NCBI RefSeq assembly: GCF_007741475.1
Contig: NZ_CP036261.1
Coordinates: 3,597,798-3,661,797 of the forward strand
Length of the DNA: 64,000 nt
Direction of reading: 5' to 3'
Source: Rosistilla ulvae
GTDB lineage: Bacteria; Planctomycetota; Planctomycetia; Pirellulales; Pirellulaceae
A model generated the notes under the pieces. That model was not told the DNA's origin. It did no database searches and saw nothing but the letters and a program-made list of their open reading frames with translations. How positions within the stretch are numbered: the stretch's first letter is position 1; each line of letters opens with the position of its first letter. The position numbers and the translations under genes are program-made. Positions 1-64,000 of this stretch are shown one piece after another.

Positions 1-605
1 GCCGCAAGATCTCCGATCAGGATGTGGAGAAGATCAAGGAGCTGCTCCGCTACAGTGCGTCGAGCGTCAATTCTCAACCGTGGCATTTCATCCTCACGTC
101 GTCCGACGAAGCGAAAGAGAAGATCGCCAAATCGACCGACAGAATCTATCCGTTCAACAGCAACTCGATTCGCAAAGCATCGCACGTTGTCGTCTTCTGC
201 AGCAAGTTGGACATCGAAGAAGATTACCTGCAACGGGTGTTGCAGCAGGAGGAGAAGGACGGTCGCTTCGCTGCCGATCCGGCGATGAAGGATCGAATGC
301 ACGCCGGCCGCAACATGTTTATCAACATCCACAAACAGGACATGAAAGACGTTCAACATTGGATGGACAAACAGGTCTATCTCAACATCGGTTCCTTCCT
401 TCTTGGCGTTGCGGCGATAGGGATCGATGCGACGCCGATGGAAGGCATCGAAGTCAAGGTGCTGGACGACGAGTTTGGACTGCGCGAACGTGGCTACAGC
501 AGTCTGGTTGTCGTGACGCTCGGTTATCACGATCCCGAAGCCGACTACAACGCCAAACTGACGAAGTCCCGACTGCCGTATTCGGAAATCCTTACCGAAG
601 TCTGA
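1..605 (+). CDS. nfsB: NfsB-type oxygen-insensitive NAD(P)H nitroreductase (5' end cut by window)
   Basis: An FMN-dependent nitroreductase that reduces nitroaromatics and quinones in the cytoplasm. The reading frame is open from base 3 to the left window edge, so the N-terminus is missing; the GTG at base 24 is an internal codon, not the start. Visible hallmarks match E. coli NfsB closely: SSVNSQPWHF near the FMN site, ASHVVVFCSKLD, DGRFA, WMDKQVYLNIG, GIDATPMEG, and the C-terminal KSRLPYSEILTEV. It heads a same-strand run with an old yellow enzyme and two MDR-type quinone reductases, which suggests handling of electrophiles or quinones. The family call is secure; the physiological substrate is unknown. 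Confidence 0.93.
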   Translation, partial: RKISDQDVEKIKELLRYSASSVNSQPWHFILTSSDEAKEKIAKSTDRIYPFNSNSIRKASHVVVFCSKLDIEEDYLQRVLQQEEKDGRFAADPAMKDRMHAGRNMFINIHKQDMKDVQHWMDKQVYLNIGSFLLGVAAIGIDATPMEGIEVKVLDDEFGLRERGYSSLVVVTLGYHDPEADYNAKLTKSRLPYSEILTEV

Positions 606-659
606 ACCGTTGGGAGTGAATCCCCGAGACGAACCCTATCCAAACCAAAGCGAACCAAA

Positions 660-1736
660 ATGAAACTGTTTGAGAAGTACTCCTTAAAAGATGTCACGAT
701 GCGGAATCGCATTGTGGTCTCGCCGATGTGTCAATATTCGTCGGTCGACGGGGCTCCCAACGATTGGCATCTTGTCCATTTGGGATCGCGGGCCGTTGGC
801 GGTGCGGGAATGGTGATCGTCGAAGCTGCGGCGGTCTCGCCCGAGGGGCGTATCAGCCCAGGAGACGCCGGCATTTACAGCGACGATCAAGTCGAACCGT
901 ATGCGAAGATCAACCGGTTCATGAAACAACAGGGCGCGGTTCCGGGGATTCAGATCGCACACGCCGGTCGCAAGGCGAGTGCCAGCCGACCGTGGGAAGG
1001 CGACGAACACATCGGCCCGGACCAAGGAGGCTGGGATACGATCGCTCCTTCGGCTGAAGCGTTTGGCGGCAGCCTGCCCAAGGTTCCCAAAGCGATGAGC
1101 CTCGATGACATCGCACGCGTCAAAATGAACTTTGTCCAGGCCGCGGTTCGCGCCCTCGAAGCCGGCTTCGAATGCCTACAAGTTCACTTTGCACACGGCT
1201 ACCTTGCTCACGAGTTCTACTCGCCGCTATCGAACAAGCGGACCGACCAGTACGGCGGCAGTTTTGAGAATCGGATCCGCTTTATGCTGGAAACCTTTGA
1301 AGCGGTTCGCGAAGTCTGGCCCGAGCGGCTGCCATTGATGGTGAGGCTGTCGGTCACCGATTGGATCGACGGCGGCGTCACCGTTGAGGAATCGATCGAA
1401 TTGACGCGGCAGTTGAAAGCGAGCGGATTGGATCTATTGGACGTCAGCCACGGCTTTGTCACTCCCGACATTTCGAAGATCCCTTGGGGCCCCGGAATGA
1501 TGTTGCCGATCGCCGGTCGTATCCGTGAAGAGGTCGGCATCCCTACGACGGCAAGCTGGTTGATCACCGAACCGGAACAGGCCGCAGCGGCCGTCGACGA
1601 TGGTCAAGTGGATGTCGTCTCGTTGGCTCGTGAGATGCTCCGCGATCCCTATTGGCCTTTCCACGCTGCGAAGCAACTGGGCCTCGCCGACGCTGAACAG
1701 ATTCTGCCGATTCAATACGCTCGCGCGGCGAGATGA
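660..1736 (+). CDS. NADH:flavin oxidoreductase, old yellow enzyme family (YqjM/NamA type)
   Basis: A 358-aa TIM-barrel flavoenzyme that reduces activated C=C bonds using NAD(P)H. Family signatures are RNRIVVSPMCQYSS at the start (the Cys is typical of the YqjM branch), DWHLVHLGSRAVGG, IQIAHAGRKAS with the substrate-binding His, the HFAHGYLAHEFYSPLSNKR block, YGGSFENRIRF, and REMLRDPYWPFHAA near the end. Full length for the family. It starts 54 bp after the nitroreductase stop and is followed on the same strand by MDR enzymes, consistent with an electrophile-detoxifying group. Confidence 0.94.
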   Translation: MKLFEKYSLKDVTMRNRIVVSPMCQYSSVDGAPNDWHLVHLGSRAVGGAGMVIVEAAAVSPEGRISPGDAGIYSDDQVEPYAKINRFMKQQGAVPGIQIAHAGRKASASRPWEGDEHIGPDQGGWDTIAPSAEAFGGSLPKVPKAMSLDDIARVKMNFVQAAVRALEAGFECLQVHFAHGYLAHEFYSPLSNKRTDQYGGSFENRIRFMLETFEAVREVWPERLPLMVRLSVTDWIDGGVTVEESIELTRQLKASGLDLLDVSHGFVTPDISKIPWGPGMMLPIAGRIREEVGIPTTASWLITEPEQAAAAVDDGQVDVVSLAREMLRDPYWPFHAAKQLGLADAEQILPIQYARAAR

Positions 1737-1892
1737 CTTGCGACGCACGGCTACAAAAATCGAGAGACCACATTCCGGTGGACCTAATCCGCTTATCGAC
1801 GACCAGTCAGATGGGGCTATAGGCGGCAGACTCATACTACCGACCAGCCTCACATCATGGGCTCCGAGCCCGCATCCTCTAGGGAACGAACA

Positions 1893-2900
1893 ATGAAAGC
1901 GATCGGATACAAAACTGCCGGCCCCATTACCGCCCCAGACGCACTGATCGAATTTGAAGCCGCATCGCCAGAATTGCAGCCTCACGATCTATTGGTCGAG
2001 GTTCGCGGTATCTCGGTTAATCCAGTCGACGTAAAAGTGCGTGCCAGTCAAACACCGGACAGCGGCACCAAGATCATCGGCTACGACGCGGCTGGCGTTG
2101 TCCGCCAGATCGGTAGCGAGGTCAGTCGTTTCAAGGTGGGTGACGAAGTCTTTTACGCCGGCGACATCACGCGTCCGGGGACCAATGCGGAGTTCCATGC
2201 CGTCGATGCACGAATCGTTGGCATCAAGCCATCGTCGCTTGGTTTCGCCGAAGCCTCCGGTTTTCCGCTGACATCGATCACCGCTTGGGAACTACTGTTC
2301 GATTCGTTGGCCGTAGAAGAAGGTGCAGGTGAAGGCGAGAGTCTTTTGGTGATCGGCGGCGCTGGCGGCGTCGGGTCGATTCTGATCCAACTTGCAAAGA
2401 AGCTTACCGGGTTAACGGTCATCGCCACTGCGTCGCGTCCGGAAACGATTCAATGGGTTGAGAAAATGGGAGCGGATCATGTGATCAACCATCGCGAATC
2501 GCTCGGCGAGCAATTGAAGACGCTCTCGCTGCAACCCCGTTATGTCGCTTCGCTGACCGGCACCGACGGACACTTTCCCGCAATCATCGAACTGATTCAG
2601 CCTCGCGGTCATGTCGCGTTCATCGACGATCCACAGACGCTCGACATAAACGCGGGCAAACCGAAGGCGTTGAACTTCAGTTGGGAGTTCATGTTCGCCC
2701 GATCGATGTTTCAAACCGACGACATGGAAGTCCAACATCAGCTACTAAATCGCGTCTCGCAGATGATCGACGACGGAACGTTGATTTCTACCGTCAACAA
2801 CAACTTGGGCAAGATCAGCGTTGAAACACTGAAACAAGCCCACGCGGACCAAGAGAGCGGCCGAGCGATCGGCAAAAACGTACTCGATGGGTTCCAATAG
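1893..2900 (+). CDS. Zinc-binding-alcohol-dehydrogenase-family quinone oxidoreductase (MDR superfamily)
   Basis: A 335-aa medium-chain dehydrogenase/reductase. I chose ATG 1893 rather than an in-frame start 36 bp upstream because AGGGAACGA sits just before it and MKAIGYKT is the usual family N-terminus. Motifs: [22 protein letters not shown], a Rossmann GGAGGVGS loop for NADPH, and [15 protein letters not shown], typical of the adh_fam_1 subgroup. No structural-zinc cysteine cluster is visible, so it probably works as a zinc-independent quinone or enone reductase. It lies in the reductive cluster between the old yellow enzyme and an ABM monooxygenase. Confidence 0.88.
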
Positions 2901-2991
2901 TCGCTATCGTCTTCTCAACAAACAGATCGACGCTTCACTGTGTCGTCGATCCAACCACCTAAAAACCTCAACCCACTCGGAACTCTTAAAC

Positions 2992-3282
2992 ATGGCAAAC
3001 CTCACTATCGTCGCACACATCCACGCCAAAGCCGACCAGATTGATTTCGTGAAGTCGGAACTAGAAAAGATGGTCGCTCCCACACGTGCGGAAAAAGGCT
3101 GTGTGCAATACGACTTGCACCTAGACAACGATCACCCGACGCATTTCATGTTCTTCGAAAACTGGGAATCCCGCGAACTGTGGCAGGATCACAGCAATAG
3201 CCAGCATGTGCAGGCCTATCGCGCCGCATCCGAAGGGGCTGTGGAATCGTTCACGCTGCATGAAATGACGCAGATCGCATAG
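2992..3282 (+). CDS. Antibiotic-biosynthesis monooxygenase (ABM, YgiN-like) domain protein
   Basis: A 96-aa single-domain ferredoxin-like protein. I start it at ATG 2992 (MANLTIVAHIHAK); the reading frame upstream is open but unlike the family. Visible family features are the N-terminal beta strand, an EKGCVQYDLH block, FMFFENWESRELWQDHSNSQH and a C-terminal strand. Relatives such as E. coli YgiN act as cofactor-free quinol monooxygenases, usually as dimers. Its place between two quinone-reductase-type genes fits a quinone/quinol role. The exact substrate is inference. Confidence 0.88.
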   Translation: MANLTIVAHIHAKADQIDFVKSELEKMVAPTRAEKGCVQYDLHLDNDHPTHFMFFENWESRELWQDHSNSQHVQAYRAASEGAVESFTLHEMTQIA

Positions 3283-3334
3283 CCCGCGTTCAAGCAACGC
3301 CCCGCTTTTCACCTCGTCACCTCGGAGAAATCCC

Positions 3335-4327
3335 ATGCCATTTAACGCCCTGATGGTCGAGAATACCGACGATTCGAACGTCTCGGTCGCCATGCAGTCT
3401 TTGACCATCGATCAATTGCCCGCGGGGAATGTGACCGTGGCCATCCAGTACACAACGGTCAATTACAAGGACGGGTTGTGCATGCAGCCCAACAATGGAT
3501 TCGTCCGCAATTACCCGCTTATTCCCGGCATCGACTTCGCGGGTACGGTGGAATCTTCCGACGACTCGCGTTACAACGCCGGCGATAAAGTGGTTCTGAC
3601 CGGCTGGCGTGTCGGTGAATCGCACTGGGGTGGATATTCGCAGAAAGCACGCGTCAACGCCGACTGGTTGGTCCCGTTGCCCGACGGACTGACGACACGA
3701 CAAGCGATGGCGATCGGAACCGCCGGCTTTGCGGCGATCCTGGCGGTGCTGACGTTGGAGGATCATGGACTGACGCCCGACCAAGGCGAAGTCCTCGTGA
3801 CCGGGGCTGCGGGTGGAGTTGGTTCGATCGCGACAGCCGTTCTCGGCAAGCTGGGCTATCAAGTTGCGGCAGTCACCGGGCGGCCCGAGACCGCCGACTA
3901 CCTGAAGTCTCTTGGGGCGGCACGGATCATTCCTCGCGGCGAAATCGACACGGTCTCGAAAAAGCCGTTGGAGTCCGAAACGTGGGCCGGTTGCGTCGAC
4001 GCGGTCGGTGGCGAGATGTTGGCTCGCGTTTTGGGACAGCTGAAATACGGTGCGTCGGTCGCTGCGGTGGGCCTTGCCGGTGGAGCCGCGATGCCAGCCT
4101 CGGTGATTCCGTTTCTATTGCGCGGCGTCAACCTGTTAGGCATCGACAGCGTGATGCAGCCTTATGAAAAGCGGTTGATCGGCTGGCAACGTCTGGCGAC
4201 CGACCTGCCGCTGGACAAGCTGGACGCCATGATCCAACCCGCGAAATTGGCCGATGTCCCGCAACTGGCGTCCGATATTCTCAAAGGCCAGGTCAAGGGA
4301 CGTGTTGTCGTCGACGTAAACGCATGA
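3335..4327 (+). CDS. YhdH/AcuI-family oxidoreductase (acrylyl-CoA reductase-like)
   Basis: A 330-aa MDR enzyme of the YhdH/AcuI branch, which reduces acryloyl-CoA or related enones with NADPH. Signatures: TTVNYKDGLCM, PLIPGIDFAGTVESS, GDKVVLTGW, the NADPH-binding VTGAAGGVGSIA loop, VTGRPE, and the C-terminal KGRVVVDVNA. Length is standard. It starts 52 bp after the ABM gene and closes the plus-strand reductive cluster; the next gene is convergent. Confidence 0.93.
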   Translation: MPFNALMVENTDDSNVSVAMQSLTIDQLPAGNVTVAIQYTTVNYKDGLCMQPNNGFVRNYPLIPGIDFAGTVESSDDSRYNAGDKVVLTGWRVGESHWGGYSQKARVNADWLVPLPDGLTTRQAMAIGTAGFAAILAVLTLEDHGLTPDQGEVLVTGAAGGVGSIATAVLGKLGYQVAAVTGRPETADYLKSLGAARIIPRGEIDTVSKKPLESETWAGCVDAVGGEMLARVLGQLKYGASVAAVGLAGGAAMPASVIPFLLRGVNLLGIDSVMQPYEKRLIGWQRLATDLPLDKLDAMIQPAKLADVPQLASDILKGQVKGRVVVDVNA

Positions 4328-4349
4328 TCGCATGCGAGGTCGCGAACCG

Positions 4350-5498
4350 TTAGCGTTCGATGATCCGAACACATGAAGGACGGGGCATTTCGATCGGATC
4401 CGATGCGGCGGTCAGTTTGCCTGTCGCCGGATCGATCCGAAATACCACGACGTTATCGCCCGGCATGTTTGCACAGATCAGCAGGCTGCCATCGCCGGTG
4501 ATCGCCAGATTTTGGGGCCCCTTGCCAAGGCTGGGGGCGATCTCGATCAGACTTAACTGGCCATCTTCGGCGATCCGATATGCGGCGATGCTGTCGTGCC
4601 CACGATTGGTACCGTAAAGATAACGTCCGTCGGGCGTGATCTTAACGTCGGCGGTGTTGCTGACGCCGCTGAAGTTTTCGGGGAGCGTGGCGATCGTCTG
4701 GCGTTCGACAAGGATGCCCGAATCGGCAATGAAATCGTACGACGTGATCGTGTTCAACAATTCATTGATCACGTACAAGTGCTTCCCGTTGGGATGGAAC
4801 ATCAGGTGCCGCGGGCCAGCTCCGGGCGGCGTGCGGACAAACGGTTGGCTGTTGGGCGTCAGTTCCGCCGTCTCTGGATCGAAGGCATAGCACAGCACCT
4901 TGTCGATTCCCAGATCGGCGGCGTAGGCGAAGCGGTTGTTTGGTGCGATCGCAAACCCGTGCGCGTGCGGTTCGCCTTGCCGTTTCGTGTTGACGCTGGA
5001 ACCTTCGTGCTGCACAAATGAAACCGGTTCGGAAAGCGAACCGTCCTTCTGCACCGCGTAGGAAGCGACGTTGCCGCTGGAGTAATTCGCCAACACGACG
5101 CTCTTCCCCGTCGGATCGACTTCCAGGAAACAGGATGCTGTTCCCTTGGACGACTGGCGGCCCAATGGACTCAGTTTGCCCGTCGTCTGATCGATTTTGA
5201 AGGCGGCGACTTGTTCGGGCTCCTTGCCTCCAAACGTCGGCGCGAAGATCGAATAGAGGTATTGGTGGTCGGGCGTGACGGCGATGAAAAACGGATTTTC
5301 GAGCGTGTCGTCACGATGCAGCGGCTTCAGTTGGCCAGCTTCCGTATCGAGTTCAAAGGCGTGGATCGCACCTTGTTCGCCCGAGGTGAAGGCGGAGATA
5401 TAAACAAGCGGCTGGCCAGCTTTGGCGGCAGGCGAGGTTAGCATCAGGAACAGGCTTCCAAGGATGAGGGCTCGGGAGATTCGCAAGTCAGTGAACAT
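4350..5498 (-). CDS. Secreted lactonase-family beta-propeller (6-phosphogluconolactonase/YbhE type)
   Basis: A 383-aa protein with a signal peptide (about residues 1-27, ISRALILGSLFLMLTSPAAKA) and a seven-bladed lactonase propeller. Typical repeats: YISAFTSGEQGAIHAFELD, NPFFIAVTPDHQYLYSI, LEVDPTGKSVVLANYSSGNV, the EPHAHGFAIAPNNRFAYAADLG block, GAGPRHLMFHPNGKHLYVINE and GPQNLAITGDGSLLICANM. Start set at 5498; the longer upstream frame would place a non-signal extension before the signal peptide. The export signal argues against a pentose-phosphate role and for an extracytoplasmic lactone or sugar-acid substrate. Convergent with the reductive cluster. Confidence 0.88.
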   Translation of the reverse strand: MFTDLRISRALILGSLFLMLTSPAAKAGQPLVYISAFTSGEQGAIHAFELDTEAGQLKPLHRDDTLENPFFIAVTPDHQYLYSIFAPTFGGKEPEQVAAFKIDQTTGKLSPLGRQSSKGTASCFLEVDPTGKSVVLANYSSGNVASYAVQKDGSLSEPVSFVQHEGSSVNTKRQGEPHAHGFAIAPNNRFAYAADLGIDKVLCYAFDPETAELTPNSQPFVRTPPGAGPRHLMFHPNGKHLYVINELLNTITSYDFIADSGILVERQTIATLPENFSGVSNTADVKITPDGRYLYGTNRGHDSIAAYRIAEDGQLSLIEIAPSLGKGPQNLAITGDGSLLICANMPGDNVVVFRIDPATGKLTAASDPIEMPRPSCVRIIER

Positions 5499-6019
5499 GG
5501 GGCACCGTGGGATGGCTAGTTGTGGTTTCCACGTCGAGCCAACACAGAGGGCAGACAGTGGAACGGCGGCAGGGCGGTTGGTCAACCGTAGCCCGACGGG
5601 AGCAATGTCCCGCAAGAAAAAAGCGTGTCGGTTCAACGCACCGCATTAACGGGGGAGCGATGGGAGATATCGTCTTCCAAGGAAAAAGTATAGTAGATGG
5701 CGTTGGCTCACGGAGCCGGTTCGCCAATTTCTCGATGGAGACTCCACAGCGCGTTTTCGTCAGCTAAGGGATCGCTGATATGCGGGGTTAACATTGATGT
5801 GAGGGAGCCAGTTGGTCGCCTTTCGCTCCGCGAAAGTGCGTTCGCGCGGCGCACTTTCGCGGAGCGAAAGGCGACCAACTGAAACACAATGCCAGTGCTT
5901 TATTTCAAAAATCGCTTGATTGTCGCCAAACAAAGGCTCATATTGGCGACAGAACGCAGCCCTTTCGATCTGCTCGATTTCGCTGCGAACATCCCCCGCC
6001 CCCACATGGAGATCCCCTC
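5499..6019. other. Intergenic region with a REP-like palindrome
   Basis: A 521-bp gap between the divergent lactonase and sialidase genes. It contains one large perfect palindrome (listed separately). Small open frames here are translations of the palindrome or have no start context. I see no other gene, though promoters for both flanking genes must lie here. Confidence 0.6.
5810..5880. repeat. REP-like perfect palindrome, 31-bp arms
   Basis: Left arm 5810-5840 and right arm 5850-5880 are exact reverse complements, separated by a 9-nt loop (TTCGCGCGG). The arms contain the CTTTCGCTCCGCGAAAG motif seen widely as an intergenic palindrome in Rhodopirellula-type genomes. It could fold as RNA, but it lacks a T-run and sits between divergent genes, so I read it as a repetitive element rather than a terminator. 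Confidence 0.85.
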
Positions 6020-7135
6020 ATGAATGTGCGCACTCTGTTGTTTCTGCTGCTTGCTTGCAGTTCGTTTGGCACGCACTTGCTAGCGCAATCGCCACAAACC
6101 GTGATGACGCTGCCGACGGGACCGGACAATCCACGCAACACCGAAGGGGGCTTCGTCACGTTGAAGGACGGGCGAATTTTGTATATCTATTCGCGTTTTT
6201 TGGGCGAGAGTGGCGGGGACAACGCCCACGGCTATCTGACAGCCTGCACTTCGGACGACGGTGGGAAGACTTGGACGAACCACGATGAACCGATCTTTCC
6301 ACGCGAAGGGAAAGAGAACGATATGTCGGCGTCGCTGTTGCGGCTAGCCGATGGCCGGATTGCGTTGTTCTATCTCGTAAAGCACTCGATCATGGACTGC
6401 CGCCTGCGGATGCGGACCAGCAGCGACGAAGCGAAAACGTGGAGCGATCCTGTCGATTGCATGCCCGACGAAACGAACTATTTTGTCGTCAACAATGACC
6501 GCGTCATTCAAACGCAATCGGGGCGGCTGATCGCTCCGGCCGCCGTCCATGTTCGCGACGGCAAGTGGACCCGAGAATCCGACATCGCTTGCTACCTGTC
6601 GGACGATTCAGGCAAGACGTGGCGACGCGGCAAACAGACGTTTCACGGAATCAACGAGGCCGGCACCCGTTACCTGACGCAGGAACCGGGCGTCGTCGAA
6701 CTCAAAGATGGCCGGATCTTGCTGTGGTGCCGAGCGAACATCGGCACGCAAGCTTACGCCTATTCCGAAGATGGCGGAGAGACCTTTTCGCCGATGAAGG
6801 CTTGGAACTTCAGCAGCCCCGTCTCGCCGGCGTCGATTAAGCGGATTCCTTCGACCGGCGACCTGCTGCTTGTTTGGAACGAGGGAACTGGTCGTCGGAC
6901 GCCACTGAACGCGGCCATCTCTTCGGACGACGGCGCAACCTGGACACACAACGCCGCGATTGAAACCGATCCCAAGGGATGGTTCTGCTATACCGCGATC
7001 CACTTTGTCGACGATCGCGTCCTGCTGGCCTATTGGTTGACTGAACAACTGAAGCGTCCGTTGAAGATCGGCACCAAGATCGTCAGCGTTCCCGTCGACT
7101 GGTTCTATCAAAATGATGCGGGAGTTTCGCAATGA
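6020..7135 (+). CDS. Secreted exo-alpha-sialidase-fold (BNR/Asp-box) protein
   Basis: A 371-aa protein with a signal peptide (about residues 1-22) and a six-bladed sialidase-type propeller. Five Asp-boxes are visible: SDDGGKTW (about 78-85), SSDEAKTW (134-141), SDDSGKTW (194-201), SEDGGETF (249-256) and SSDDGATW (301-308). Members of this planctomycete group are annotated as sialidases, but many lack demonstrated sialic-acid activity. The stop overlaps the start of the GntR regulator (ATGA), so the two are translationally coupled and form an operon head. Confidence 0.88.
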   Translation: MNVRTLLFLLLACSSFGTHLLAQSPQTVMTLPTGPDNPRNTEGGFVTLKDGRILYIYSRFLGESGGDNAHGYLTACTSDDGGKTWTNHDEPIFPREGKENDMSASLLRLADGRIALFYLVKHSIMDCRLRMRTSSDEAKTWSDPVDCMPDETNYFVVNNDRVIQTQSGRLIAPAAVHVRDGKWTRESDIACYLSDDSGKTWRRGKQTFHGINEAGTRYLTQEPGVVELKDGRILLWCRANIGTQAYAYSEDGGETFSPMKAWNFSSPVSPASIKRIPSTGDLLLVWNEGTGRRTPLNAAISSDDGATWTHNAAIETDPKGWFCYTAIHFVDDRVLLAYWLTEQLKRPLKIGTKIVSVPVDWFYQNDAGVSQ

Positions 7136-7785
7136 CCACGGAAACGAAGTCGAACGACGTGCGAAATACCGCGAGGCAAAAGTGTTACGACGCGTTGCGA
7201 CGCCTGCTAATCTGCGGCCAAATCACGCCGGGGTCGCGACTGCCAGAAGTCGAATGGTCCGAACGGCTGGAAGTGCATCGCGGTGCGCTTCGCGAGGCGA
7301 TGGTGCTGTTGGAACACGACGGTCTGCTGACGCTTGGAAAAAAGGGAGGCTTCTTTGCTCCCATGCTCGGCGATTTCGAATTCGAAGAACTGATGCACGC
7401 CCGCTGTGTGCTCGAATCGGGCGCGATCAAAATGGCGGCTCAACGGCGACTGAAAGAAGAAGCCTTTCAGCCGCTGTTGGATCTCTGCGAAACGATGCAG
7501 ACATTGCACGATGCCGACATGGAACTCGGATTCTGCGAGGCCGACTACCTGTTTCATCAGACGTTGGTCGCTCTGTCGGGTAACACGCGGCTGATGAAGA
7601 TGTACTCGCACTCGGCTCAGCTGATCTTCAGTCTCTCGCCGGTCGAAAGTTTGGAAACCGTACGGCAAAAACGGCTGCAAACCCTCGGCGATCATCGCGA
7701 ACTGTGTCGGATGATCATGGCCGGCGAAACCGATGCGGCGATCAGTCTGCTCGAAAAACACATGTCCGCTTCACTCAGCAGCTGA
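7132..7785 (+). CDS. GntR-family regulator with FCD ligand domain
   Basis: A 217-aa transcription factor. The N-terminal winged helix-turn-helix covers about residues 15-75 (PGSRLPEVEWSERLEVHRGALREAMVLLEHDGLL), followed by the all-helical FCD domain (ARCVLESGAIKMAA, ADYLFHQTLVALSGNTRLMKMYS, DHRELCRMIMAGETDAAISLLEKHM) that normally binds a small organic acid through His residues. It overlaps the preceding sialidase by 4 bp, so it most likely controls this catabolic cluster in response to an intermediate. The ligand is unknown. Confidence 0.93.
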   Translation: MTTETKSNDVRNTARQKCYDALRRLLICGQITPGSRLPEVEWSERLEVHRGALREAMVLLEHDGLLTLGKKGGFFAPMLGDFEFEELMHARCVLESGAIKMAAQRRLKEEAFQPLLDLCETMQTLHDADMELGFCEADYLFHQTLVALSGNTRLMKMYSHSAQLIFSLSPVESLETVRQKRLQTLGDHRELCRMIMAGETDAAISLLEKHMSASLSS

Positions 7786-7866
7786 ATTCCTCCACCGGCA
7801 ACTTTTCCCAACCGCACCTCCGCCGATTCCATCTCTCCTCACCACGTTCCTAAGAAGCCCTGCCTG

Positions 7867-9150
7867 ATGCGATCTCAGCCCCCCAAACGTTTTACCCTGA
7901 TCTTTGCGGCCATTAGCGTCGTCCTGTCGTCCACGGAAAAGCTACCCGCTGCCGACGCTCAGCCCCCCTGCGTCACCATCGTCAAACGGGAACTCACCGA
8001 CGCTGTCTCGCCGTACTATCGAGCGATCTATGGCGACGTTGCGAAAGATCGCTTGGTTAGCTCCAGCTGGCAGTCGGATGACAACGGCAAGAACTGGAGT
8101 CCGATCCGGTCGCATCACGCGCTTGCCAGAGGCTTGACGCCCGGCTTCCGCCGCAATCCAACCACGTCGACGCTCGACCCAAATCGCAACTGCGTGTTGG
8201 CGATCGTCAACGCGTTGGACACGCCGAACTTGGATCCCAAAATCAATGAGCCGCCGATCGCGCAGAAGACTTACTATTTGCGCTATCGCGTTTCGACCGA
8301 CGGCGGTGCCAGTTGGTTGTGCGACGATCCGATCGTTGGTGTGGGAGACTACGACGCAAAACATCCGTTCGATGATCTGTGGATCGGAAAAAACGCGATC
8401 TATGTCGGCGATAACGGTTGTGCGCCGATCGTCACCGACAGCGGACGCGTCTTGTTGCCGGTGCAGATGACGGTTCTCGACGATGCTGGCGAACTCTACC
8501 AACCACCGCGGGCGCACACGTATACCGAAGCCGTTGCGTTGGTCGGTACGTGGACTGACAAAAATCGGATCACCTGGCGAATGCCGACGCGAGTGAAAGG
8601 CGATCCGGAGAAAACCGTTCGCGGTTTGATCGAACCGACGATCGCCGAGGCACCCGATGGACGGATCTTGATGGTGATGCGGGGCAGCAATTCGCACGAC
8701 TCCACGGTCGCATCGAGCAAATGGTTTGCAGTTTCCAACGACGAGGGAGAAACGTGGAGCGAGCCAAAGCGTTGGGCTTACGACGACGGCACCTCCTTCT
8801 ATTCGCCCAGCAGCATGTCGGTGCTGATGCGTCACAGCAGCGGGCGGGTCTTCTGGGGCGGAAACATCACGCCCGAAAATCCCAAGGGCAACTTGCCGCG
8901 ATTCCCGTTGGTGATTGGCGAAGTCGATCCGCAATCGCTACAGTTGATCCGATCCAGCGTGGTCGTCGTCGACCAGAAGAATCCGGAAGATGCCAACCGC
9001 GGGCGGCTGGATCTATCACACGTCCACCTGATGGAGGACCGCGAAACCAAGGAAATGATTCTGACATATACGCGAGCATATCACGCCTATCGCCAACGCG
9101 AATTTGCACTGCTTCGCCTGGCCCTTTCATCTCCCGAAGACGCTCAATAG
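7867..9150 (+). CDS. Second secreted sialidase-fold (BNR/Asp-box) protein
   Basis: A 427-aa protein with an N-terminal signal peptide (RFTLIFAAISVVLSS) and sialidase-type Asp-boxes: SDDNGKNW, STDGGASW and SNDEGETW. It is longer than, and divergent from, the 371-aa sialidase upstream, so this is not a recent duplication. Exported; likely acts on an extracellular glycan or glycoside whose product feeds the cytoplasmic enzymes downstream. Lies 81 bp after the GntR regulator on the same strand. Confidence 0.85.
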   Translation: MRSQPPKRFTLIFAAISVVLSSTEKLPAADAQPPCVTIVKRELTDAVSPYYRAIYGDVAKDRLVSSSWQSDDNGKNWSPIRSHHALARGLTPGFRRNPTTSTLDPNRNCVLAIVNALDTPNLDPKINEPPIAQKTYYLRYRVSTDGGASWLCDDPIVGVGDYDAKHPFDDLWIGKNAIYVGDNGCAPIVTDSGRVLLPVQMTVLDDAGELYQPPRAHTYTEAVALVGTWTDKNRITWRMPTRVKGDPEKTVRGLIEPTIAEAPDGRILMVMRGSNSHDSTVASSKWFAVSNDEGETWSEPKRWAYDDGTSFYSPSSMSVLMRHSSGRVFWGGNITPENPKGNLPRFPLVIGEVDPQSLQLIRSSVVVVDQKNPEDANRGRLDLSHVHLMEDRETKEMILTYTRAYHAYRQREFALLRLALSSPEDAQ

Positions 9151-9220
9151 TAACGGCGACTTGCCGTTTTAGACTACATCCATTTCGCATCCTAAATCGT
9201 TAACCAAAAGCTATTCCGAT

Positions 9221-10135
9221 ATGTCCACGCGACTGATTTCCGCCATCTGTACTCCGCTGCAATCCGACGGCAGCCTTCACGAGCCTGGACTTGCGGCTCA
9301 CATCGAAGCCCAACTGGACGCTGGAATCAACGGATTGTTGGTCGCCGGAACGATGGGACTGATGCAGTTGCAAACCGATGCGACTTATCAGCGGTTGATC
9401 GAAGAGAGTGTTCGCGTCAACGCGGGGCGTTCGGAAATTTGGATCGGTGTTGGCGATCTCAGCTACCAGCGAACGCTCGAGCGGATTCGGGTCGCGGAAC
9501 AGCATGCTGTTGATGGCCTAGTCGTGCTGACGCCCTATTTGATGAAGTTCAACGAGCAGGAACTGATTCATTACTATCTGAAACTGGCCGATGCGTCGAC
9601 CAAACCACTCTTCCTGTACGACCTGCCCGTTCTGACGGGAACCGCGTTGTCGATGGAGTTGGTCGAACAGGTGACAGCCCACCCGAATATCCATGGTCTG
9701 AAATGCACTCGCGATTGGGAATGGACGACCGAGTTGTGGAATCGTTTCGGCAGTCGAACGCGCGTCGTGCCAGCTCAGCCCGAACGGGTCGCCGATCTGG
9801 TTCGGATGCAGGTTCCCGATAACTTGGATGGCCTGTTTGCTATCTTCCCGAAACTGAGTCGCGCGTTGGCCGACGCCGCCGATGCCGGGCAATGGGAAGA
9901 AGCGGCGCGGTTGCAAGCCGACCTCTCCAGTTACCTAACGATCGCTCGCGAAATCAGCTTGTTCGGCGCAGTAACTGCGACACTCAACACGCTCGGATGC
10001 GACGGGCTGATGGCGCCGGAGCCGTATTACCAATTGTCGCAGGAAGAACGAGAGGCGTTCTTGAGCGAACCGACGATCCGGCGTCTAATCGATACCGAAG
10101 CTGCGTGCACTTCCGTCACCTCCAACGCTTCGTAG
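9221..10135 (+). CDS. Dihydrodipicolinate synthase/N-acetylneuraminate lyase family protein
   Basis: A 304-aa class I aldolase with a TIM barrel. The Schiff-base Lys161 (HGLKCTRDW) and the catalytic Tyr133 (FLYDLP) are present, as is an N-terminal block AGTMGLMQLQ in place of the usual GTTGE loop, so the substrate-carboxylate loop is altered. Family enzymes cleave or form 2-keto acids (sialic acid, KDG, dihydrodipicolinate). Next to two sialidase-fold genes a NanA-like lyase role is tempting but unproven. Only 7 bp separate it from the deacylase gene, so co-translation is likely. Confidence 0.9.
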   Translation: MSTRLISAICTPLQSDGSLHEPGLAAHIEAQLDAGINGLLVAGTMGLMQLQTDATYQRLIEESVRVNAGRSEIWIGVGDLSYQRTLERIRVAEQHAVDGLVVLTPYLMKFNEQELIHYYLKLADASTKPLFLYDLPVLTGTALSMELVEQVTAHPNIHGLKCTRDWEWTTELWNRFGSRTRVVPAQPERVADLVRMQVPDNLDGLFAIFPKLSRALADAADAGQWEEAARLQADLSSYLTIAREISLFGAVTATLNTLGCDGLMAPEPYYQLSQEEREAFLSEPTIRRLIDTEAACTSVTSNAS

Positions 10136-10142
10136 TGCCAAT

Positions 10143-11060
10143 ATGGATTTGAAACAGATCGAAATCGTTGGTCGACATCCAGGCCCGCGGCTGCTGATTC
10201 TGGCCGGCGTACACGGCGACGAATACGAACCGATCGCGGCGGTCCGACGCTTGGCGGACCAGATCGATCGTGAAGATTTGAACGGCAGCGTGACGTTGGT
10301 TCCGATCGCCAACCAGCCGGCGTACCGTCGTCACAGCCGAATCGGAGCTGACAAACTGGATCTGGCACGCACGTTTCCCGGTTCGCCCAATGGTACACCG
10401 ACCGAACAGATAGCCCACGCGATCACCAAACTCATCCAGCAATCCGACTTGATGATCGACCTGCACACCGGAGGGCTCGCGATGGAGATCTCTCCTTTGG
10501 TTGGCTACATGTTGGTCTCCGATCCGGCAACGTTGCAGAAGCAGCGGCAGATGGCGACCGCCTTCGGTTTACCGATCGTCTGGGGTACATCCGCAAAACT
10601 GGAAGGACGCTCGCTGTCGGCTGCCCGCGACGCCAACGTTCCGACAATCTATGCGGAGTGGGGCGGTGGCGGAGGTTGCCAAGCCGATGGAGTTGCCGCT
10701 TATACGACAGGATGTTTGCAAGTCATGGCCGACTGCAAGATGACTTCTGCGCCCACTGCGGCGGCGCCGGCAGACCGCTGCGTTATCGAAGACGATCGCG
10801 ATACCAGCGGTCATCTGCAGCTCAACTACCCCGCACCACACGGCGGCTTCTATGAACCGACACTCGCGTTAGACACCGACGTTCGCCCCGGCGACGAATT
10901 GGGCCGACTCTTCGATCCGTTTACATCCCAAGCGACATCGATTCGTTCGACACAGACGGGACGCCTGATCACGCGTCGCGTCTTGCCTCCGGTCGAAGCG
11001 GGGGATTGTCTGGCTGTGATTTTGGAAGATCCCGCCGAAACAGGAGCCAACAATGAATAG
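10143..11060 (+). CDS. Succinylglutamate desuccinylase/aspartoacylase-family zinc deacylase
   Basis: A 305-aa M14-like zinc hydrolase that removes an acyl group from an N-acyl amino acid or similar compound. Zinc ligands are visible as H24 and E27 (AGVHGDEYE) and H108 (MIDLHTGG); the likely general base is E172 (YAEWGGG). The C-terminal beta domain ends in VEAGDCLAVIL. It is tightly linked to the DapA-family gene (7 bp) and overlaps the following SDR by 8 bp. Role in the cluster: possibly deacylation of an N-acyl intermediate. Confidence 0.9.
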   Translation: MDLKQIEIVGRHPGPRLLILAGVHGDEYEPIAAVRRLADQIDREDLNGSVTLVPIANQPAYRRHSRIGADKLDLARTFPGSPNGTPTEQIAHAITKLIQQSDLMIDLHTGGLAMEISPLVGYMLVSDPATLQKQRQMATAFGLPIVWGTSAKLEGRSLSAARDANVPTIYAEWGGGGGCQADGVAAYTTGCLQVMADCKMTSAPTAAAPADRCVIEDDRDTSGHLQLNYPAPHGGFYEPTLALDTDVRPGDELGRLFDPFTSQATSIRSTQTGRLITRRVLPPVEAGDCLAVILEDPAETGANNE

Positions 11061-11871
11061 TCGACCCGTTGTCATTGTCACCGGAGCAGCTCAAGGCCTT
11101 GGTGCCGCTACCGCTCTGGAATTTGCAAACCGCGGCTACGAGTGTGTGCTGATCGATCGCAACGGCACGGCGATGAAAGCCGTCGCTGCGGATATCGAAA
11201 AGCTGGGCCGTCGTGCGATCCAGTGCGTCGGCGATCTGTCGGATCTCGCGTTCGCGGAATCAGCCGTCACTCGCTGCGTGCAGGAACTTGGCCGCATCGA
11301 CGTCCTGGTCAACAACGCTGCTTGGCGGAAGATCGGCACGATGCGGGCAATGCAAGCCGACGAATGGGATCAGACGCTGCGAGTCTGTTTGACAGTTCCC
11401 GCGTTCCTCGCGAAATGGTGCGCCGCCGAGATGGAGCCCGCGAAGCGAGGCGTGATTCTGAACATCTCAAGCATTCAAGCGAAGCTCGCTTCTGGCATCA
11501 GCCCCGCCTATATCGCAGCTAAAGGCGGCCTCGATTCGCTGACCTATGAGTTGGCGACGCTGTACGGACCTTCGGGTGTTCGCGTGCTGAGTCTGAACCT
11601 CGGCGCGATCGATACCGAGATGAGTGCCGACTACGTCAGCGAGGATGGGGAGAACGTGAGCGACGCGATTCGTCAGTTCGCAGAGGGGATGATCCCACTG
11701 CGACGTTTCGGTCGGGCCGACGAAATCGCTCGATCGATCGCTATGTTAGCCAGCGACGACGCCAGTTACATGACCGGTGCCTGCCTGGAAATCGACGGTG
11801 GCTGGACACACCAATCGAGCCCCTATCCGCTGAAAAACAAACAGTTCCCAAAAGAGTTCCCCTCGTCCTAA
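11053..11871 (+). CDS. Short-chain dehydrogenase/reductase (SDR)
   Basis: A 272-aa classical SDR. Rossmann motif TGAAQGLGAA (T10-G17 region), the NNAAW segment, catalytic Ser in ILNISSIQAK and the YxxxK active site in SPAYIAAKGG are all present, as is the C-terminal MTGACLEIDGGW. Overlaps the deacylase gene by 8 bp, so it is part of the same transcription unit. Substrate not deducible; probably a hydroxy- or keto-acid in this pathway. Confidence 0.93.
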   Translation: MNSRPVVIVTGAAQGLGAATALEFANRGYECVLIDRNGTAMKAVAADIEKLGRRAIQCVGDLSDLAFAESAVTRCVQELGRIDVLVNNAAWRKIGTMRAMQADEWDQTLRVCLTVPAFLAKWCAAEMEPAKRGVILNISSIQAKLASGISPAYIAAKGGLDSLTYELATLYGPSGVRVLSLNLGAIDTEMSADYVSEDGENVSDAIRQFAEGMIPLRRFGRADEIARSIAMLASDDASYMTGACLEIDGGWTHQSSPYPLKNKQFPKEFPSS

Positions 11872-11898
11872 CCCACACAACCACTGCTAGTTACCCAC

Positions 11899-12075
11899 GC
11901 GTCGTTTAACCGCGCGCCCAACGGGCCGCGCGTCCCCAACCAATCCACGGCGCTGGAGTCGAGGCTACAGCCGACAGCGCGCGGGGCGTTGCCCACGCGG
12001 TTAAACGACGCTTGAGAAACACAACACTGACACACCAACCATCGTTTAACCGCGTGCCCAACGGGCCGCGCGTCC
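11899..12075. repeat. Palindromic repeat pair plus direct copy
   Basis: 16-nt inverted arms at 11899-11914 and 11996-12011 (containing CGTTTAACCGCG and its complement) enclose a GC-rich segment. A 34-nt stretch at 11902-11935 recurs directly at 12042-12075 with one mismatch. This looks like a dispersed intergenic palindromic element of the planctomycete type, lying between the SDR stop and the PLP-enzyme start. Confidence 0.75.
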
Positions 12076-12109
12076 GAACATTCTCCACGCGATTCAAAAA
12101 CGACACCTC

Positions 12110-13156
12110 ATGCACGACATCTCACTTGGCGAAGGCAATACGCCTCTGGTTCGTTCCCATCGCATCGGCCCGGAGTTGGGACTGTCGAACCTGTTTTTTA
12201 AACTGGAGACCGTCAATCCTTCCGGATCGTATAAAGATCGGTTTGCAGCGGCTGCGATTTCGGAGATGGTGCGACAGGGGAAGCGGCGTGTGATCGCTAC
12301 TTCCAGCGGCAATACCGGATCGGCATTGGCAGCGTATTGCGCCGCGGCCGGGCTGGGCTGCAAGATCGCGATCGTCGACGGCGCACCGGCGGGGAAGCTG
12401 CGACAGATGATGGCGTACGGCGCCGACATTGCCAAAGTCCGCGGCTTTGGCATCGATGCCGATATCACGCGAGCTACGTTTGAAGTCTTGCAAAGGATGG
12501 GAGACCATCCCGATGCTCAACTGCAGATCAGCGCCTACCACTACAGTCCGATCGGTATGAGCGCTGTCGAAGCAATCGGCCGTGAGATCGTCGATGAACT
12601 CACTGCGTTGGACCACCACGCCGATCACGTCTTCTCCTGCGCCGGCGGTGGCGGACTAACGCTTGCGGTCGCACGTGGCGTCCGCGATGCAAGCGAGAAA
12701 AGCGAAAGCGGCACCGCGACGCGAGTCCACTGTGTTCAACCGGCCGGCAACAACACAATCGCGGGTCCGCTGCGCGATGGAAGTGAAAACGCCCAGTCAG
12801 TCGAATGCACGACAAAGATCAGCGGCTTGCAAGTTCCCACCGTGATCGATGGCGATGCGGTGATCGCCGCTTGCCGTGACAGCTGGGGAACGGGATGGTT
12901 AGTCGAGGACGCCGAGATCTATCGATCGCAACGCGACTTGGCTCAGCTGGAAGGAATCTTCAGCGAACCGGCGGGAGCGGTTCCGTTGACCGGACTAAAA
13001 GACGCCGTCGCCAAGGGGATCATTCAGCCCGATCAGACAGTCGTCTGTCTGGTCACAGGAAGTGGATTCAAAGATCTCGATTCGGTCGACGCGATGCTGG
13101 GCGACAACGCCTGCCCCACGGTTTCGTTGGACGAATTTCAGCGTGAGGCTCGGTGA
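12110..13156 (+). CDS. PLP-dependent threonine synthase-like enzyme
   Basis: A 348-aa fold-type II PLP enzyme. The Schiff-base lysine K42 lies in PSGSYKDRFA. Other family features: ATSSGNTGSALAAYCAAAG, the GGGGLTLAVARG phosphate loop and FSEPAGAVPLTGL. It resembles threonine synthase but could equally be an ammonia-lyase or diaminopropionate-type enzyme; there is no threonine biosynthesis context. It sits at the end of the sialidase-fold/DapA/deacylase/SDR cluster and is followed by a RidA gene, which suggests enamine chemistry. Confidence 0.87.
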   Translation: MHDISLGEGNTPLVRSHRIGPELGLSNLFFKLETVNPSGSYKDRFAAAAISEMVRQGKRRVIATSSGNTGSALAAYCAAAGLGCKIAIVDGAPAGKLRQMMAYGADIAKVRGFGIDADITRATFEVLQRMGDHPDAQLQISAYHYSPIGMSAVEAIGREIVDELTALDHHADHVFSCAGGGGLTLAVARGVRDASEKSESGTATRVHCVQPAGNNTIAGPLRDGSENAQSVECTTKISGLQVPTVIDGDAVIAACRDSWGTGWLVEDAEIYRSQRDLAQLEGIFSEPAGAVPLTGLKDAVAKGIIQPDQTVVCLVTGSGFKDLDSVDAMLGDNACPTVSLDEFQREAR

Positions 13157-13215
13157 TCGAGTACAAAATCATTTCCCACCTCGCTTCCTCCCCGCCATTC
13201 ACAGGATTTCTTCTC

Positions 13216-14085
13216 ATGACGACCCGCAACGCCTTGCTGATTTGCCTTGCTTTTGCCGTCCGCTTCGCGACGGTTGCCGAAGCCGCACCGCCCGATCTAT
13301 CCGCAGCGACGCGCGACCGGATCATTCAAGTCTTGCAAACGGGACTCGTCAGCGATCAGTTTTGGCCCTCGATGCACGCCGCCGAAGCATTGACGTTGGC
13401 GGGCAAAGGGGACGAGGTCCGCGCGGCGCTCACGCCACGATTGTCGACCACCGAAGACGCACAGCACCGTTGTGGCGTCGCTCGCGAGCTGTTCCGCGCC
13501 GGCGACAAATCCGCCGTCGACGTGCTGTTGGAGATTTTGGCTGACGAAGATCCCCACGGGCACGGCCACGCATGCGAGTCGCTGTTCAAGATTGCTCAGG
13601 TCGGCGACGGCAAGTTGTTGCAAACGCACATGCAGGCGACGGACCAACCGATCAAACAGCTATTGGCCGCAGCTGCTCTCGCGCGATCCGGCGATGCCGA
13701 GGCGTTGACGTTGTTGCGAAGTCAGATCCAAAACGACGACGACAACGTCGCCCGGATCGCCGCCTGGATATTGTCGATCGACGGCGATCCCAGCGATCTG
13801 CCGGTGCTGCGAAAAAGATTGCCTACGATCGACGCCCCCGATCACCAGATCTTTTTTCTCGCAACGATGGCGACTCTGGGAGACAAAGCGGCTGGAGCCA
13901 AACTACAAACGGCACTCCGCAGCGACGATCCGGCGATTCGCGTCTTTGCCGCCGAATTCTGTGGTCACGCCAAACTCACCGCCGCTAGAGAAACCTTGAC
14001 AGACCTGCTGAAGGACGAAGTTCTCGACGTGCGGATTCGCGCCGCTCAATCGCTTCTTCTGCTCGACGCTAGCCCCGCCCAATAG
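13216..14085 (+). CDS. Secreted HEAT-repeat protein
   Basis: A 289-aa exported protein. I start at ATG 13216 because it gives a proper signal peptide (TRNALLICLAFAVRFATVAEA); the frame is open 63 bp further upstream without one. The rest is a run of about seven HEAT-like helical repeats (for example MHAAEALTLAGKGDEVRAAL, ARIAAWILSIDGDPSDLPVL and DEVLDVRIRAAQSLLLL). Role unknown; planctomycete HEAT proteins often accompany secreted hydrolases. Lies 59 bp after the PLP enzyme on the same strand. Confidence 0.78.
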   Translation: MTTRNALLICLAFAVRFATVAEAAPPDLSAATRDRIIQVLQTGLVSDQFWPSMHAAEALTLAGKGDEVRAALTPRLSTTEDAQHRCGVARELFRAGDKSAVDVLLEILADEDPHGHGHACESLFKIAQVGDGKLLQTHMQATDQPIKQLLAAAALARSGDAEALTLLRSQIQNDDDNVARIAAWILSIDGDPSDLPVLRKRLPTIDAPDHQIFFLATMATLGDKAAGAKLQTALRSDDPAIRVFAAEFCGHAKLTAARETLTDLLKDEVLDVRIRAAQSLLLLDASPAQ

Positions 14086-14305
14086 TACACCGTGCGATTT
14101 TCCCCTTACAACCTTCCTTTGAATCGTATTCCCAAACCTGCGATCGTTAACCGCTAGACGGATCAACGATTCTTTGCGATTCAATAGCAATGTCATCCCA
14201 AAGCGAGAACGCAGTTGCGTCTCGTGAAGGGCGGTGGCCACGCCATCACCCTGCCTTTATTGTTCCGCTTGCCAGATCCAATCCACAAACGAACAAGGAT
14301 TTTTC

Positions 14306-14695
14306 GTGAAACCGTTCCAGCCCATCCATGACGCCGATGTCCCGGTCAGCCATCTCCCCTTCAGTCCCGCCGTGAAGGTCGGCCAACTGGTTTTCGTTTC
14401 AGGCCAAGCATCGGTCGACGAAACGGGAAAACTTGTCCCTGATACCTTCGCTGGCGAGATGCGACGCAGCATGGAGAACGTTCGCAAAATCCTCGCCGCT
14501 GACGGTCTATCGTTCGACGACATCGCACAAACGCGAAACTACGTTGGATCGCAAGAAGATTTGGCCGAGTTCAACCAGATCTATAGCGAGTACTTCAACC
14601 AACCCTATCCCGCTCGAACGACATTGATGGGGTGCCTGGGAACGCTGCTGAAATTCGAAATCGACGTCGTCGCCGTTGCACCTTCGGCCGAGTAG
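14306..14695 (+). CDS. RidA/YjgF-family enamine/imine deaminase
   Basis: A 129-aa RidA-fold protein. I choose the GTG at 14306: it has AAGGA 6 nt upstream and gives the family N-terminus (KPFQPIHDADVPVSHLPFSPAVKVGQ split across the first 26 residues). VFVSGQASVD, SMENVRKILAADG and YPARTTLMGCLG follow the family. The usual active-site Arg is the R of PARTT. RidA proteins hydrolyse reactive enamines released by PLP enzymes, and one such enzyme lies 1.1 kb upstream on the same strand. Confidence 0.88.
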   Translation: MKPFQPIHDADVPVSHLPFSPAVKVGQLVFVSGQASVDETGKLVPDTFAGEMRRSMENVRKILAADGLSFDDIAQTRNYVGSQEDLAEFNQIYSEYFNQPYPARTTLMGCLGTLLKFEIDVVAVAPSAE

Positions 14696-15317
14696 CAACT
14701 GGTTTCCATTTTTCAGAGATTCGGAAACGCCCCCATGCCATGCTCATGTTACATCGATCACCCAGTGAGCTTGGGGTGCGTTCCAGACGGGACGAATTAC
14801 CCCGGCAACTTGGCTCGTTAGCCTGCACGTTGCGCCATCGTTAATCCGCATCTCGCTCCACATGCTGTAAAATCGCAAAGACGATCAAGCCCCCGGATTT
14901 TGATCGGTCGGGGCAGGCAACAACGTTTCTCTCACCAATCAAAAGAGTGATAGAAGCGATGCGAATCATGTGTCGCGCACTCGATGCAGCTTACCCCGAA
15001 TTCGAGCGTTCAACCGATTTCAACAACGGTGGCAAAGCCGCATACCGCACATAGATCGCGCCACGCGATAGCACCTGTATTCCCAGACGACGAATCAATG
15101 GCGTCCATGCATTTTTGAACGACAGAGGTTCAGGCGGATGGTCCACCGTCCTTCGAGCGAGACAGAAAACCGAGTGTTTATGATGCAGTGCCAATTCAAC
15201 CAGATGTTTTCTGTCCGCGTCTGAAGAAATGACTTTCCGGCGCTCTCAGCAGCTTTGCGATAACATTGCCATTTCACGACACGCATCGATTCTGGCGAGG
15301 AGAACAAAGGCATGGGT
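14696..15317. other. Gene-poor stretch with possible pseudogene
   Basis: No confident gene between RidA and the 174-bp repeat array. On the minus strand, 14991-15247 encodes about 80 residues of protein-like sequence (VELALHHKHSVFCLARRTV, then AWTPLIRRLGIQVLSRGAIY) ending in a stop at 14991. A matching upstream piece beginning MRVVKWQCYRKAAESAGK at about 15288 lies in another frame, so it may be one gene broken by a frameshift. I do not recognise the family. Confidence 0.35.
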
Positions 15318-16070
15318 GATTGAAACGCTGAGACGCCGAGAGCGCAGAGTTTTTGCACGGGAGCGTCGGTCGGCTTTATCGGGTGCCTACTAATTAGTCA
15401 TTGTCTTCTTTGCGCTCTCTGCGACTCTGCGTTAAATTCCCCCTGTTTCCAACACGCGTCGCCCCGGCGAGATGAACGAGGGAGGCTGGATGATTGCAAC
15501 GCAGAGGCGCCGAGGTCGCAGAGTTTTTGCACGGGAGCGTCGGTCGGCGTTATCGGGTGCCTACTAATTGGTCAGTGTCTTCTCTGCGCTCTCTGCGACT
15601 CAGCGCAAAATTTTCCCTGTCTCCAACACGCATCGCCCCGGCGAGATAAACGAGACGGGCTGGATGATTGCAACGCGGAGACGCCGGGGTCGCAGAGTAT
15701 TTGTACTGGAGCGTCGGGCAGCCTTATCGGTTGTCTCATAATTAGTCAGTGACTTCTCTGCGTTCTCTGCGACTCTGCGTTAAATTTCCCCTGTCTCCGA
15801 CAAGCGTCGCCCCGGCGAGAGGAACGAGGGGACTGGATGATTGCAACGAAGAGACGCAGAGGTCGAAGAGTTGTTGTACGGGAGCGTCGGAAGGCTTTAT
15901 CGGGTGCCTATTAATTAGTCAGTGACTTCTCTGCGCTCTCTGCAACTCAGCAATAGATTTCCCCTGTTTCCGACACGCGTCGCCCCGGCGAGAGGAATAT
16001 GGGGGACTGGATGATTGAGGCGCAGAAACGCCGAGAACGCATAGCCATTGCAATAGACGCATCGGTAGGC
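15318..16070. repeat. 174-bp tandem repeat array, four and a half units
   Basis: The anchor GATTG plus following block recurs at 15318, 15492, 15666, 15839 and 16013, giving a period of 173-174 bp. Each unit holds a block like ACGCCGAGGTCGCAGAG, the GGGAGCGTCGG segment, and a second block CTCTGCGCTCTCTGCGACTC, with a conserved GTCGCCCCGGCGAGA near the end. Units differ by scattered substitutions. The same unit occurs in inverse orientation near 44.3-44.6 kb. No gene lies inside. Confidence 0.92.
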
Positions 16071-16165
16071 TTCATTGTTTGCTCGCTACTTACCCAACAA
16101 TTCGAACGGCACATCAACAAAACAATCCGGCCTTAACTTCGGACCAACGCTAATCCGATTGCCAT

Positions 16166-17539
16166 CTAATCTGTCGTTGCGAGATGCCGTTGTCTCCTGG
16201 AAAGTGCGGATTCGGCGCTGCGAAATTGAAGTCGATCTAATGGGCTTTCCACGCGTTTTTCGTTTGGATTTCGCACGTGGGTATAGATTTCTGTCGTTCT
16301 GACGTCGTTGTGCCCCAACAACTGCTGAATGCTACGAATATCTGTCCCGGCCCACAGCAAATGGGTCGCGAAGCAATGGCGGAAGGTATGGCTGGTGACA
16401 TGTTTCAACAGCCCAGCGGCAGTGACAGCCCGCCGCAAATGGACTTGGAATGTGTCGAATGCTAGATGATGCCGATGCAGCATCCCCGTTCTTGGATCCT
16501 TCGCCAGACGTGGCGAAGCAAAAAGAAATTGCCAAGAAAAGTCGCGATGAGCCGCCGGATATTTCTTTGACAACGCATACGGCAACCACACCGAAGCAAC
16601 GCCGTCGTCCAGATCGCACGCATGTAACGTCGCGCGACTCGCGACCCAACGTTTCAACGAGCTGACCAGATGATCGGGCATCGGAACCAAGCGACTCTTG
16701 CCTCCCTTCGACTGATGGATTTCGATTTACCGATTTGCGAAATCAAGGTCCTTAATTCGCAACCGCATCGCTTCGCTGATCCGCATGCCACAACCATACA
16801 ACAGTTGGGCGATCACCAAATGCACGCCCTTCAAACCATTGAGAACCCGCCGCACCTCTTCGGGGTGCAACACCGTGGGAATCTGCTTCCCCTTGCTCGC
16901 TCGGATCGCCTCGATCGGTCCCATGTCCCTTTTCAACACTAACGTGAAGAACTTCAGCAACGCATGAAACGCGGCGTTTTGAGTGGATGGGGCGACATTG
17001 CCGTCGACGGCCAGATCGGTCAGATGCGCCCCCACGTCACTTGCACCAATCGAATCAAAATCCGCAAGACAAGCCAAAGCGCGATCGGCCATAAACGCTT
17101 TCAGTTTGCCGACGTACGACCTTTCGGTGGCGTACGCCATACCGTCTCGTCGCATCGCCCGGCGAAACTCCTGAATCGCGTCGGCTTCACGAGTATTGAT
17201 CTTCCCCACAACATCTTCGATGGAACCGTATCCTTCGCGTTGCGTCCGCTCGAACGCAATAATCTCTAACATCTTATACTTCAGCGGCAACAGATCTTGC
17301 ACCGATTGACGTTGGACCGACGAGCGGTAAACGAGCAAACCTTCAATGATCTTCATCCGCTTCCATGCTGGGACCCCACCATCGCGTTTGGACCGCAAGA
17401 ATGCAATCACCTCTTCAGTGGTAAACCGCCAATCGCAATCCTCTGGCCTGCGTCGATGGAACTCGGCCAATTGTTTGAACCAAATCGACGACCAATGCAA
17501 TGCCTGCTCTTCATACGCCGGCTTGCGATACGTTTCCAT
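16166..17539 (-). pseudogene. intI: Integron integrase (IntI-type tyrosine recombinase) with in-frame stop
   Basis: A 457-codon frame for an integron-type tyrosine recombinase, broken by TAA at 16727-16729 (codon 271, probably once CAA/Gln). Catalytic residues are intact on both sides: R253 (GCGMRISE) before the stop; HTFRH (384-388), GHND (409-412) and Y419 (TTEIYTHV) after it. The stretch at about 314-342 ([17 protein letters not shown] then FSWQFLFAS) matches the additional patch unique to integron integrases, which recognise attC hairpins. The frame is some 120 residues longer than IntI1 at the N-terminus. It diverges from the cassette array, as in all integrons. Unless the stop is read through or is a sequence error, the enzyme is inactive. 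Confidence 0.93.
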
Positions 17540-17970
17540 CGCTCCACTCCCATGGTCAAATCACGCCCCGATTTGATATCTAAGCGGCTCGATAAATCTA
17601 CCCAAACCTCGCAACCTGAATGGCTTAACTCTCATTTAGAAATCTATCCCGACCGTAGCCCCATTCCCATGCGTGGGCTCAACGAATTTTCTTTCGCCGA
17701 AGCAAATTTGCTTGCACAGGGTGCTTCAATTCGCGAGAATCACCCACAGCCATGGTGCAGACACTTGGGCGCAGCCGCCCTAGGTGAGAACAAGTCACCG
17801 ACGGGAAGGAAGTCTGTCCCGACCGACAGCTTGTACTCCTACAGCGGGATGCAGACTTAGCTAGTAACATTGAGAATATGCGCCACACGCACCACTTGTT
17901 CTCACCTGCAACGGGCAGAGAATAAGTTCAAACACGCAATTCCCCCCGGGACGTCCCGGTGAGAAACATA
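17540..17970. promoter_or_regulatory. Region between intI and the first cassette (attI/Pc candidate)
   Basis: By position this stretch should hold the intI promoter, the cassette promoter and attI. I see no convincing gene: the open frames on both strands have no start context or family features. The only recognisable recombination feature is at its right end, where CCCGGTGAGAAACATAGTTC (from 17955) resembles the right half of the array's attC sites, with a core GTT at 17971. It may be attI or a worn attC. Confidence 0.45.
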
Positions 17971-18362
17971 GTTCGCGGTCAAAGATGATTGAATCGCGGG
18001 TTCAGTTGCGCGGTCAGTTAGCGGGTTCTCGGTGCGCGGTCTGTTGCCGGGTTCTCGGTGCGCTGTTGACGCTTGGTACGCGGGTTCAGTTGCGCGGTCT
18101 GTTGGGCATGGTGCGCGGACTGCACTACCGACTAAAGCGGCGGTTCTGTCGCGTGGTACGTTGGCCGGTGCATGGTGCGGATTCCGGGGTTTACGATTGT
18201 CGATTTGCGGCGCGCTCAGACGATGGATACGATAGTGGCGTGGCTGTGGTCGTCGGCGTTCTCGGTTGCACAAGTTGACGCGAACCATGCGATTCACACC
18301 GAGCACTCAAACATCCGTTTACTTCGTGGTTGCTCGTTCGTTCGTGCCGGGTGATCGCGACC
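17971..18362 (+). other. Cassette 1: no clear gene, internal G/T-rich repeats
   Basis: Bounded by the core at 17971 and attC1. Contains two exact direct repeats: a 20-nt copy at 17996-18015 and 18080-18099, and a 16-nt copy at 18022-18037 and 18048-18063. A 97-codon plus-strand frame begins at 17985 but its translation is Arg/Val-rich and repetitive with no family features. It may be a non-coding cassette or a decayed one. Confidence 0.4.
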
Positions 18363-18369
18363 GTTATCG
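18279..18369 (+). repeat. attC1
   Basis: Left core GCGAACCATGCGATTCAC from 18279, right half GCCGGGTGATCGCGACC followed by core GTTATCGGG at 18363. About 91 bp. Confidence 0.7.
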
Positions 18370-18392
18370 GGCAATAACACATTGGCTTGGCA

Positions 18393-19301
18393 ATGAACCC
18401 TGATCTTGATGAAAGCAACACACCTTGGCACATCTTGATTGCAGGGTTGCCCAGAGTATCGAACGAGTTGACATTGGCATCTGGCATCACATTGCAGCCA
18501 CTAAACCAACCGCTTTCTGTTTTTGACCTCGCTGCGGCTGGTGCCGCCGGCTTCCGCAGTTGGGCGTTACTCGAACCGCTTGCATCTGCCTGTACTTGCG
18601 AACTTGCAATTGCTCCAACCGCAGCGCCCAGTGCCGGCTACAACACGCTTAATCGCGGATGGCTTGCCTCGTCACTTCTCGTACTTCGAGGGTTTACAAA
18701 GCACTTGTCTCTCGCATGCTCCAGCTATTCGTGGAATCAGATTGCTGGCCATCAACAAAGAACCGCAGGCACTGCCGATGGCAATCTCCCCAAGTTCGTA
18801 GGCAACGTATTAGACTTTCATCTAAACATCGTCGTGAATAGCGATGCTCGTGTGGACTCTATTTCACCCGACGACATCCAATGGATATCAGACCGGTTCG
18901 ATACGTTTAACAAGATGGCGGCGAATAGTGACTCATTCCGCTTTGCCCTTGAATCAAGCATCGACTGGCGATTCACAAAGGATGGCCGGTCTGCAATTGC
19001 GCGACTTTGGAGTGGTATCGAAGCAATATTTGGCATCAGCTCCGAATTGGTCTACCGTATATCTTTACTAGCAGCGTCGCTGTTGGCACCAAGAGGTACG
19101 CAGCGCAGAGAGAAGTTCCAAGAGATAAAAAAATTGTATGGCCTGAGAAGTAAGGCCGTTCACGGCTCGAAGCTGTCCGACGCCAAAATGGCAGAGGCCG
19201 TAAACGGTTCATTTCGTTTATTGGCTGATTTATTGATTTTGGCAATCGAAAGGGGACATCCGCTCACGCAGGATGATTTTGACAAGGCTGTGTTTGACTG
19301 A
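18393..19301 (+). CDS. Cassette 2: HEPN-domain protein (ApeA-like)
   Basis: A 302-aa protein read from ATG 18393 (an in-frame TTG lies 6 bp upstream; no strong ribosome site for either). The C-terminal third looks like an ApeA-like HEPN domain: [23 protein letters not shown], then the R-x4-H motif RSKAVH with R252 and H257. HEPN domains of this type are often RNases in toxin-antitoxin or phage-defence systems. The N-terminal 180 residues are unrecognised. It is alone in its cassette, so there is no obvious cognate antitoxin; a defence role is inference. Confidence 0.7.
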
Positions 19302-19310
19302 CAGGAAAAG

Positions 19311-19407
19311 CCCGATAACAAAAAAATGCACCCGAGTCGCGAAGTCGGGCGTTTTGACAATGGACAATCTCTCGTCGCGACCGGGTGATTTTAGCCGTTA
19401 TCCGACT
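19311..19407 (+). repeat. attC2
   Basis: Left core CCCGATAACAAAAAAATGCA at 19311; internal GCGTTTTGACAATGGACAAT; right half CGACCGGGTGATTTTAGCC then core GTTATCCGACTGA at 19397. Confidence 0.88.
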
Positions 19408-19435
19408 GAAATCTCGCACGGGTTGACGCAACGCG

Positions 19436-19711
19436 ATGGACCTAACCGAAGACCTGTTTGCGATTGATTGGCCCGAATCGTTTCACGTATTCTACTGCGA
19501 TGGAGGTTCCGAACTTCTGTTGCGCGGCGATGGCATTGGCTTGACGCCCCCGCTTGATGATCCAGACGGCATTGGCGGGTTTGACGCCTTGATTCCAAAA
19601 AAACACCCGAAGCAGCAGCACCAAGGCCGTCGATACATTCGCTACACTGAACTCCATAAAATCGTTGGCGTTGACGGGGTGATTCTCTTTTGTCGGCCAT
19701 TGGATTCGTAG
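19436..19711 (+). CDS. Cassette 3: hypothetical protein, 91 aa
   Basis: A small soluble protein starting at ATG 19436, 39 bp into the cassette. Composition is protein-like ([20 protein letters not shown] at the start, [20 protein letters not shown] near the end), with no signal peptide or membrane segment and no family I recognise. A short inverted repeat GCTTGG/CCAAGC follows the stop before attC3. It is supported mainly by cassette position and orientation. Confidence 0.6.
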
Positions 19712-19739
19712 CTTGGTTCTAACCCTCGCAGCCAAGCGG

Positions 19740-19835
19740 CGGATAACCAAGCCATTCACACGGAGCACGGCTTGCAAGTTTTCACAAATGGATACATCAC
19801 GCTCCGAGCCCGGTGATGGCAATCGTTATCCGACT
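19740..19835 (+). repeat. attC3
   Basis: Left core CGGATAACCAAGCCATTCAC near 19740; internal TTTTCACAAATGGATACATC; right half GAGCCCGGTGATGGCAATC then core GTTATCCGACTGA at 19825. Confidence 0.92.
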
Positions 19836-19841
19836 GATGCT

Positions 19842-20261
19842 ATGCGACTGCTGACCTTCGCCATGCTTTTACTCCTGCCGTTCGGTTGCAATCGGCATGA
19901 CCCGACCAAGCCGATCACGAACGACCAACTTTCGCTTCGGTCGCGGTCTGCAATGCACTACACAACCGTGCAACTACCCGGAACGGATGGTCAATCACCC
20001 GTATCCGTTTCCCAAGACGAGATGCAGCGACTAATTGCTGGCCTGCATCCTATCACACGGGTAAGCAGCAACCCACTCATCGGTGACTGCTACACGCTGG
20101 CCTACCAGGCCGGCATGGACCATACTTGGATCCGCGTTCAATTCATCGGCGACGATTCTTTTATGTTCGAGTGGGACGATATCGTCTACATTGGCGGTGA
20201 TGCAGCTGCATTCCAGGCCGTGGTTGACGGCTTCAGTCCCGGACCTGAGGACGGCGGATAA
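19842..20261 (+). CDS. Cassette 4: small lipoprotein, copy A of a duplicated cassette
   Basis: A 139-aa predicted lipoprotein with a signal peptide and lipobox LPFG-C16 (MRLLTFAMLLLLPFGCNRH). The mature part (TTVQLPGTDGQSPVSVSQ, LIGDCYTLAYQAGMDHTW, DDSFMFEWDDIVYIGG) matches no family I know. The TAA stop is supplied by the attC left core (GGATAAC). A second copy of the whole 515-bp cassette lies at 25558-26072; the proteins differ only at residues 20, 67 and 97 (Asp, Gly and Ile here). Confidence 0.78.
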   Translation: MRLLTFAMLLLLPFGCNRHDPTKPITNDQLSLRSRSAMHYTTVQLPGTDGQSPVSVSQDEMQRLIAGLHPITRVSSNPLIGDCYTLAYQAGMDHTWIRVQFIGDDSFMFEWDDIVYIGGDAAAFQAVVDGFSPGPEDGG

Positions 20262-20350
20262 CCATCACGTGAACCGGAGCACGCGAGCTAGCGTTTTTGG
20301 CAATTGAAAATCTTTCGCGCGTGCCCGGTTACGCGTATCGTTATCCGACT
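20256..20350 (+). repeat. attC4
   Basis: Left core GGATAACCATCACGTGAACC at 20256; internal TTTGGCAATTGAAAATC; right half GTGCCCGGTTACGCGTATC then core GTTATCCGACTGA at 20340. Identical to attC12 up to the right-core boundary. Confidence 0.92.
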
Positions 20351-20402
20351 GATTAACGCTGCTATTCTGTTGATACTCTGTCCTCACTTCAAAAAGTTAA
20401 TC

Positions 20403-20807
20403 GTGCTTCGAACTGTAACCTTAACGACTTTGCTTCTTGCGCTAGCTTCCGCATGTTCGTTTGCGGAGGAGCCCAAAACTGCAACAACAGTTTTTTGTGA
20501 CAACGTTGACTCAACGCTTCGTCTTTACTTTCCACCGGCCGTGACGAGCCTGCAAGACGGACGACCCAAATCCGAGTTCGTGCCAGACGTTGCGGCAATT
20601 TATGTCGATGACACGTATGTCGGCGACGCCATCGTAAACCTCCATGGGCACACACCAACCCTACGGTTTGCCGCTGGGCAACACACGATTCGCGTCCAAA
20701 TGTCAAAGAATCGCATCTTTGAATCGAAAATCCACTTTCTCGGACGTGGTTCATTGCAATATCTTTCTGTCGATTTTGATCGCAAAGCCACTCCGGACAA
20801 ACAATGA
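20403..20807 (+). CDS. Cassette 5: secreted hypothetical protein
   Basis: About 134 aa from a GTG at 20403, chosen because it begins a good signal peptide (LRTVTLTTLLLALASACSFA); the frame is open further upstream, across attC4. The mature region has a beta-rich stretch (VAAIYVDDTYVGDAIVNL, LRFAAGQHTIRVQMSKNR) reminiscent of PEGA-type domains, where a short beta motif carries a glycine-rich turn. Function unknown. The stop is 1 nt from the attC5 left core. Confidence 0.62.
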   Translation: MLRTVTLTTLLLALASACSFAEEPKTATTVFCDNVDSTLRLYFPPAVTSLQDGRPKSEFVPDVAAIYVDDTYVGDAIVNLHGHTPTLRFAAGQHTIRVQMSKNRIFESKIHFLGRGSLQYLSVDFDRKATPDKQ

Positions 20808-20808
20808 C

Positions 20809-20905
20809 GGATAACCACGTGATGCACGCGGAGTCGGGCTTGCGGGCGTTTCGGCGGTGGTAAGATTGACTCTCCCGACCCGGTGATCACAAACGTTACC
20901 CGACT
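20809..20905 (+). repeat. attC5
   Basis: Left core GGATAACCACGTGATGCACG at 20809; right half GACCCGGTGATCACAAAC then core GTTACCCGACTGA at 20895 (C in place of T in the core). Confidence 0.9.
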
Positions 20906-20913
20906 GAAATTTG

Positions 20914-21510
20914 ATGAACCGCCGCACCGACACTTACGCCGATTTTGTCGACCATCCACGATATGGGCGAAGCCCGCGGTTCACAGGGCTCAATCCTATC
21001 GATGACTTCTCTCGCGGCATCTACCTTGGCTGGCATTCCCACGCTCACGAACGCATATCCGAAACTGCGATCGTCGCTAATACCGACCGCCAGCCCGATG
21101 CCACAATCCCGGTCACTCACTACTTCGATCTGCGACGTCAATGCCGTGACTGCGGTCGCAACTTTATTTTCTTTGCCGACGAACAACGCCACTGGTACGA
21201 AACTTTACATTTCTACTTGGGCGCTGATTGCGTACGCTGCATCGAATGTCGCGTGGCCGAACGCGACACGAAACGACTGCGCGAGATATACGAAACGCTT
21301 CTTAATCAAAACGCACGGTCCGATCGCGACGCTCTTGAGCTTGCCGAAACTGCTATGCTGTTGATTGATCGCGGGGTATTTGGCCATCGCTGTGTTGAAT
21401 GCGTTCGATCGCTGCTAAACGCGCTTCCTGCTGACTCAAAGATTCGCCGACATGCAACTTTTCGTGATGTCGACGCTCGCTCCACGGAACGTATCCAAGG
21501 CGGCGGGTAA
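20914..21510 (+). CDS. Cassette 6: zinc-ribbon domain protein
   Basis: A 198-aa protein from ATG 20914, only 19 bp into the cassette. It carries a probable zinc ribbon: C77-R-D-C80 (QCRDCGRNFIFFADEQRHWY), then C106 and C109 (DCVRCIEC). This resembles the probable zinc-ribbon (zinc_ribbon_4-like) family in which a CxxC...FTAGEQ block precedes a second CxxC. The C-terminal part is helical. The stop codon lies in the attC6 left core (GGGTAAC). Role unknown. Confidence 0.72.
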   Translation: MNRRTDTYADFVDHPRYGRSPRFTGLNPIDDFSRGIYLGWHSHAHERISETAIVANTDRQPDATIPVTHYFDLRRQCRDCGRNFIFFADEQRHWYETLHFYLGADCVRCIECRVAERDTKRLREIYETLLNQNARSDRDALELAETAMLLIDRGVFGHRCVECVRSLLNALPADSKIRRHATFRDVDARSTERIQGGG

Positions 21511-21595
21511 CCAAGTCGTGAACCGGAGCGACCGGCAACGCGTTTACAAATGAAAAATCTTGGGCGGTCGCCCGGTTACGACCGCCGTTATCCGA
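21506..21595 (+). repeat. attC6
   Basis: Left core GGGTAACCAAGTCGTGAACC near 21506; internal TTTACAAATGAAAAATC; right half GTCGCCCGGTTACGACCGCC then core GTTATCCGA at 21587. Confidence 0.9.
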
Positions 21596-21611
21596 ATAAA
21601 AGAGGAAGAGT

Positions 21612-22214
21612 ATGAAAGCCTTAGCTTCGTGCATAGTTATTCTCGGGATAGTTTGTCCTCCGACAGCAGCAGTCGAACCGCTGCAATCGCACCGATTTTC
21701 GATCGTGCAAGCAGCGTCGCGTACTATTCTGATTGATAACAATTCCGGCGAGTCCTGGGTACTCGATGAAGATCCCGTATTGCATTGGCAACCAATTCAA
21801 AGAGGAGATGTCTCTTCACTGCCGCCAGCATCTGCCCTATACGACGATGCGCGCGAGTCACAGCTAACACTTAAAGTTGAAACGAGGCGAACACCAACCG
21901 ATGGCCGAAACGGCACCATCAAGGCCACGGTAACCAATCGTACTGCGACGGCTTGCAAGGACATATTGGTTTCATTTACACCCAGCAACAGTCTAATCAT
22001 AAAGGCGACAGATGGCGCAATCAAATTAGATACAAACCATTATGTATGGAAGATCAAGAGGCTTGAAGTGAACGAATCGAAGATATTTGAAGCGGTAATA
22101 CAAGTCGACATTGAAGCTTCCGGAAAATCGACCACACCTGTTTGGGCAGTTCAAGAGCGTTCTCAAGCCCCGCAGACCAAGACGGTACATGTCGACAATT
22201 CCGAACCAAATTGA
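21612..22214 (+). CDS. Cassette 7: secreted protein with DUF11/CARDB-like beta domain
   Basis: A 200-aa protein with a good ribosome site (AGAGGAAG before ATG 21612) and a signal peptide (KALASCIVILGIVCPPTAA). The middle and C-terminal part reads like a DUF11 or CARDB-type Ig domain: GTIKATVTNRTATACKDILV, SFTPSNSLIIKATDGA, YVWKIKRLEVNESKIFEA, VIQVDIEASGKS. Such domains usually mediate surface adhesion or structure. One of the few cassette genes here with a clear Shine-Dalgarno. Confidence 0.68.
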   Translation: MKALASCIVILGIVCPPTAAVEPLQSHRFSIVQAASRTILIDNNSGESWVLDEDPVLHWQPIQRGDVSSLPPASALYDDARESQLTLKVETRRTPTDGRNGTIKATVTNRTATACKDILVSFTPSNSLIIKATDGAIKLDTNHYVWKIKRLEVNESKIFEAVIQVDIEASGKSTTPVWAVQERSQAPQTKTVHVDNSEPN

Positions 22215-22271
22215 ATTTACGTTTTTAGAGATGGAATTCAGTAAAACATGATCGTGTGTTTGTATGTTCGC

Positions 22272-22364
22272 GGATAACCAACGCATTCAACGGCGCCGGG
22301 CTTGCGAACTTTCACCAATGGAACGTCTACTGTCCCGGCCCGCTGATGCGGCCGTTATCCGACT
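22272..22364 (+). repeat. attC7
   Basis: Left core GGATAACCAACGCATTCAAC at 22272; internal CTTTCACCAATGGAACGTC; right half GGCCCGCTGATGCGGCC then core GTTATCCGACTGA at 22354. Confidence 0.91.
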
Positions 22365-22382
22365 GAAGTACCGTGCCATCCG

Positions 22383-22805
22383 ATGACAAGCCTCCCATTG
22401 CACGTACAGTTTCGCAGCTTCGTCGATGACGACGCGAAATACGAACGCTTTGTCCATGCTTGCATTCGCTCCCGTTCCGGCCGTGGACGTCTGCGACACT
22501 GGCAGGAGCTGCTTTGGTCCAACTTTGTTGACGAGGTGCCCGGATTTACTGGCATGCCAGTGGATGACATACTTGACCACTTCTACTTCTGTCCGTTACA
22601 CCAGAATCCTCTCACGGAAATGGCGGTTCACATCCCCGCTGATTTGATTGTCACGACCGTCGGCTCCTCCGATCCAAACACACCCTATGGATTCCGCCAT
22701 CCATTCGCGGTTCCGCACTCCTCCGAAACTCACGAGATTCGCCTGGACACCTGCCCCAAGTGCTTGGCACTTGCTGACCGAAACCGCGAGAACCCGAGCG
22801 GATAA
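22383..22805 (+). CDS. Cassette 8: hypothetical protein with Cys/His pairs
   Basis: A 140-aa soluble protein from ATG 22383. Possible metal ligands occur as FYFCPLHQNP and DTCPKCLAL, suggesting a zinc site, but no family is recognised. The start lies 29 bp into the cassette with no clear Shine-Dalgarno. Its TAA stop is part of the attC8 left core (GGATAAC). Confidence 0.6.
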   Translation: MTSLPLHVQFRSFVDDDAKYERFVHACIRSRSGRGRLRHWQELLWSNFVDEVPGFTGMPVDDILDHFYFCPLHQNPLTEMAVHIPADLIVTTVGSSDPNTPYGFRHPFAVPHSSETHEIRLDTCPKCLALADRNRENPSG

Positions 22806-22892
22806 CCATCCGATGCACCGGAGTCGGGCTTGCGGCCGTTTTCAAATGGAACATCAACACTCCCGACCCGGTGATCGGTAACGTTATCCCAT
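22800..22892 (+). repeat. attC8
   Basis: Left core GGATAACCATCCGATGCACC at 22800; internal GTTTTCAAATGGAACATC; right half GACCCGGTGATCGGTAAC then core GTTATCCCATC at 22883. Confidence 0.91.
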
Positions 22893-22898
22893 CTATCA

Positions 22899-23687
22899 AT
22901 GCTGAATCCAGAATTGATCTTGACCGCTGAGTTCTACGTCAAGACGGAAGCCGATGACTGGATTCCGCCAGACAAGGTCGAACTGTTGTTGCGTCAACGA
23001 AGACCGAGTTCTGAACTTTCGTGGGAAATCGGACGCAAGCACGTAGAAGCAAACATCGAGCGATTGCAGGAAATGGGCTGCCCGCCAATTCTCCTCAAGT
23101 CCTCGGAACACGTGCTTGACAAGACTCTGCACGTTTCACTTCCGATCCAAGGCTCCGAATCACGTCTAGAGGGATTCACGACTGGTTTCTCGTTCTACGA
23201 TGGCTGCATGAGTCTTCGGTGCAATCCGTTTGACATTGGCACGCTAAAACTTGGAGCGAAACGTCTTGCTGCTGATTTGGATTTAAACTTCGACCTGCGC
23301 TTTGGCGACGAGGGTGACCTAAACCTGGAAATTGCACCGGGGGCTGTTGACTTTGAACACGCGATGAACAAGCGTTTTGCCGGCCACAGTTTTGGTGAGT
23401 TGCACACCGAAGAGACTCCCGACTGGGAATCCGCTATTCGATCGGGGATACGCAAATGGTTAGAAAAGCATCCTGATCCAAATCTTGTTGCGCGATGGCT
23501 ATCGGTGACTACCCCGGAGATTCTCGCGACAAATCTATGTCAGCGAATTGAATCAATTGATACAATCGTGTCGTGTGGTCGGGGTTTCTACGGCGATGCG
23601 AAATGGCACGACAATTTCTTAGTTCGCTATCAGGAATGGACGGCGGTCGTCAATCTTCCCGGCGTCCCGGAGCCGTTGATCGCGTGA
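22899..23687 (+). CDS. Cassette 9: hypothetical protein, 262 aa
   Basis: The longest fully unknown cassette gene. Starts at ATG 22899, 16 bp into the cassette. Soluble, acidic, mixed alpha/beta composition (WEIGRKHVEANIERLQEMG, LDLNFDLRFGDEGDLNLEI, SAIRSGIRKWLEKHPDPNLV). No signal peptide, membrane segment or catalytic motif that I recognise. It ends 5 bp before the attC9 left core. Confidence 0.65.
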   Translation: MLNPELILTAEFYVKTEADDWIPPDKVELLLRQRRPSSELSWEIGRKHVEANIERLQEMGCPPILLKSSEHVLDKTLHVSLPIQGSESRLEGFTTGFSFYDGCMSLRCNPFDIGTLKLGAKRLAADLDLNFDLRFGDEGDLNLEIAPGAVDFEHAMNKRFAGHSFGELHTEETPDWESAIRSGIRKWLEKHPDPNLVARWLSVTTPEILATNLCQRIESIDTIVSCGRGFYGDAKWHDNFLVRYQEWTAVVNLPGVPEPLIA

Positions 23688-23692
23688 AATTG

Positions 23693-23785
23693 GGATAACC
23701 AAGCGATGAACGCGGAGTGGCCGACAGCGCGTTTACAAATGGAAGATCAACCGCGGCCACCCGGTTATCGCAATCGTTATCCGAC
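23693..23785 (+). repeat. attC9
   Basis: Left core GGATAACCAAGCGATGAACG at 23693; internal GTTTACAAATGGAAGATC; right half GCCACCCGGTTATCGCAATC then core GTTATCCGACTTA at 23776. Confidence 0.92.
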
Positions 23786-23841
23786 TTAAGTTCGCTCACG
23801 ATTTACAACAACACAACACACCTCCAACACCATTGACGACA

Positions 23842-24408
23842 ATGAAGACACCAGTCTTGTTAGCGACAATCCTTCTCTGCACTATGCCTGGGTGTGTCCT
23901 TGAGTGGGACAACAAGCCCAGTGCAAACAACGCAACGTCCGACTCAAGCCTGATTGGCGAATACTACACTCAGGATTCGAAAGGGGTTCGCCGAGATGCG
24001 ACGATTGCACGTTCAGACGATCGAGACTATCCGTTTGCCGCGACGTTCACTATAGACAAGGAACCAGTCACATTCCTCTTCCAAACGTATAAGATTGGCA
24101 ACACACGTTTGATCTTTGTGAAGGCAATAGAAAATGTCTCGAAAGAACATCTCGTTTTCCGGTACAACGTGACACGCACTCAGGTGGCGATTGAGATGGT
24201 CGGCGAATCTTTTTTTAAAGAGAACCCAAAGGCCCTGCCTGGAACGAAGATCGAAACCACCACTTCTGAGAAGTACAACGTCAAAACGACGAAAGTAAGG
24301 ATTGTATCAAAACCGACTCAAATTGACGCATTCTTTCTTTTGCATGGAGAGTCAGATGAGATCTACGATACGAACGATCCAATGCTTCTGAACCGAATTG
24401 GAACGTAG
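23842..24408 (+). CDS. Cassette 10, first gene: lipoprotein, 188 aa
   Basis: Starts at ATG 23842 (an in-frame TTG lies 9 bp upstream). Signal peptide with lipobox TMPG-C (KTPVLLATILLCTMPGCVLE). Mature part is beta-rich (YPFAATFTIDKEPVTFLFQT, IGNTRLIFVKAIENVSKE, TQIDAFFLLHGESDEIY). No family recognised. It shares its cassette with a second small ORF, which is unusual for this array. Confidence 0.66.
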   Translation: MKTPVLLATILLCTMPGCVLEWDNKPSANNATSDSSLIGEYYTQDSKGVRRDATIARSDDRDYPFAATFTIDKEPVTFLFQTYKIGNTRLIFVKAIENVSKEHLVFRYNVTRTQVAIEMVGESFFKENPKALPGTKIETTTSEKYNVKTTKVRIVSKPTQIDAFFLLHGESDEIYDTNDPMLLNRIGT

Positions 24409-24495
24409 GACGAACCATCGCCGCTACCTTGAAAAACTCCGGTTACCTCACGTTGACACGTCATTTGGCAATCTGCTTTTGGGCGAGACTTTTGG

Positions 24496-24699
24496 ATGCC
24501 TCAAATCGTTGCCATGGGTGACGTTGGCTACGCACTATGCCGTTTTGTTCTTCTGCCAGTGACGCTGGCCGTCATCGCGTTCGGAATGCTTCGACGACCA
24601 TCAGAGCGGTCTGCGTGGACTCACTTGGTTTCAGTATTTGGTTGCATGCCACTGCTCGCGTCTACTACGATGGAAGCTGTGGGACTAATTCAATGGTAA
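24496..24699 (+). CDS. Cassette 10, second gene: small membrane protein, 67 aa
   Basis: Two predicted transmembrane helices (YALCRFVLLPVTLAVIAFGM and LVSVFGCMPLLASTTMEAVG) separated by a basic loop (RRPSERSAW). Located 87 bp after the lipoprotein with no attC between them, so either a two-gene cassette or two cassettes fused by loss of an attC. Ends 9 bp before attC10. Confidence 0.55.
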   Translation: MPQIVAMGDVGYALCRFVLLPVTLAVIAFGMLRRPSERSAWTHLVSVFGCMPLLASTTMEAVGLIQW

Positions 24700-24707
24700 G
24701 CAAACCA

Positions 24708-24802
24708 CGGCGAACCATGGGTTGCAACGAAGCTGGGCTTGCGTGATTCTGCGAAGTGGAATGTCAACGGTCCCTGCTCGCTGAACCGTACCGTTATCCG
24801 AA
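24708..24802 (+). repeat. attC10
   Basis: Left core GGCGAACCATGGGTTGCAAC at 24708; internal TGCGAAGTGGAATGTC; right half TGCTCGCTGAACCGTACC then core GTTATCCGAATGA at 24793. Confidence 0.82.
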
Positions 24803-24850
24803 TGAAATCACTCGCGTGGCTCGCCTTGCGAAATTCGCTACAATGAAGAC

Positions 24851-25333
24851 ATGCAAAGTGTCTACCTCGAAACAACCGTAATTGGCAACATTGCGGGTCG
24901 GCTACACCCGGCTCCGTTGATCGCTGCACGCCAAACCTTTACCCGCCGATGGTGGGGTACGGCATCAAGCCGCTACGAGCTGTTCGTCTCTGATCTCGTA
25001 TTCGACGAGTGTTCTGCAGGCGACCCAACTGCTGCCAAAGAGCGATTGGCCGTTATGGACGGATTGCCGCTTCTGGAGTCGCCAGACACAGCTAAATCGC
25101 TTGCCGCTGCACTATTGGCGGGGCATGCAGTGCCGCAGAGCGAGCCTCGGGATGCCACCCACATCGCGATTGCTGCTGTCAACGGCATTGATTTTTTGGC
25201 TACGTGGAATTTCAAGCATATACTTAATCCATCGACTCAACACTTGATCGACGGCATTTGTCGCGATGCTGGCTATGAGCCCGCGACTATCTGCACCCCT
25301 GAGCAAATGCTGGAGGCCTTCGATGATTCCTGA
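24851..25333 (+). CDS. Cassette 11: PIN-domain toxin (VapC-like)
   Basis: A 160-aa PIN-fold protein, the RNase class of type II toxins. Likely metal-binding acidic residues: E7 (VYLETTVIGN), E53 (VFDECSAGD), D101 (EPRDATHIAIAAVNG) and D114 (IDFLATWNFKHI). This matches the PIN subgroup beginning with YLETT. Its last 11 bp overlap the start of a small downstream gene that looks like the cognate antitoxin, so the two form one module, in toxin-first order. Confidence 0.82.
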   Translation: MQSVYLETTVIGNIAGRLHPAPLIAARQTFTRRWWGTASSRYELFVSDLVFDECSAGDPTAAKERLAVMDGLPLLESPDTAKSLAAALLAGHAVPQSEPRDATHIAIAAVNGIDFLATWNFKHILNPSTQHLIDGICRDAGYEPATICTPEQMLEAFDDS

Positions 25334-25556
25334 TCCTACTGCCGAAATCAAACGCATTCGACATCAACTTGGTGCTGACGACGACTTCGATCTTGATCGA
25401 ATCTTTGCACGGTTGCGCCAACGCCAATCTGACTCTGGGCGAACCTATATTCGTCGAACTCCACGAAATCCGACGGATAACCAACGCATGCACCGGAGCG
25501 AGGCTTGCACGTCTTCGAAAGTGGAGAATCAAACGTCCCCCCCCGGTGATGCGTAA
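25323..25556 (+). CDS. Cassette 11: putative antitoxin of the PIN toxin, frame running through attC
   Basis: Starts at ATG 25323 inside the end of the toxin gene. The first 50 or so residues (MIPDPTAEIKRIRHQLGADD, FDLDRIFARLRQRQSDSG) resemble the short partners of YLETT-type PIN toxins. There is no stop before the attC site: the frame continues across attC11 (translated as TDNQRMHRSEACTSS...) and ends at a TAA 2 nt before the right core. The last 27 or so residues are therefore attC-encoded and may be disordered. Antitoxin role is inferred from position. Confidence 0.6.
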   Translation: MIPDPTAEIKRIRHQLGADDDFDLDRIFARLRQRQSDSGRTYIRRTPRNPTDNQRMHRSEACTSSKVENQTSPPGDA

Positions 25557-25567
25557 CGTTATCCGAC
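25475..25567 (+). repeat. attC11
   Basis: Left core GGATAACCAACGCATGCACC at 25475; internal TTCGAAAGTGGAGAATC; right half CCCCGGTGATGCGTAAC then core GTTATCCGACTGA at 25558. Overlapped by the antitoxin frame. Confidence 0.92.
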
Positions 25568-25574
25568 TGATGCT

Positions 25575-25994
25575 ATGCGACTGCTGACCTTCGCCATGCT
25601 TTTACTCCTGCCGTTCGGTTGCAATCGGCATGCCCCGACCAAGCCGATCACGAACGACCAACTTTCGCTTCGGTCGCGGTCTGCAATGCACTACACAACC
25701 GTGCAACTACCCGGAACGGATGGTCAATCACCCGTATCCGTTTCCCAAGACGAGATGCAGCGACTAATTGCTGCCCTGCATCCTATCACACGGGTAAGCA
25801 GCAACCCACTCATCGGTGACTGCTACACGCTGGCCTACCAGGCCGGCATGGACCATACTTGGGTCCGCGTTCAATTCATCGGCGACGATTCTTTTATGTT
25901 CGAGTGGGACGATATCGTCTACATTGGCGGTGATGCAGCTGCATTCCAGGCCGTGGTTGACGGCTTCAGTCCCGGACCTGAGGACGGCGGATAA
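25575..25994 (+). CDS. Cassette 12: small lipoprotein, copy B of a duplicated cassette
   Basis: A 139-aa lipoprotein, the second copy of the cassette 4 gene. Core-to-core length is again exactly 515 bp. Reading both copies side by side I find three base differences, at 25633, 25774 and 25863, giving Ala20, Ala67 and Val97 here. The attC sites are identical. The stop is again within the attC left core. Confidence 0.78.
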   Translation: MRLLTFAMLLLLPFGCNRHAPTKPITNDQLSLRSRSAMHYTTVQLPGTDGQSPVSVSQDEMQRLIAALHPITRVSSNPLIGDCYTLAYQAGMDHTWVRVQFIGDDSFMFEWDDIVYIGGDAAAFQAVVDGFSPGPEDGG

Positions 25995-26082
25995 CCATCA
26001 CGTGAACCGGAGCACGCGAGCTAGCGTTTTTGGCAATTGAAAATCTTTCGCGCGTGCCCGGTTACGCGTATCGTTATCCGAT
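25989..26082 (+). repeat. attC12
   Basis: Same sequence as attC4 from GGATAACCATCACGTGAACC to the right core GTTATCCGA at 26073, after which the two loci diverge. Confidence 0.92.
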
Positions 26083-26127
26083 CATGAAGCAGAGATATTG
26101 TCAATTGTCGTGTTTTGAGTTTTTGAA

Positions 26128-26748
26128 TTAGGCTGCGATTTCATCCTGCAAGATTCCGTCTTTGAAGGAACGTCCTTCGATGACGTGAGTGATCTTCTCG
26201 TGGCTGTCCAGGCGTCTCCATTGCTTGCTGGCCGATTGAGCAAGCTTGAACATCATCGCCCGACTCGCGCGCCGTGTGCCGCTGCCTTTGGTCTTTCGAT
26301 GGCGAAGGCGGATCGTAGCGAAATTCGATTCGATTGGGTTGGTCGTCCGTAAATGGCTCCAGTGCTCTGCCGGGAAGTCGTAGAACGTCAACAACACGTC
26401 GCGGTCTTTCTGCAAGCAGTCACAAGCCGCCGCATATTTCGCTCCGTACTTTTCAATGAATCCATCGAACGCTGTGTTAGCGTCGGCCTTCGTTTCCGCT
26501 TGCCAGATTTCGTGTAGGTCACCCTTCGCTTTGGGCTGTACGCTTTTGGGCATCTTGTTCAGAACGTTGGCTGTTTTGTGAACCCAGCAGCGTTGCTCAC
26601 GCGTCTCTGGGAATACCTTTCGGATCGCCGCCCAGTAACCAAGAGCACCGTCGCCAACGGCAATATTGGGGGCCAAGTTCAGCCCCCGTCGCTTCAAATC
26701 GACGAGCAACTCGCACCAGCTCTGCTCGCTTTCGCGATAGCCGTCTAA
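26128..26748 (-). pseudogene. IS256-family transposase, C-terminal remnant
   Basis: The C-terminal half of a mutator-type (IS256) transposase. Typical blocks: LDGYRESEQSW, IAVGDGALGYWAAIRKVFPE, REQRCWVHKTANVLNKMPKS, LLTFYDFPAEHW, LRTTNPIESNFATIRLRHRK. Family members are about 400 aa; here coding similarity starts abruptly at LDGYRESEQSW (about 26748) and the frame beyond (to 26832) is antisense to an antitoxin remnant. So the N-terminal half and one IS end are lost. It cannot move on its own. Confidence 0.88.
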
Positions 26749-26928
26749 CACGGCGATCGACTCCGGGTTGTGCATGCAATCTGGGACACACTTCCCGATG
26801 ATGTTGATCTTCCGCTCCCCTCCGAGCAACAAGCTGAATTAGACCGCCGACTAGCGGCTCATCGTTCGGATCCGTCCACTGCGATTTCCCGTAACGAACT
26901 AATGCGTCGGCACGAGGACGGTCGCTGA
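26749..26928 (+). pseudogene. Antitoxin of the addiction-module (TIGR02574-like) type, 5' truncated
   Basis: An open frame from 26749 to the TGA at 26926-26928 reads DRLRVVHAIWDTLPDD, then LPLPSEQQAELDRRLAAH and ELMRRHEDGR. The IWDTLPDD and LPLS..Q.AELDRRL blocks are typical of antitoxins paired with ParE toxins. The N-terminus is replaced by the IS256 remnant. Its stop overlaps the toxin ATG (TGATG), showing the original operon structure. Confidence 0.75.
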
Positions 26929-27224
26929 TGTGGCATTTGTCGTACCGCCCCGAGATTGAAAACGACGTGGTTGCCGCCGTCACATGGTATGACGACAAGC
27001 AAATTGGGTTGGGCGACTATTTCCCGATCGAATACTTAGCGGACGTTCGACGAATTTGTGACACCCCACTTCTGTTTGCGATCGCTGCAAATGGACTGCG
27101 TCCTTGTCGGCTTAAACGCTTTTCGTACGTCATTCATTTTGACGTCGATGGAAAAGAGATCCTAATCGTTGCGTCGATTGCGGGTGGACGGGATGACCCT
27201 GCATTCGTTCATCGGAACGGATAA
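26928..27224 (+). CDS. Cassette 13: RelE/ParE-family toxin
   Basis: A 98-aa complete toxin-like protein: MWHLSYRPEIENDVVAAVTW, YDDKQIGLGDYFPIEYL, GLRPCRLKRFSYVIHFDVDG, VASIAGGRDDP. These blocks are characteristic of the WYxxK..GLG subgroup of RelE/ParE toxins, which inhibit gyrase or cleave mRNA. The antitoxin gene that overlaps its start is truncated at the 5' end, so the toxin may be silent for lack of a promoter or restrained by another antitoxin. Stop lies in the attC13 left core. Confidence 0.85.
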   Translation: MWHLSYRPEIENDVVAAVTWYDDKQIGLGDYFPIEYLADVRRICDTPLLFAIAANGLRPCRLKRFSYVIHFDVDGKEILIVASIAGGRDDPAFVHRNG

Positions 27225-27315
27225 CCAAGGCTTGTTGACGAAGCGGCGGTGGTAGCTGTTTTTGTCCGCTTGCACATCAATCGCCGCCGTCCGCGCAACC
27301 CTTTCGTTATCCGAC
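27219..27315 (+). repeat. attC13
   Basis: Left core GGATAACCAAGGCTTGTTGA at 27219; right half GTCCGCGCAACCCTTTC then core GTTATCCGACTGA at 27306. The middle differs from the other sites (CTGTTTTTGTCCGCTTGCAC), as does attC14. Confidence 0.87.
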
Positions 27316-27330
27316 TGAAACGAGTCAGCT

Positions 27331-27816
27331 ATGATGTGTCGCACCTTGACCGTTGTGTTTGCGATTCTTGTCACTTCCGCGGGGGGCCCTGACGATACCG
27401 AGACATCATCACGAACGATCGTGAACGCGACGATCGACAAGCACCCAAATAGCGATAACCTGATCTTCACGGGTGCCTACCTCCACTACGAAACAGTGGA
27501 ATCAACCTACCATGTTGAATCTCAACGCGAACAACGACACCTCGCAAACCGAAAACAAATTGTGACGCTTCTGCAATCCGAAATCGTCCGATTGGATGTT
27601 GAACAACGGAGTTTTGCAACGACCTCTGGTAACAAACTTACGGTTGCGAATGTCCAGGCTCGCTTCAAATCTAATCCGCTCGCGCTTATGCTGCCGGACG
27701 GTGCTACAATTTATCCGCAACTCGCTTTAGCGCTCAACCCGGACACCGTTACCGTCTCCAGGGTCGATCGTCGTTCTAAACCGCTTCGACTTGTGCCTCG
27801 TCCTGACGGCGGATAA
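27331..27816 (+). CDS. Cassette 14: secreted hypothetical protein
   Basis: A 161-aa protein with a short signal peptide (MCRTLTVVFAILVTSAGGPD) starting at ATG 27331, 25 bp into the cassette; the second codon is also ATG. The mature part (NLIFTGAYLHYETVESTYHV, RKQIVTLLQSEIVRLDVEQR, ALNPDTVTVSRVDRRS) has no family features that I recognise. Its TAA stop is in the attC14 left core. Confidence 0.62.
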   Translation: MMCRTLTVVFAILVTSAGGPDDTETSSRTIVNATIDKHPNSDNLIFTGAYLHYETVESTYHVESQREQRHLANRKQIVTLLQSEIVRLDVEQRSFATTSGNKLTVANVQARFKSNPLALMLPDGATIYPQLALALNPDTVTVSRVDRRSKPLRLVPRPDGG

Positions 27817-27906
27817 CCATCCGATGCACCGGAGCGGCCGTGGTTGCCCTTTTTCTCTGATTGCATGTCGTTCGTCGCCGTCCGATGATCGGTAACGTTG
27901 GTCGCT
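27811..27906 (+). repeat. attC14
   Basis: Left core GGATAACCATCCGATGCACC at 27811; right half GTCCGATGATCGGTAAC then a variant core GTTGGTCGC at 27897. Confidence 0.85.
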
Positions 27907-27912
27907 TGGATT

Positions 27913-28709
27913 ATGTTTATGAATAGAACCGTTTGGCGAGATGACGCGGCACGCTTCCGTATGGATGATTGGTTCAATCGGTTCCAAGAGCGTATCTGCA
28001 TGCCTGTCGAGAATCGTAACGTGCCATCGCGTTATGGCGATAGCCATGCTCTGATCACCGGGACGGTGGATGGGCCGCCTCTGGTCTGCCTGCACGCGAT
28101 GCGAACTGGATCAGCGTTTCTTGTTTCGGAATTAAACCCTCTGCTGGAACGGTTTCGCGTGATTGCTCCGGACTTGCCAGGGCAGTCTGTCCGCGGTCCG
28201 CAAGTACGACTTTCCCTTAACGACGACTCCTATGCTCGCTGGCTGTTCGATGTGCTAGATGGTCTCGGGCTCGAAACGGTTTCGCTGTTTGGTGTGAGTT
28301 GGGGCGGATTCGTAGCTCGTCAATCCGCTACATTAGCTCCGGACCGGGTCGACAGCCTGGCCCTTTTAGTTCCCGCCGGGATTGTCCGGGGTTCTCATGT
28401 GACCGGGCTAATAAAGATGGCTTACCCAATGCTCCGCTACAGCGTACGCCGATCCGAGCCAAATTTGAAACGATGGCTTTCCTCGCTGTTTACGACTTGG
28501 GATGATCATTGGGCGGGTTTTACTAGAGATGCCGTGCGAGACATGCCTTTCGATCTTAGAATTCCCCCACTGGCATCTGATCAAGACTTGCAAAAACTTA
28601 CCATGCCGGTTCTCGCCCTCGGTGCGGAAAACGACATTTGCTTTCCTGGTAAGCAGCTTGTGAACCGAATCTGTGACCAAGCCCCACATTGCCGAGGGGA
28701 AGTCATTCC
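27913..28709 (+). pseudogene. Cassette 15: alpha/beta hydrolase, 5' part, interrupted by IS4-family element
   Basis: An alpha/beta-hydrolase fold enzyme: oxyanion region VCLHAM, RFRVIAPDLPGQS, nucleophile elbow GVSWGG, and a late acid region LALGAENDICFPG. Start at ATG 27913 or 27919. An IS4-family element is inserted at 28710 after EVIP; the frame then runs 124 bp into the IS and stops at 28833. The missing C-terminus (ASNHCPPTTPEFRRWLADK, containing the expected catalytic His) continues in the same frame after the IS at 30261-30381. Removal of the IS and one target copy would restore a 305-aa protein. Confidence 0.87.
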
Positions 28710-30252
28710 CTGTCGATTACCCACAAGTCATTGGTCTGGTCCGAAGGCTTGCCAGCAGAGGGCGAAGTCGAGCATTCGCCGCGTGCCTCGCCAGATCACT
28801 TCGGCTCCCGGCGGACCGTCGCCTTCGCGGTGATTGTAGCCGCCAAGGGTCGCAAGGACCGGGATGAATTGTGACAGCTCAGGAGCTTGCTTTGGGGGAG
28901 CCGTCTTTTTCACCACTTTCCAGACCGACTTCCATTCCGCTTCGCTGAAGACGACATCACAGGGAAGCTCTGGACACTCGCGGCCTAAGAAGGTCACAAA
29001 CATGATCCGCCATGCGATCACTTTGTAAAACATCAACGCGCGGATCAGTCGGTCTCTCGCTTCGAGTTGAATCTCTTCGACCCGGCAGCCAGTTTTGAAA
29101 ACTCGAAAGAATACTTCGATTGGCCAACGAGCCACATACAAATCCACAATCCGCAGCGTCTGGGAAATCGTGTCGACCGGCAGAGAACTCAGTAACAGCC
29201 AGTCGACTTCGGTTCCGTCGCCTGGGCCATCGATCTCGCTCACCCAAACGACACTGATCTCGACCGGCGGCATCGAAGACTGCTTGTTGTGTGGCGCACG
29301 AAGAGTCATCCGCTTCGCTCGAATTTCTAACTTCGCAGTGCGTGCTTCACGGCCGGGGTGTTGTTTGTTTCCTGATCCTTTGGTTCGCTCGGGCGTTTGG
29401 GGAAGCTGGACTTCGCGGTAAGCGACCGGCTGGGCGGATGCGATTTCGGCACGCATTTTCTTATAAGCCGCAGGCCCGCCATCGGGGTCTTTCTCCGGCA
29501 ACGAGCGTTTTCGCTGCGAGCGAATGACGAACTGAGCCGGTGTTTCATGCTGATCGGCTTCGACGAAAATGTCGTAGATGTCTCCTTCGCGATCGGCCAG
29601 CGAAACGATCTGAGTTTCAGGACATTTTCCGGCGATCTCGCAGGCCTTGCGGTAACCATCGAGCCATCGTTGCCCTTCGCCGGTGTGTAGGGGTTGGCCT
29701 TCTCGCTTCTTGCTGGTGCCGAGCGCTTCTTTGTCGCGATCGTAGAACTTAACACCGACCACCCCGAGACAAAGTTTCTCCGGCGTGAAGGCGATGTGGG
29801 AATGATCGTAAAGTCCACGGCGGCCTAAGCGATCGAGATTGCGGACGCCTTCGGGCGGATGCGCGGTGTAGTCCAGTTCGGTGGTATCTTGTGCGATGCA
29901 AACGGTGTCTTGGGCTTTGATTCGTTGGAGTGTCTTTTCAGCGTGAGCCCCGAGAATGGCTTCGGGATCGACGTTGGGGTTATCCAATAGACGGTAGGCG
30001 GCTTTGGTTTCGTCCCAGCCACTGCAAGCTTCGTTGATACTGGCCGAAGGGTTGGCCGCCAGCGAGGCGAGCAACGCTTCGGCTCGATCGTTGAGACGTT
30101 TGTCTCCAAGTTGAATATCTTGAAATTCGTATGCGATACTGGTCGGTTGCATGCTTTCACCTTGAGATTTCATTGTGCAAAATGAAATACTACAAGCGCA
30201 AATACCGTGCCAAAACGAGCTATTTTTGCGGCGACTTGTGGGTAATCAACAG
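28710..30252 (-). mobile_element. Complete IS4-family insertion sequence, 1543 bp
   Basis: Terminal inverted repeats of 20 bp with one mismatch: CTGTCGATTACCCACAAGTC at 28710-28729, and the complement of CTGTTGATTACCCACAAGTC at 30233-30252. The 8-bp GTCATTCC at 28702-28709 is repeated at 30253-30260 as the target duplication. One transposase gene fills the element on the minus strand. Both ends and the gene look intact, so it may be active and its insertion fairly recent. Confidence 0.93.
28728..30173 (-). CDS. IS4-family transposase
   Basis: A 481-aa DDE transposase of the Tn5/IS50-like branch. The N-terminal DNA-binding part contains LGDKRLNDRAEALLASLAAN and GWDETKAAYRLLDNP. Catalytic Asp residues sit in CIAQDTTELDY and SLADREGDIYD. 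The catalytic Glu lies in the Y-x2-R-x3-E-x6-K signature (YVARWPIEVFFRVFK). An alternative start is the Met eight residues in (MQPTS). The stop codon overlaps the inner end of the left inverted repeat. Confidence 0.93.
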   Translation of the reverse strand: MKSQGESMQPTSIAYEFQDIQLGDKRLNDRAEALLASLAANPSASINEACSGWDETKAAYRLLDNPNVDPEAILGAHAEKTLQRIKAQDTVCIAQDTTELDYTAHPPEGVRNLDRLGRRGLYDHSHIAFTPEKLCLGVVGVKFYDRDKEALGTSKKREGQPLHTGEGQRWLDGYRKACEIAGKCPETQIVSLADREGDIYDIFVEADQHETPAQFVIRSQRKRSLPEKDPDGGPAAYKKMRAEIASAQPVAYREVQLPQTPERTKGSGNKQHPGREARTAKLEIRAKRMTLRAPHNKQSSMPPVEISVVWVSEIDGPGDGTEVDWLLLSSLPVDTISQTLRIVDLYVARWPIEVFFRVFKTGCRVEEIQLEARDRLIRALMFYKVIAWRIMFVTFLGRECPELPCDVVFSEAEWKSVWKVVKKTAPPKQAPELSQFIPVLATLGGYNHREGDGPPGAEVIWRGTRRMLDFALCWQAFGPDQ

Positions 30253-30260
30253 GTCATTCC

Positions 30261-30381
30261 GGCGAGCAACCATTGCCCGCCAACAACTCCTGAATTTCGT
30301 CGCTGGCTGGCAGACAAAATCACAGCATTCTGCATAGAAACCGCATCGGATGCCCCCGAGGCGCCGAGTCGAGCGTTTTGA
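30261..30381 (+). pseudogene. Cassette 15: alpha/beta hydrolase, 3' part
   Basis: Continues the frame of the interrupted hydrolase directly after the second copy of the target duplication: ASNHCPPTTPEFRRWLADKI, with H as the likely catalytic His. It ends at TGA 30379-30381, inside attC15. Confidence 0.8.
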
Positions 30382-30425
30382 CAATTGGGAACCACTCGCG
30401 GCGACCGGGGGATCCGTACCATCCA
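30334..30425 (+). repeat. attC15 (degenerate)
   Basis: Left part GAAACCGCATCGGATGCCCC; internal GCGTTTTGACAATTGGGAAC closely matches attC2; right half GCGACCGGGGGATCC then a decayed core GTACCATCC at 30416. Confidence 0.7.
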
Positions 30426-30458
30426 GCCTACTACTGACACTTATTGAGGTCCAAAACC

Positions 30459-30833
30459 ATGCGTCCAAGCTTCGTATGTTTACTGGTCTTCGACATCGTC
30501 GCGGACATTGCTACCGAGTTGCCCGCTCAATCCCCCGCGCTGGAGGCGATCGCGCGTGAACGGTTCAATCAAGTGTTCGTCAAAGTCATCGTGCCCATTC
30601 CCCTCTCACACTCCTTGCCGGGACGGACCCTTCGTTGAGTCTTGGGTTGCCGAGCGGATCAAACAACTTGGGGAGTCCGAATACTTTGCTGTCACAGCCT
30701 GAGTGCCTGTTTGTGCTGGGCTGCTTGCGGACGATATCGTAGACAATCGCGTTCGTCTTAACGGAAAATACTCTACTGCCTCGGCGGCAGAGATGTTCCT
30801 GAACGGGAAAATTGTCGCTTGTCGGTTAGCGTA
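30459..30833 (+). pseudogene. Cassette 16: decayed gene
   Basis: ATG 30459 opens a frame (MRPSFVCLLVFDIVADIATE) that stops at about 30638. Protein-like sequence continues in the +1 frame (DGPFVESWVAERIKQLGESE), meets TGA at 30700-30702, and continues again in that frame (GLLADDIVDNRVRLNGKYST, AEMFLNGKIVACRLA) to a TAG near 30831. One frameshift and one nonsense change would explain this. Family not recognised. Confidence 0.45.
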
Positions 30834-31097
30834 GGTGGGTTTACGCCAGCCGGTGGCGAGGCGCAAATCAGGCTGCGAGATGAACCAGGTAGTCGAGCAG
30901 GTTGCACTGTGCGGTTGCATACTGGCAAAGAATGAAATCGGATTAGGATCGAAGAAGGGCTCCGCTATGTGGCGGTCAGCATTGCGCCGCCACCTCAGGA
31001 GAGTTCCACGTCACGCGGCGATGCCAAGTAGTCATTACAAAGCGCTCGCCCGGCGCCGTCGATGACGCGGGGTGTGAGATCGGAGTCTTCCGTTCGT

Positions 31098-31125
31098 GCC
31101 CGGTTACGACAACCGCTACCCGACT
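31098..31125 (+). repeat. attC16, right half only
   Basis: GTGCCCGGTTACGACAACC followed by a mutated core GCTACCCGACTGA at 31115. The left half is not recognisable within the 100 bp upstream. Confidence 0.6.
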
Positions 31126-31169
31126 GAGGAAATTAAGCTAGATCGACAAACCCGTGGGCGTCACCACTC

Positions 31170-31448
31170 TCTGATGTTGTCACGGAGCCGACCACTCGAA
31201 CCAAACGGTTGGTCTACATTTGGGGCTGGTTGCCTGCCGTGATTCTTGGCGTCATGCCTGCGACGCCGGCAGAGATGCTCTCGGTCATCCTGGCGGTGGC
31301 CTTTGCCCTTCCCGTTTTCCTACCGCTGTAGGTATTGGCGTCCGACATTGACCGAATGTTGCGATGGATATTCATTGCTGTGTTGACGTTGACTTTTGTT
31401 TCCCTCGCCTCTGCAAATCGGTTCTCGCTCGGCCAATACCCGTGGTGA
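31170..31448 (+). pseudogene. Cassette 17: membrane-protein gene with in-frame stop
   Basis: A single frame encodes hydrophobic segments RLVYIWGWLPAVILGVMPAT and MLSVILAVAFALPVFLPL, then TAG at 31329-31331, then MLRWIFIAVLTLTFVSLASA, ending at TGA 31446-31448. The three likely membrane helices flank one premature stop. No start codon is found in frame near the cassette start, so the N-terminus is also damaged. Confidence 0.5.
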
Positions 31449-31617
31449 TCGCCATTGTGTTCGCGATCACGAAAGTAGTGTTGAGCTACAAATGACTTCG
31501 TGTGTTTACGGCGCTCACTGTTTCGCATGTCATGGGCTGTTGCTCGGCCCGCTGGCCGTCATCATACTATCAGTTCCGTAAGTTCTGGTCGCCGACCGAA
31601 ATCCTGCACCAAACAAC

Positions 31618-31710
31618 GGGTAACCATCGTATGCAACGGAGCGGCGGTGGAAGTGTTTTACAAATGGTGGCTCAACTCCCGCCACCCGCTGATGCGTACC
31701 GTAGTTCAAA
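31618..31710 (+). repeat. attC17
   Basis: Left core GGGTAACCATCGTATGCAAC at 31618; internal GTTTTACAAATGGTGGCTC; right half CCACCCGCTGATGCGTACC then a changed core GTAGTTCAA at 31701. Confidence 0.85.
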
Positions 31711-31712
31711 AC

Positions 31713-32507
31713 ATGATGAATGATCGACGTGACTTCCTCAGAAACAGTTTCGCTGCGGCGAGCGTTGCAACCTTGTCTACCTGTGCAAGCGGTCACGAAC
31801 AGGAGTCGTCCGCAAAACCCTCCGATGTCGACGGGTATAGCTATCGATTGCCTAAGCTTAAACAAGGTTGCCGTTTACTTTTCCAGGGTGATTCCATTAC
31901 CGACATGAAATGGGGACGCAACGAAAAAGATCGTAATCACTATCTTGGCCACAGCTACGTCTTTCTAATTGCCGCTCGACTTGGCGTTGACATGCCGAAC
32001 GCCCAACTTGACATCTACAATCGTGGAATGAGTGGTCACAAGGTCGCTGATTTGCGTGGGCGTTGGAAGAAGGACGCGATCGACATGAAGCCCGATCTAC
32101 TCAGCATCCTTATTGGCGTCAATGATGTTGGAAAAAATCTCGATGGGGTCGACGTCGAACGCTGGGAAGCTGACTATCGCTTCATTCTTAGCGCCAGCCG
32201 GGAAGCGAATCCAGATTTGAAGTTGGTCTTGCTCGATCCTTTTGTCTTGCCTTCCGGTCGGCTATCTAACAAAGATTCTTTCAAGAAATGGCGTGATCAG
32301 GTCGAACGACTGATCCCTATTGTCGGTCGGCTTTCTAAGGAATTCGATACCGTACACGTCAAGACCCAGGAAGTTTTCGACGCTGCTGCCCAAGCAGGAT
32401 CACCTGACAACTGGATTTGGGACGGTGTTCATCCGCTGCCGCAAGGGCACGAACTAATCGCTCGCAGTTGGCTGCACGAAGTCAGTGCGAGATGGGGTTC
32501 GATGTAA
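31713..32507 (+). CDS. Cassette 18: secreted SGNH/GDSL-family hydrolase
   Basis: A 264-aa lipase/esterase-fold protein. I start at ATG 31713, directly after the attC17 core; the frame upstream crosses attC17. Twin-arginine-type signal NDRRDFLRNSFAAASVATLS. SGNH blocks: block I LLFQGDSITD, block II NRGMSGHK, block III LIGVNDVG (Asn), block V WDGVHPLPQGHELIA (Asp and His). Members deacetylate carbohydrates or act as esterases. The attC17 core lies only 12 bp upstream, so it is the last recognisable cassette gene of the array. Confidence 0.87.
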   Translation: MMNDRRDFLRNSFAAASVATLSTCASGHEQESSAKPSDVDGYSYRLPKLKQGCRLLFQGDSITDMKWGRNEKDRNHYLGHSYVFLIAARLGVDMPNAQLDIYNRGMSGHKVADLRGRWKKDAIDMKPDLLSILIGVNDVGKNLDGVDVERWEADYRFILSASREANPDLKLVLLDPFVLPSGRLSNKDSFKKWRDQVERLIPIVGRLSKEFDTVHVKTQEVFDAAAQAGSPDNWIWDGVHPLPQGHELIARSWLHEVSARWGSM

Positions 32508-32651
32508 AAAGGGAAGGTCGTCGTCTCTACTTGCACAAAACCGACAATGGATTTGTATCTAGCAGTTTACTGTCCACATCAGATATCTTGCAAAGCCATC
32601 GAATCCCCCATTCCACGAACTCAAAGCTGACGGCGCCTCGGTGGAGGGCTC

Positions 32652-32807
32652 ATGTACTCAGCGCCTTCCCCCTACTGTTCTGGGCGGGGCTTTATTGCCG
32701 TGCATGCCTTTGGCGACGATGGTGGCGAGTCTAGGCCGCTCATCGCGAATGCCTATATTCTGTTCGCAACGATGGTCATTGGACTCGCGGTCCTTTCCGC
32801 CGCCTGA
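32652..32807 (+). CDS. Possible 51-aa single-helix membrane protein
   Basis: ATG 32652 to TGA 32805-32807. N-terminal MYSAPSPYCSGRGFIAVHAF, then a C-terminal hydrophobic helix (ANAYILFATMVIGLAVLSAA). It could be a real small protein or the surviving tail of a lost membrane gene. Supported only by composition. Confidence 0.3.
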   Translation: MYSAPSPYCSGRGFIAVHAFGDDGGESRPLIANAYILFATMVIGLAVLSAA

Positions 32808-32840
32808 CGACGGGAACTCATTGGAACGATAACGACGCTC

Positions 32841-32915
32841 TGCTGATTGCTGATTGCTGATTGCTGACTGCTGACTGCTGACTGCTGATCGCTGATCGCT
32901 GATCGCTGATCGCTG
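32841..32915. repeat. Heptanucleotide microsatellite
   Basis: Ten tandem 7-bp units from 32841 to 32910, in order three TGCTGAT, three TGCTGAC, one TGCTGAT and three CGCTGAT, with a partial CGCTG. The blockwise base changes suggest expansion of variant units by slippage. Confidence 0.93.
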
Positions 32916-33082
32916 CGGTCGTCAATTGGCAGGTGCTTTCCTTTCCCGGTATTCTCATCGTACCGACTGCCGTCGTTTTCTTGTCCAGTTGATCGATGAG
33001 ACGGCCGCGAGGTAAACAGCCAGGTCGTTAGCCAGCAACATAGGGCAATGTCACGCCACCGCAGAAATGAATAACAACAAAA

Positions 33083-33166
33083 CGGGCAACCGACGCGATG
33101 AATCAGGCAGCAATTGAAATCAACGCGCAGCGTCGCCGCCGGGGTTGCGTTGGTCGTTCGCCGAAC
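33083..33166 (+). repeat. attC18 (degenerate, probable end of array)
   Basis: Left part CGGGCAACCGACGCGATGAA; internal AGCAATTGAAATCAACGC; right half GCCGGGGTTGCGTTGGTC then core GTTCGCCGA at 33156. Recognisable only by comparison with the intact sites. Confidence 0.55.
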
Positions 33167-33349
33167 AAAGTGTTACTCGCGTCAGTGGACGCCACTGTGT
33201 CGTCGCGGACGTCCAGCCTCAGAAACCTTTGCGCATCTCTCCCCCCTAAACTCATCCGGCCTACCACTAGCAAATTCCCACCAGGGTTGTTAGTAGTTTG
33301 TGCTTGGGCAAATTAGCCGGCACGCTTTAGCCCGGCGTTGCCCAAGGTA

Positions 33350-33371
33350 CCCGGACGCTAACGCGTCCGGG
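33350..33371. repeat. Hairpin, 9-bp stem
   Basis: CCCGGACGC at 33350-33358 pairs with GCGTCCGGG at 33363-33371 around a 4-nt loop. No T-run follows, so it is probably part of a dispersed intergenic repeat (ACGCTAACGCGTCCGG type) rather than a terminator. Confidence 0.6.
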
Positions 33372-33413
33372 CTGATACCTCAAAATGAAACACTGCTTTG
33401 CCCTGAGATTCCC

Positions 33414-33836
33414 TTGACACGACGGCGGCTGACAAGTCTGGTGCTAGGTTTCGCGCTGTTTGCGTTGGCTTTCGGATTCCTATTTCCAATGGTCGGAATT
33501 CTGATGGCCGGGCCTGTGGTTAACACGCTCGCCAGCACCGTGACGATAGTTCTTTTCGGCAACCTAGCAGCTGCAGCCACGTATTCCGGTCTTTATGTCT
33601 TGGATGCTCAGGCCGATCAACAGAGCTCTGGCATTCGAAACCTCACACCTGCCGGTTGCTGTTTGGTGGCAGTCACGTTCAACGTAATGGCAGGTGTTGC
33701 GATTGGAACACCTGCTGAATACGCGGCGCCATTTTCTTCCCCCAGAACTGCTGCGCTCATCATCGGTCTGCCAGTCTTCCTTGCCGGTTGGTTCCTGCTT
33801 TCCCGCTTTGGCTTCCGGGTTTGGAAAACGAACTAA
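33414..33836 (+). CDS. Small multi-pass membrane protein
   Basis: About 140 aa if started at TTG 33414 (TRRRLTSLVLGFALFALAFG). The frame is open upstream through a repeat, which is unlikely to be coding. Four hydrophobic helices: LVLGFALFALAFGFLFPMVG, VVNTLASTVTIVLFGNLAAA, GCCLVAVTFNVMAGVAIG and ALIIGLPVFLAGWFLLSRFG. No family recognised. The start codon is uncertain and ribosome-site evidence is weak. It lies just beyond the last recognisable attC. Confidence 0.55.
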   Translation: MTRRRLTSLVLGFALFALAFGFLFPMVGILMAGPVVNTLASTVTIVLFGNLAAAATYSGLYVLDAQADQQSSGIRNLTPAGCCLVAVTFNVMAGVAIGTPAEYAAPFSSPRTAALIIGLPVFLAGWFLLSRFGFRVWKTN

Positions 33837-34137
33837 GATTGATTACAAGTTCATGGTTTCGTCCCTTCTGCCTACGAGCGTCGGTTTTGTCAGCGAGCCG
33901 CCCGATCTGCGCCACTAGCAAACGCAGCAATTCGCTGGCCAGGCACTTCCACGTCAGGCTTGAATCTTGGTAATCATCCTCGACGAAAAATCGAATTTGC
34001 CTTTACCGACGCGCTGCACAGATTAGTCACCCAAACGCTTGACCCACCAATCCCACGGAGATAGACTCCACCCATCGCAGGGTGTGCCGCTATGGGCATC
34101 CCCGACACAACATCATGATTCCGCAAAAGAGTTAACA
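33837..34137. other. Intergenic region, nothing recognised
   Basis: A 301-bp stretch before the Q-rich secreted protein. I see no gene, repeat or attC core here. Confidence 0.5.
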
Positions 34138-34908
34138 ATGCCACGCACCTCCCTGTCACTCGCTACCGTCTTGATCGTGGGCATGTCCGCGTCTCTGGTT
34201 CAAGCGCAGATGTTTAAAAATGCCATTTCGGGATCGACCCAGCAACTCAAGCGTACAGGTGGCAATGTGTCCAATTACGCCAAGCAAAGGTACGCACCAC
34301 TGCCTCGCGAATCGTATTCCAAATTGGGTGGCCCGGGAGGATTGGTACCGGACAGTCGCTCCAGCCAGCAAAAGAAAAGCCAAGGCCTTCAATATGACAA
34401 CAGTAGAACGGTAAAGAGAGGTAATTCGAACACGATTACTGCTGGCGAGCATGTCAAGCGAAAGTCCAGTTATGCTGCAACACTAACGCAGCCTAAGGCG
34501 CAGAACCAACCCCAAGCCCGACAACCAAGCGATGCCGAAGCGATCGCCGGTGCTATCGGCGGACTCATCGGCGGTTTCGCGCGTGCCGAACAGCAACGCC
34601 AGGCGTCCATGCAACAACAACAAAGGCAACAGCCGTGGGGACAACAACGTCCTCAGCAGCAGCAACAAGGATTCACCAACGGCTCCAACGGATACGGGCA
34701 GGTGCAAAGGCAGGGATACTCACAGCGTCAGAATCAAGGCCAGATGAGTCACAATGGGCAATCAACGCAGCGATATCAGGTGCAACGTCCGAATTACTCC
34801 AATCAGCAAAACTACTCGGGCCAACGAAGCTATTCCAACCAGCCAACGTACTCTGGGCAACAGAACCGTTCATCGCAGCAACCGAATCGTTACTATCGCT
34901 CGCGATGA
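34138..34908 (+). CDS. Secreted Gln/Asn-rich low-complexity protein
   Basis: A 256-aa protein starting at ATG 34138 with AAAGAG upstream. Signal peptide (TSLSLATVLIVGMSASLVQA). A glycine-zipper-like segment AIAGAIGGLIGGF lies at about residues 135-147. The C-terminal 100 residues are low-complexity, rich in Gln, Asn, Ser and Tyr, with YS-x2-Q repeats (NYSNQQNYSGQRSYSNQPTY). Likely a surface or matrix protein. Function unknown. Confidence 0.72.
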   Translation: MPRTSLSLATVLIVGMSASLVQAQMFKNAISGSTQQLKRTGGNVSNYAKQRYAPLPRESYSKLGGPGGLVPDSRSSQQKKSQGLQYDNSRTVKRGNSNTITAGEHVKRKSSYAATLTQPKAQNQPQARQPSDAEAIAGAIGGLIGGFARAEQQRQASMQQQQRQQPWGQQRPQQQQQGFTNGSNGYGQVQRQGYSQRQNQGQMSHNGQSTQRYQVQRPNYSNQQNYSGQRSYSNQPTYSGQQNRSSQQPNRYYRSR

Positions 34909-35753
34909 TGCTCGGTCGGGCGGTTGCATTGTTTGAATGTCACTTTGTTACCGAGAGACTCGAAGCCGCGGAGTGAAAGCATGGTGACGGGATTCTTTAA
35001 TGGTAAACGGGCAGATCGGTGCGATACTCGATTGCCCTGCGACCTAAACGATTAGCTAACGTTTTATGCGCCAACTTGGTTAAAAATGCCAAAGACTTGC
35101 GTTGAGGATCATCGTACGGATGGTTGGCCAATCCCGGTCCCTGACAACAATTGCTTTCCGCGGGGCCACTCGCCACACTTTGCAACCAGGTTAAGCGGGT
35201 TAACGAACAGTCAGGCAAACGCTTTGGTGCGACCATCGACTGCGTGGAACGAGTTCGTTTGATCAAGTCACTCCTCACGAAGCCGGCTGCTCAAAATCGC
35301 CAATCCAAGCTTCTAGACGAGACCGTGCTTCTTCGCTAGTTGCTTCGCGGTGCTTTGGATACCGCGTCGCTGAACGAGCGACCGCAATCACGACGCCCCG
35401 AAACACCGATTTAGCTCTGCTACCTACCGAGCTACCGCTCGTCGCCGCGATTGGTGCGTCGGCTTGCTTCGGCGATCTTCTGCGCCATTTTGTCACAAGC
35501 GTTTGCTTTGGGGCGTTCGTCGTCGTTCTCAACCAAGCGAACTCGCTTGGACTTATCGCGGCACCCTACCGGCGCATCGGACTTCCCCAACTTCTACAGA
35601 CCGACATGGCCCCTTGCCGCCTGGTCTATCGCACTGCGGCGTTCGAGCCCCCGCCGTCCACATCTCTTCGCGTTTGGCCAATTCCGACGGGACTGGGTTT
35701 CCTTCGTTTTGTGCGTGCGCTGGATCAGCAGACTCTCTGCCCACCAACGCCCG
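34909..35753. other. Region without a confident gene
   Basis: Two short minus-strand frames, 34997-35278 (GTG start) and 35275-35532, overlap by 4 bp in the stop-start manner of coupled genes, and the second has a protein-like end (TSEEARSRLEAWIGDFEQPA). Their composition is otherwise Arg-rich and no family is recognised. Plus-strand frames across 35451-35870 are equally unsupported. I leave the stretch unassigned. Confidence 0.35.
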
Positions 35754-35981
35754 CTAAACAAACCACCCTATGGAGTCGAGTTCGCGCATAACCGCCAATC
35801 GCTTCGCCAGCTCCCAAAACTCGACTTGTCTTGGGTCATACCGCTCGTTGCGGGCCCAACGCGGAGGTAAAAACGCTATACTTATCGCGTTGTTTGATTC
35901 TCCAAACGGGGAGCTGATCAAATAGGAGCGATCGACGCCGTGGCGGGCAAGTGCACGATCGATCTTTTGTTTCCCATTCAT
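35754..35981 (-). CDS. Small hypothetical protein, 75 aa
   Basis: ATG at 35981, divergent from the RNase HII-like gene 25 bp away. Composition is protein-like (KIDRALARHGVDRSYLISSP, NAISIAFLPPRWARNERYDP, ELAKRLAVMRELDSIGWFV). No motif or family recognised. Confidence 0.45.
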   Translation of the reverse strand: MNGKQKIDRALARHGVDRSYLISSPFGESNNAISIAFLPPRWARNERYDPRQVEFWELAKRLAVMRELDSIGWFV

Positions 35982-36005
35982 TGCCCCGGAAGATCTTGAG
36001 TTCTA

Positions 36006-36971
36006 TTGAATACGCGATTGATCGCGACTGACGAAGCGGGCTACGGGCCACAACTGGGCCCCTTGGTGATCGCAGCGACTGCCTGGGATGTTTTGGATAC
36101 CGAAGATCCAGCGGCGTTATTTGATCGTCTCGAGCAAGGTTTTGAGCTGCCGTCGCTCGGTCGGATTCGGATCGGCGACTCCAAAAAATTATTCGCTCCT
36201 GGGAAGGTGAAAAGGCTGAAGACGCTTGAAGCCGCCATGCTCAGTATCGCCGCGATCGCTTCGCCACGGCCGCCTCACAATCTGTCGCAGTGGTTGCGTC
36301 TGCTTTCCCCCAACGCGACAAAGACTCTCGCCAAATCGCGGTGGTTTGCCGATCTAAGCGAGGCGTTTCCAATCGATCTCGGTTCGCCAGAGGATTGGAA
36401 ATCGTTGCGTGCCGAAGTCGCCCAGCACTGGCAGACCGAGGGCCTTCAGTTCCGATCTGCCAGCGCCACAATCCTGCCAGCGGCAGAGTTTAACGCGATG
36501 TGTGATGCGGCGGGCAACAAAGCGACGTTATTGTCTGAACAAACCGTGGCTTTGGTGTTGCCTCAAATCATGGAGACCGACGCCAACGCGATCGAGGTCT
36601 TTAGCGACAAACACGGAGGCCGCGCCTATTACGGCGGGCTACTGCAACACTTCTTCCCCGACGCTCAGGTCACGGTCGAGGTCGAAGGACGACTGGCGAG
36701 TCGATATCGGATCCAGCTGGGCGAGCGTACGATCCGTTGGCACTTCACCGCCAAAGGAGATTCGTTTGCACCGGTCGCGTTGGCATCGATGGTCGCCAAA
36801 TATACTCGCGAACGATTAATGGACGTCTTTAACGCCTATTGGCAAGCCCAGGTTCCCGGGTTGCGTCCCACGGCGGGATACCCCGGCGATGCGCGGCGTT
36901 TTGTCAACGAAATCGGCGACGCAGTTGCCAAGCAAGAACTGGCGGTTCACGAATTGGTGCGGCAGCGCTGA
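36006..36971 (+). CDS. RNase HII-like protein with long internal insertion
   Basis: A 321-aa protein from a TTG start. The N-terminus ATDEAGYGPQLGPLVIAAT matches the RNase HII active-site strand (DEAGxGPxxGPVV), with D9 and E10. The later ASMVAKYTRER and TAGYPGDARRF match the conserved ASIxAKVxRD and GYPT blocks. Typical RNase HII is about 200 aa; here about 110 residues of unrelated sequence separate the blocks. Family members remove RNA from RNA-DNA hybrids. The extra length suggests a divergent clade. It overlaps the convergent phosphoesterase gene by 25 bp. Confidence 0.75.
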   Translation: MNTRLIATDEAGYGPQLGPLVIAATAWDVLDTEDPAALFDRLEQGFELPSLGRIRIGDSKKLFAPGKVKRLKTLEAAMLSIAAIASPRPPHNLSQWLRLLSPNATKTLAKSRWFADLSEAFPIDLGSPEDWKSLRAEVAQHWQTEGLQFRSASATILPAAEFNAMCDAAGNKATLLSEQTVALVLPQIMETDANAIEVFSDKHGGRAYYGGLLQHFFPDAQVTVEVEGRLASRYRIQLGERTIRWHFTAKGDSFAPVALASMVAKYTRERLMDVFNAYWQAQVPGLRPTAGYPGDARRFVNEIGDAVAKQELAVHELVRQR

Positions 36972-38089
36972 TGCAGCGTCAGCAACGACAGTTCCGGAGG
37001 ACAGCGGAACCGTTGCATGTGGGTGCCGAACAGACCACGTGTGACGTGCATCGTCGTCGGTGGCAGATCGAACTCGCCCGATGCGAAGCGACTGCCGTAT
37101 CGACTGGGCGACAACAGCGGGCCGATAAGCGGTAACCGGCCATGACCGCCATGCGTGTGACCAGCCAGCAACAGATGAACGCCATTGCGTCGGGCCCACG
37201 CGATCTGATCGGGAGAATGGCTGAGCACCAGTCGAAAACAATCTTCAGCCAGCGAATCGAACTTTGGAGCAGGGCCAAACCAAGGCAGCTCATTTCCGCC
37301 GATCGTGATCTCGGTGTCACGCAGCATTATCTGCTTGGTGAGACTTCCAAGATCGATCCACCCCAACGCTTCCATCCCTCGACGCACCTGGCGTGGGTCG
37401 GCGATCCGCGTGTCGTGATTACCGAGGATGAAATAGCAACCGCCCGGCGCAACGATGCTGCCAAAACAGTCGGCCAGCCAGTCGATACAGTGCGGTTTGT
37501 CGACGATATCGCCCGTCAAACAAACAATCTCCGGTTGCCACTGCATCAGTTGGTCAGCGACGAATTTGTAATACGACGGCAACATGTCCCCCGTCAAATG
37601 AACATCCGAAAGATGTGCCAGCCGCAGACCTTCCAGCGACGAAGGCAGACCGGCCACGGGAAACTCTTTTCGCTCGATCGCTAAATCGCTGATCTGATTC
37701 AACGGTATCGCAGCGTTTATTCGACACCGCATCGTTCCAAACGGCGGACTGGCAAGCTGTTCGCCGACCGCAACGTGGGTCACCTGACGCTGGATCTTCA
37801 ACCAACCGATTCCAAAGATCGGGCGATAGATCAACCACGGAATTCCTAGCACAACGATCGCCGCGATGCAGATCCAGCCGTAGATCCGCAGCGGCACGGG
37901 CATCGCTTCGGGTGCAGGGTAGATGAAGACCAACAGTGGAAACAGAAAGCACTCGACGGCAACCGACCGCTCGATCAATTTGATCTGCCAACGAGCCAGC
38001 CCGGTCGCGTTGATCCGATTGTAAAACGTCAGATGCAGCCCAAAGTGGCCTACCAATAAAAGCATCCAATGCATGATTTGCAGGAACAT
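36947..38089 (-). CDS. Membrane-anchored metallophosphoesterase
   Basis: About 380 aa if started at Met 38089; an alternative start is 15 bp inside, and the frame is open 60 bp upstream. Three N-terminal hydrophobic helices (MLLLVGHFGLHL, VECFLFPLLVFIYP, WICIAAIVVLGIPWLIY) anchor a calcineurin-like catalytic domain with HLSDVHL, LTGDIVD, LGNHD and AGHTHGG metal-binding motifs. This layout matches the YkuE/YaeI-type phosphodiesterases thought to act on lipids such as UDP-diacylglucosamine. Substrate uncertain. Confidence 0.88.
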   Translation of the reverse strand: MFLQIMHWMLLLVGHFGLHLTFYNRINATGLARWQIKLIERSVAVECFLFPLLVFIYPAPEAMPVPLRIYGWICIAAIVVLGIPWLIYRPIFGIGWLKIQRQVTHVAVGEQLASPPFGTMRCRINAAIPLNQISDLAIERKEFPVAGLPSSLEGLRLAHLSDVHLTGDMLPSYYKFVADQLMQWQPEIVCLTGDIVDKPHCIDWLADCFGSIVAPGGCYFILGNHDTRIADPRQVRRGMEALGWIDLGSLTKQIMLRDTEITIGGNELPWFGPAPKFDSLAEDCFRLVLSHSPDQIAWARRNGVHLLLAGHTHGGHGRLPLIGPLLSPSRYGSRFASGEFDLPPTTMHVTRGLFGTHMQRFRCPPELSLLTLHQRCRTNS

Positions 38090-38230
38090 AAGCAGACTGG
38101 GGGCGGCACGTGTGGGGGAGCATCGGTGGGCAATTCTAACGCCTGGCACACGATCTGGCAGCGCCCGCTTGCGAGTGCAGCGGGCGTTCGGTGCGGCCGC
38201 GATTCGGCGACGCGAAGCCGATAGATGAAT

Positions 38231-39547
38231 TCACCCTGGGTATTGCCAAGGGCCACGATATTCGCGGCGCAACAATTGATTCGCTTGCTCGTCCCCAGGG
38301 ATCGTTTCGGTTTTACCGTCCCAAGCGATACTGCGTCCCAGCTTCATCGACAACATTCCCAACAACGCAAGATTGGTTGCTTGGTGCCCGATTAAGGCAT
38401 TGCAAGCCGGTTGTTTTCCCGACTCGATCGACTTTAGAAAGTCGGCCCATAACAATTTCATGTTATGGCCATCGGGTTCTTGAAGTTGAGCGTCTTGATG
38501 TTGGATCGGCTTCTTCGCATCCGACGGATAGAACGTCCAACCGTCGCGCCAGCCGACGTGCAACGTTCCTCGGTCGCCGTAAAAATAGCAACCGACGCTG
38601 TGTCGTTCGGGGCCATTGCCGGCAAACTTGCGATGTTCCCAAGTCGCAGAAAACGAATCGAATTGGTAGACCGCGATCTGGCTGTCGGGAGCATCGGTCG
38701 TTTGTTCGGTTGCGTTCAGCACCGCAGCGCCACGTACTGGGCGGCCACCAGTCGAATAGACGCTCTTAGGATAGGGTTCTTCCGACCACCACAACATTTG
38801 ATCCAACCAATGAACGCCCCAGTCGCCGAGCGTTCCGTTGGCAAAGTCCAAGAAATGCCGGAACCCGCCTGGGTGAATTTTTCGATTGAAGGGACGCAGC
38901 GGTGCCGGTCCACAATACATGTCCCAGTCGAGCGTCTCGGGTGGCTCCGAATTGCGTGAGGGCTTCTCCACGCCCCCTTTGCTGTGGACGAACATGCGCA
39001 CCGATCCAATCGTTCCCGCGTTACCCTCTTTTAAAAATTGGTTGGCCGATACGTGATGGGGGCCGATACGCCGGTGCAGCCCCACTTGGACGATCCGATC
39101 GGTCGCATCCGCCACATCGACCATCGCGCGGCTTTCACCGATCGTATGCCCCGTCGGTTTTTCGACGAAGACGTGGCAACCCTTTTCCAACGCGGCGATC
39201 GCGTTGAGCGCATGCCAATGATCGGGAGTCGCGATGACCACGATATCGATTTCTTCGCGATCCAACATCTCGCGGAAATCGCCATACACCTTGGCCTGGT
39301 CGCCACACAAGTCTTCGATCTCTTCGGCCGCAAGTTCTCGTTTGTCTTGATCGACATCGCAGATCGCCACGACTTTCACCTGCTGCGAAGCGATCGCTTC
39401 TCGCAGAATATTAGTCCCCCACCAGCCCGAGCCGATCAGAGCGGTTCGATACATCGGCGCCTTGCCGGCACCATGGATCGCCGGAGCGGAACAGAGTGCC
39501 CCGGCGGTTGCGGCAGAAGCAATGAACTTTCGGCGATCCAAGGACAT
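38231..39547 (-). CDS. Gfo/Idh/MocA-family oxidoreductase with twin-arginine signal
   Basis: A 438-aa secreted dehydrogenase-fold protein. Twin-arginine signal SLDRRKFIASAATAGALCSA, then the Rossmann fold TALIGSGWWGTNILREAI, VVAICDVD, VIATPDHWHALNAIAALEKG and the EKPTGHT active-site loop. Planctomycetes carry many exported members of this family, which act on sugars with tightly bound NAD(P). Substrate unknown. Stands alone between convergent and divergent neighbours. Confidence 0.92.
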   Translation of the reverse strand: MSLDRRKFIASAATAGALCSAPAIHGAGKAPMYRTALIGSGWWGTNILREAIASQQVKVVAICDVDQDKRELAAEEIEDLCGDQAKVYGDFREMLDREEIDIVVIATPDHWHALNAIAALEKGCHVFVEKPTGHTIGESRAMVDVADATDRIVQVGLHRRIGPHHVSANQFLKEGNAGTIGSVRMFVHSKGGVEKPSRNSEPPETLDWDMYCGPAPLRPFNRKIHPGGFRHFLDFANGTLGDWGVHWLDQMLWWSEEPYPKSVYSTGGRPVRGAAVLNATEQTTDAPDSQIAVYQFDSFSATWEHRKFAGNGPERHSVGCYFYGDRGTLHVGWRDGWTFYPSDAKKPIQHQDAQLQEPDGHNMKLLWADFLKSIESGKQPACNALIGHQATNLALLGMLSMKLGRSIAWDGKTETIPGDEQANQLLRREYRGPWQYPG

Positions 39548-40120
39548 CGGTGGTTCTCATCAACGGGGGAAAGGAGGCAATTTAGCGACAAAAAAGGAAG
39601 TGGTACTTGACGCTCCCCAATAATGGGAGTGTCGACGGCGACTGCTTCAGAACAGTCGACGTTTGGCTGGCGTGGAAAACGGCTTCGTCCCAATTGTAGG
39701 TCAACGATAGCCGGCAAAAAAGCGTCCCCTGTGCGGGGGGAGGACTCAGGAAATTGCAAAAAATATGCTATCCTCCCTTGCACGCCCCGTCTGCAGAGGG
39801 GTAGTATGTACATGTGTCGACGCCATTGTGTCTTACTTGTTGCACGCGCAAGAGGAGTTACCCAGCGGATTCGGGTGGTATTTTTCGCGTCCAATAGTGC
39901 GAGACCGTCCACATTGGTACTGCAAGTACAACCAGCGGCGGTATTTTGCAAAATGGGTCCGCAACACGCGATTCCACACCACGACGATTCAAATTTTTCC
40001 CGCGACGCAAATCAGTGCCTGCTTGTCTTGGCTGATTAATACTGCGATCGCATAACCGACTTTCCGAGACCGGAAACACAGCCGAACGCGACTCATCCAA
40101 AGCGTTCGCAGGAGCCAAGA
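39548..40120. other. Divergent intergenic region
   Basis: 573 bp between the divergently transcribed oxidoreductase and response-regulator genes. It is long enough for both promoters. The plus-strand frames inside it have no start context and are not assigned. A good ribosome site (AGGAG) lies just before the regulator ATG at 40121. Confidence 0.5.
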
Positions 40121-40753
40121 ATGAATATCCGATTGCTTATCGTTGATGACCACGAAGTTGTTCGATTGGGGTTGCGCAACCTTCTGACCGACGTCGAGGT
40201 GGAAATTGTGGGCGAAGCGGTCACTTCCGCCGAAGCTTTGGAATTCCTGACGAAGCAAACCCCCGACATCGTTCTCTTGGACATCCGGATGCCTGGCGGA
40301 GACGGCCTGGCGGCGTTGGGACGGATCAAATTGGATTATCCCGACCTTCCCGTTCTGTTGCTGTCGGCCTACGACAATCCAACCTACGTAGCCCGCGCCG
40401 TCGCTTTAGGGGCCGCAGGCTATCTGTTGAAGGATTGCGAACGGAGCAAATTGGTCGAAGCGATCCGATTGTGCGCCGGCGGCGGGTCGGCCTGGACACG
40501 AGACGAACTGCGTCGTGTTACCGGTGCATTGGCGACGCCACGAATCGCATCGGACATCGATGTTCCACTGACCCAGCGTGAAAGCGAAGTCCTGCGACAG
40601 ATGGCGTTGGGATTGACCAACAAAGAGATCGCCAAAGCGCTCGATATCAGTTACGAGACGGTCAAAGAGCATGTCCAACACATCCTCCGCAAGGTGGGCG
40701 TCACCGACCGTACTCAAGCGGCTGTCTGGGCGGTCCGCAAGAACTTGGTTTAG
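40121..40753 (+). CDS. NarL/LuxR-type response regulator
   Basis: A 210-aa two-component regulator. Receiver domain: acidic pair D9-D10, phospho-acceptor D54 (VLLDIRMP), and K104 in GYLLKDCE. LuxR-type helix-turn-helix at about 148-208 (LTQRESEVLRQMALGLTNKE, IAKALDISYETVKEHVQHIL, RKVGVTDRTQAAVWAVRK). ATG 40121 is preceded by AGGAG. It faces the heme-binding sensor kinase whose gene ends 253 bp away on the other strand; the two may be partners. Confidence 0.95.
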   Translation: MNIRLLIVDDHEVVRLGLRNLLTDVEVEIVGEAVTSAEALEFLTKQTPDIVLLDIRMPGGDGLAALGRIKLDYPDLPVLLLSAYDNPTYVARAVALGAAGYLLKDCERSKLVEAIRLCAGGGSAWTRDELRRVTGALATPRIASDIDVPLTQRESEVLRQMALGLTNKEIAKALDISYETVKEHVQHILRKVGVTDRTQAAVWAVRKNLV

Positions 40754-41006
40754 TCGACCAGTTGGCGGCGTTGGGCAACGCGAATCGAATCGTTGCATCG
40801 CATGGCCATCTGGGCCATGCGATAGCCAACCGATGAACCAAACGGACGTTGTCCGACGTTCTTCTCTTCAATAGCGTCGGCCTCACTCTTGGCCGACAAT
40901 CGCAGGCCACGCTCGCACGCGGCCGACGCGTTCGTTGCCCATCGTTTCTTGATGCGGCCCAAGCCCTTTTCTCGCGGCGGTGATTCCCAACCGCCAGGGC
41001 CTCGCG
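40754..41006 (-). other. Gap with possible small ORF
   Basis: Between the convergent regulator and sensor kinase genes. A minus-strand frame ending at 40750 (RIKKRWATNASAACERGLRL, YRMAQMAMRCNDSIRVAQRR) reads as protein-like from about 41001, but it has only a TTG start candidate and would overlap the kinase end if longer. Not confident. Confidence 0.25.
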
Positions 41007-42863
41007 TTAGCGGACGGCCGCCTTGATGGAATCGAGCATCGGGTCGGAAGTCTCCGCGGCATTGTCGTTCCGCAATTCCAACGGCAAGGTGACAATAAAG
41101 GTACTACCGCGGCCCAACTCACTGGTGAACGTGACTTCTCCCCCGAGCAACTTGCACAGTTCTTTCACGATCGACAACCCCAATCCGGTGCCGGAGAACT
41201 CGCGAGTCAGTCCGTCGTTGTCGAGCACAACCTTGCTCTGCCGAAACTTTTCGAAGATCACCTTCTGGTCATCTTCCGGAATCCCAATTCCGGTATCGGT
41301 CACCATCAGCCGGAATCGATCGTTATCGGCGAGTTCGATCTTGGCGGTGATCAGGCCCCCTTCGGGCGTGAACTTGATCGCATTGCCCAGCAAATTTGTC
41401 AGGATCTGACCGATTTTATTCTGATCCTGCAGGACGCGTGGCAAATCGTCGTCGGCATCGATCGACAGGTCGATGTTTTTTTCGTTCGAAAGACTTCGGA
41501 CCATGTCACACTGGGAACTGACGACCGAAACGATATCGAACCGCGACGGGCGCACCTCCATTTTCCCCGCCTCGACCTTTGCCAAGTCGAGGATATCGTT
41601 GATCATCTCCAACAGCACGCGACCACTCTTTTCGATGTTCGACGCGTAATTGCGTTGCTTGTCGGTCAACGTCTGCAGCCCCTTTAGAACATCTGAAAAA
41701 CCGATGATGCTGTTCAACGGCGTTCGCAATTCATGGCTCATATTGGCCAGGAAATCGCTCTTCAGACGGTTCGCTTCATATAACTGCAGGTTCAATTGAG
41801 CCAATTGGTCTACGCGTTGATCCAGTTCGCGGTTGACTTCCCGCAATTGATCCTGGGTTTCGGTCAGGTGGCGAAGCATGCGATTGAACGCGTCGGCCAG
41901 TTCGTTGAATTCGTCCTCGGTATCGATCTCGGCCCGCAATTCGGTGTTACCTCGCGAGATCGAATCGCTGACGTCACGCAAGTGCTGCAGCGGATGCAGA
42001 ACCAAATAACGCAGGATCATGTGCAACACCGCCAACGTGATTGCGATGATCAACATTGCCAAAGCCATCACGACGGCGCGGATCCAAGTGGCCGACGCTT
42101 CGGTCTCTTTATAGGGCATGCTGACGCGTACAGCCCGAAACGGCGTAGCGGCGACCAATTGTTCAGCGAACTCTTCGTTCGGCAGATCGCTGAAGAAATT
42201 GAAGTTCGGGCTGGTGTGGCATGTCATGCAGATCGGCTTGAAGAAGATCGGATCGTAGAAGATGTACCGATCGCCGACCGGACCGCGCTCTTCGAACAGC
42301 GGTTGCAGGGTCAGATGCATGAAGTTGTCGTTGTCGTCCAGTTCGCTTGCTTGCAGGAAATTGGGCCGGTTTTCGGTGTAGTGCCGCGTCAGATATTCGC
42401 GGTAGCGAACCTCTAGATCCTTCAATTTCGCCCGTTCTTCGGGATCGGTCGACACGATCGGTTCGCGAAGATCCTGCAGCGTCGGCCCTTCGTCCAACGC
42501 GATCACTTCGGCCGCGTGTTTCTTCTTTTTCAGCAGATAGACATCCAATTTGTCCAGCGTTTCCCAATCGCGTGCCAACAGTTTGTCCAACGATTCGTCA
42601 TCGACCTTCTCCTTGCCGATGATCTGTTGACGTTGCTTCTTGACCGCATCGGTCATCATCACCCGCCAGTGCTCGCGCGCGAGGATGGTGTTGGCGTAGT
42701 CCTTGGCGCTCTGTTGAATCTTTTGCGAAACCAATCGCTGTGCGATGACTTCAACAATCGAAAACGCAAAGAACATCAGCAGCAGAAGCGCTGCGCCGAA
42801 GAACAGCAGACATTTCCGCTCCAGGCTCATCGACGAAAAGATGCCCGATAGCATTCGGAACAT
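41007..42863 (-). CDS. Heme-binding (DUF3365-type) sensor histidine kinase
   Basis: A 618-aa membrane histidine kinase. TM1 at about 19-38, a periplasmic DUF3365-like domain with one covalent-heme motif CMTCH (212-216), TM2 at about 262-286, HAMP (283-337), coiled coil, HisKA with phospho-acceptor H377 (ANMSHELRTPLNSIIGFSD), and HATPase with N box (NLLGNAIKFTPEGG), G1 (DTGIGIPEDD) and G2 (GTGLGLSIVKEL). The heme suggests sensing of redox state, oxygen or NO. The likely partner is the facing response regulator. Confidence 0.93.
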   Translation of the reverse strand: MFRMLSGIFSSMSLERKCLLFFGAALLLLMFFAFSIVEVIAQRLVSQKIQQSAKDYANTILAREHWRVMMTDAVKKQRQQIIGKEKVDDESLDKLLARDWETLDKLDVYLLKKKKHAAEVIALDEGPTLQDLREPIVSTDPEERAKLKDLEVRYREYLTRHYTENRPNFLQASELDDNDNFMHLTLQPLFEERGPVGDRYIFYDPIFFKPICMTCHTSPNFNFFSDLPNEEFAEQLVAATPFRAVRVSMPYKETEASATWIRAVVMALAMLIIAITLAVLHMILRYLVLHPLQHLRDVSDSISRGNTELRAEIDTEDEFNELADAFNRMLRHLTETQDQLREVNRELDQRVDQLAQLNLQLYEANRLKSDFLANMSHELRTPLNSIIGFSDVLKGLQTLTDKQRNYASNIEKSGRVLLEMINDILDLAKVEAGKMEVRPSRFDIVSVVSSQCDMVRSLSNEKNIDLSIDADDDLPRVLQDQNKIGQILTNLLGNAIKFTPEGGLITAKIELADNDRFRLMVTDTGIGIPEDDQKVIFEKFRQSKVVLDNDGLTREFSGTGLGLSIVKELCKLLGGEVTFTSELGRGSTFIVTLPLELRNDNAAETSDPMLDSIKAAVR

Positions 42864-42925
42864 GACCGCACGGACCTCGAGGAATCAAAAGGTGCCCAAA
42901 TTTAAGCTCCTTTTGTCGCACACAA

Positions 42926-43837
42926 TCATTCCTTTGGCAATCGCAACACGCTGCCCCCTTCGTTGACCAACGGCGTCCCAACACCTTCGGCGAGATCGAC
43001 GTTCGCCAGATAAGTCTGCGATTGCCCCTCGGTTCGCAATTGAGCGACGCCGTTGAGTTCGCACAACGAGGCGCCGATCGTGACACTGCTGCTTCCCCCA
43101 ACGCTGATTCCGCTGCGGCCATTATGCCGCGACGCAATCCCAATCAATTGAACATCGTTCGCTTTGTCGTGCGCGTTGATCCCGTCGAGTCGGTAGCCGC
43201 GGATGGTCAGGTCGGTGATGATCACGTTTTCGACATCGTACATCGTGATTCCAACCGCTTCGCTCGTGATCTCCAACGCTTCGTCCAATGGACTCTTGCC
43301 AGCCGGCGGACGATAGAACATCCGCCCGTTCCAATGCGCCCAATGCCCCTCAGGCATCGAGACAAAGTTGCCGTCACGCGTGATAAACCGGGGCAACGCT
43401 CGGCCACCGAGCATCATCTGACCGTATCCCGGCCGCGGCGGGACGTAGCGGTACAGATCGCCGCTAACCACTTCCCATCCATCGCGACGCGGTGTCGTCG
43501 ATCCATCCAACACCGCACCGTTGCCGACGATCCGAAACGGAAACATCGGCGTGCCGCTGTGTTTTGTTCCATTCAGGGAAATGCACTCGCGATACGGAAC
43601 GCCAGTCTTTGTCAGCACGATCGAATCGCCAGCCTGTGCGACCAGCAGCGCCCGCATGATCGTGCGATACGGTCCAAAGCTAGCCGCTCCGGCGACCAAT
43701 CCGCGATCGTTCTGATAATCACTGCCACTGACATTGTCGATCACCAGTTCCCGCGCCATCGCGAAGGGGGTCCAGCAGGCAATCGTTAACGCGAGCGTAA
43801 GTTTTAATAAGGGTGTTCGGAGAAGCATGATCAACAT
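42926..43837 (-). CDS. Secreted right-handed beta-helix protein
   Basis: A 303-aa protein with a signal peptide (LLKLTLALTIACWTPFAMA). The mature part has parallel beta-helix coils typical of pectate-lyase-like proteins: YRTIMRALLVAQAGDSIVLT, FRIVGNGAVLDGS, NVIITDLTIRGYRLDGINAH, DVQLIGIASRHNGRSGISVG. It ends soon after the predicted helix, shorter than most members. Possibly a polysaccharide lyase or glycan-binding protein; no catalytic residues can be assigned. It lies 62 bp upstream of the sensor kinase on the same strand. Confidence 0.75.
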   Translation of the reverse strand: MLIMLLRTPLLKLTLALTIACWTPFAMARELVIDNVSGSDYQNDRGLVAGAASFGPYRTIMRALLVAQAGDSIVLTKTGVPYRECISLNGTKHSGTPMFPFRIVGNGAVLDGSTTPRRDGWEVVSGDLYRYVPPRPGYGQMMLGGRALPRFITRDGNFVSMPEGHWAHWNGRMFYRPPAGKSPLDEALEITSEAVGITMYDVENVIITDLTIRGYRLDGINAHDKANDVQLIGIASRHNGRSGISVGGSSSVTIGASLCELNGVAQLRTEGQSQTYLANVDLAEGVGTPLVNEGGSVLRLPKE

Positions 43838-44852
43838 CGACCGTCGTTGTAATTTTCAATGAATCGTTTCTCGAGATCGTTGTCCCGATTCGCAGCCACC
43901 CTTCCTTTGGAAGCACTGGTTGCCATTGCCGCCGCGACTGGAAACGTCGACTAGCAATCGGCCCCGTCAGTTTGCAGCCGTGGGAAGCACCGGACAGTTT
44001 CCCCGCATTGCAGCAGCCGTAGGGCTGCGCAACGACTAGAGATCGGGATCCGCCCGCACTGCAACACTCCAAACGTAGCACGCCCCTGGGAACTGGTTGC
44101 GGGAAGCGATCAAGTAAATTTCCGGATAGGGCAACTTTGTAACGAAATCGCACACTTCAAGCGAGATTGGTCGCGGAAGTTCAGGGCTAGCACGGTTCCA
44201 ATTTGACGTACCAGCCGGTACACGCGAGCGTCCGGTCCCCATGCACAACGCCGCGCTAAGGCGTGACAGCAAATTTGCTTAAGAAGCGGACAAAGCGATG
44301 ACGCCTGCCCACGCTCCCATTGCAAAACCTCTGCGACCTCGGCGACTCTGCGTTTCAATCACCCCGTGCTCTCGCTCGCCCCGATAGGATCGCTGCTTAT
44401 CGCAAAAGGGGAATTTAAACGCAGAGCCGCAGAGAGCGCAGAGAAGTCAAATCCTTAGAAGCGAGCAAGCTATAAAGCCTGACCACGCTCCCATTGCAAA
44501 ACCTCGGCGACTCTGCGTTTCAATCACCCCATGCTCTCGCTCGCCCCGATAGGATCGCGGCTTATCGCAAAAGGGGATTTTAACGCAGAGCCGCAGAGAG
44601 CGCAGAGAAGTCATTTGCTTTGAAGCGGACAGAAAACCTCTGGCTGGATTGGCACCGAACTTTTTAACTCGGTTTTCTGTCCGGCTCTAAGCATTGACTC
44701 TTCGCAACCTTGGGCGGAAGTTGCCCGATCTTCGGTTTGTCCTCAACTACCAAAAAGTTTAGGATCAACCCGTGCCGCCGTCTCGCCCCACCGTGACCTG
44801 CAGCATTAACACATCATCGCACACCGCTTTCCACACCGCACACAACAATCGA
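43838..44852. other. Gene-free region with 174-bp repeats
   Basis: About 1 kb between the divergent beta-helix and PHP genes. It contains two copies of the 174-bp repeat (listed separately) and otherwise only unsupported short frames. Confidence 0.6.
44281..44640. repeat. 174-bp repeat, two copies, inverse orientation
   Basis: The block CACGCTCCCATTGCAAAACC starts at 44310 and again at 44484, a period of 174 bp. Each copy also holds CTCGCTCGCCCCGATAGGAT and a CGCAGAGCCGCAGAGAGCGC block. The reverse complement matches the unit repeated at 15318-16070. The second copy lacks about 12 bp in its first block, balanced by extra sequence elsewhere. Confidence 0.9.
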
Positions 44853-45665
44853 ATGATTTACGAATCCCATTCCCACACACCACTTTGTAAACACGCCCAG
44901 GGAACACCCACCGAATACGCGGCAGCAGCCCACCGCGCCGGCATGCCAGGGATCACGATCACATGCCACAACCCGATGCCCGACCGGTTCTCGGTACACG
45001 TTCGCATGGATCCCGAACAATGGGATGAATACATCCGAATCGTTGCCCAAGCGGCTGAAGAATGGCGTGGCAAGGTCGATGTCCGTCTGGGCTTGGAAGC
45101 CGACTACTATCCAGGGCACGTCGATTTTGTCCGCAAACAGATCGCCGAAAATCCACTCAGCTACGTGATCGGATCGGTTCATCCGCAGACCCCCGAATAT
45201 CGCCGTGACTTCCGCACCGACGATCCGTTGCGCGATCAGATCACCTACTTCAACATGCTTGCCGATGCTGCGGAGACCGGGCTGTTTGATTGCATCTCCC
45301 ATCCCGACCTGATCAAAAACGAAACGCCCGACGACTGGCAGACCGAACGCTTGCTCGACACGATCGCCCGTGTGTTGGACCGGATCGCAGCTTCCAACAC
45401 GGCGATGGAGCTGAACACCAGCGGACGCTACAAAAAGATCACCGAGATGAATCCCTTCCCTCAGATGTTGCAGATGATGCACGAACGCGAGATCCCCGTC
45501 GTGATCGGCGCCGACGCGCATGTCCCCGACCGCGTCGGGGAAGGTTATCCCGAAGCACTTGCGCTGTTGCAGCAAGCCGGGTACGACGAAGTCCTCTACT
45601 TCATCGATCGTCAGCCGCAACGCGTCGCGATCTCCCAAGCCCTTCAATACGACTGGGGTAAATAG
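44853..45665 (+). CDS. Histidinol-phosphatase, PHP family (HisJ-type)
   Basis: A 270-aa metal-dependent phosphatase. I start at ATG 44853 (MIYESHSHTPLCKHAQGTP); the upstream part of the open frame is low in protein character. PHP motifs: HSH and KH at the N-terminus, TCHNP, GLEADYYPGH, IGSVHPQ, CISHPDLIK, ELNTSGRYK and GADAHVPDRVG. Catalyses the penultimate step of histidine biosynthesis in organisms using the HisJ type; no other his genes are near, so another sugar-phosphate substrate is possible. Confidence 0.9.
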   Translation: MIYESHSHTPLCKHAQGTPTEYAAAAHRAGMPGITITCHNPMPDRFSVHVRMDPEQWDEYIRIVAQAAEEWRGKVDVRLGLEADYYPGHVDFVRKQIAENPLSYVIGSVHPQTPEYRRDFRTDDPLRDQITYFNMLADAAETGLFDCISHPDLIKNETPDDWQTERLLDTIARVLDRIAASNTAMELNTSGRYKKITEMNPFPQMLQMMHEREIPVVIGADAHVPDRVGEGYPEALALLQQAGYDEVLYFIDRQPQRVAISQALQYDWGK

Positions 45666-45684
45666 TCCCGCCAGCTGCCGTCGA

Positions 45685-47103
45685 TCAGGCGATGATCTCG
45701 TTCAACACATTGCCGTGCACATCAGTCAGCCGAAAGTCGCGGCCGCCGGAACGGAAAGTCAACTTTTCGTGGTCGATGCCTAATTGATGCAGCACCGTCG
45801 CCCAGACGTCGTAAATCGTGCAGGGCTTTTCCACCGCACGGTAGCCCAGCTCGTCGGTCGCTCCGTAAGTCGTTCCGCCGCGGATTCCGCCGCCAGCCAA
45901 CCATAAACTGAAACCGAACGGATTGTGATCGCGACCGTTGGAACCTTGCGAGAAAGGCGTTCGACCGAACTCACCAGTGAAGACGATCAACGTCTCATCC
46001 AACAGTCCACGGGCTTCGAGATCTTTGATCAGCGCCGCGATCGGCCGGTCGACTTGCCCTGCCATCGCGCGATGCCCTTTCTCCAAGTCGCCATGTTGAT
46101 CCCAAGGGTTCGCTGCGCCGCCGGCCCCGATCCCTCGCGTGAGACAAGAGAGTTCGACAAAACGGACGCCCTGTTCGACCAATTTCCGTGCCAACAACGC
46201 TTGGCGGCCATACGCGGACCGTGATGGATCGGGATCGTCGATCCCGTACAGACTCATCGTCGCATCGGTTTCGTCGGAGATGTCACAGATCTCCGGCACC
46301 GCCGATTGCATCCGAAACGCTGTTTCAAAATTTTCGATCGCTGCGTCGACCTGACGGTTCCGCGCCAAATCGGCAAACTCCGAATCGATCTGGCGGACGA
46401 AGTCGAGCCGTTGTCGCTGCAACGTCAGCGATTGCGCGGGCCGGATGTTCGGAACCGCATCGAGTTTGTCGGCTTGCAGAATCGAAGCCTGATGTTGAGC
46501 CGGAAGGTAACCGCTGCTGAACAACCCGACGCCGCCATGAGGTGGCACCGCGCCGCCGCTCTGCAACACGACGTAGCTGGGCAGGTTCTCGTTCGCCGCC
46601 CCTAACCCATAACTGATCCACGCACCGGCACTGGGATGCCCCAAAAAAGGGAAGCCAGTGTGGATCGCGAAGTTACCTTGAGCGTGTTCGTTGACGTTGG
46701 TCGTCGCCGAACGGACGATCGCCAAATGATCGGCACAACTGCCGAGTTCGGGAAAGATCTCGCTGATCTCCAACCCGCTTTCGCCGTAAGGCTTGAAGGC
46801 GAACGGACTACCGAAGATCTTGCCGTTGTTGTTGAACTGGGTTCGTTCGACCTTGACCGGCATCGATTTGCCATGGTCTTTGACCAGTTGCGGTTTCGGA
46901 TCGAACGAATCGACGTGCGAAACGCCCCCGGACATGTAGCACAAGATCACGCTCTTGGCTTTCGGATTGACCAACGGTACCGTCGGCGCGGCCGTTGCTT
47001 GCTGCTGCAGGCTCGATAAAGCAAGCATCCCAAATCCGCTGCTACATGTTTGCAACCAGCGTCTCCGCGAAGCGACGTCGCGGTGCGAAGTATCAGCGAA
47101 CAT
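45685..47103 (-). CDS. DUF1501-family secreted protein
   Basis: A 472-aa member of the alkaline-phosphatase-superfamily DUF1501 group, abundant in planctomycetes. Arg-rich signal-like N-terminus ([20 protein letters not shown]), then [60 protein letters not shown] and [17 protein letters not shown]. Its start overlaps the end of the PSCyt/PSD1 gene by 11 bp, the standard pairing. Function of the pair is unproven; often thought to act on sulfated or phosphorylated glycans. Confidence 0.93.
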
Positions 47104-50100
47104 AGAGGAACTCCTTCATATTGAGCAGCGAATGGGCAAAGTCGATCCAATGTTGTTGCGGTCCCGGCGCCGAAGCAGTCTCGTCGCGTTGACGCTGCAG
47201 CGTAGCCAGTTGCGTTTCCAATACCAACAGTTGTTCCCGCTGGACGGGTTCCAACGCGGCGATGATCTGTTCACGAGTGATCACGTTGACGGCTTGGGAT
47301 GCCAACGCCTGCACCTCCGTTTCCGACAGCGCCACGTCGTACAGTCGCGCGTCGTAGATCCGCCCTTTCAGCATCCGTCCCCCAGTCGCTCGCGTGCCGT
47401 GACGCATTCCGAAGATGACCTGAGTCCGATCGGGGGGAAACGTTTGCACGCCCGTGTTGTAAGGCGTTCCGTAGACCTGTCCGTTGCGATAACAAGTGAT
47501 CGTGCCATCCTTGCCATAGGTGATCACGAGATGGATGGGCTGCTGATCCGCCTGGTCTTCTACACCGGCTTGCAAGTTTTGAGTTCGACGCCCATGGTCG
47601 CTGCCGCTCATCCAGCGACGCGGTTCGCGCTCGGCAAACACGATCGCATCGAACAGCACACCATCGGTCGTCTGGATCGACAGTGCGGCACCGCCGTGCT
47701 GCTGTAAATCGTCCAACTGCACGACAACCTCGAGCGACTTCGCCGCAATCGATTCAGGCAACGCAGCGGACGCGGCCCAACCGCCGCCGTCAACGATGAG
47801 AGCCCCGTCGCTTAAGCGCGCGGTGCCGTGAAGGGTCAATTGCTCTTTCGCTGTCGCGTCGGTTGCCAGCCGTCCGAAATCCCAGTGCCGCAACGGCGTG
47901 GGGAGCGAGTCGTCGGCCGCAGTTCCCCCCTGCGTCGGCCGGTTCAGGGCGGACAACAGACGCTTGTGGGTCGGGATGGTGATCTGATCGATTTGTTCTC
48001 GCTGCTGCGCGATCTGTTGGTCCCGCTGGGCGATCCGCTGGCGAATCGCTTCGTTTGCAGATTGGCTTTGCTGCAGAAAACCGGTTGCCGCTCGCAGCTC
48101 TGATTCGCTAGGAGGGCGTCCGAAACAGCGGCGCCAAATGGCACCGACCCGCTGCGCAGGATCGAGTAACGATTCGTCGGTCAAGATGTCTTGCGACAAA
48201 CGTTGAGCGGCTCTGAGCACAAAATTATTATTCAGCATCATCAAAGCTTGGGCGGGGACGTTGGTGACGTCGCGGCGGCCTTTGCAGCTGAATGGAACCG
48301 GTGCGTCGAAGCTGCTCAAGAACGGATCCAAGGAGTTGCGAATCACGTTGACATAGACCGACCGGCGATCGCTGTCGCCGCGGACCGCTCCCTCGGGCGG
48401 CGTCGTCTGCAAACGCCCCGAAACCAACAGCAGGGAATCGCGAATCGCTTCGGCTTCCAATCGCGATGTCGTTCGATACGAGAGCCATAAGTTGTCGGGA
48501 TCGACATCGAGTGCCTTGGCAGAGGGCGTCGATTGCTGGCGCCACGTTTCGCTGGTCACGATCTGGCGGATCAGTTGTTTGATCGACCAGCCGTTGTCGC
48601 GGAAGTTGTTGGCCAGGTAGTCCAACAATTCCGGATGGGTCGGCGGAACGCCCAGTCGGCCAAAATTGTCGGTCGTCGCGACGATCCCGCGTCCAAACAA
48701 GTGATGCCAAATTCGGTTAACGATCACCCGCGCGGTCAACGGATTGTCGCCGCCGACCAGATCCTCAGCCAGTTGATCTCGACCACTCAGGTCGGTCTGA
48801 TAGGGTTCCGCATCAAACGCTTCCAAAAAACGCCGCGGGATCGGTTGGTCGGGCTGTTTGTGATCGCCGCGAATGTACAACGGGTGATCGTGCCCTTGCC
48901 ATTCGGCCAGCGTCGGCACGCGGCGAGGCACCGGGATTTCCGCTTCCAAACGGCGGTATCCTTCGATCAACGGCTTCGCGGCCGGCAATTGATCCAACCC
49001 GTTGGGCAATAGATTTTGTTGAACAGACGCGTCCAGCAACAACGCTTGCGGATCGGTCATCATCCCCGCTTGCCACGCCTGAATCGCGTCGCCAATCGCC
49101 GTCGCATAGATCGCGGCCAAAGCGTCCAAGGAAGCCGGGGGCTGTTCCAACGCGGTTGCGAACAACGGCCCAAGCGGTTCTCGCCAGTCGGCTGGCGGCT
49201 GCTGACCGGGTTCGGTGACCACGGCGCGTCGAATCCCAAACCAGGAGCGATCGCTATCCTTGACCAACAGCGGCGCGTCCCGCGCGGTGGCCAATTCGAT
49301 GTGCAGGTCGTCTCCACTCCAGTAGCTCAAATCGTACTGCTGCCAATGCCAACGCGAGGCCTTCGCCCCCGATAGTTTTGTGACAGGATAGACGGTTCCA
49401 TTTCGAGGATAGTTCTGCACCACAAACCGACTCGACGACGCCCCGTCGCCAGCGATCTGGACCCACAAGCGTTGATCGTCGGCGACGCGAAAGTCCTCCG
49501 ACGTCAGCACCGCCGCTTGCTTGTTGCTGACCAAATTCGCCACCAAGCCCGCCGGATAGATTCCTCGTAGCACTGGCCCCGATTCGGCGATGGCGAATTC
49601 GCCCGCCGACGTCGGTTGCGGTTGCCGCTTCGATTCCCGACCGGACTCGGGCACCAATCCGTTGCCGTAAGCAAACCATTCTGTTTCGGTGTTCGGTTCT
49701 CCGAGTTGCCAATCGTACGGATGAGACGCTTTCTCGAACGCAGCGCGTTGATTTTGCAGCGTTTCAAATTCGTCGATCTGCCGCTGCCACGCGGCGGAAA
49801 AAGTTTCTCCGGCAGCAACCGCCCGCTGCGTCGCGGCCCAGGGCCGCAGCACCGCATGCAGATCCTTCGCATCCGATTCGCTTGCCGACGACGAGGTCAA
49901 ACGCTCGGCCAGCCCATCGACGACGGGCTGCCAATCGGCGACTATCGCATCGCGGATCTTCGGTTTCATTTCCGTTAAGGTCTCCCGATGTCGATTCAAT
50001 CGACTGGGGAGATCGATCGCCGCCCGCCCCGGACGGGTCGATCCGACAATTCCCGCAAAGGCGTAGTAGTCGGCTTGGCTGATCGCGTCGAACTTATGGT

Positions 50101-51193
50101 TGTGGCATCGAGCACAGGAAACGGTCAGTCCCAAAAACGCTTTACTGACGACATCGATCGCATCGTCTGTAAATCGAACGCGTTCATCCAAAGCGTCGGT
50201 CGGGGCAAAGCCATGAAAGACCATCCGCCAGTGCGCCGTGCCGATCAAAGATTCGTTGATGCCAAGCGATTCATCGATCCGAGGTTCGGGCAACCGATCC
50301 CCGGCGATATGCTCGCGGACCAATTGATCGTAGGGCACGTCTCGATTGAGAGCCCGGATCAGGTAGTCGCGGTAAAGCGTAGCCCCTGCAATTCGCGGAT
50401 CCCCTTCGCTACCGTGCGACTGGGCATATCGAAACCAATCCATCCAATGCCTCGCCCAACGCTCGCCGAAATGCGGCGACTGCAACAATTCGTCGACAAG
50501 ATTTTCATAGGCGTCGGCGGCGGGATCGTCGACAAACGCATCGATTTGCTGGGGCGTTGGCGGCAGACCGGTCAATGCAAAATAGAGCCGCCGAACCAGC
50601 GTCAAACGATCGGCCGCTGCGGCGGGCTGCAATCCCGCCGCTTGCATTTTTTCATACATGAACCGATCGATCGGATCGGCCGACCAACCATTGTCGCCAT
50701 CGGGCGGGGAAGCTTTTGCGATCGGTTGGAAGCTCCACCACTTCGCTCGCTTGTCCCGAATCGCTTCCCACGAAGTCGATTGGGCCAGCTCCTCGGCCGA
50801 CGGCGGAGCGTCGCGAGGATCGGGGGCGCCTCGAGCAATCCAGGTTTCGAAATCGGCAAGAATCGCATCGCTCAGCTTCTCGCCTCCCTCGGGCATCTCA
50901 AGCCCTTCGATCTCGTGCCGCATCACCTTCAACAAAAAACTGTCGTTCGTTGGCTCGCCTAACGAAGGCCCCGAATGGCCTCCCTTTCGTAGCGGCGTCC
51001 GCCAATCCAACGCCAGCTCCGCTTCGGCCGTCGATTCGCTGTTGTGGCATTCGTAACAATGCTCCACCAAAACCGGGCGGATCTTTGCTTCAAAGAATTC
51101 AACGTCCTCGGGGGCGAACGCGTCGGCTGCTGACGCAGAGGTTCCAGCCGCCAGGATCAGCAGACTCAGGGCGATCGATCGAAGTCGGTTCAT
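47093..51193 (-). CDS. PSCyt1-PSCyt2-LamG-PSD1 planctomycete cytochrome protein
   Basis: About 1366 aa from Met 51193, which gives a signal peptide ([20 protein letters not shown]). PSCyt1 carries a heme motif C46-Y-E-C49-H50 ([12 protein letters not shown]). PSCyt2/DUF1549 follows ([38 protein letters not shown]) with a second heme-like [13 protein letters not shown]1/DUF1553 comes later ([60 protein letters not shown]). A LamG-type jellyroll is embedded near the C-terminus ([22 protein letters not shown]). It pairs with the DUF1501 gene downstream. Confidence 0.93.
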
Positions 51194-51472
51194 GCAGATT
51201 GCCTGTGAGTGCGGTTGCAAGTTGGGAAGGACGCAGCGGATCGGGAAGAGGACGCCACTATGGCGACACGTGCCTCCTAGCGGGGGACGCAAGGGAAGGT
51301 CAGGCGGGCGTCCCCGTTCGTTCCGCGTGGGGGGTGATGGCCGATTCTAGCCGATTGGCAGTAAGATCGCGAACGCATTTTTATTGCGGCGCGCTCGCTG
51401 CATCGTAATGGCCAGATCGCCCGTTGGCATGTTACGATTCGTGCAACGGCCCCCCGACTTTTGGATTATCGA

Positions 51473-52594
51473 ATGAGCGAAAAACTCGAACCCGCAGACC
51501 GGCGCACCAAGCTGGCGGTCCGTTTTTCCGTCGCCATCGCGGCGCTGCTGTTGATCGCAGCCAGCGTGACGGCGTCGCGCGATCCGTTTCCCGTCGATGC
51601 GGTGTTGACGACGGCCGGCTGGGCGGATGAATCGACCTGCAGCGAATGCCATGTCGAAGCGGATACCTATCCCGAAACGGGGCACGCGCAGACGCTGCGG
51701 CTGGCGTCGGACGCCAAGTCGATCCAAACGTTGACTGGTTTGACGAAACAAGCGTTGCCCAATGAGGAAGCGTTTGAAATCGAGATCGATTCCAATTCGG
51801 AAGTCCACGCGATCACCGAGCGCGAAGGGATCACGCGGCGAATTCGGATCGATTGGTGTTTTGGTTCGGGAGCTCACGCCCATACGTGGACTTCGACAAT
51901 GGACGATCTGTTGGGGAACACCGACGAGGTCGAATTTCGTTGGACGTGGTTTCATCACACCGATCGATTCGCCCGCACTCCGGGACAACCCGAACACGTG
52001 GGCGATACGCACTACGGAGCGTTTGGCCTGTTCTTCGACGGGGCCAAATCGGTCAGCTGTTTCTCCTGCCATAGCAGTTATCTGCCGGCCGAAAATTCAT
52101 CGATCGATTTCCACGGGATGGTTTCGAGCATCAATTGCCAACGTTGCCATGGACCCCAACAAGCGCATGTCGCTGCCGGTGGAGAAGGGGTCATCGACGA
52201 TTGGATGGCAACCGATCGAATCGATGCGGTCCACCGATGCGGTCAGTGTCACCGCAACGCCGATGAACAGGAGCCCGATGAGATCCGCACAGACAACCTC
52301 GACATCGTTCGCTTCCAACCGGTCGGTCTGCTGCAGTCACCCTGCTTCATCGAATCGGAAATGAGCTGCACGACATGCCACGATCCCCACAAATCGCTGG
52401 CCGCCCAAGATTCCAAGGGCATTTGGCAATGCGTCCAATGCCACGATCCCCAGCAGCCACAGCATACGACCTGCGGGGCGGGGAACCGCGACGATTGTTT
52501 GCGCTGCCATATGCCGGCTGTCCCGATGAATCCTAACATTCGTTTTACCGACCACTGGATCCGCGTGCGGGATGACATCCAGGAGACCAAGTGA
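51473..52594 (+). CDS. Seven-heme c-type cytochrome
   Basis: A 373-aa exported multiheme protein from ATG 51473 (a TTG is in frame 12 bp upstream). An N-terminal membrane anchor or signal (LAVRFSVAIAALLLIAASVT) precedes seven CxxCH motifs: CSECH, CFSCH, CQRCH, CGQCH, CTTCH, CVQCH and CLRCH. The layout resembles NapC/NrfA-family or cytochrome c554-like electron carriers without clear assignment to one. The stop overlaps the next gene's GTG start by 3 bp (GTGA), so the two are translationally coupled. Confidence 0.92.
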   Translation: MSEKLEPADRRTKLAVRFSVAIAALLLIAASVTASRDPFPVDAVLTTAGWADESTCSECHVEADTYPETGHAQTLRLASDAKSIQTLTGLTKQALPNEEAFEIEIDSNSEVHAITEREGITRRIRIDWCFGSGAHAHTWTSTMDDLLGNTDEVEFRWTWFHHTDRFARTPGQPEHVGDTHYGAFGLFFDGAKSVSCFSCHSSYLPAENSSIDFHGMVSSINCQRCHGPQQAHVAAGGEGVIDDWMATDRIDAVHRCGQCHRNADEQEPDEIRTDNLDIVRFQPVGLLQSPCFIESEMSCTTCHDPHKSLAAQDSKGIWQCVQCHDPQQPQHTTCGAGNRDDCLRCHMPAVPMNPNIRFTDHWIRVRDDIQETK

Positions 52595-54897
52595 GCAAAG
52601 AACCTTCGCGACATCGACGCCATCCGGCCAAGGGCCCCAAGCCTTCGGCCGGTCCCTCCGCCACCACGACGCCTCCGGATCGCAAACATCTTCTTTCGCG
52701 GCTGCCGTCGCAGTTCGGTGCGTGGGGATCTTGGTGGGCTGCTTGTGCAATCATCTTAGTCGCAGCAAGCGTCACGCGATTCGGCGAACCAGTCGCCTTG
52801 ATTCCGCCCATCGACAACAGCCTCTTGGCTGGCGGGGAGGCTTGGAATCCGTGGCTCTCCCGATTCCCTTCGCTCATGCCTCTGTTTGTTTGGCCAACCT
52901 GGTTGGCGATCGCCGCAATCGCCGTTCTGATCGCTGCGGTGGCCCAACGGACGCTGCGATGCACGGCGGCGGGCTGCGTGATCGCGATGGTCGTTGGCCT
53001 TTGTCAAATCGATCCGCACGGCGGATTTTTGGCGGCTTGCCTAACCTACGCAGCGATACGATTGCGCGACCGCGTCCTGGCCCACGATGAACCATCGCGC
53101 GACAAAAGCCTTCGGACATTTGCGTTGGTTGGCTTGATCAGTGGTGCCGCATTGGCAACGACACTGGAAATGGCGATCCCATTGGCGATCTTGGCCCTAA
53201 CCGTCGTGTCGGTCTGCCAACAGGCGATTGCCAATCGCCTGCGAGTGGGATTGATCTTAGGACTCACCGCCGGATGGCTCTTGTTGCTGATTGGGTTATT
53301 TGCCCTGCAGCCGGGATTGCTGGCGGCAATGATGCGTCCGTTGACGGCGATCATCGATCGACCTCCCGAGTCGCTAATGCCATCGATGCAGGTCGTCTGG
53401 AAAACACCTGACTTCGGATGGCCCCATGTCGTCGTCTTACTCTTCATCATCGACTGTTGGCGTCGTTGGTTCATGGCGCGGTCGACGCGTTTGAGCGATG
53501 GCCTGTTGCTGGCCCTCTTCACGGCGTTAGCGGTTGGTTCGGGACGCTACTTTTGGCTCGCATCGCTGGCGATCGCCTGCACTGCGTCGTCGGATCGATT
53601 TGTGTTGTTGCAAACCGCAGAACAAACCAGCAACCGCCGCTGGCGTTGGGCCGCCATCGGCATGGCGATGGCATTGCTGGCAGCCCACCTGGGACTGCAG
53701 CGCCACGAAATATTGGGATCGTTATCGTCGGCTCGCACTGTCGACACGGGGCAGTGGAATCTGGCCGGCCCGGTCGTTGTGCAGAACCTCGACTTAGCGA
53801 ACGCCTGGGAATTGCAAGACGCTCGTCAGACACTCCCTTTGGTGGTCAACGACCGTTGGGATATCTACGGCGATTTCTATCCACAATACGCTGCGATCGT
53901 GAACGACTGGAGCAATTGGCGGGAGCATCGCTATGTCCGCAGCGATGGCCAATGGGGAGGTTTTCGCAAGTGGTTCGACGAATGGAACCCCAAGCTGATC
54001 GTCGTCGATGCAAACGATCTCAGCACGATCCGGCATCACTCGCTCGATTCACCATGGAAGACGCTGGGAATCGACAGCGATCGGGTGATCTTTGCGCAAA
54101 CCGACGATCGCCAGGCCAGCGCCCCGCTGCGTGAAGCGGCCCGTTTGTTGTCGATCTTAGAAATTCCTCGCCCCGCCCCCGAAGTCCACTTCGAACGGGC
54201 GATCGCTTTCGGCGGCCCGTCCGATTCGCGGAAGGTCTCCTTGGTGTTGTCGGCCCTACGCTTTCCGTTCGCCGCCCTCCGCGTCCTCCCCGACGATGAC
54301 CAAACCGAAACGGAATACGCGCGCACGATGGCATTGTTGGAAAGCGCCCACCGAACGCTCCGCTACACCGGCGTCCCGTCGTTGATCGACCAAACCCGCG
54401 CCCTGGCGCACAGCCAAAAGCTGTTCGCCCGCAGCGATCTGCAGCCGCCGCAGCGACAACAAATTGAAACTGCGATCGAAACGCTGAAGCAACAGCAACG
54501 CATCGGCTCGGTTGACGCCTCAAGCATCCGTCGAAATCGTGAACAACAGGACTTAGAGAACACGATTCGCGACCGACTGTTGGAAGGTGAGTTTACAGAA
54601 GCTACGGTACTACTGCCAAAGCTGAACCATGGGGCACTGCGCGATCTTCTTGAGGTCACAGCCACGATGCCGCTGCAACCAACACGGAATATTCGAGCGG
54701 CGCTGCAAGCGATTAATCAGCCGGGAATTCGCGATTCCGATGACTTCGCAGAAATTCACTTTTACGTAGGGACCTGCAGTATCGAACTCGGGGATTTTGA
54801 CGCTGCTCTAGAACAGCTAAGAGCCCACCTCTCCTGGGACACGAGCCATCCCCACAAGGACCTTTCCGCCGCATTCTGTGGCCAGATCACCAACTAA
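52591..54897 (+). CDS. Large membrane protein with C-terminal TPR-like region
   Basis: A 768-aa protein starting at GTG 52591, overlapping the cytochrome stop. About nine or ten hydrophobic helices occupy residues 45-370 (SWWAACAIILVAASVTRF, LLLLIGLFALQPGLLAAM, PHVVVLLFIIDCWRRWFM). A soluble part then follows (VVVNDRWDIYGDFYPQYAAI, WNPKLIVVDANDL), ending in a helical repeat region (LENTIRDRLLEGEFTEATVL, LPKLNHGALRDLLEVTA, DSDDFAEIHFYVGTCSIELG). It resembles membrane proteins annotated as glycosyltransferase-like; activity unknown. Coupling to a multiheme cytochrome suggests a joint envelope function. Confidence 0.65.
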   Translation: MSKEPSRHRRHPAKGPKPSAGPSATTTPPDRKHLLSRLPSQFGAWGSWWAACAIILVAASVTRFGEPVALIPPIDNSLLAGGEAWNPWLSRFPSLMPLFVWPTWLAIAAIAVLIAAVAQRTLRCTAAGCVIAMVVGLCQIDPHGGFLAACLTYAAIRLRDRVLAHDEPSRDKSLRTFALVGLISGAALATTLEMAIPLAILALTVVSVCQQAIANRLRVGLILGLTAGWLLLLIGLFALQPGLLAAMMRPLTAIIDRPPESLMPSMQVVWKTPDFGWPHVVVLLFIIDCWRRWFMARSTRLSDGLLLALFTALAVGSGRYFWLASLAIACTASSDRFVLLQTAEQTSNRRWRWAAIGMAMALLAAHLGLQRHEILGSLSSARTVDTGQWNLAGPVVVQNLDLANAWELQDARQTLPLVVNDRWDIYGDFYPQYAAIVNDWSNWREHRYVRSDGQWGGFRKWFDEWNPKLIVVDANDLSTIRHHSLDSPWKTLGIDSDRVIFAQTDDRQASAPLREAARLLSILEIPRPAPEVHFERAIAFGGPSDSRKVSLVLSALRFPFAALRVLPDDDQTETEYARTMALLESAHRTLRYTGVPSLIDQTRALAHSQKLFARSDLQPPQRQQIETAIETLKQQQRIGSVDASSIRRNREQQDLENTIRDRLLEGEFTEATVLLPKLNHGALRDLLEVTATMPLQPTRNIRAALQAINQPGIRDSDDFAEIHFYVGTCSIELGDFDAALEQLRAHLSWDTSHPHKDLSAAFCGQITN

Positions 54898-55147
54898 CGC
54901 CCCCTCAAGGCTTGACTATTCAGCCTAAGTCGGAGAGATTCTCGCTCCCAACCTCCGACATCATCGCCGGCGACACCATCTTTTGGTCGCCTGACTTGAA
55001 ATGCCGGGCGTCAAACGTTTGTTGCTTTCTTGCCACACCGGTGCGCGGTGGGCGTGTTGGATTACCTGGGCGTGATGTTTTGTGGGGCGCATGTCGCGCA
55101 TCCCACCCGCGCTCGAAAACCGTTTTGAACTTGGAGAACAGAGGTAG

Positions 55148-55303
55148 ATGAAAGTCGCTCAATGGATCGTTGTTTTGGTATGTCTCACCACGCCGCTGCT
55201 CGGCTGTGGCAATCCGAATTCGGTGAGCCCCGATGATCCCAAGTTCAATGAACCGATGCCGCCAGTCGACGGAGCTGCCGAACAGGCCGCCAGTCAAAAG
55301 TGA
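55148..55303 (+). CDS. Small lipoprotein, 51 aa
   Basis: ATG 55148 (GAGGTAG just upstream) to TGA 55301-55303. Signal peptide with lipobox LLG-C (KVAQWIVVLVCLTTPLLGCG), then a short acidic Pro-rich tail (SPDDPKFNEPMPPVDGAAEQ). Such short lipoproteins commonly accompany DUF1559 genes in planctomycetes, and a DUF1559 gene follows. Role unknown. Confidence 0.75.
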   Translation: MKVAQWIVVLVCLTTPLLGCGNPNSVSPDDPKFNEPMPPVDGAAEQAASQK

Positions 55304-55789
55304 TCGACCGGCAGCCGAGCGGGGAACGGCCGCCGTTCAATGCACCGGTGTCTAGCCAGGATCTCGCTGTGCGCTTTCGTTTTCAACGTCAGTGCGAAAC
55401 GAGTCCAGGAATATCGATCGTTGCACGTCAACTTACCGCTCGGCTGGACACCCGCCCCGTCGCTGCGTCGGCGGGCTCCGGCTATTTCCCAATTAGTACA
55501 CTCACCCACGTACACCTGGGCTCCCATAAAGAGTGCACCGGATAAAGATCTTCAAAAACTGAAGCCAGCCGCCGTACTCACCCACTCGGCCAGGTGTTTG
55601 CAATTGGTGTGAGTCATGGATCCGCAAGCAAGTGCAGCGTCCCACCTTATGCATTAAAAACGAAAACGCATGTCAAACACATGCGGTCGAGTCAGTGTTT
55701 CTAGGTGCACAGAATACGTCCCCATGGGCGTCCTACGTCCACAGTATCGCCATTTTTAAAAATTTTGTTTCCTAACCTGGAGTCTCTAA
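55304..55789. other. Intergenic region
   Basis: 486 bp between the small lipoprotein and the DUF1559 gene. The plus-strand frames here have no start context. I see no other feature; the DUF1559 promoter is probably at its right end. Confidence 0.5.
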
Positions 55790-56875
55790 ATGTTGAGGAC
55801 TGTTCGTCAACGCCGTGTCGGCTTTACCCTTGTCGAATTGTTGGTCGTGATCGCGATCATCGGTATTTTAGTTGGGCTGTTGTTGCCAGCCGTTCAAGCG
55901 GCGCGGGAAGCGGCCCGTCGAATGCAATGTTCCAACAACATGAAACAACTGGGCCTGGCACTGCATAACTACCACGACACCTATCAGTGCTTCCCCGCCA
56001 ACGCGGGAGTCACCCTGCCGCGTTCACCTAGCATTCAAAACGAATCGTGGGCATCGTGGAGCGGATTGGCCAGCATCCTGCCCTTCATCGAACAGGGCCC
56101 GTTGTATGACCAAATCGATTTCAGATACAACTTCGACGCCAATATCGCTGGCGTTGCCGAACACAGTAGCGTCGTCCGACGCGTTCGCATCGACGCTTTT
56201 GTCTGCCCCAGCGACCCCGGTTCGTCGGTCGCTTATAACGCCGACATGGCGCCAACCAGCTATTGCTTCTCGCATGGTCCCGCTGCGGCGCGAGACCTTG
56301 GTGCCGGCAGTGAACCGGGCGTCTTCGATAAAGGTTTCTTCTGCAAGTTCCGTGACATCACCGATGGGACATCCAATACTCTCGCCATGTCGGAAGCCAA
56401 AATCGGGATGGACCAGGGACAATGGAACACCGGTTCGAACAATCGTAATGAGAGCTATCGTGTGGTCGTCGGATCGACGTTGACCCACGCACTGGGTGGC
56501 AAGAATAACGTCTTCTACAACACCGCGGCGCACATCGCTGCGATCAATACCTACTATGACACCTGCTTAGGCATGTATGACGCAGGGACCGGTTGGGATA
56601 CGCAAAGCGATGAACAAGGCCGGCACTGGGGATGGGGCGGAGCGTTCCGCGGTCCGTTTATCACAACGCTGAAAGGGCCGAACTCCGGACCCAGTTGTGA
56701 CAACGATGCATCGGTCACCGACATGTCGATCAAGGAGCCCAGCAGTTATCATCCTGGCGGCGTGATGGCGTTGCGTGCCGACGCGTCGGTTTCATTCGTC
56801 GGCGAAACGACCGATCAAGCAACTTGGATTGCAGCAGGCAGTCGCAACTTTGGCGAAGTCGTTTCGCTTCCTTAA
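55790..56875 (+). CDS. DUF1559 protein with type IV pilin-like N-terminus (1)
   Basis: A 361-aa protein. N-terminal prepilin-like segment [20 protein letters not shown] with a cleavable G-F site, then the DUF1559 hallmark [20 protein letters not shown] and [20 protein letters not shown]. The rest is the family beta domain, ending in SSYHPGGVMALRADASVSFV. Planctomycete genomes carry tens to hundreds of these; they are thought to be pseudopilin-like surface or secretion components. Same strand as a second copy downstream. Confidence 0.95.
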   Translation: MLRTVRQRRVGFTLVELLVVIAIIGILVGLLLPAVQAAREAARRMQCSNNMKQLGLALHNYHDTYQCFPANAGVTLPRSPSIQNESWASWSGLASILPFIEQGPLYDQIDFRYNFDANIAGVAEHSSVVRRVRIDAFVCPSDPGSSVAYNADMAPTSYCFSHGPAAARDLGAGSEPGVFDKGFFCKFRDITDGTSNTLAMSEAKIGMDQGQWNTGSNNRNESYRVVVGSTLTHALGGKNNVFYNTAAHIAAINTYYDTCLGMYDAGTGWDTQSDEQGRHWGWGGAFRGPFITTLKGPNSGPSCDNDASVTDMSIKEPSSYHPGGVMALRADASVSFVGETTDQATWIAAGSRNFGEVVSLP

Positions 56876-57480
56876 GGTCGCCGCGCACCGCAGATTTCGT
56901 TGAGCGCTAACACTGTCGGCGACAATCCCCCAACTTCCCGACAACATGCTGGCCCCCCTCGGCCAACGTCTCCAAACACGCAGCAACGCTGCGTGTTTTT
57001 CTCTTGCGCCAACAACGTTTCCAATTCTCGCGGCGTTGCGAAGCACTTGGCGCCCGTGGCATAGCCGGCCGCCCGCAATATACGTGTCTCACGCTAGCCG
57101 CGCCTGGACATTTCGTTCGACATCGCTTCCATACCGACGCAGTGTGCGCAGTGGACACTTAGTAGCGTTCAGTCACGATGGATCGACCGGCGCAACACCA
57201 CCCACTCAAATTGATTGCTGCGCAACCCCTCGTTGTGACTGCGCCGCACCCCGCTTCTGGCGTGCAACCCAAAAGTCAAAAGAACCGTTTCCGCACTTTA
57301 TGGCGAGTAACCTTCGCTTAAGTCCTGTTTAGAACTCGACATCTTGCCATAGTTCACTCGGAGTAGTTCTACTCCCAACCTTTTCAATTATTCGCAGAAT
57401 ATTCATTTGCGACTGACAACAACACACAATTCGTTCGTGATTTGTGGAATCTACTTTTCTTTTCTGTTGGAGGATTTGAT
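56876..57480. other. Intergenic region with terminator
   Basis: 605 bp between the two DUF1559 genes. Contains the terminator at 56974-57002 and otherwise no supported frame. Confidence 0.55.
56974..57002 (+). terminator. Rho-independent terminator after DUF1559 (1)
   Basis: An 11-bp perfect stem (AAACACGCAGC with GCTGCGTGTTT), 3-nt loop, followed by T residues. It ends about 125 bp after the DUF1559 stop. Confidence 0.85.
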
Positions 57481-58554
57481 ATGGTCCGTATCCCTAAACG
57501 AGGCCCGAAGGGCTTCACATTGGTTGAATTGTTGGTGGTGATTGCCATCATCGGTATTTTGGTTGGGCTTTTATTGCCAGCGGTTCAGGCAGCCCGAGAA
57601 GCCGCGCGTCGGATGTCCTGTTCGAACAACATGAAGCAACTCGGTTTGGCGCTTCACAACTACCACGACACCTACAAGGCATTTCCGGCATCGCCAGGTT
57701 CGTTTGGAGTGACCAAGCTAGATGGAAGCAAGGAAGGCTGGCTTGCTTGGAGCGGTCTCGCGAGTATTCTGCCCTACGTTGAACAACAACCTCTGTACGA
57801 CAAGATCGATTTCCGGCACACCTGGAATGCGGGAACCGGCAACGTCGAAGCTCGGCGAACTCGATTGGACGCGTTCTTGTGCCCCAGCGATCCAGGCGCA
57901 GCAGCAGAATGGTCGACCGATCTTGCTCCGAGTTCTTACGGCCTGTCGCGTGGACCACAAACCACCTGGAACGTAACCTCGGGCTCCGAAGGCGGTTTCA
58001 CCGATGGCGAGGCCTGGATGTCGTTCGCTGATATCACCGATGGTTCGTCCAACACCATTGCCGCGGGTGAGACCGTGATCGGCCGCAACCAGGGAACCAC
58101 TTGGGATCCTACCACTCCAGAGCGTGAGAGTTACGGATGGACAGTGCGATTGGGAAGCAATCTAACCCATTCGCTTGGCGGCAACGCGAACGTCTTCCGC
58201 AACACGGCGGCCTACGTCACCGAAATCAACACCTACTACGACAGCTGCGTTGCGGCCTATCAAGCCGGAACTGGTGGTGGCTACAACGAAGCGAATCGCA
58301 ACAACCAATACTGGGCGGTTGGACGAACGGCTCAGGGACCAACGATTACAACTTTGGTTGGGCCTAACAAAGGTCCGGCTTGCGATAACGATACGTCGGT
58401 GACCGTTGCTACTGTCAAAGACCCAACCGGATACCATCCCGGTGGCGTCATGATGCTTCGAGCGGACGGTTCGGTTTCCTTTGAAGCCGAGACGATTGAC
58501 CAATCGCTTTGGATTGCCCTGGGATCGATTCGCGGTGGCGAGACCACCAACTAA
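57481..58554 (+). CDS. DUF1559 protein with type IV pilin-like N-terminus (2)
   Basis: A 357-aa protein from ATG 57481, with a strong ribosome site GGAGG about 10 nt upstream; an in-frame start 39 bp earlier is less likely. Prepilin-like segment [20 protein letters not shown], then [13 protein letters not shown] and [20 protein letters not shown], and the C-terminal [20 protein letters not shown]. It is a paralogue of the copy 1.7 kb upstream and is followed by a small lipoprotein. Confidence 0.95.
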
Positions 58555-58596
58555 CGTAACGTACTTATTGCGACTTGGAAGTTTGGGATAGCAAAG

Positions 58597-58758
58597 ATGA
58601 AGATTACTCTACTGATGTTTGTACTGAGCCTTTTCGTGTTCTCGGTGGGATGTGGCGGAGCCCCTTCGGGTCAGGTTGGTGACGAAAATGATCCCGTCAA
58701 TCAGCCAGAACCTGAAATGGATGCAGCCTATGAAAACAAGATGAACAATACAAATTAG
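58597..58758 (+). CDS. Small lipoprotein, 53 aa
   Basis: ATG 58597 to TAG 58756-58758, 42 bp after the DUF1559 stop. Signal peptide and lipobox SVG-C (KITLLMFVLSLFVFSVGCGG), then a short acidic tail (NDPVNQPEPEMDAAYENKMN). Same type as the lipoprotein at 55148, so the two DUF1559/lipoprotein pairs are mirrored in order. Confidence 0.75.
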   Translation: MKITLLMFVLSLFVFSVGCGGAPSGQVGDENDPVNQPEPEMDAAYENKMNNTN

Positions 58759-59316
58759 TGAGTGCTGCTTGGTTGCTTGGTTGCTTGGTCACATCTGCCG
58801 CAAGTACGACGGATTGGGCAACATGAAAACGCGATCGGTAAGCCAACCCGATGGGGAATCTTCATCGGTATCCCGTCTTTGGTTGTAGCCGCGTCGGGAT
58901 CAGCTGGGAACGCAAACCATCCGGTGCTGACGACGGACTTACAACCGATCGATGAGTTAGCCGAAAAGGTTGTCAACTCGATTCACTAATTGTTCACGCG
59001 AACGTCAACTTCACCATCAGAAAACGCAGCTTCGGCTGCGTTTTTTTTGTGTCCATGCGGCACTGCGTCACGGCGACGTGTTGGCGGCGGTGAGACGATC
59101 CGAGGTGCCGGTCTCTCGCAAAGCGACCGCTTGCTCGGATCGCTTTGGATGCTGGGACGCATATTAAAAGTAGCCGACGGCCGCTCGCGCGCGACCGTCG
59201 GCGGGTTACGAAAACCGCTAGGAGATTCCGCCACTGAAGCGTGGGCGACGAAATGCTCGCGAGCGGTAACGTGGTGGTTTGTGGTTGGGCTTTATACAGT
59301 GAAGCCCTACGCGGTG
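58759..59316. other. Intergenic region with terminator
   Basis: 558 bp between the convergent lipoprotein and outer-membrane protein genes. Contains the terminator at 59021-59048 and otherwise no supported gene. Confidence 0.55.
59021..59048 (+). terminator. Strong rho-independent terminator
   Basis: AAAACGCAGC, tetraloop TTCG, GCTGCGTTTT, then a run of T residues. It ends the DUF1559 (2)/lipoprotein transcription unit. Confidence 0.92.
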
Positions 59317-60501
59317 TTAGTAACGAATCTCTAATCGTGTCGAGAGTCCGATGAAAGCGATCGTTTCGTCGAGATTCAATGCACTGGCGCTGCGAACGCC
59401 GTCGACATACTTGCGGGTCGAGAGTCCATTACACCACCACGAGGCCATGTAGCCGGCTGTCGCGCGGATGCATCCCGATTTGTTTTGCCAGCCGATGCCG
59501 AGTTCGGTTTCTAGAACCGGACTGATCCGAAAGTCTTCGTATTCGTTGGTGACGCTCCCGCCGGCAAATTGATGCGTTTGCCGGTAATCGCCGGTCCATT
59601 CGCCCCCCAGAAACGACGCTTCTCCCTTGCTGTAGCACAACATTCCGGTCTTAGCGCTGCGTCGCTCGGCGTCGAGCCCCAACAAAAAGCCAAAACCATG
59701 GAAGTCGACATCGGTTTCGACGCTGACTAGTCCCGTGGCGACCGAGACTTCCTGCTGTGCCAACATTGTTTGTTCCATCTTTCCATACCGAAAACCACCC
59801 GAGACGTTGAAGATCGTGGTGTCGGAGCAAAACAATTTGTGGCGGTATTGGGCGTCGATCAGATCGAACTCAATCCCAGTCGTAGCACTCGACTGCAAAC
59901 TGTTTCCCCCGGTGGTGAAGGTGCTGGGATGGATGATCTGTGAATTCAAAACGTTGGCGTTATTGCGGATGATCCGGTCTTGGGTGTCTCCATCCCAGTG
60001 CGTGTAACGAGCCACCAAACTGCTTGTTAACGAACAGGCCAACGCGAACCCCACTCGATAGCCCGGCGCCATATCGATCGCGGCAATCCCAACAGGTCCG
60101 GTCGGAAAAGCGTTTGTCGTAGTGTCGTTCTGTTCGATGGCATAGACGATGTCGGTGTCGCCTGGGCGAAGGTAAAGAAATTCACCGAATATCCCCGATC
60201 GATGAACCCACCACGGGATTTCGCAATCGTTCCGCACCCAACCGCCATCGCAGCTCCCCGAGCTGTAGCCATCGCAGCTGCCCGCATCGCATGGAAATTC
60301 GGAACGAAACGTTTCGGCATCGCTGTAGAGCAACCCACCGTTATCGATTTGGTATCGTCGATCGCTGGCAAGCGTCGAAACAGCCTCCTCGACGGCGAAG
60401 ACCAGATCGATCGCCTGCTGTGCGAAGAGATCGGCCCCCGAGTATGTCCAGAAGCTGCTTACCCCCACGACCGTTGCCAAAAACAGACTTCGAGTCCCCA
60501 T
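59317..60501 (-). CDS. Outer-membrane beta-barrel protein (planctomycete BBP7/Lpg1974-like)
   Basis: A 394-aa protein with a signal peptide (SLFLATVVGVSSFWTYSGA). A short Cys-rich stretch (FPCDAGSCDGYSSGSCDGGW) precedes the barrel: SGIFGEFLYLRPGDTDIVYA, MAPGYRVGFALACSLTSSL, ARYTHWDGDTQD, GIEFDLIDAQYRHKLF, NVSGGFRYGKMEQ, and a last strand AFIGLSTRLEIRY with a C-terminal aromatic. These are typical of the Legionella-type pore-forming outer-membrane family found widely in planctomycetes. Confidence 0.82.
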   Translation of the reverse strand: MGTRSLFLATVVGVSSFWTYSGADLFAQQAIDLVFAVEEAVSTLASDRRYQIDNGGLLYSDAETFRSEFPCDAGSCDGYSSGSCDGGWVRNDCEIPWWVHRSGIFGEFLYLRPGDTDIVYAIEQNDTTTNAFPTGPVGIAAIDMAPGYRVGFALACSLTSSLVARYTHWDGDTQDRIIRNNANVLNSQIIHPSTFTTGGNSLQSSATTGIEFDLIDAQYRHKLFCSDTTIFNVSGGFRYGKMEQTMLAQQEVSVATGLVSVETDVDFHGFGFLLGLDAERRSAKTGMLCYSKGEASFLGGEWTGDYRQTHQFAGGSVTNEYEDFRISPVLETELGIGWQNKSGCIRATAGYMASWWCNGLSTRKYVDGVRSASALNLDETIAFIGLSTRLEIRY

Positions 60502-60804
60502 CGCGTCATTCCTTGTAGGTCTTGAAAATTTCGCAAACGCGGGCGATATGCTCTAGTAAATTTCCATGCTTCGAACCCGCTTGCCTGCCCTTACCTTCCA
60601 TCGGATTCCTACACCTGCTGTCACCACTACGTTCGCTAGAGCCGGAAAACACACCCCCGCAAACCCACTCCCCCCAGGATCGCTGAACTAACGGAGAGTG
60701 CTCCAGGAACAGACGCACCGCCCCAAACAAAGACAACCCGCTATCAAAGCGGGTTGTTTCGTTTGGACTACCGTTGGACGAAGCGTGTCGATGCTACTCG
60801 GCGG
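60502..60804. other. Intergenic region with terminator
   Basis: Between two minus-strand genes. Contains the terminator at 60732-60756 and probably the promoter of the outer-membrane protein gene; no coding frame supported. Confidence 0.55.
60732..60756 (-). terminator. Rho-independent terminator of the dockerin gene
   Basis: On the minus strand a 10-bp perfect stem (ACAACCCGCT with AGCGGGTTGT) around a 5-nt loop, followed by TCTTTGTTT. It lies about 50 bp after the large gene's stop. Confidence 0.85.
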
Positions 60805-63800
60805 CTATCGGTCCAACGCACGCTCGAGTGACAAGAGATCCAACAGGTCGTCATCCTCGTCGTCCTCTTCCTGATCCGTGAAGACGCCGTCCACCGCTGC
60901 CGACCAGTCGTCGTCGAGCGGCGCTTCACCAGCTCCATTACCGAATTTCGACAGGGCGTTGATGATTTGCAACGCGTCCAACGGAGTGATGTTTCCGTCT
61001 CGTGATACGTCCAAATAATAGCCACCTAGCGACGCGAACGCGCGAAGCGGTTGGCTCACCTGACTCGTCTTGCCACGATTGAGTGCGTTGATCACATGCA
61101 ACACGTCCAAAGGAGTCACAAATCCATCGGCGTTCGTGTCGTACGGATTCAATTCGTTCGTCAACGACCCCAGGGCTGTCGGTCCGCCGCCGTCAACCGA
61201 GACGGGCGGATCGAAGTTGCCCAGGAGCGGCAAGGCGAAGTCGTCGCCAAACTGCGCGATCCGGTCGTTCCCCAGCGGGGCAGGGCTGAACGGATCGAAG
61301 ACCGTGCTCGGTAGCGTTGTCACCAACGGCACCGCGGGGAGATTGTCGGAGATCAGGAAGTGGAACTCGCCCGCTTCTTTTGGCAGCTGACCCTCGCGAC
61401 CTGGCACCCACATCGCGATGTCATCGGCACCGTCGAGATTAAAGTCACCAGACACCGGACGCTCGTTGAAGCCACTGAAGCCGTAGGTCAACGTGTCGTT
61501 GATCGTCGTGTGATCGCGATTCAAGTCGAACTGGAAGAGGCCGGTGTCGTTGTTGTAGGTTGCGAGTTCGTCGGCGCCGTCGCCGTTGAAGTCGCCGACA
61601 ACGGGAAGACCTCGCAGGGTGGTCGCAAACTTTTCACCCACGTCGATGCGGTTGTTGCCGTTGACATCGAGGTACCAGTTTTGCCCGTCGAATAGGCCGA
61701 TCTCGTCGCCGGGATGGGCTGCATTAAAGTCGCCGGCAACCGGAATTCCGTTCACTTGATAGGCGGCGGGCATGTTGCTGACGAAATCCTGCACGCCATC
61801 GTCGTCGGTATCCAAGAAGAATTGGTAGACGCCGTTCCAGGCTCCGTAGGAACCAACTTTATCGAAACCACTCGCCGACGGGGCGCCGACGCCAGCAAAA
61901 TTGCCGACGAAGTAGGCGTCGGTGATGTTGCCGAAGTTGTAGACAAAATCGCGGTTGGTGGCGTCGTTGTCCTGCCCCTCGGGATCCCAGACGAAGTTGC
62001 CGTTGATATCGGCGTAGACCAAGCCCTGCGACCAGGTCGCGACTTCGGGGCGGCTGTCGACGGTAAAGCGAGCGATAAAGTCGCCGCCAGGAATCAAATC
62101 GCCCGTCGGGAAGAAGGGAGTGCCAACCGGTTCGGCTGCGTTGTTTTCACCATCCAACGCGTTCCCCGCCGGATCGATGATGTTGTCCTTCAGCGTCAGC
62201 GTAAAGCGATCGTCGGGCAACGGTTCGGCAAACGTCAGGCTGATGAATCCAGTGGCGATGCTGCCCGGAACCAACGGATCCGACGTAAAGGAGACGTTGG
62301 TGATCGGGATGATTCCCGAGTGATCGCCTGTCAACACGATCGGTGCCAGCGGCGGAACGTTTGATACCGCCGCGTACAGGAAGGCTGCGGTACGAGCTGG
62401 GAAATCTTGCAGGTCGATCGTCAGTCCATTGACCGCCGGCGTCGGCCCCTGATTGACATTGTTCGGCTTCAACGTGAACAGGTTGTAATCGGGCGAACCG
62501 GTGATGAAGACGTTTGTCACTTGCGGGCCCGCGGTATCGATAAAGATATCGAGCGTCTGAACCACCGCGCCGCCGGGGTTCTGATTTCCGGCGGGGTCTT
62601 CGGCGGTGATCAAGATCGTTCGCAGACCGTCGACTGGCAACGCACCCAACCGCGTTGGATCGTTCATGTTGACGGTCGACGTTAGCTGCCAGCGACCAAA
62701 CGGTTCCTGATTCGTTCCGTCCAACGGACTGGCAACGGTTTGCCCGATCAGAACATCCGCGGGGGTCAGCGTGCCGCTGAAGTCGACGTCGACGTACGCT
62801 TTGACGATCGCATCGGCTTCGGCATGTCCCCAGAAAGTCGGCGTCAGGTCGTTGGTGATCCCATCGTTGAATGTCGCGGGCAGCCCCGGATCTCCCGAAT
62901 CGCTGTCGGGATGCAGCCCATCGCCTGTGATAGCCGGGTCGCCAAAGAAGAACGTCGGACCGTTGGTATCGACGACAATCTCCAACGAAGCGCTGCGGCC
63001 GCCAAACGCAGTGTCATTAGCAAACGCGTCGATCGACGGATCGATCATCTCGACTTTTGCGTTGATGAAGTGGCTGCCATCGGTCAGCGCCAACGCGGCG
63101 CCGCCAGGTATCACGTCGCGACCGAAATCGAAGATGTAAACGCCGGGCGTACCGGGCAATTGCCTCGCGTAACCGATTGGAGTTTGCGGTGCGGTCCCCG
63201 GTTGTTGCGGACTGCCTTCGATAAAGACGGCGACTCGGAAGCCAGCGTTTGCGACCGCGGCCGCTCCCACGCCTGCAGTTTGCGAGCCGTTAAACGGAAT
63301 CGCGATGATCTCGTCAGCTGGATTGCCGGCCACCGAATCGCCGGGCAAATCGCGGAGCAGGATGTCGTCGTCCAACCGGAAAGTGATGATCGGAGTGTTG
63401 TCCCGCGTCACATTGTCCAGTTGCGAACGTCCGGTATCGGTTGTTTCGATGACAAACGTATCGGCCGTGGTCGGCGCGGCGATTAATCCCGCAGCGACGC
63501 CGAATAAACTCGTTCCACTGTTAAACGAAGTGATCACCGCGGTCCGTCCGATGTTGGGGCCGCTTGTGAATTCGACGGTCTTGCCGATGTAGTCGAAATT
63601 GGTCGGCGGAAGCACACCGTTGGCCGGCGCGATCACGGCGGTGAAGCTGGTCGTTGTTGGCGCGGGGAGCGCTGCAACGGTTCCAACTTGCAAGATGTCG
63701 TTGAGTTCCAAGTCGTACGGAACCGGCGGCGCTTCGTTCGTGATACTCAGTTCATATCCGTTGACGACAGCAGCATTCGCGGTTCCGTTTGCCGCGGCCC

Positions 63801-64000
63801 CGAAGACCGTGGCGAAGTAGGTTTGCCCTGCTACCACGGGGATTCGGACTCGCGCGTTCGCTGTGCCATCAGGGTTTCCGAACGCTCCCGCACCGCCGAT
63901 CACATTGCCAGCCGAATCGAGCACGTTCAAGCCGAGCTGCCCGCCTTCGGGCAGCAACGCGGGGCTGTAGACTTCAAAGTAGGCGGTGACATCCAGGGTC
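60805..64000 (-). CDS. Large secreted dockerin/FG-GAP adhesin-like protein (5' end beyond window)
   Basis: At least 1065 aa; the frame is open to the right window edge, so the TTG at 63957 is not the start. Order seen: a PPC-like domain (LGLNVLDSAGNVIGGAGAFG), Ig-like calcium-rich repeats (TRDNTPIITFRLDDDILLRD, LTPTFWGHAEADAIVKAYVD), several FG-GAP-type repeats (PVVGDFNGDGADELATYNND, PVSGDFNLDGADDIAMWVPG), then a dockerin-type pair (DTNADGFVTPLDVLHVINAL and DVSRDGNITPLDALQIINAL) and an acidic C-terminal tail. The dockerin pair suggests anchoring in a cohesin-based surface assembly. Confidence 0.88.
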   Translation of the reverse strand, partial: TLDVTAYFEVYSPALLPEGGQLGLNVLDSAGNVIGGAGAFGNPDGTANARVRIPVVAGQTYFATVFGAAANGTANAAVVNGYELSITNEAPPVPYDLELNDILQVGTVAALPAPTTTSFTAVIAPANGVLPPTNFDYIGKTVEFTSGPNIGRTAVITSFNSGTSLFGVAAGLIAAPTTADTFVIETTDTGRSQLDNVTRDNTPIITFRLDDDILLRDLPGDSVAGNPADEIIAIPFNGSQTAGVGAAAVANAGFRVAVFIEGSPQQPGTAPQTPIGYARQLPGTPGVYIFDFGRDVIPGGAALALTDGSHFINAKVEMIDPSIDAFANDTAFGGRSASLEIVVDTNGPTFFFGDPAITGDGLHPDSDSGDPGLPATFNDGITNDLTPTFWGHAEADAIVKAYVDVDFSGTLTPADVLIGQTVASPLDGTNQEPFGRWQLTSTVNMNDPTRLGALPVDGLRTILITAEDPAGNQNPGGAVVQTLDIFIDTAGPQVTNVFITGSPDYNLFTLKPNNVNQGPTPAVNGLTIDLQDFPARTAAFLYAAVSNVPPLAPIVLTGDHSGIIPITNVSFTSDPLVPGSIATGFISLTFAEPLPDDRFTLTLKDNIIDPAGNALDGENNAAEPVGTPFFPTGDLIPGGDFIARFTVDSRPEVATWSQGLVYADINGNFVWDPEGQDNDATNRDFVYNFGNITDAYFVGNFAGVGAPSASGFDKVGSYGAWNGVYQFFLDTDDDGVQDFVSNMPAAYQVNGIPVAGDFNAAHPGDEIGLFDGQNWYLDVNGNNRIDVGEKFATTLRGLPVVGDFNGDGADELATYNNDTGLFQFDLNRDHTTINDTLTYGFSGFNERPVSGDFNLDGADDIAMWVPGREGQLPKEAGEFHFLISDNLPAVPLVTTLPSTVFDPFSPAPLGNDRIAQFGDDFALPLLGNFDPPVSVDGGGPTALGSLTNELNPYDTNADGFVTPLDVLHVINALNRGKTSQVSQPLRAFASLGGYYLDVSRDGNITPLDALQIINALSKFGNGAGEAPLDDDWSAAVDGVFTDQEEDDEDDDLLDLLSLERALDR

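Follow-up and report, generated by a model that had tools for sequence, protein, structure and literature searches.

The question raised by this stretch of the Rosistilla ulvae chromosome (the window, 64,000 nucleotides) is whether a recombinase gene and the row of genes that face away from it form a chromosomal integron, a platform on which mobile genes are captured, and whether such an integron would still be at work. A sequence-only reading of the window had proposed a chromosomal integron in a planctomycete. The host assignment is supported, with 57 matches to PSD1 (PF07587), a family that we take to be typical of planctomycetes, in the genome and none in 14 control genomes. The integron reading is supported by the score of the predicted integrase against its family, the IntI patch, the phylogeny, the structure and covariation of the bottom-strand attC sites, and the polarity of the array. 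Its novelty had been overrated: planctomycete integrons (Rhodopirellula baltica was included in the survey PMC3108266), a Planctomycetes attC covariance model (PMC8352920) and intI pseudogenes (PMC2426708, PMC8618304) are already in print, according to the available parts of these papers.

The integrase gene and its premature stop codon

The integrase frame (16166-17539) lies on the minus strand and diverges from the plus-strand cassette array, as had been read earlier. By its sequence it is an integron integrase of the IntI family: read through the stop described below, it scores 416.2 bits against TIGR02249 (cut-off 265), and among solved structures both halves match IntI4 best (2a3v, VchIntIA; E 8.7e-14 for the first half, 1.2e-35 over the C-terminal half), with which the frame shares the catalytic domain and the IntI patch. 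The second-half alignment spans this patch (KYP...RHH), which is absent from XerC/D, and W336, R356, H357 and H358 are invariant across 22 IntIs, so the IntI-specific patch of the sequence-only reading is borne out. No second gene of IntI grade was found in the genome: the other four TIGR02249 matches rank below those listed and are therefore below the cut-off. In an IQ-TREE phylogeny of 51 rows, in which the outgroup rows are long branches and the bootstrap had not settled, a starred branch separates all 49 IntI rows from two recombinases of the same genome, and the window integrase falls inside a starred clade of 11 rows (98/94) made up of itself and 10 relatives whose IntIs likewise have an N-terminal extension.

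The gene had been taken as unbroken, an in-frame TAA at codon 271 having been overlooked. The 5' part (16727-17539, minus strand, 270 amino acids) carries the N-terminal extension, the core-binding domain and what we take to be the catalytic arginine, and ends at the TAA; the 3' remnant (16166-16726, minus strand) continues in the same frame with the IntI patch and, presumably, the remaining catalytic residues. Translation would thus end after the part with the arginine and before the remainder of the catalytic domain, and because this domain is split the protein should be inactive. Read through, the gene is a 457-residue frame with a single lesion. It keeps all 57 columns that do not vary among 21 other IntIs, 36 of which lie beyond the TAA, as would suit a recent stop. 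An NG86 comparison with loci L017 and L018, which sought signs of selection having relaxed after the stop, is at or near saturation at synonymous sites and gave nothing clear.

If the TAA were a sequencing error, or were read through often enough, the integron would be fully active; the single lesion, the 57 conserved columns and a 522-bp duplication with just three differences (see below) suit such a state, as does the class 2 integrase IntI2, in which suppression of an internal stop restores activity (PMC2426708, in the part available). Full activity is nevertheless unlikely: the single-contig genome reads TAA, stops also interrupt two other IntI matches (in genomes G012 and G024) among the 38 above the TIGR02249 cut-off, and intI genes surveyed in 2008 were pseudogenes in nearly one third of cases (PMC2426708). 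An integrase knocked out by a nonsense codon is the preferred reading.

The cassette array

The attC sites of the array all lie on the minus strand and the cassette genes on the plus strand; bit scores are from a covariance model trained on 10 of the 16 window sites, the six others being marked as held out. The first cassette (about 17972-18363) has attC 1 (18278-18372, 34.6 bits, held out), and is followed by a gene for 304 amino acids without a Pfam match (18387-19301), attC 2 (19312-19406, 87.9 bits), attC 3 (19740-19834, 90.4 bits), copy A of a duplicated stretch (19826-20347, plus strand; a cassette and the following core, with a 139-aa ORF at 19842-20261) and attC 4 (20255-20349, 91.4 bits). 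Next come a gene with a start that by eye resembles a signal peptide and a weak PEGA match (20406-20807, E 0.14), attC 5 (20808-20904, 86.0 bits), a gene with a zf_Tbcl treble-clef domain (20914-21510, E 2.4e-12), attC 6 (21504-21596, 88.8 bits), a gene with a weak DUF11 match below the curated cut-off (21612-22214, E 0.0029) and attC 7 (22271-22363, 90.5 bits). Three genes without a firm family match follow: 22383-22805 with attC 8 (22799-22892, 95.8 bits), 22899-23687 (262 amino acids) with attC 9 (23692-23785, 90.4 bits), and 23833-24408, whose cassette has a second ORF (24496-24699), with attC 10 (24708-24802, 59.7 bits, held out). The product of 24851-25333, with a weak PIN-domain match below the curated cut-off (E 0.0079), is possibly the toxin of a toxin-antitoxin pair.

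Beyond attC 11 (25474-25567, 96.7 bits) lie copy B of the duplicated stretch (25559-26080, plus strand) and attC 12 (25988-26082, 89.4 bits; held out, but a near-copy of attC 4, which was in the training set). The following cassette contains a fragment of a Mutator-family transposase gene on the minus strand (26128-26832, E 4.4e-33, profile positions 204-377 of 379) and a gene with a weak ParE-toxin match below the curated cut-off (26928-27224, E 0.097), followed by attC 13 (27218-27315, 70.6 bits), a gene without a firm family match (27331-27816) and attC 14 (27810-27906, 49.8 bits, held out). An alpha/beta hydrolase gene (27898-28709; Abhydrolase_1, E 3.5e-17) is interrupted by a Tn5/IS4-type insertion sequence (28710-30252, minus strand) that has terminal inverted repeats and whose 8-bp target duplication, GTCATTCC, is exact; a 99.5% copy of this element is present in the same-genus genome G002. 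The array closes with attC 15 (30341-30428, 42.3 bits, held out), a decayed half attC (31051-31124, minus strand, 11.8 bits, E 0.36) and attC 16 (31617-31710, 55.6 bits, held out). Counting 16 sites at E<=1e-5 and the half-site, the number of cassettes is about 16-17, not about 18 as estimated before.

The earlier description of one gene per cassette holds roughly; the exceptions are two cassettes with a second ORF, two with opposite-strand transposase genes, and three stretches with poor ORFs, of which 30423-31117 and 31118-31704 have no plus-strand ORF longer than 231 bp and 19400-19827 has a minus-strand ORF (381 bp) longer than its plus-strand one (276 bp). Because most ORFs are without a firm family match, the coding status of the cassettes rests on ORF length. 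PADLOC defence families gave no match at E<=0.01 in 10 cassette proteins, and for the three cassette proteins that were compared with the other 78 genomes no convincing match turned up. Within the genus, relatives of other cassettes do occur.

The GDSL lipase/acylhydrolase gene next to the final site (31714-32507, plus strand) looks like the distal flank, because no attC was found behind it in a scan to 35 kb except a 16.9-bit match at 34518, and because a GDSL gene also borders the array distally in the same-genus genome G001 (83.6% over 1207 aligned bases). A cassette end near 33.1 kb was rejected for want of an attC match at that point; the last site ends at 31710.

One cassette is present twice (copies A and B, with three differences in 522 bp), which argues for past integrase activity; excision and re-insertion would account for it. 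Ordinary tandem duplication, producing a repeat array unrelated to the adjoining recombinase, might also yield two copies of one cassette, and would suit the integrase-less attC array of G002, but it is very improbable, since the other cassettes vary in content and length, the sites keep their structure while their sequence changes, and an intI gene lies divergent beside the array here as in genomes G001, G012 and G029. The preferred reading, cassette capture by an integrase that was later knocked out, remains.

Structure and covariation of the attC sites

The array sites are 88-98 bp long with paired cores, in agreement with the roughly 90-bp sites described earlier. The motif GGATAACCA with at most one mismatch has 20 copies in the window, a count reached by none of 100 shuffles; GTTATCCGACTGA with at most three mismatches has 22 copies against 14.66 expected, and this consensus is weak alone at that tolerance because 6 of 100 shuffles reach the count, but its six exact and three one-mismatch copies all lie inside the array. 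The covariance model finds 16 bottom-strand attC in the window at E<=1e-5 (E 7.1e-22 to 2.5e-6) and a single match outside 18.3-31.7 kb (E 0.066).

The 69 distinct attC rows of the alignment come from the window, from three relatives and from two further loci of the same genome. Pairing, counted on an alignment fitted to the model trained on 10 of the 16 window sites and including two distinct top-strand rows, occupies 94.3% of cells against 70.5% when shuffled, with strong covariation; none of 500 shuffles matches any of five pairing measures, and sliding by 1-3 columns gives 33.5-44.0%. The hairpins have an unpaired spacer and two extrahelical bases, the first of which is T in 65 of 67 rows and G in the other two, and the second C in 54, A in 8, G in 4 and T in 1, separated by six bases in 55 rows and seven in 12. 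With conserved AAC/GTT cores fixed at the ends, R boxes that pair, a variable loop and a predicted bottom-strand fold, the sites are attC by structure, and neither of the outcomes that the sequence-only reading had named as refuting it (sites that do not form bottom-strand hairpins, an integrase outside the IntI clade) occurred. The sites mostly fit the class T-N6-C (bottom strand: T, six bases, C). This is no new type, though T and C may look like a departure from the G and T stressed in PMC2727003: PMC3053210 gives the order as T-N6-G and counts T-N6-C among the known classes. That the hairpins, which stand after most ORFs, serve as transcriptional terminators or as regulatory elements of RNA instead of recombination sites is very improbable, given the cores, the R boxes, the T-N6/7-C bases, the unpaired spacer and a duplicated cassette that extends from core to core.

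The putative attI region and the N-terminal extension

A putative attI (17783-17974, plus strand) is suggested by GGTGAGAACAAGT-like motifs at 17783-17795 (plus), 17894-17906 (inverted), 17914-17929 (degenerate) and 17958-17974 (GTT at 17971), recognized by eye in comparison with the regions upstream of intI in relatives (G001, G029, G012 and G046), where the motif and the GTT recur; the repeat count given below did not single out this motif in the window. The window integrase has about 115 N-terminal residues that IntI4 (2a3v) lacks, and in a profile-profile comparison the extension matches the IntI core-binding domain (probability 82, P 1.1e-5, 72 columns). The extension, which the whole clade shares, could conceivably be a core-binding (SAM-like) domain that arose by duplication and recognizes additional repeats along a long attI. 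These integrases would then be two-site DNA binders, in a logic comparable to that of lambda integrase with its arm sites. The profile match, the starred clade of extended IntIs and the by-eye motifs favour this idea, which is nevertheless improbable. Among 18 upstream regions, each compared with 20 first-order Markov shuffles, the count exceeds the shuffle maximum for 5 of 10 extended IntIs (four copies in the window, five in G029, six in G046, four in G039 and five in G038) and also for 2 of 8 unextended ones, with 9 and 7 copies; moreover, the leading word of the window lies inside the first cassette and is not its putative attI motif, that of G039 is a run of G, and that of G046 differs from the by-eye motif. 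Upstream repeats were accordingly dropped as a mark of extended IntIs. Long N-termini also occur at a Desulfonema locus (L106) and a Thermodesulfovibrionales locus (L067), and the "clade 15" IntIs of Deltaproteobacteria, described in the available part of PMC2426708 as about 120 amino acids longer, resemble the window integrase in extra length.

Probable loss of activity and decay within the genus

Taken together, the findings make the locus very probably a sedentary chromosomal integron with a knocked-out integrase, the loss being probably recent. If it worked as tested integrases do, the enzyme would formerly have cleaved the bottom strand of a folded attC site at the C-A junction of the R' box (the cleavage point given in PMC2727003) and then inserted circular cassettes, as they arrived, at the attI next to its own gene; the newest cassettes would therefore lie nearest intI, with their genes pointing away. 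As the integrase should be inactive, the cassette collection is probably frozen, barring recombination by another integrase in trans.

Like other planctomycete chromosomal integrons, the locus combines intI with an attC cassette array, and it differs in the nonsense codon in intI. An unbroken integrase ORF is a feature of working integrons that many loci named as integrons lack. Inactivated Xanthomonas integrons and other intI pseudogenes (PMC2426708, PMC8618304) likewise keep an array beside a broken integrase, in another phylum and with another lesion. Loss of intI is one listed route to integrase-less attC clusters (PMC8618304, available part). A CALIN has no integrase near its cluster, whereas the window retains the broken intI; functionally its array may be CALIN-like. 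In the same genus, G001 has an uninterrupted integrase with attC arrays, and in G002 the attC array, which lies between the same flanks, has no integrase. One genus thus shows an uninterrupted intI, a nonsense-mutated intI with its array kept (the window) and an integrase-less array, and the locus, otherwise an ordinary bacterial integron, adds an example of integron decay.

The integrase and its premature stop

The R. ulvae genome is a single contig of 7,475,804 bases, within which the window lies at 3,597,798-3,661,797; the PSD1 domain (PF07587), typical of planctomycetes, has 57 matches in this genome vs matches in none of 14 control genomes. On the minus strand, the intI frame spans 17539 to 16166; with the stop read through, its product reaches 416.2 bits on TIGR02249, the NCBI model for integron integrases (cut-off 265). 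No second IntI of this genome is among the TIGR02249 matches listed, and its other four matches score lower than those listed. IntI4 (2a3v) is the best solved structure for both halves of the integrase (E 8.7e-14 and 1.2e-35), the second-half alignment passing the IntI patch (KYP...RHH) and reaching the end. Phylogenetic analysis of 51 proteins places the window IntI nearest to that of the relative genome G029 (100/97) and then to that of the same-genus genome G001 (100/96), inside a supported 11-member clade (98/94) that comprises the window IntI and ten relatives from the same family. TIGR02249 has a match above cut-off in 27 of 79 genomes (own included); integrons are therefore common among the relatives searched.

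Codon 271 of intI is TAA, which splits the frame into a 270-aa ORF (16727-17539) and a remnant. It is the sole lesion seen: the window protein deviates at none of 57 alignment columns invariant in 21 other IntIs, 36 of which lie past the stop. The core-binding part and the catalytic arginine precede the stop, and the truncated product should be inactive because the remaining catalytic residues lie past it. Stops are present in 3 of 38 IntI matches over the TIGR02249 cut-off, namely the window's, that of the same-family genome G012 (at a different place) and one of those of G024, another relative; a 2008 survey (PMC2426708) puts intI pseudogenes at nearly one third. Just past the 3' end of intI (15240-16075), a unit of about 173 bp is repeated in tandem four to five times, the copies being 77-82% alike.

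Members of the window clade have an N-terminal extension of about 115 residues, only partly alignable in the G029 protein. The extension may be a duplicated core-binding domain, because its profile (10 proteins) matches the IntI core-binding domain over 72 columns (hhalign prob 82, P 1.1e-5). Long N-termini also occur outside the clade, at three loci from other phyla (L067, L073 and L106), and an IntI group about 120 aa longer than others is recorded in PMC2426708. The extended IntIs of four loci (L018, L019, L022 and L027) have long C-terminal open-frame tails; that of the window has none.

The attC sites

A covariance model (25 pairs) made from the aligned bottom strands of 10 window sites finds 16 bottom-strand attC sites in the window at E<=1e-5, 10 of them the training set. 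The site at 25988 nearly duplicates a training site, and the other five (24708, 31617, 27810, 30341 and 18278; 59.7 to 34.6 bits) are independent. Outside the array the window has a single match (E 0.066), and with filters off a half-site appears at 31051-31124 (11.8 bits, E 0.36). Top-strand readings of the same sites account for 7 of 24 window matches, each below its bottom-strand score, an advantage that is partly by construction, the model being built on the bottom strand.

Seventy rows at E<=1e-5 were collected from the window, one locus each of G001, G002 (same genus) and G012, and two other loci of the same genome; removal of three top-strand rows left 67 for base counts. The first extrahelical base is T in 65 of 67 (G in 2), the second C in 54, A in 8, G in 4 and T in 1, and their spacing is six in 55 and seven in 12; T-N6-C is a known attC class, efficiently excised by IntI1 (PMC3053210). 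In 69 distinct rows (two top-strand), in an alignment fitted to the model and so biased towards structure, 94.3% of cells pair, both sides change in 339 cells vs 101.8 when shuffled, and none of 500 shuffles attains any of the five measures; sliding the partner 1-3 columns lowers pairing to 33.5-44.0%.

Past the ORF at 23833-24408, the start of the stretch 24408-24500 resembles, by eye, the left end of an attC (GGACGAACCATC); the attC model has no match there, and the stretch may be what is left of a site that once separated two cassettes, now fused. Isolated attC-like sites lie elsewhere in the same genome (L050 10227-10319, 72.6 bits; L051 8326-8420, 69.5 bits); tblastn of the surrounding 17-20 kb gave nothing resembling an IntI (best E 0.073).

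The putative attI site and cassette contents

An attI site is likely to lie between intI and the first attC, where GGTGAGAACAAGT-like motifs occur by eye in both orientations, the last continuing into GTT at 17971. By eye, G001 and G029 have similar motifs ahead of their first cassettes; in G012 and the relative genome G046 the motifs at this position are related or different ones. Among 18 upstream regions, the repeated 11-mer count exceeds the shuffle maximum for 5 of 10 extended vs 2 of 8 unextended IntIs; the window's leading word is located in the first cassette, outside the GGTGAGAACAAGT-like motif, and the site is therefore graded likely. In attI1 there are two direct repeats (PMC4792948).

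Between the putative crossover (17971) and the last site (31710) lie 16 cassettes, or 17 counting the half-site. The first-cassette ORF (17985-18278) includes a GGTGCGCGGTC-like word four times and is possibly not a genuine gene. Three non-transposase products have Pfam matches over cut-off: a treble-clef domain protein (20914-21510), an alpha/beta hydrolase (27898 on) whose cassette is split by an IS, and a GDSL lipase (31714-32507) beyond the last attC. PIN-like (E 0.0079) and ParE-like (E 0.097) products fall below cut-off, and PADLOC gave no match at E<=0.01 among 10 proteins. Searched against the 79 genomes (own included), three cassette proteins have elsewhere at best one weak match each (E 8.5e-4, 7.8e-4 and 3.5e-4; 27-34% identity). 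The segment 26755-27257, which holds the ParE-like gene, matches the inside of the G002 attC cluster (74% over 505 bases), which counts against strain-specific cassettes. One cassette is duplicated (19826-20347 and 25559-26080; 3 differences in 522 bp). The hydrolase cassette contains an element of Tn5/IS4 type at 28710-30252. This element has inverted repeats and an 8-bp duplication (GTCATTCC), and G002 carries a 99.5% copy of the element; another cassette contains a Mutator transposase fragment. A short dispersed repeat (about 33282-33406) has dozens of matches in G002 and a further genome, G000, and fewer in G001.

Integrase states within the genus

Comparison of G001, the window and G002 gives three integrase states within the genus: uninterrupted, nonsense-mutated and integrase-less, respectively. 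The IntI of G001, at 6.075 Mb, is without a stop. Genome-wide attC counts include readings of both strands, with at most 150 candidates scored per genome; on this basis G001 has 82 attC-model matches at E<=0.1, and its array ends at the same GDSL gene as the window's (83.6% identity over 1207 bases). The left flank of the window matches G001 at 3.9 Mb, a chromosomal place other than that of the G001 array. In G002 every IntI match stays under the cut-off (best E 3.1e-22). Its attC-model matches number 45, top-strand readings included, some of them forming a cluster at 3.682-3.692 Mb; no integrase remnant turned up when three G002 stretches were searched by tblastn with the window protein (E 0.34 or worse). 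The window flanks 7717-14060 and 60824-62634 match G002 reversed, one on each side of this cluster, which relative to them lies at the opposite end and in the opposite direction vs the window array, an arrangement that fits inversion of the segment between the shared flanks. G012 has at least 148 matches at E<=0.1 out of 150 scored candidates, and the listed ones fall almost entirely within a single array of about 85 kb (L049, about 229-314 kb of contig C1) that adjoins an IntI also with an in-frame TAA.

Planctomycetes are counted among integron hosts (PMC8618304, PMC9668308), and an attC covariance model from planctomycete chromosomal sites has been made (PMC8352920). A literature search, in which the species name was not used and which therefore says little, found no title on this particular array. 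With planctomycete integrons, such an attC model and intI pseudogenes already in print, the window integron adds to a known kind; its main interest is the decay series within the genus and, less surely, the N-terminal domain.
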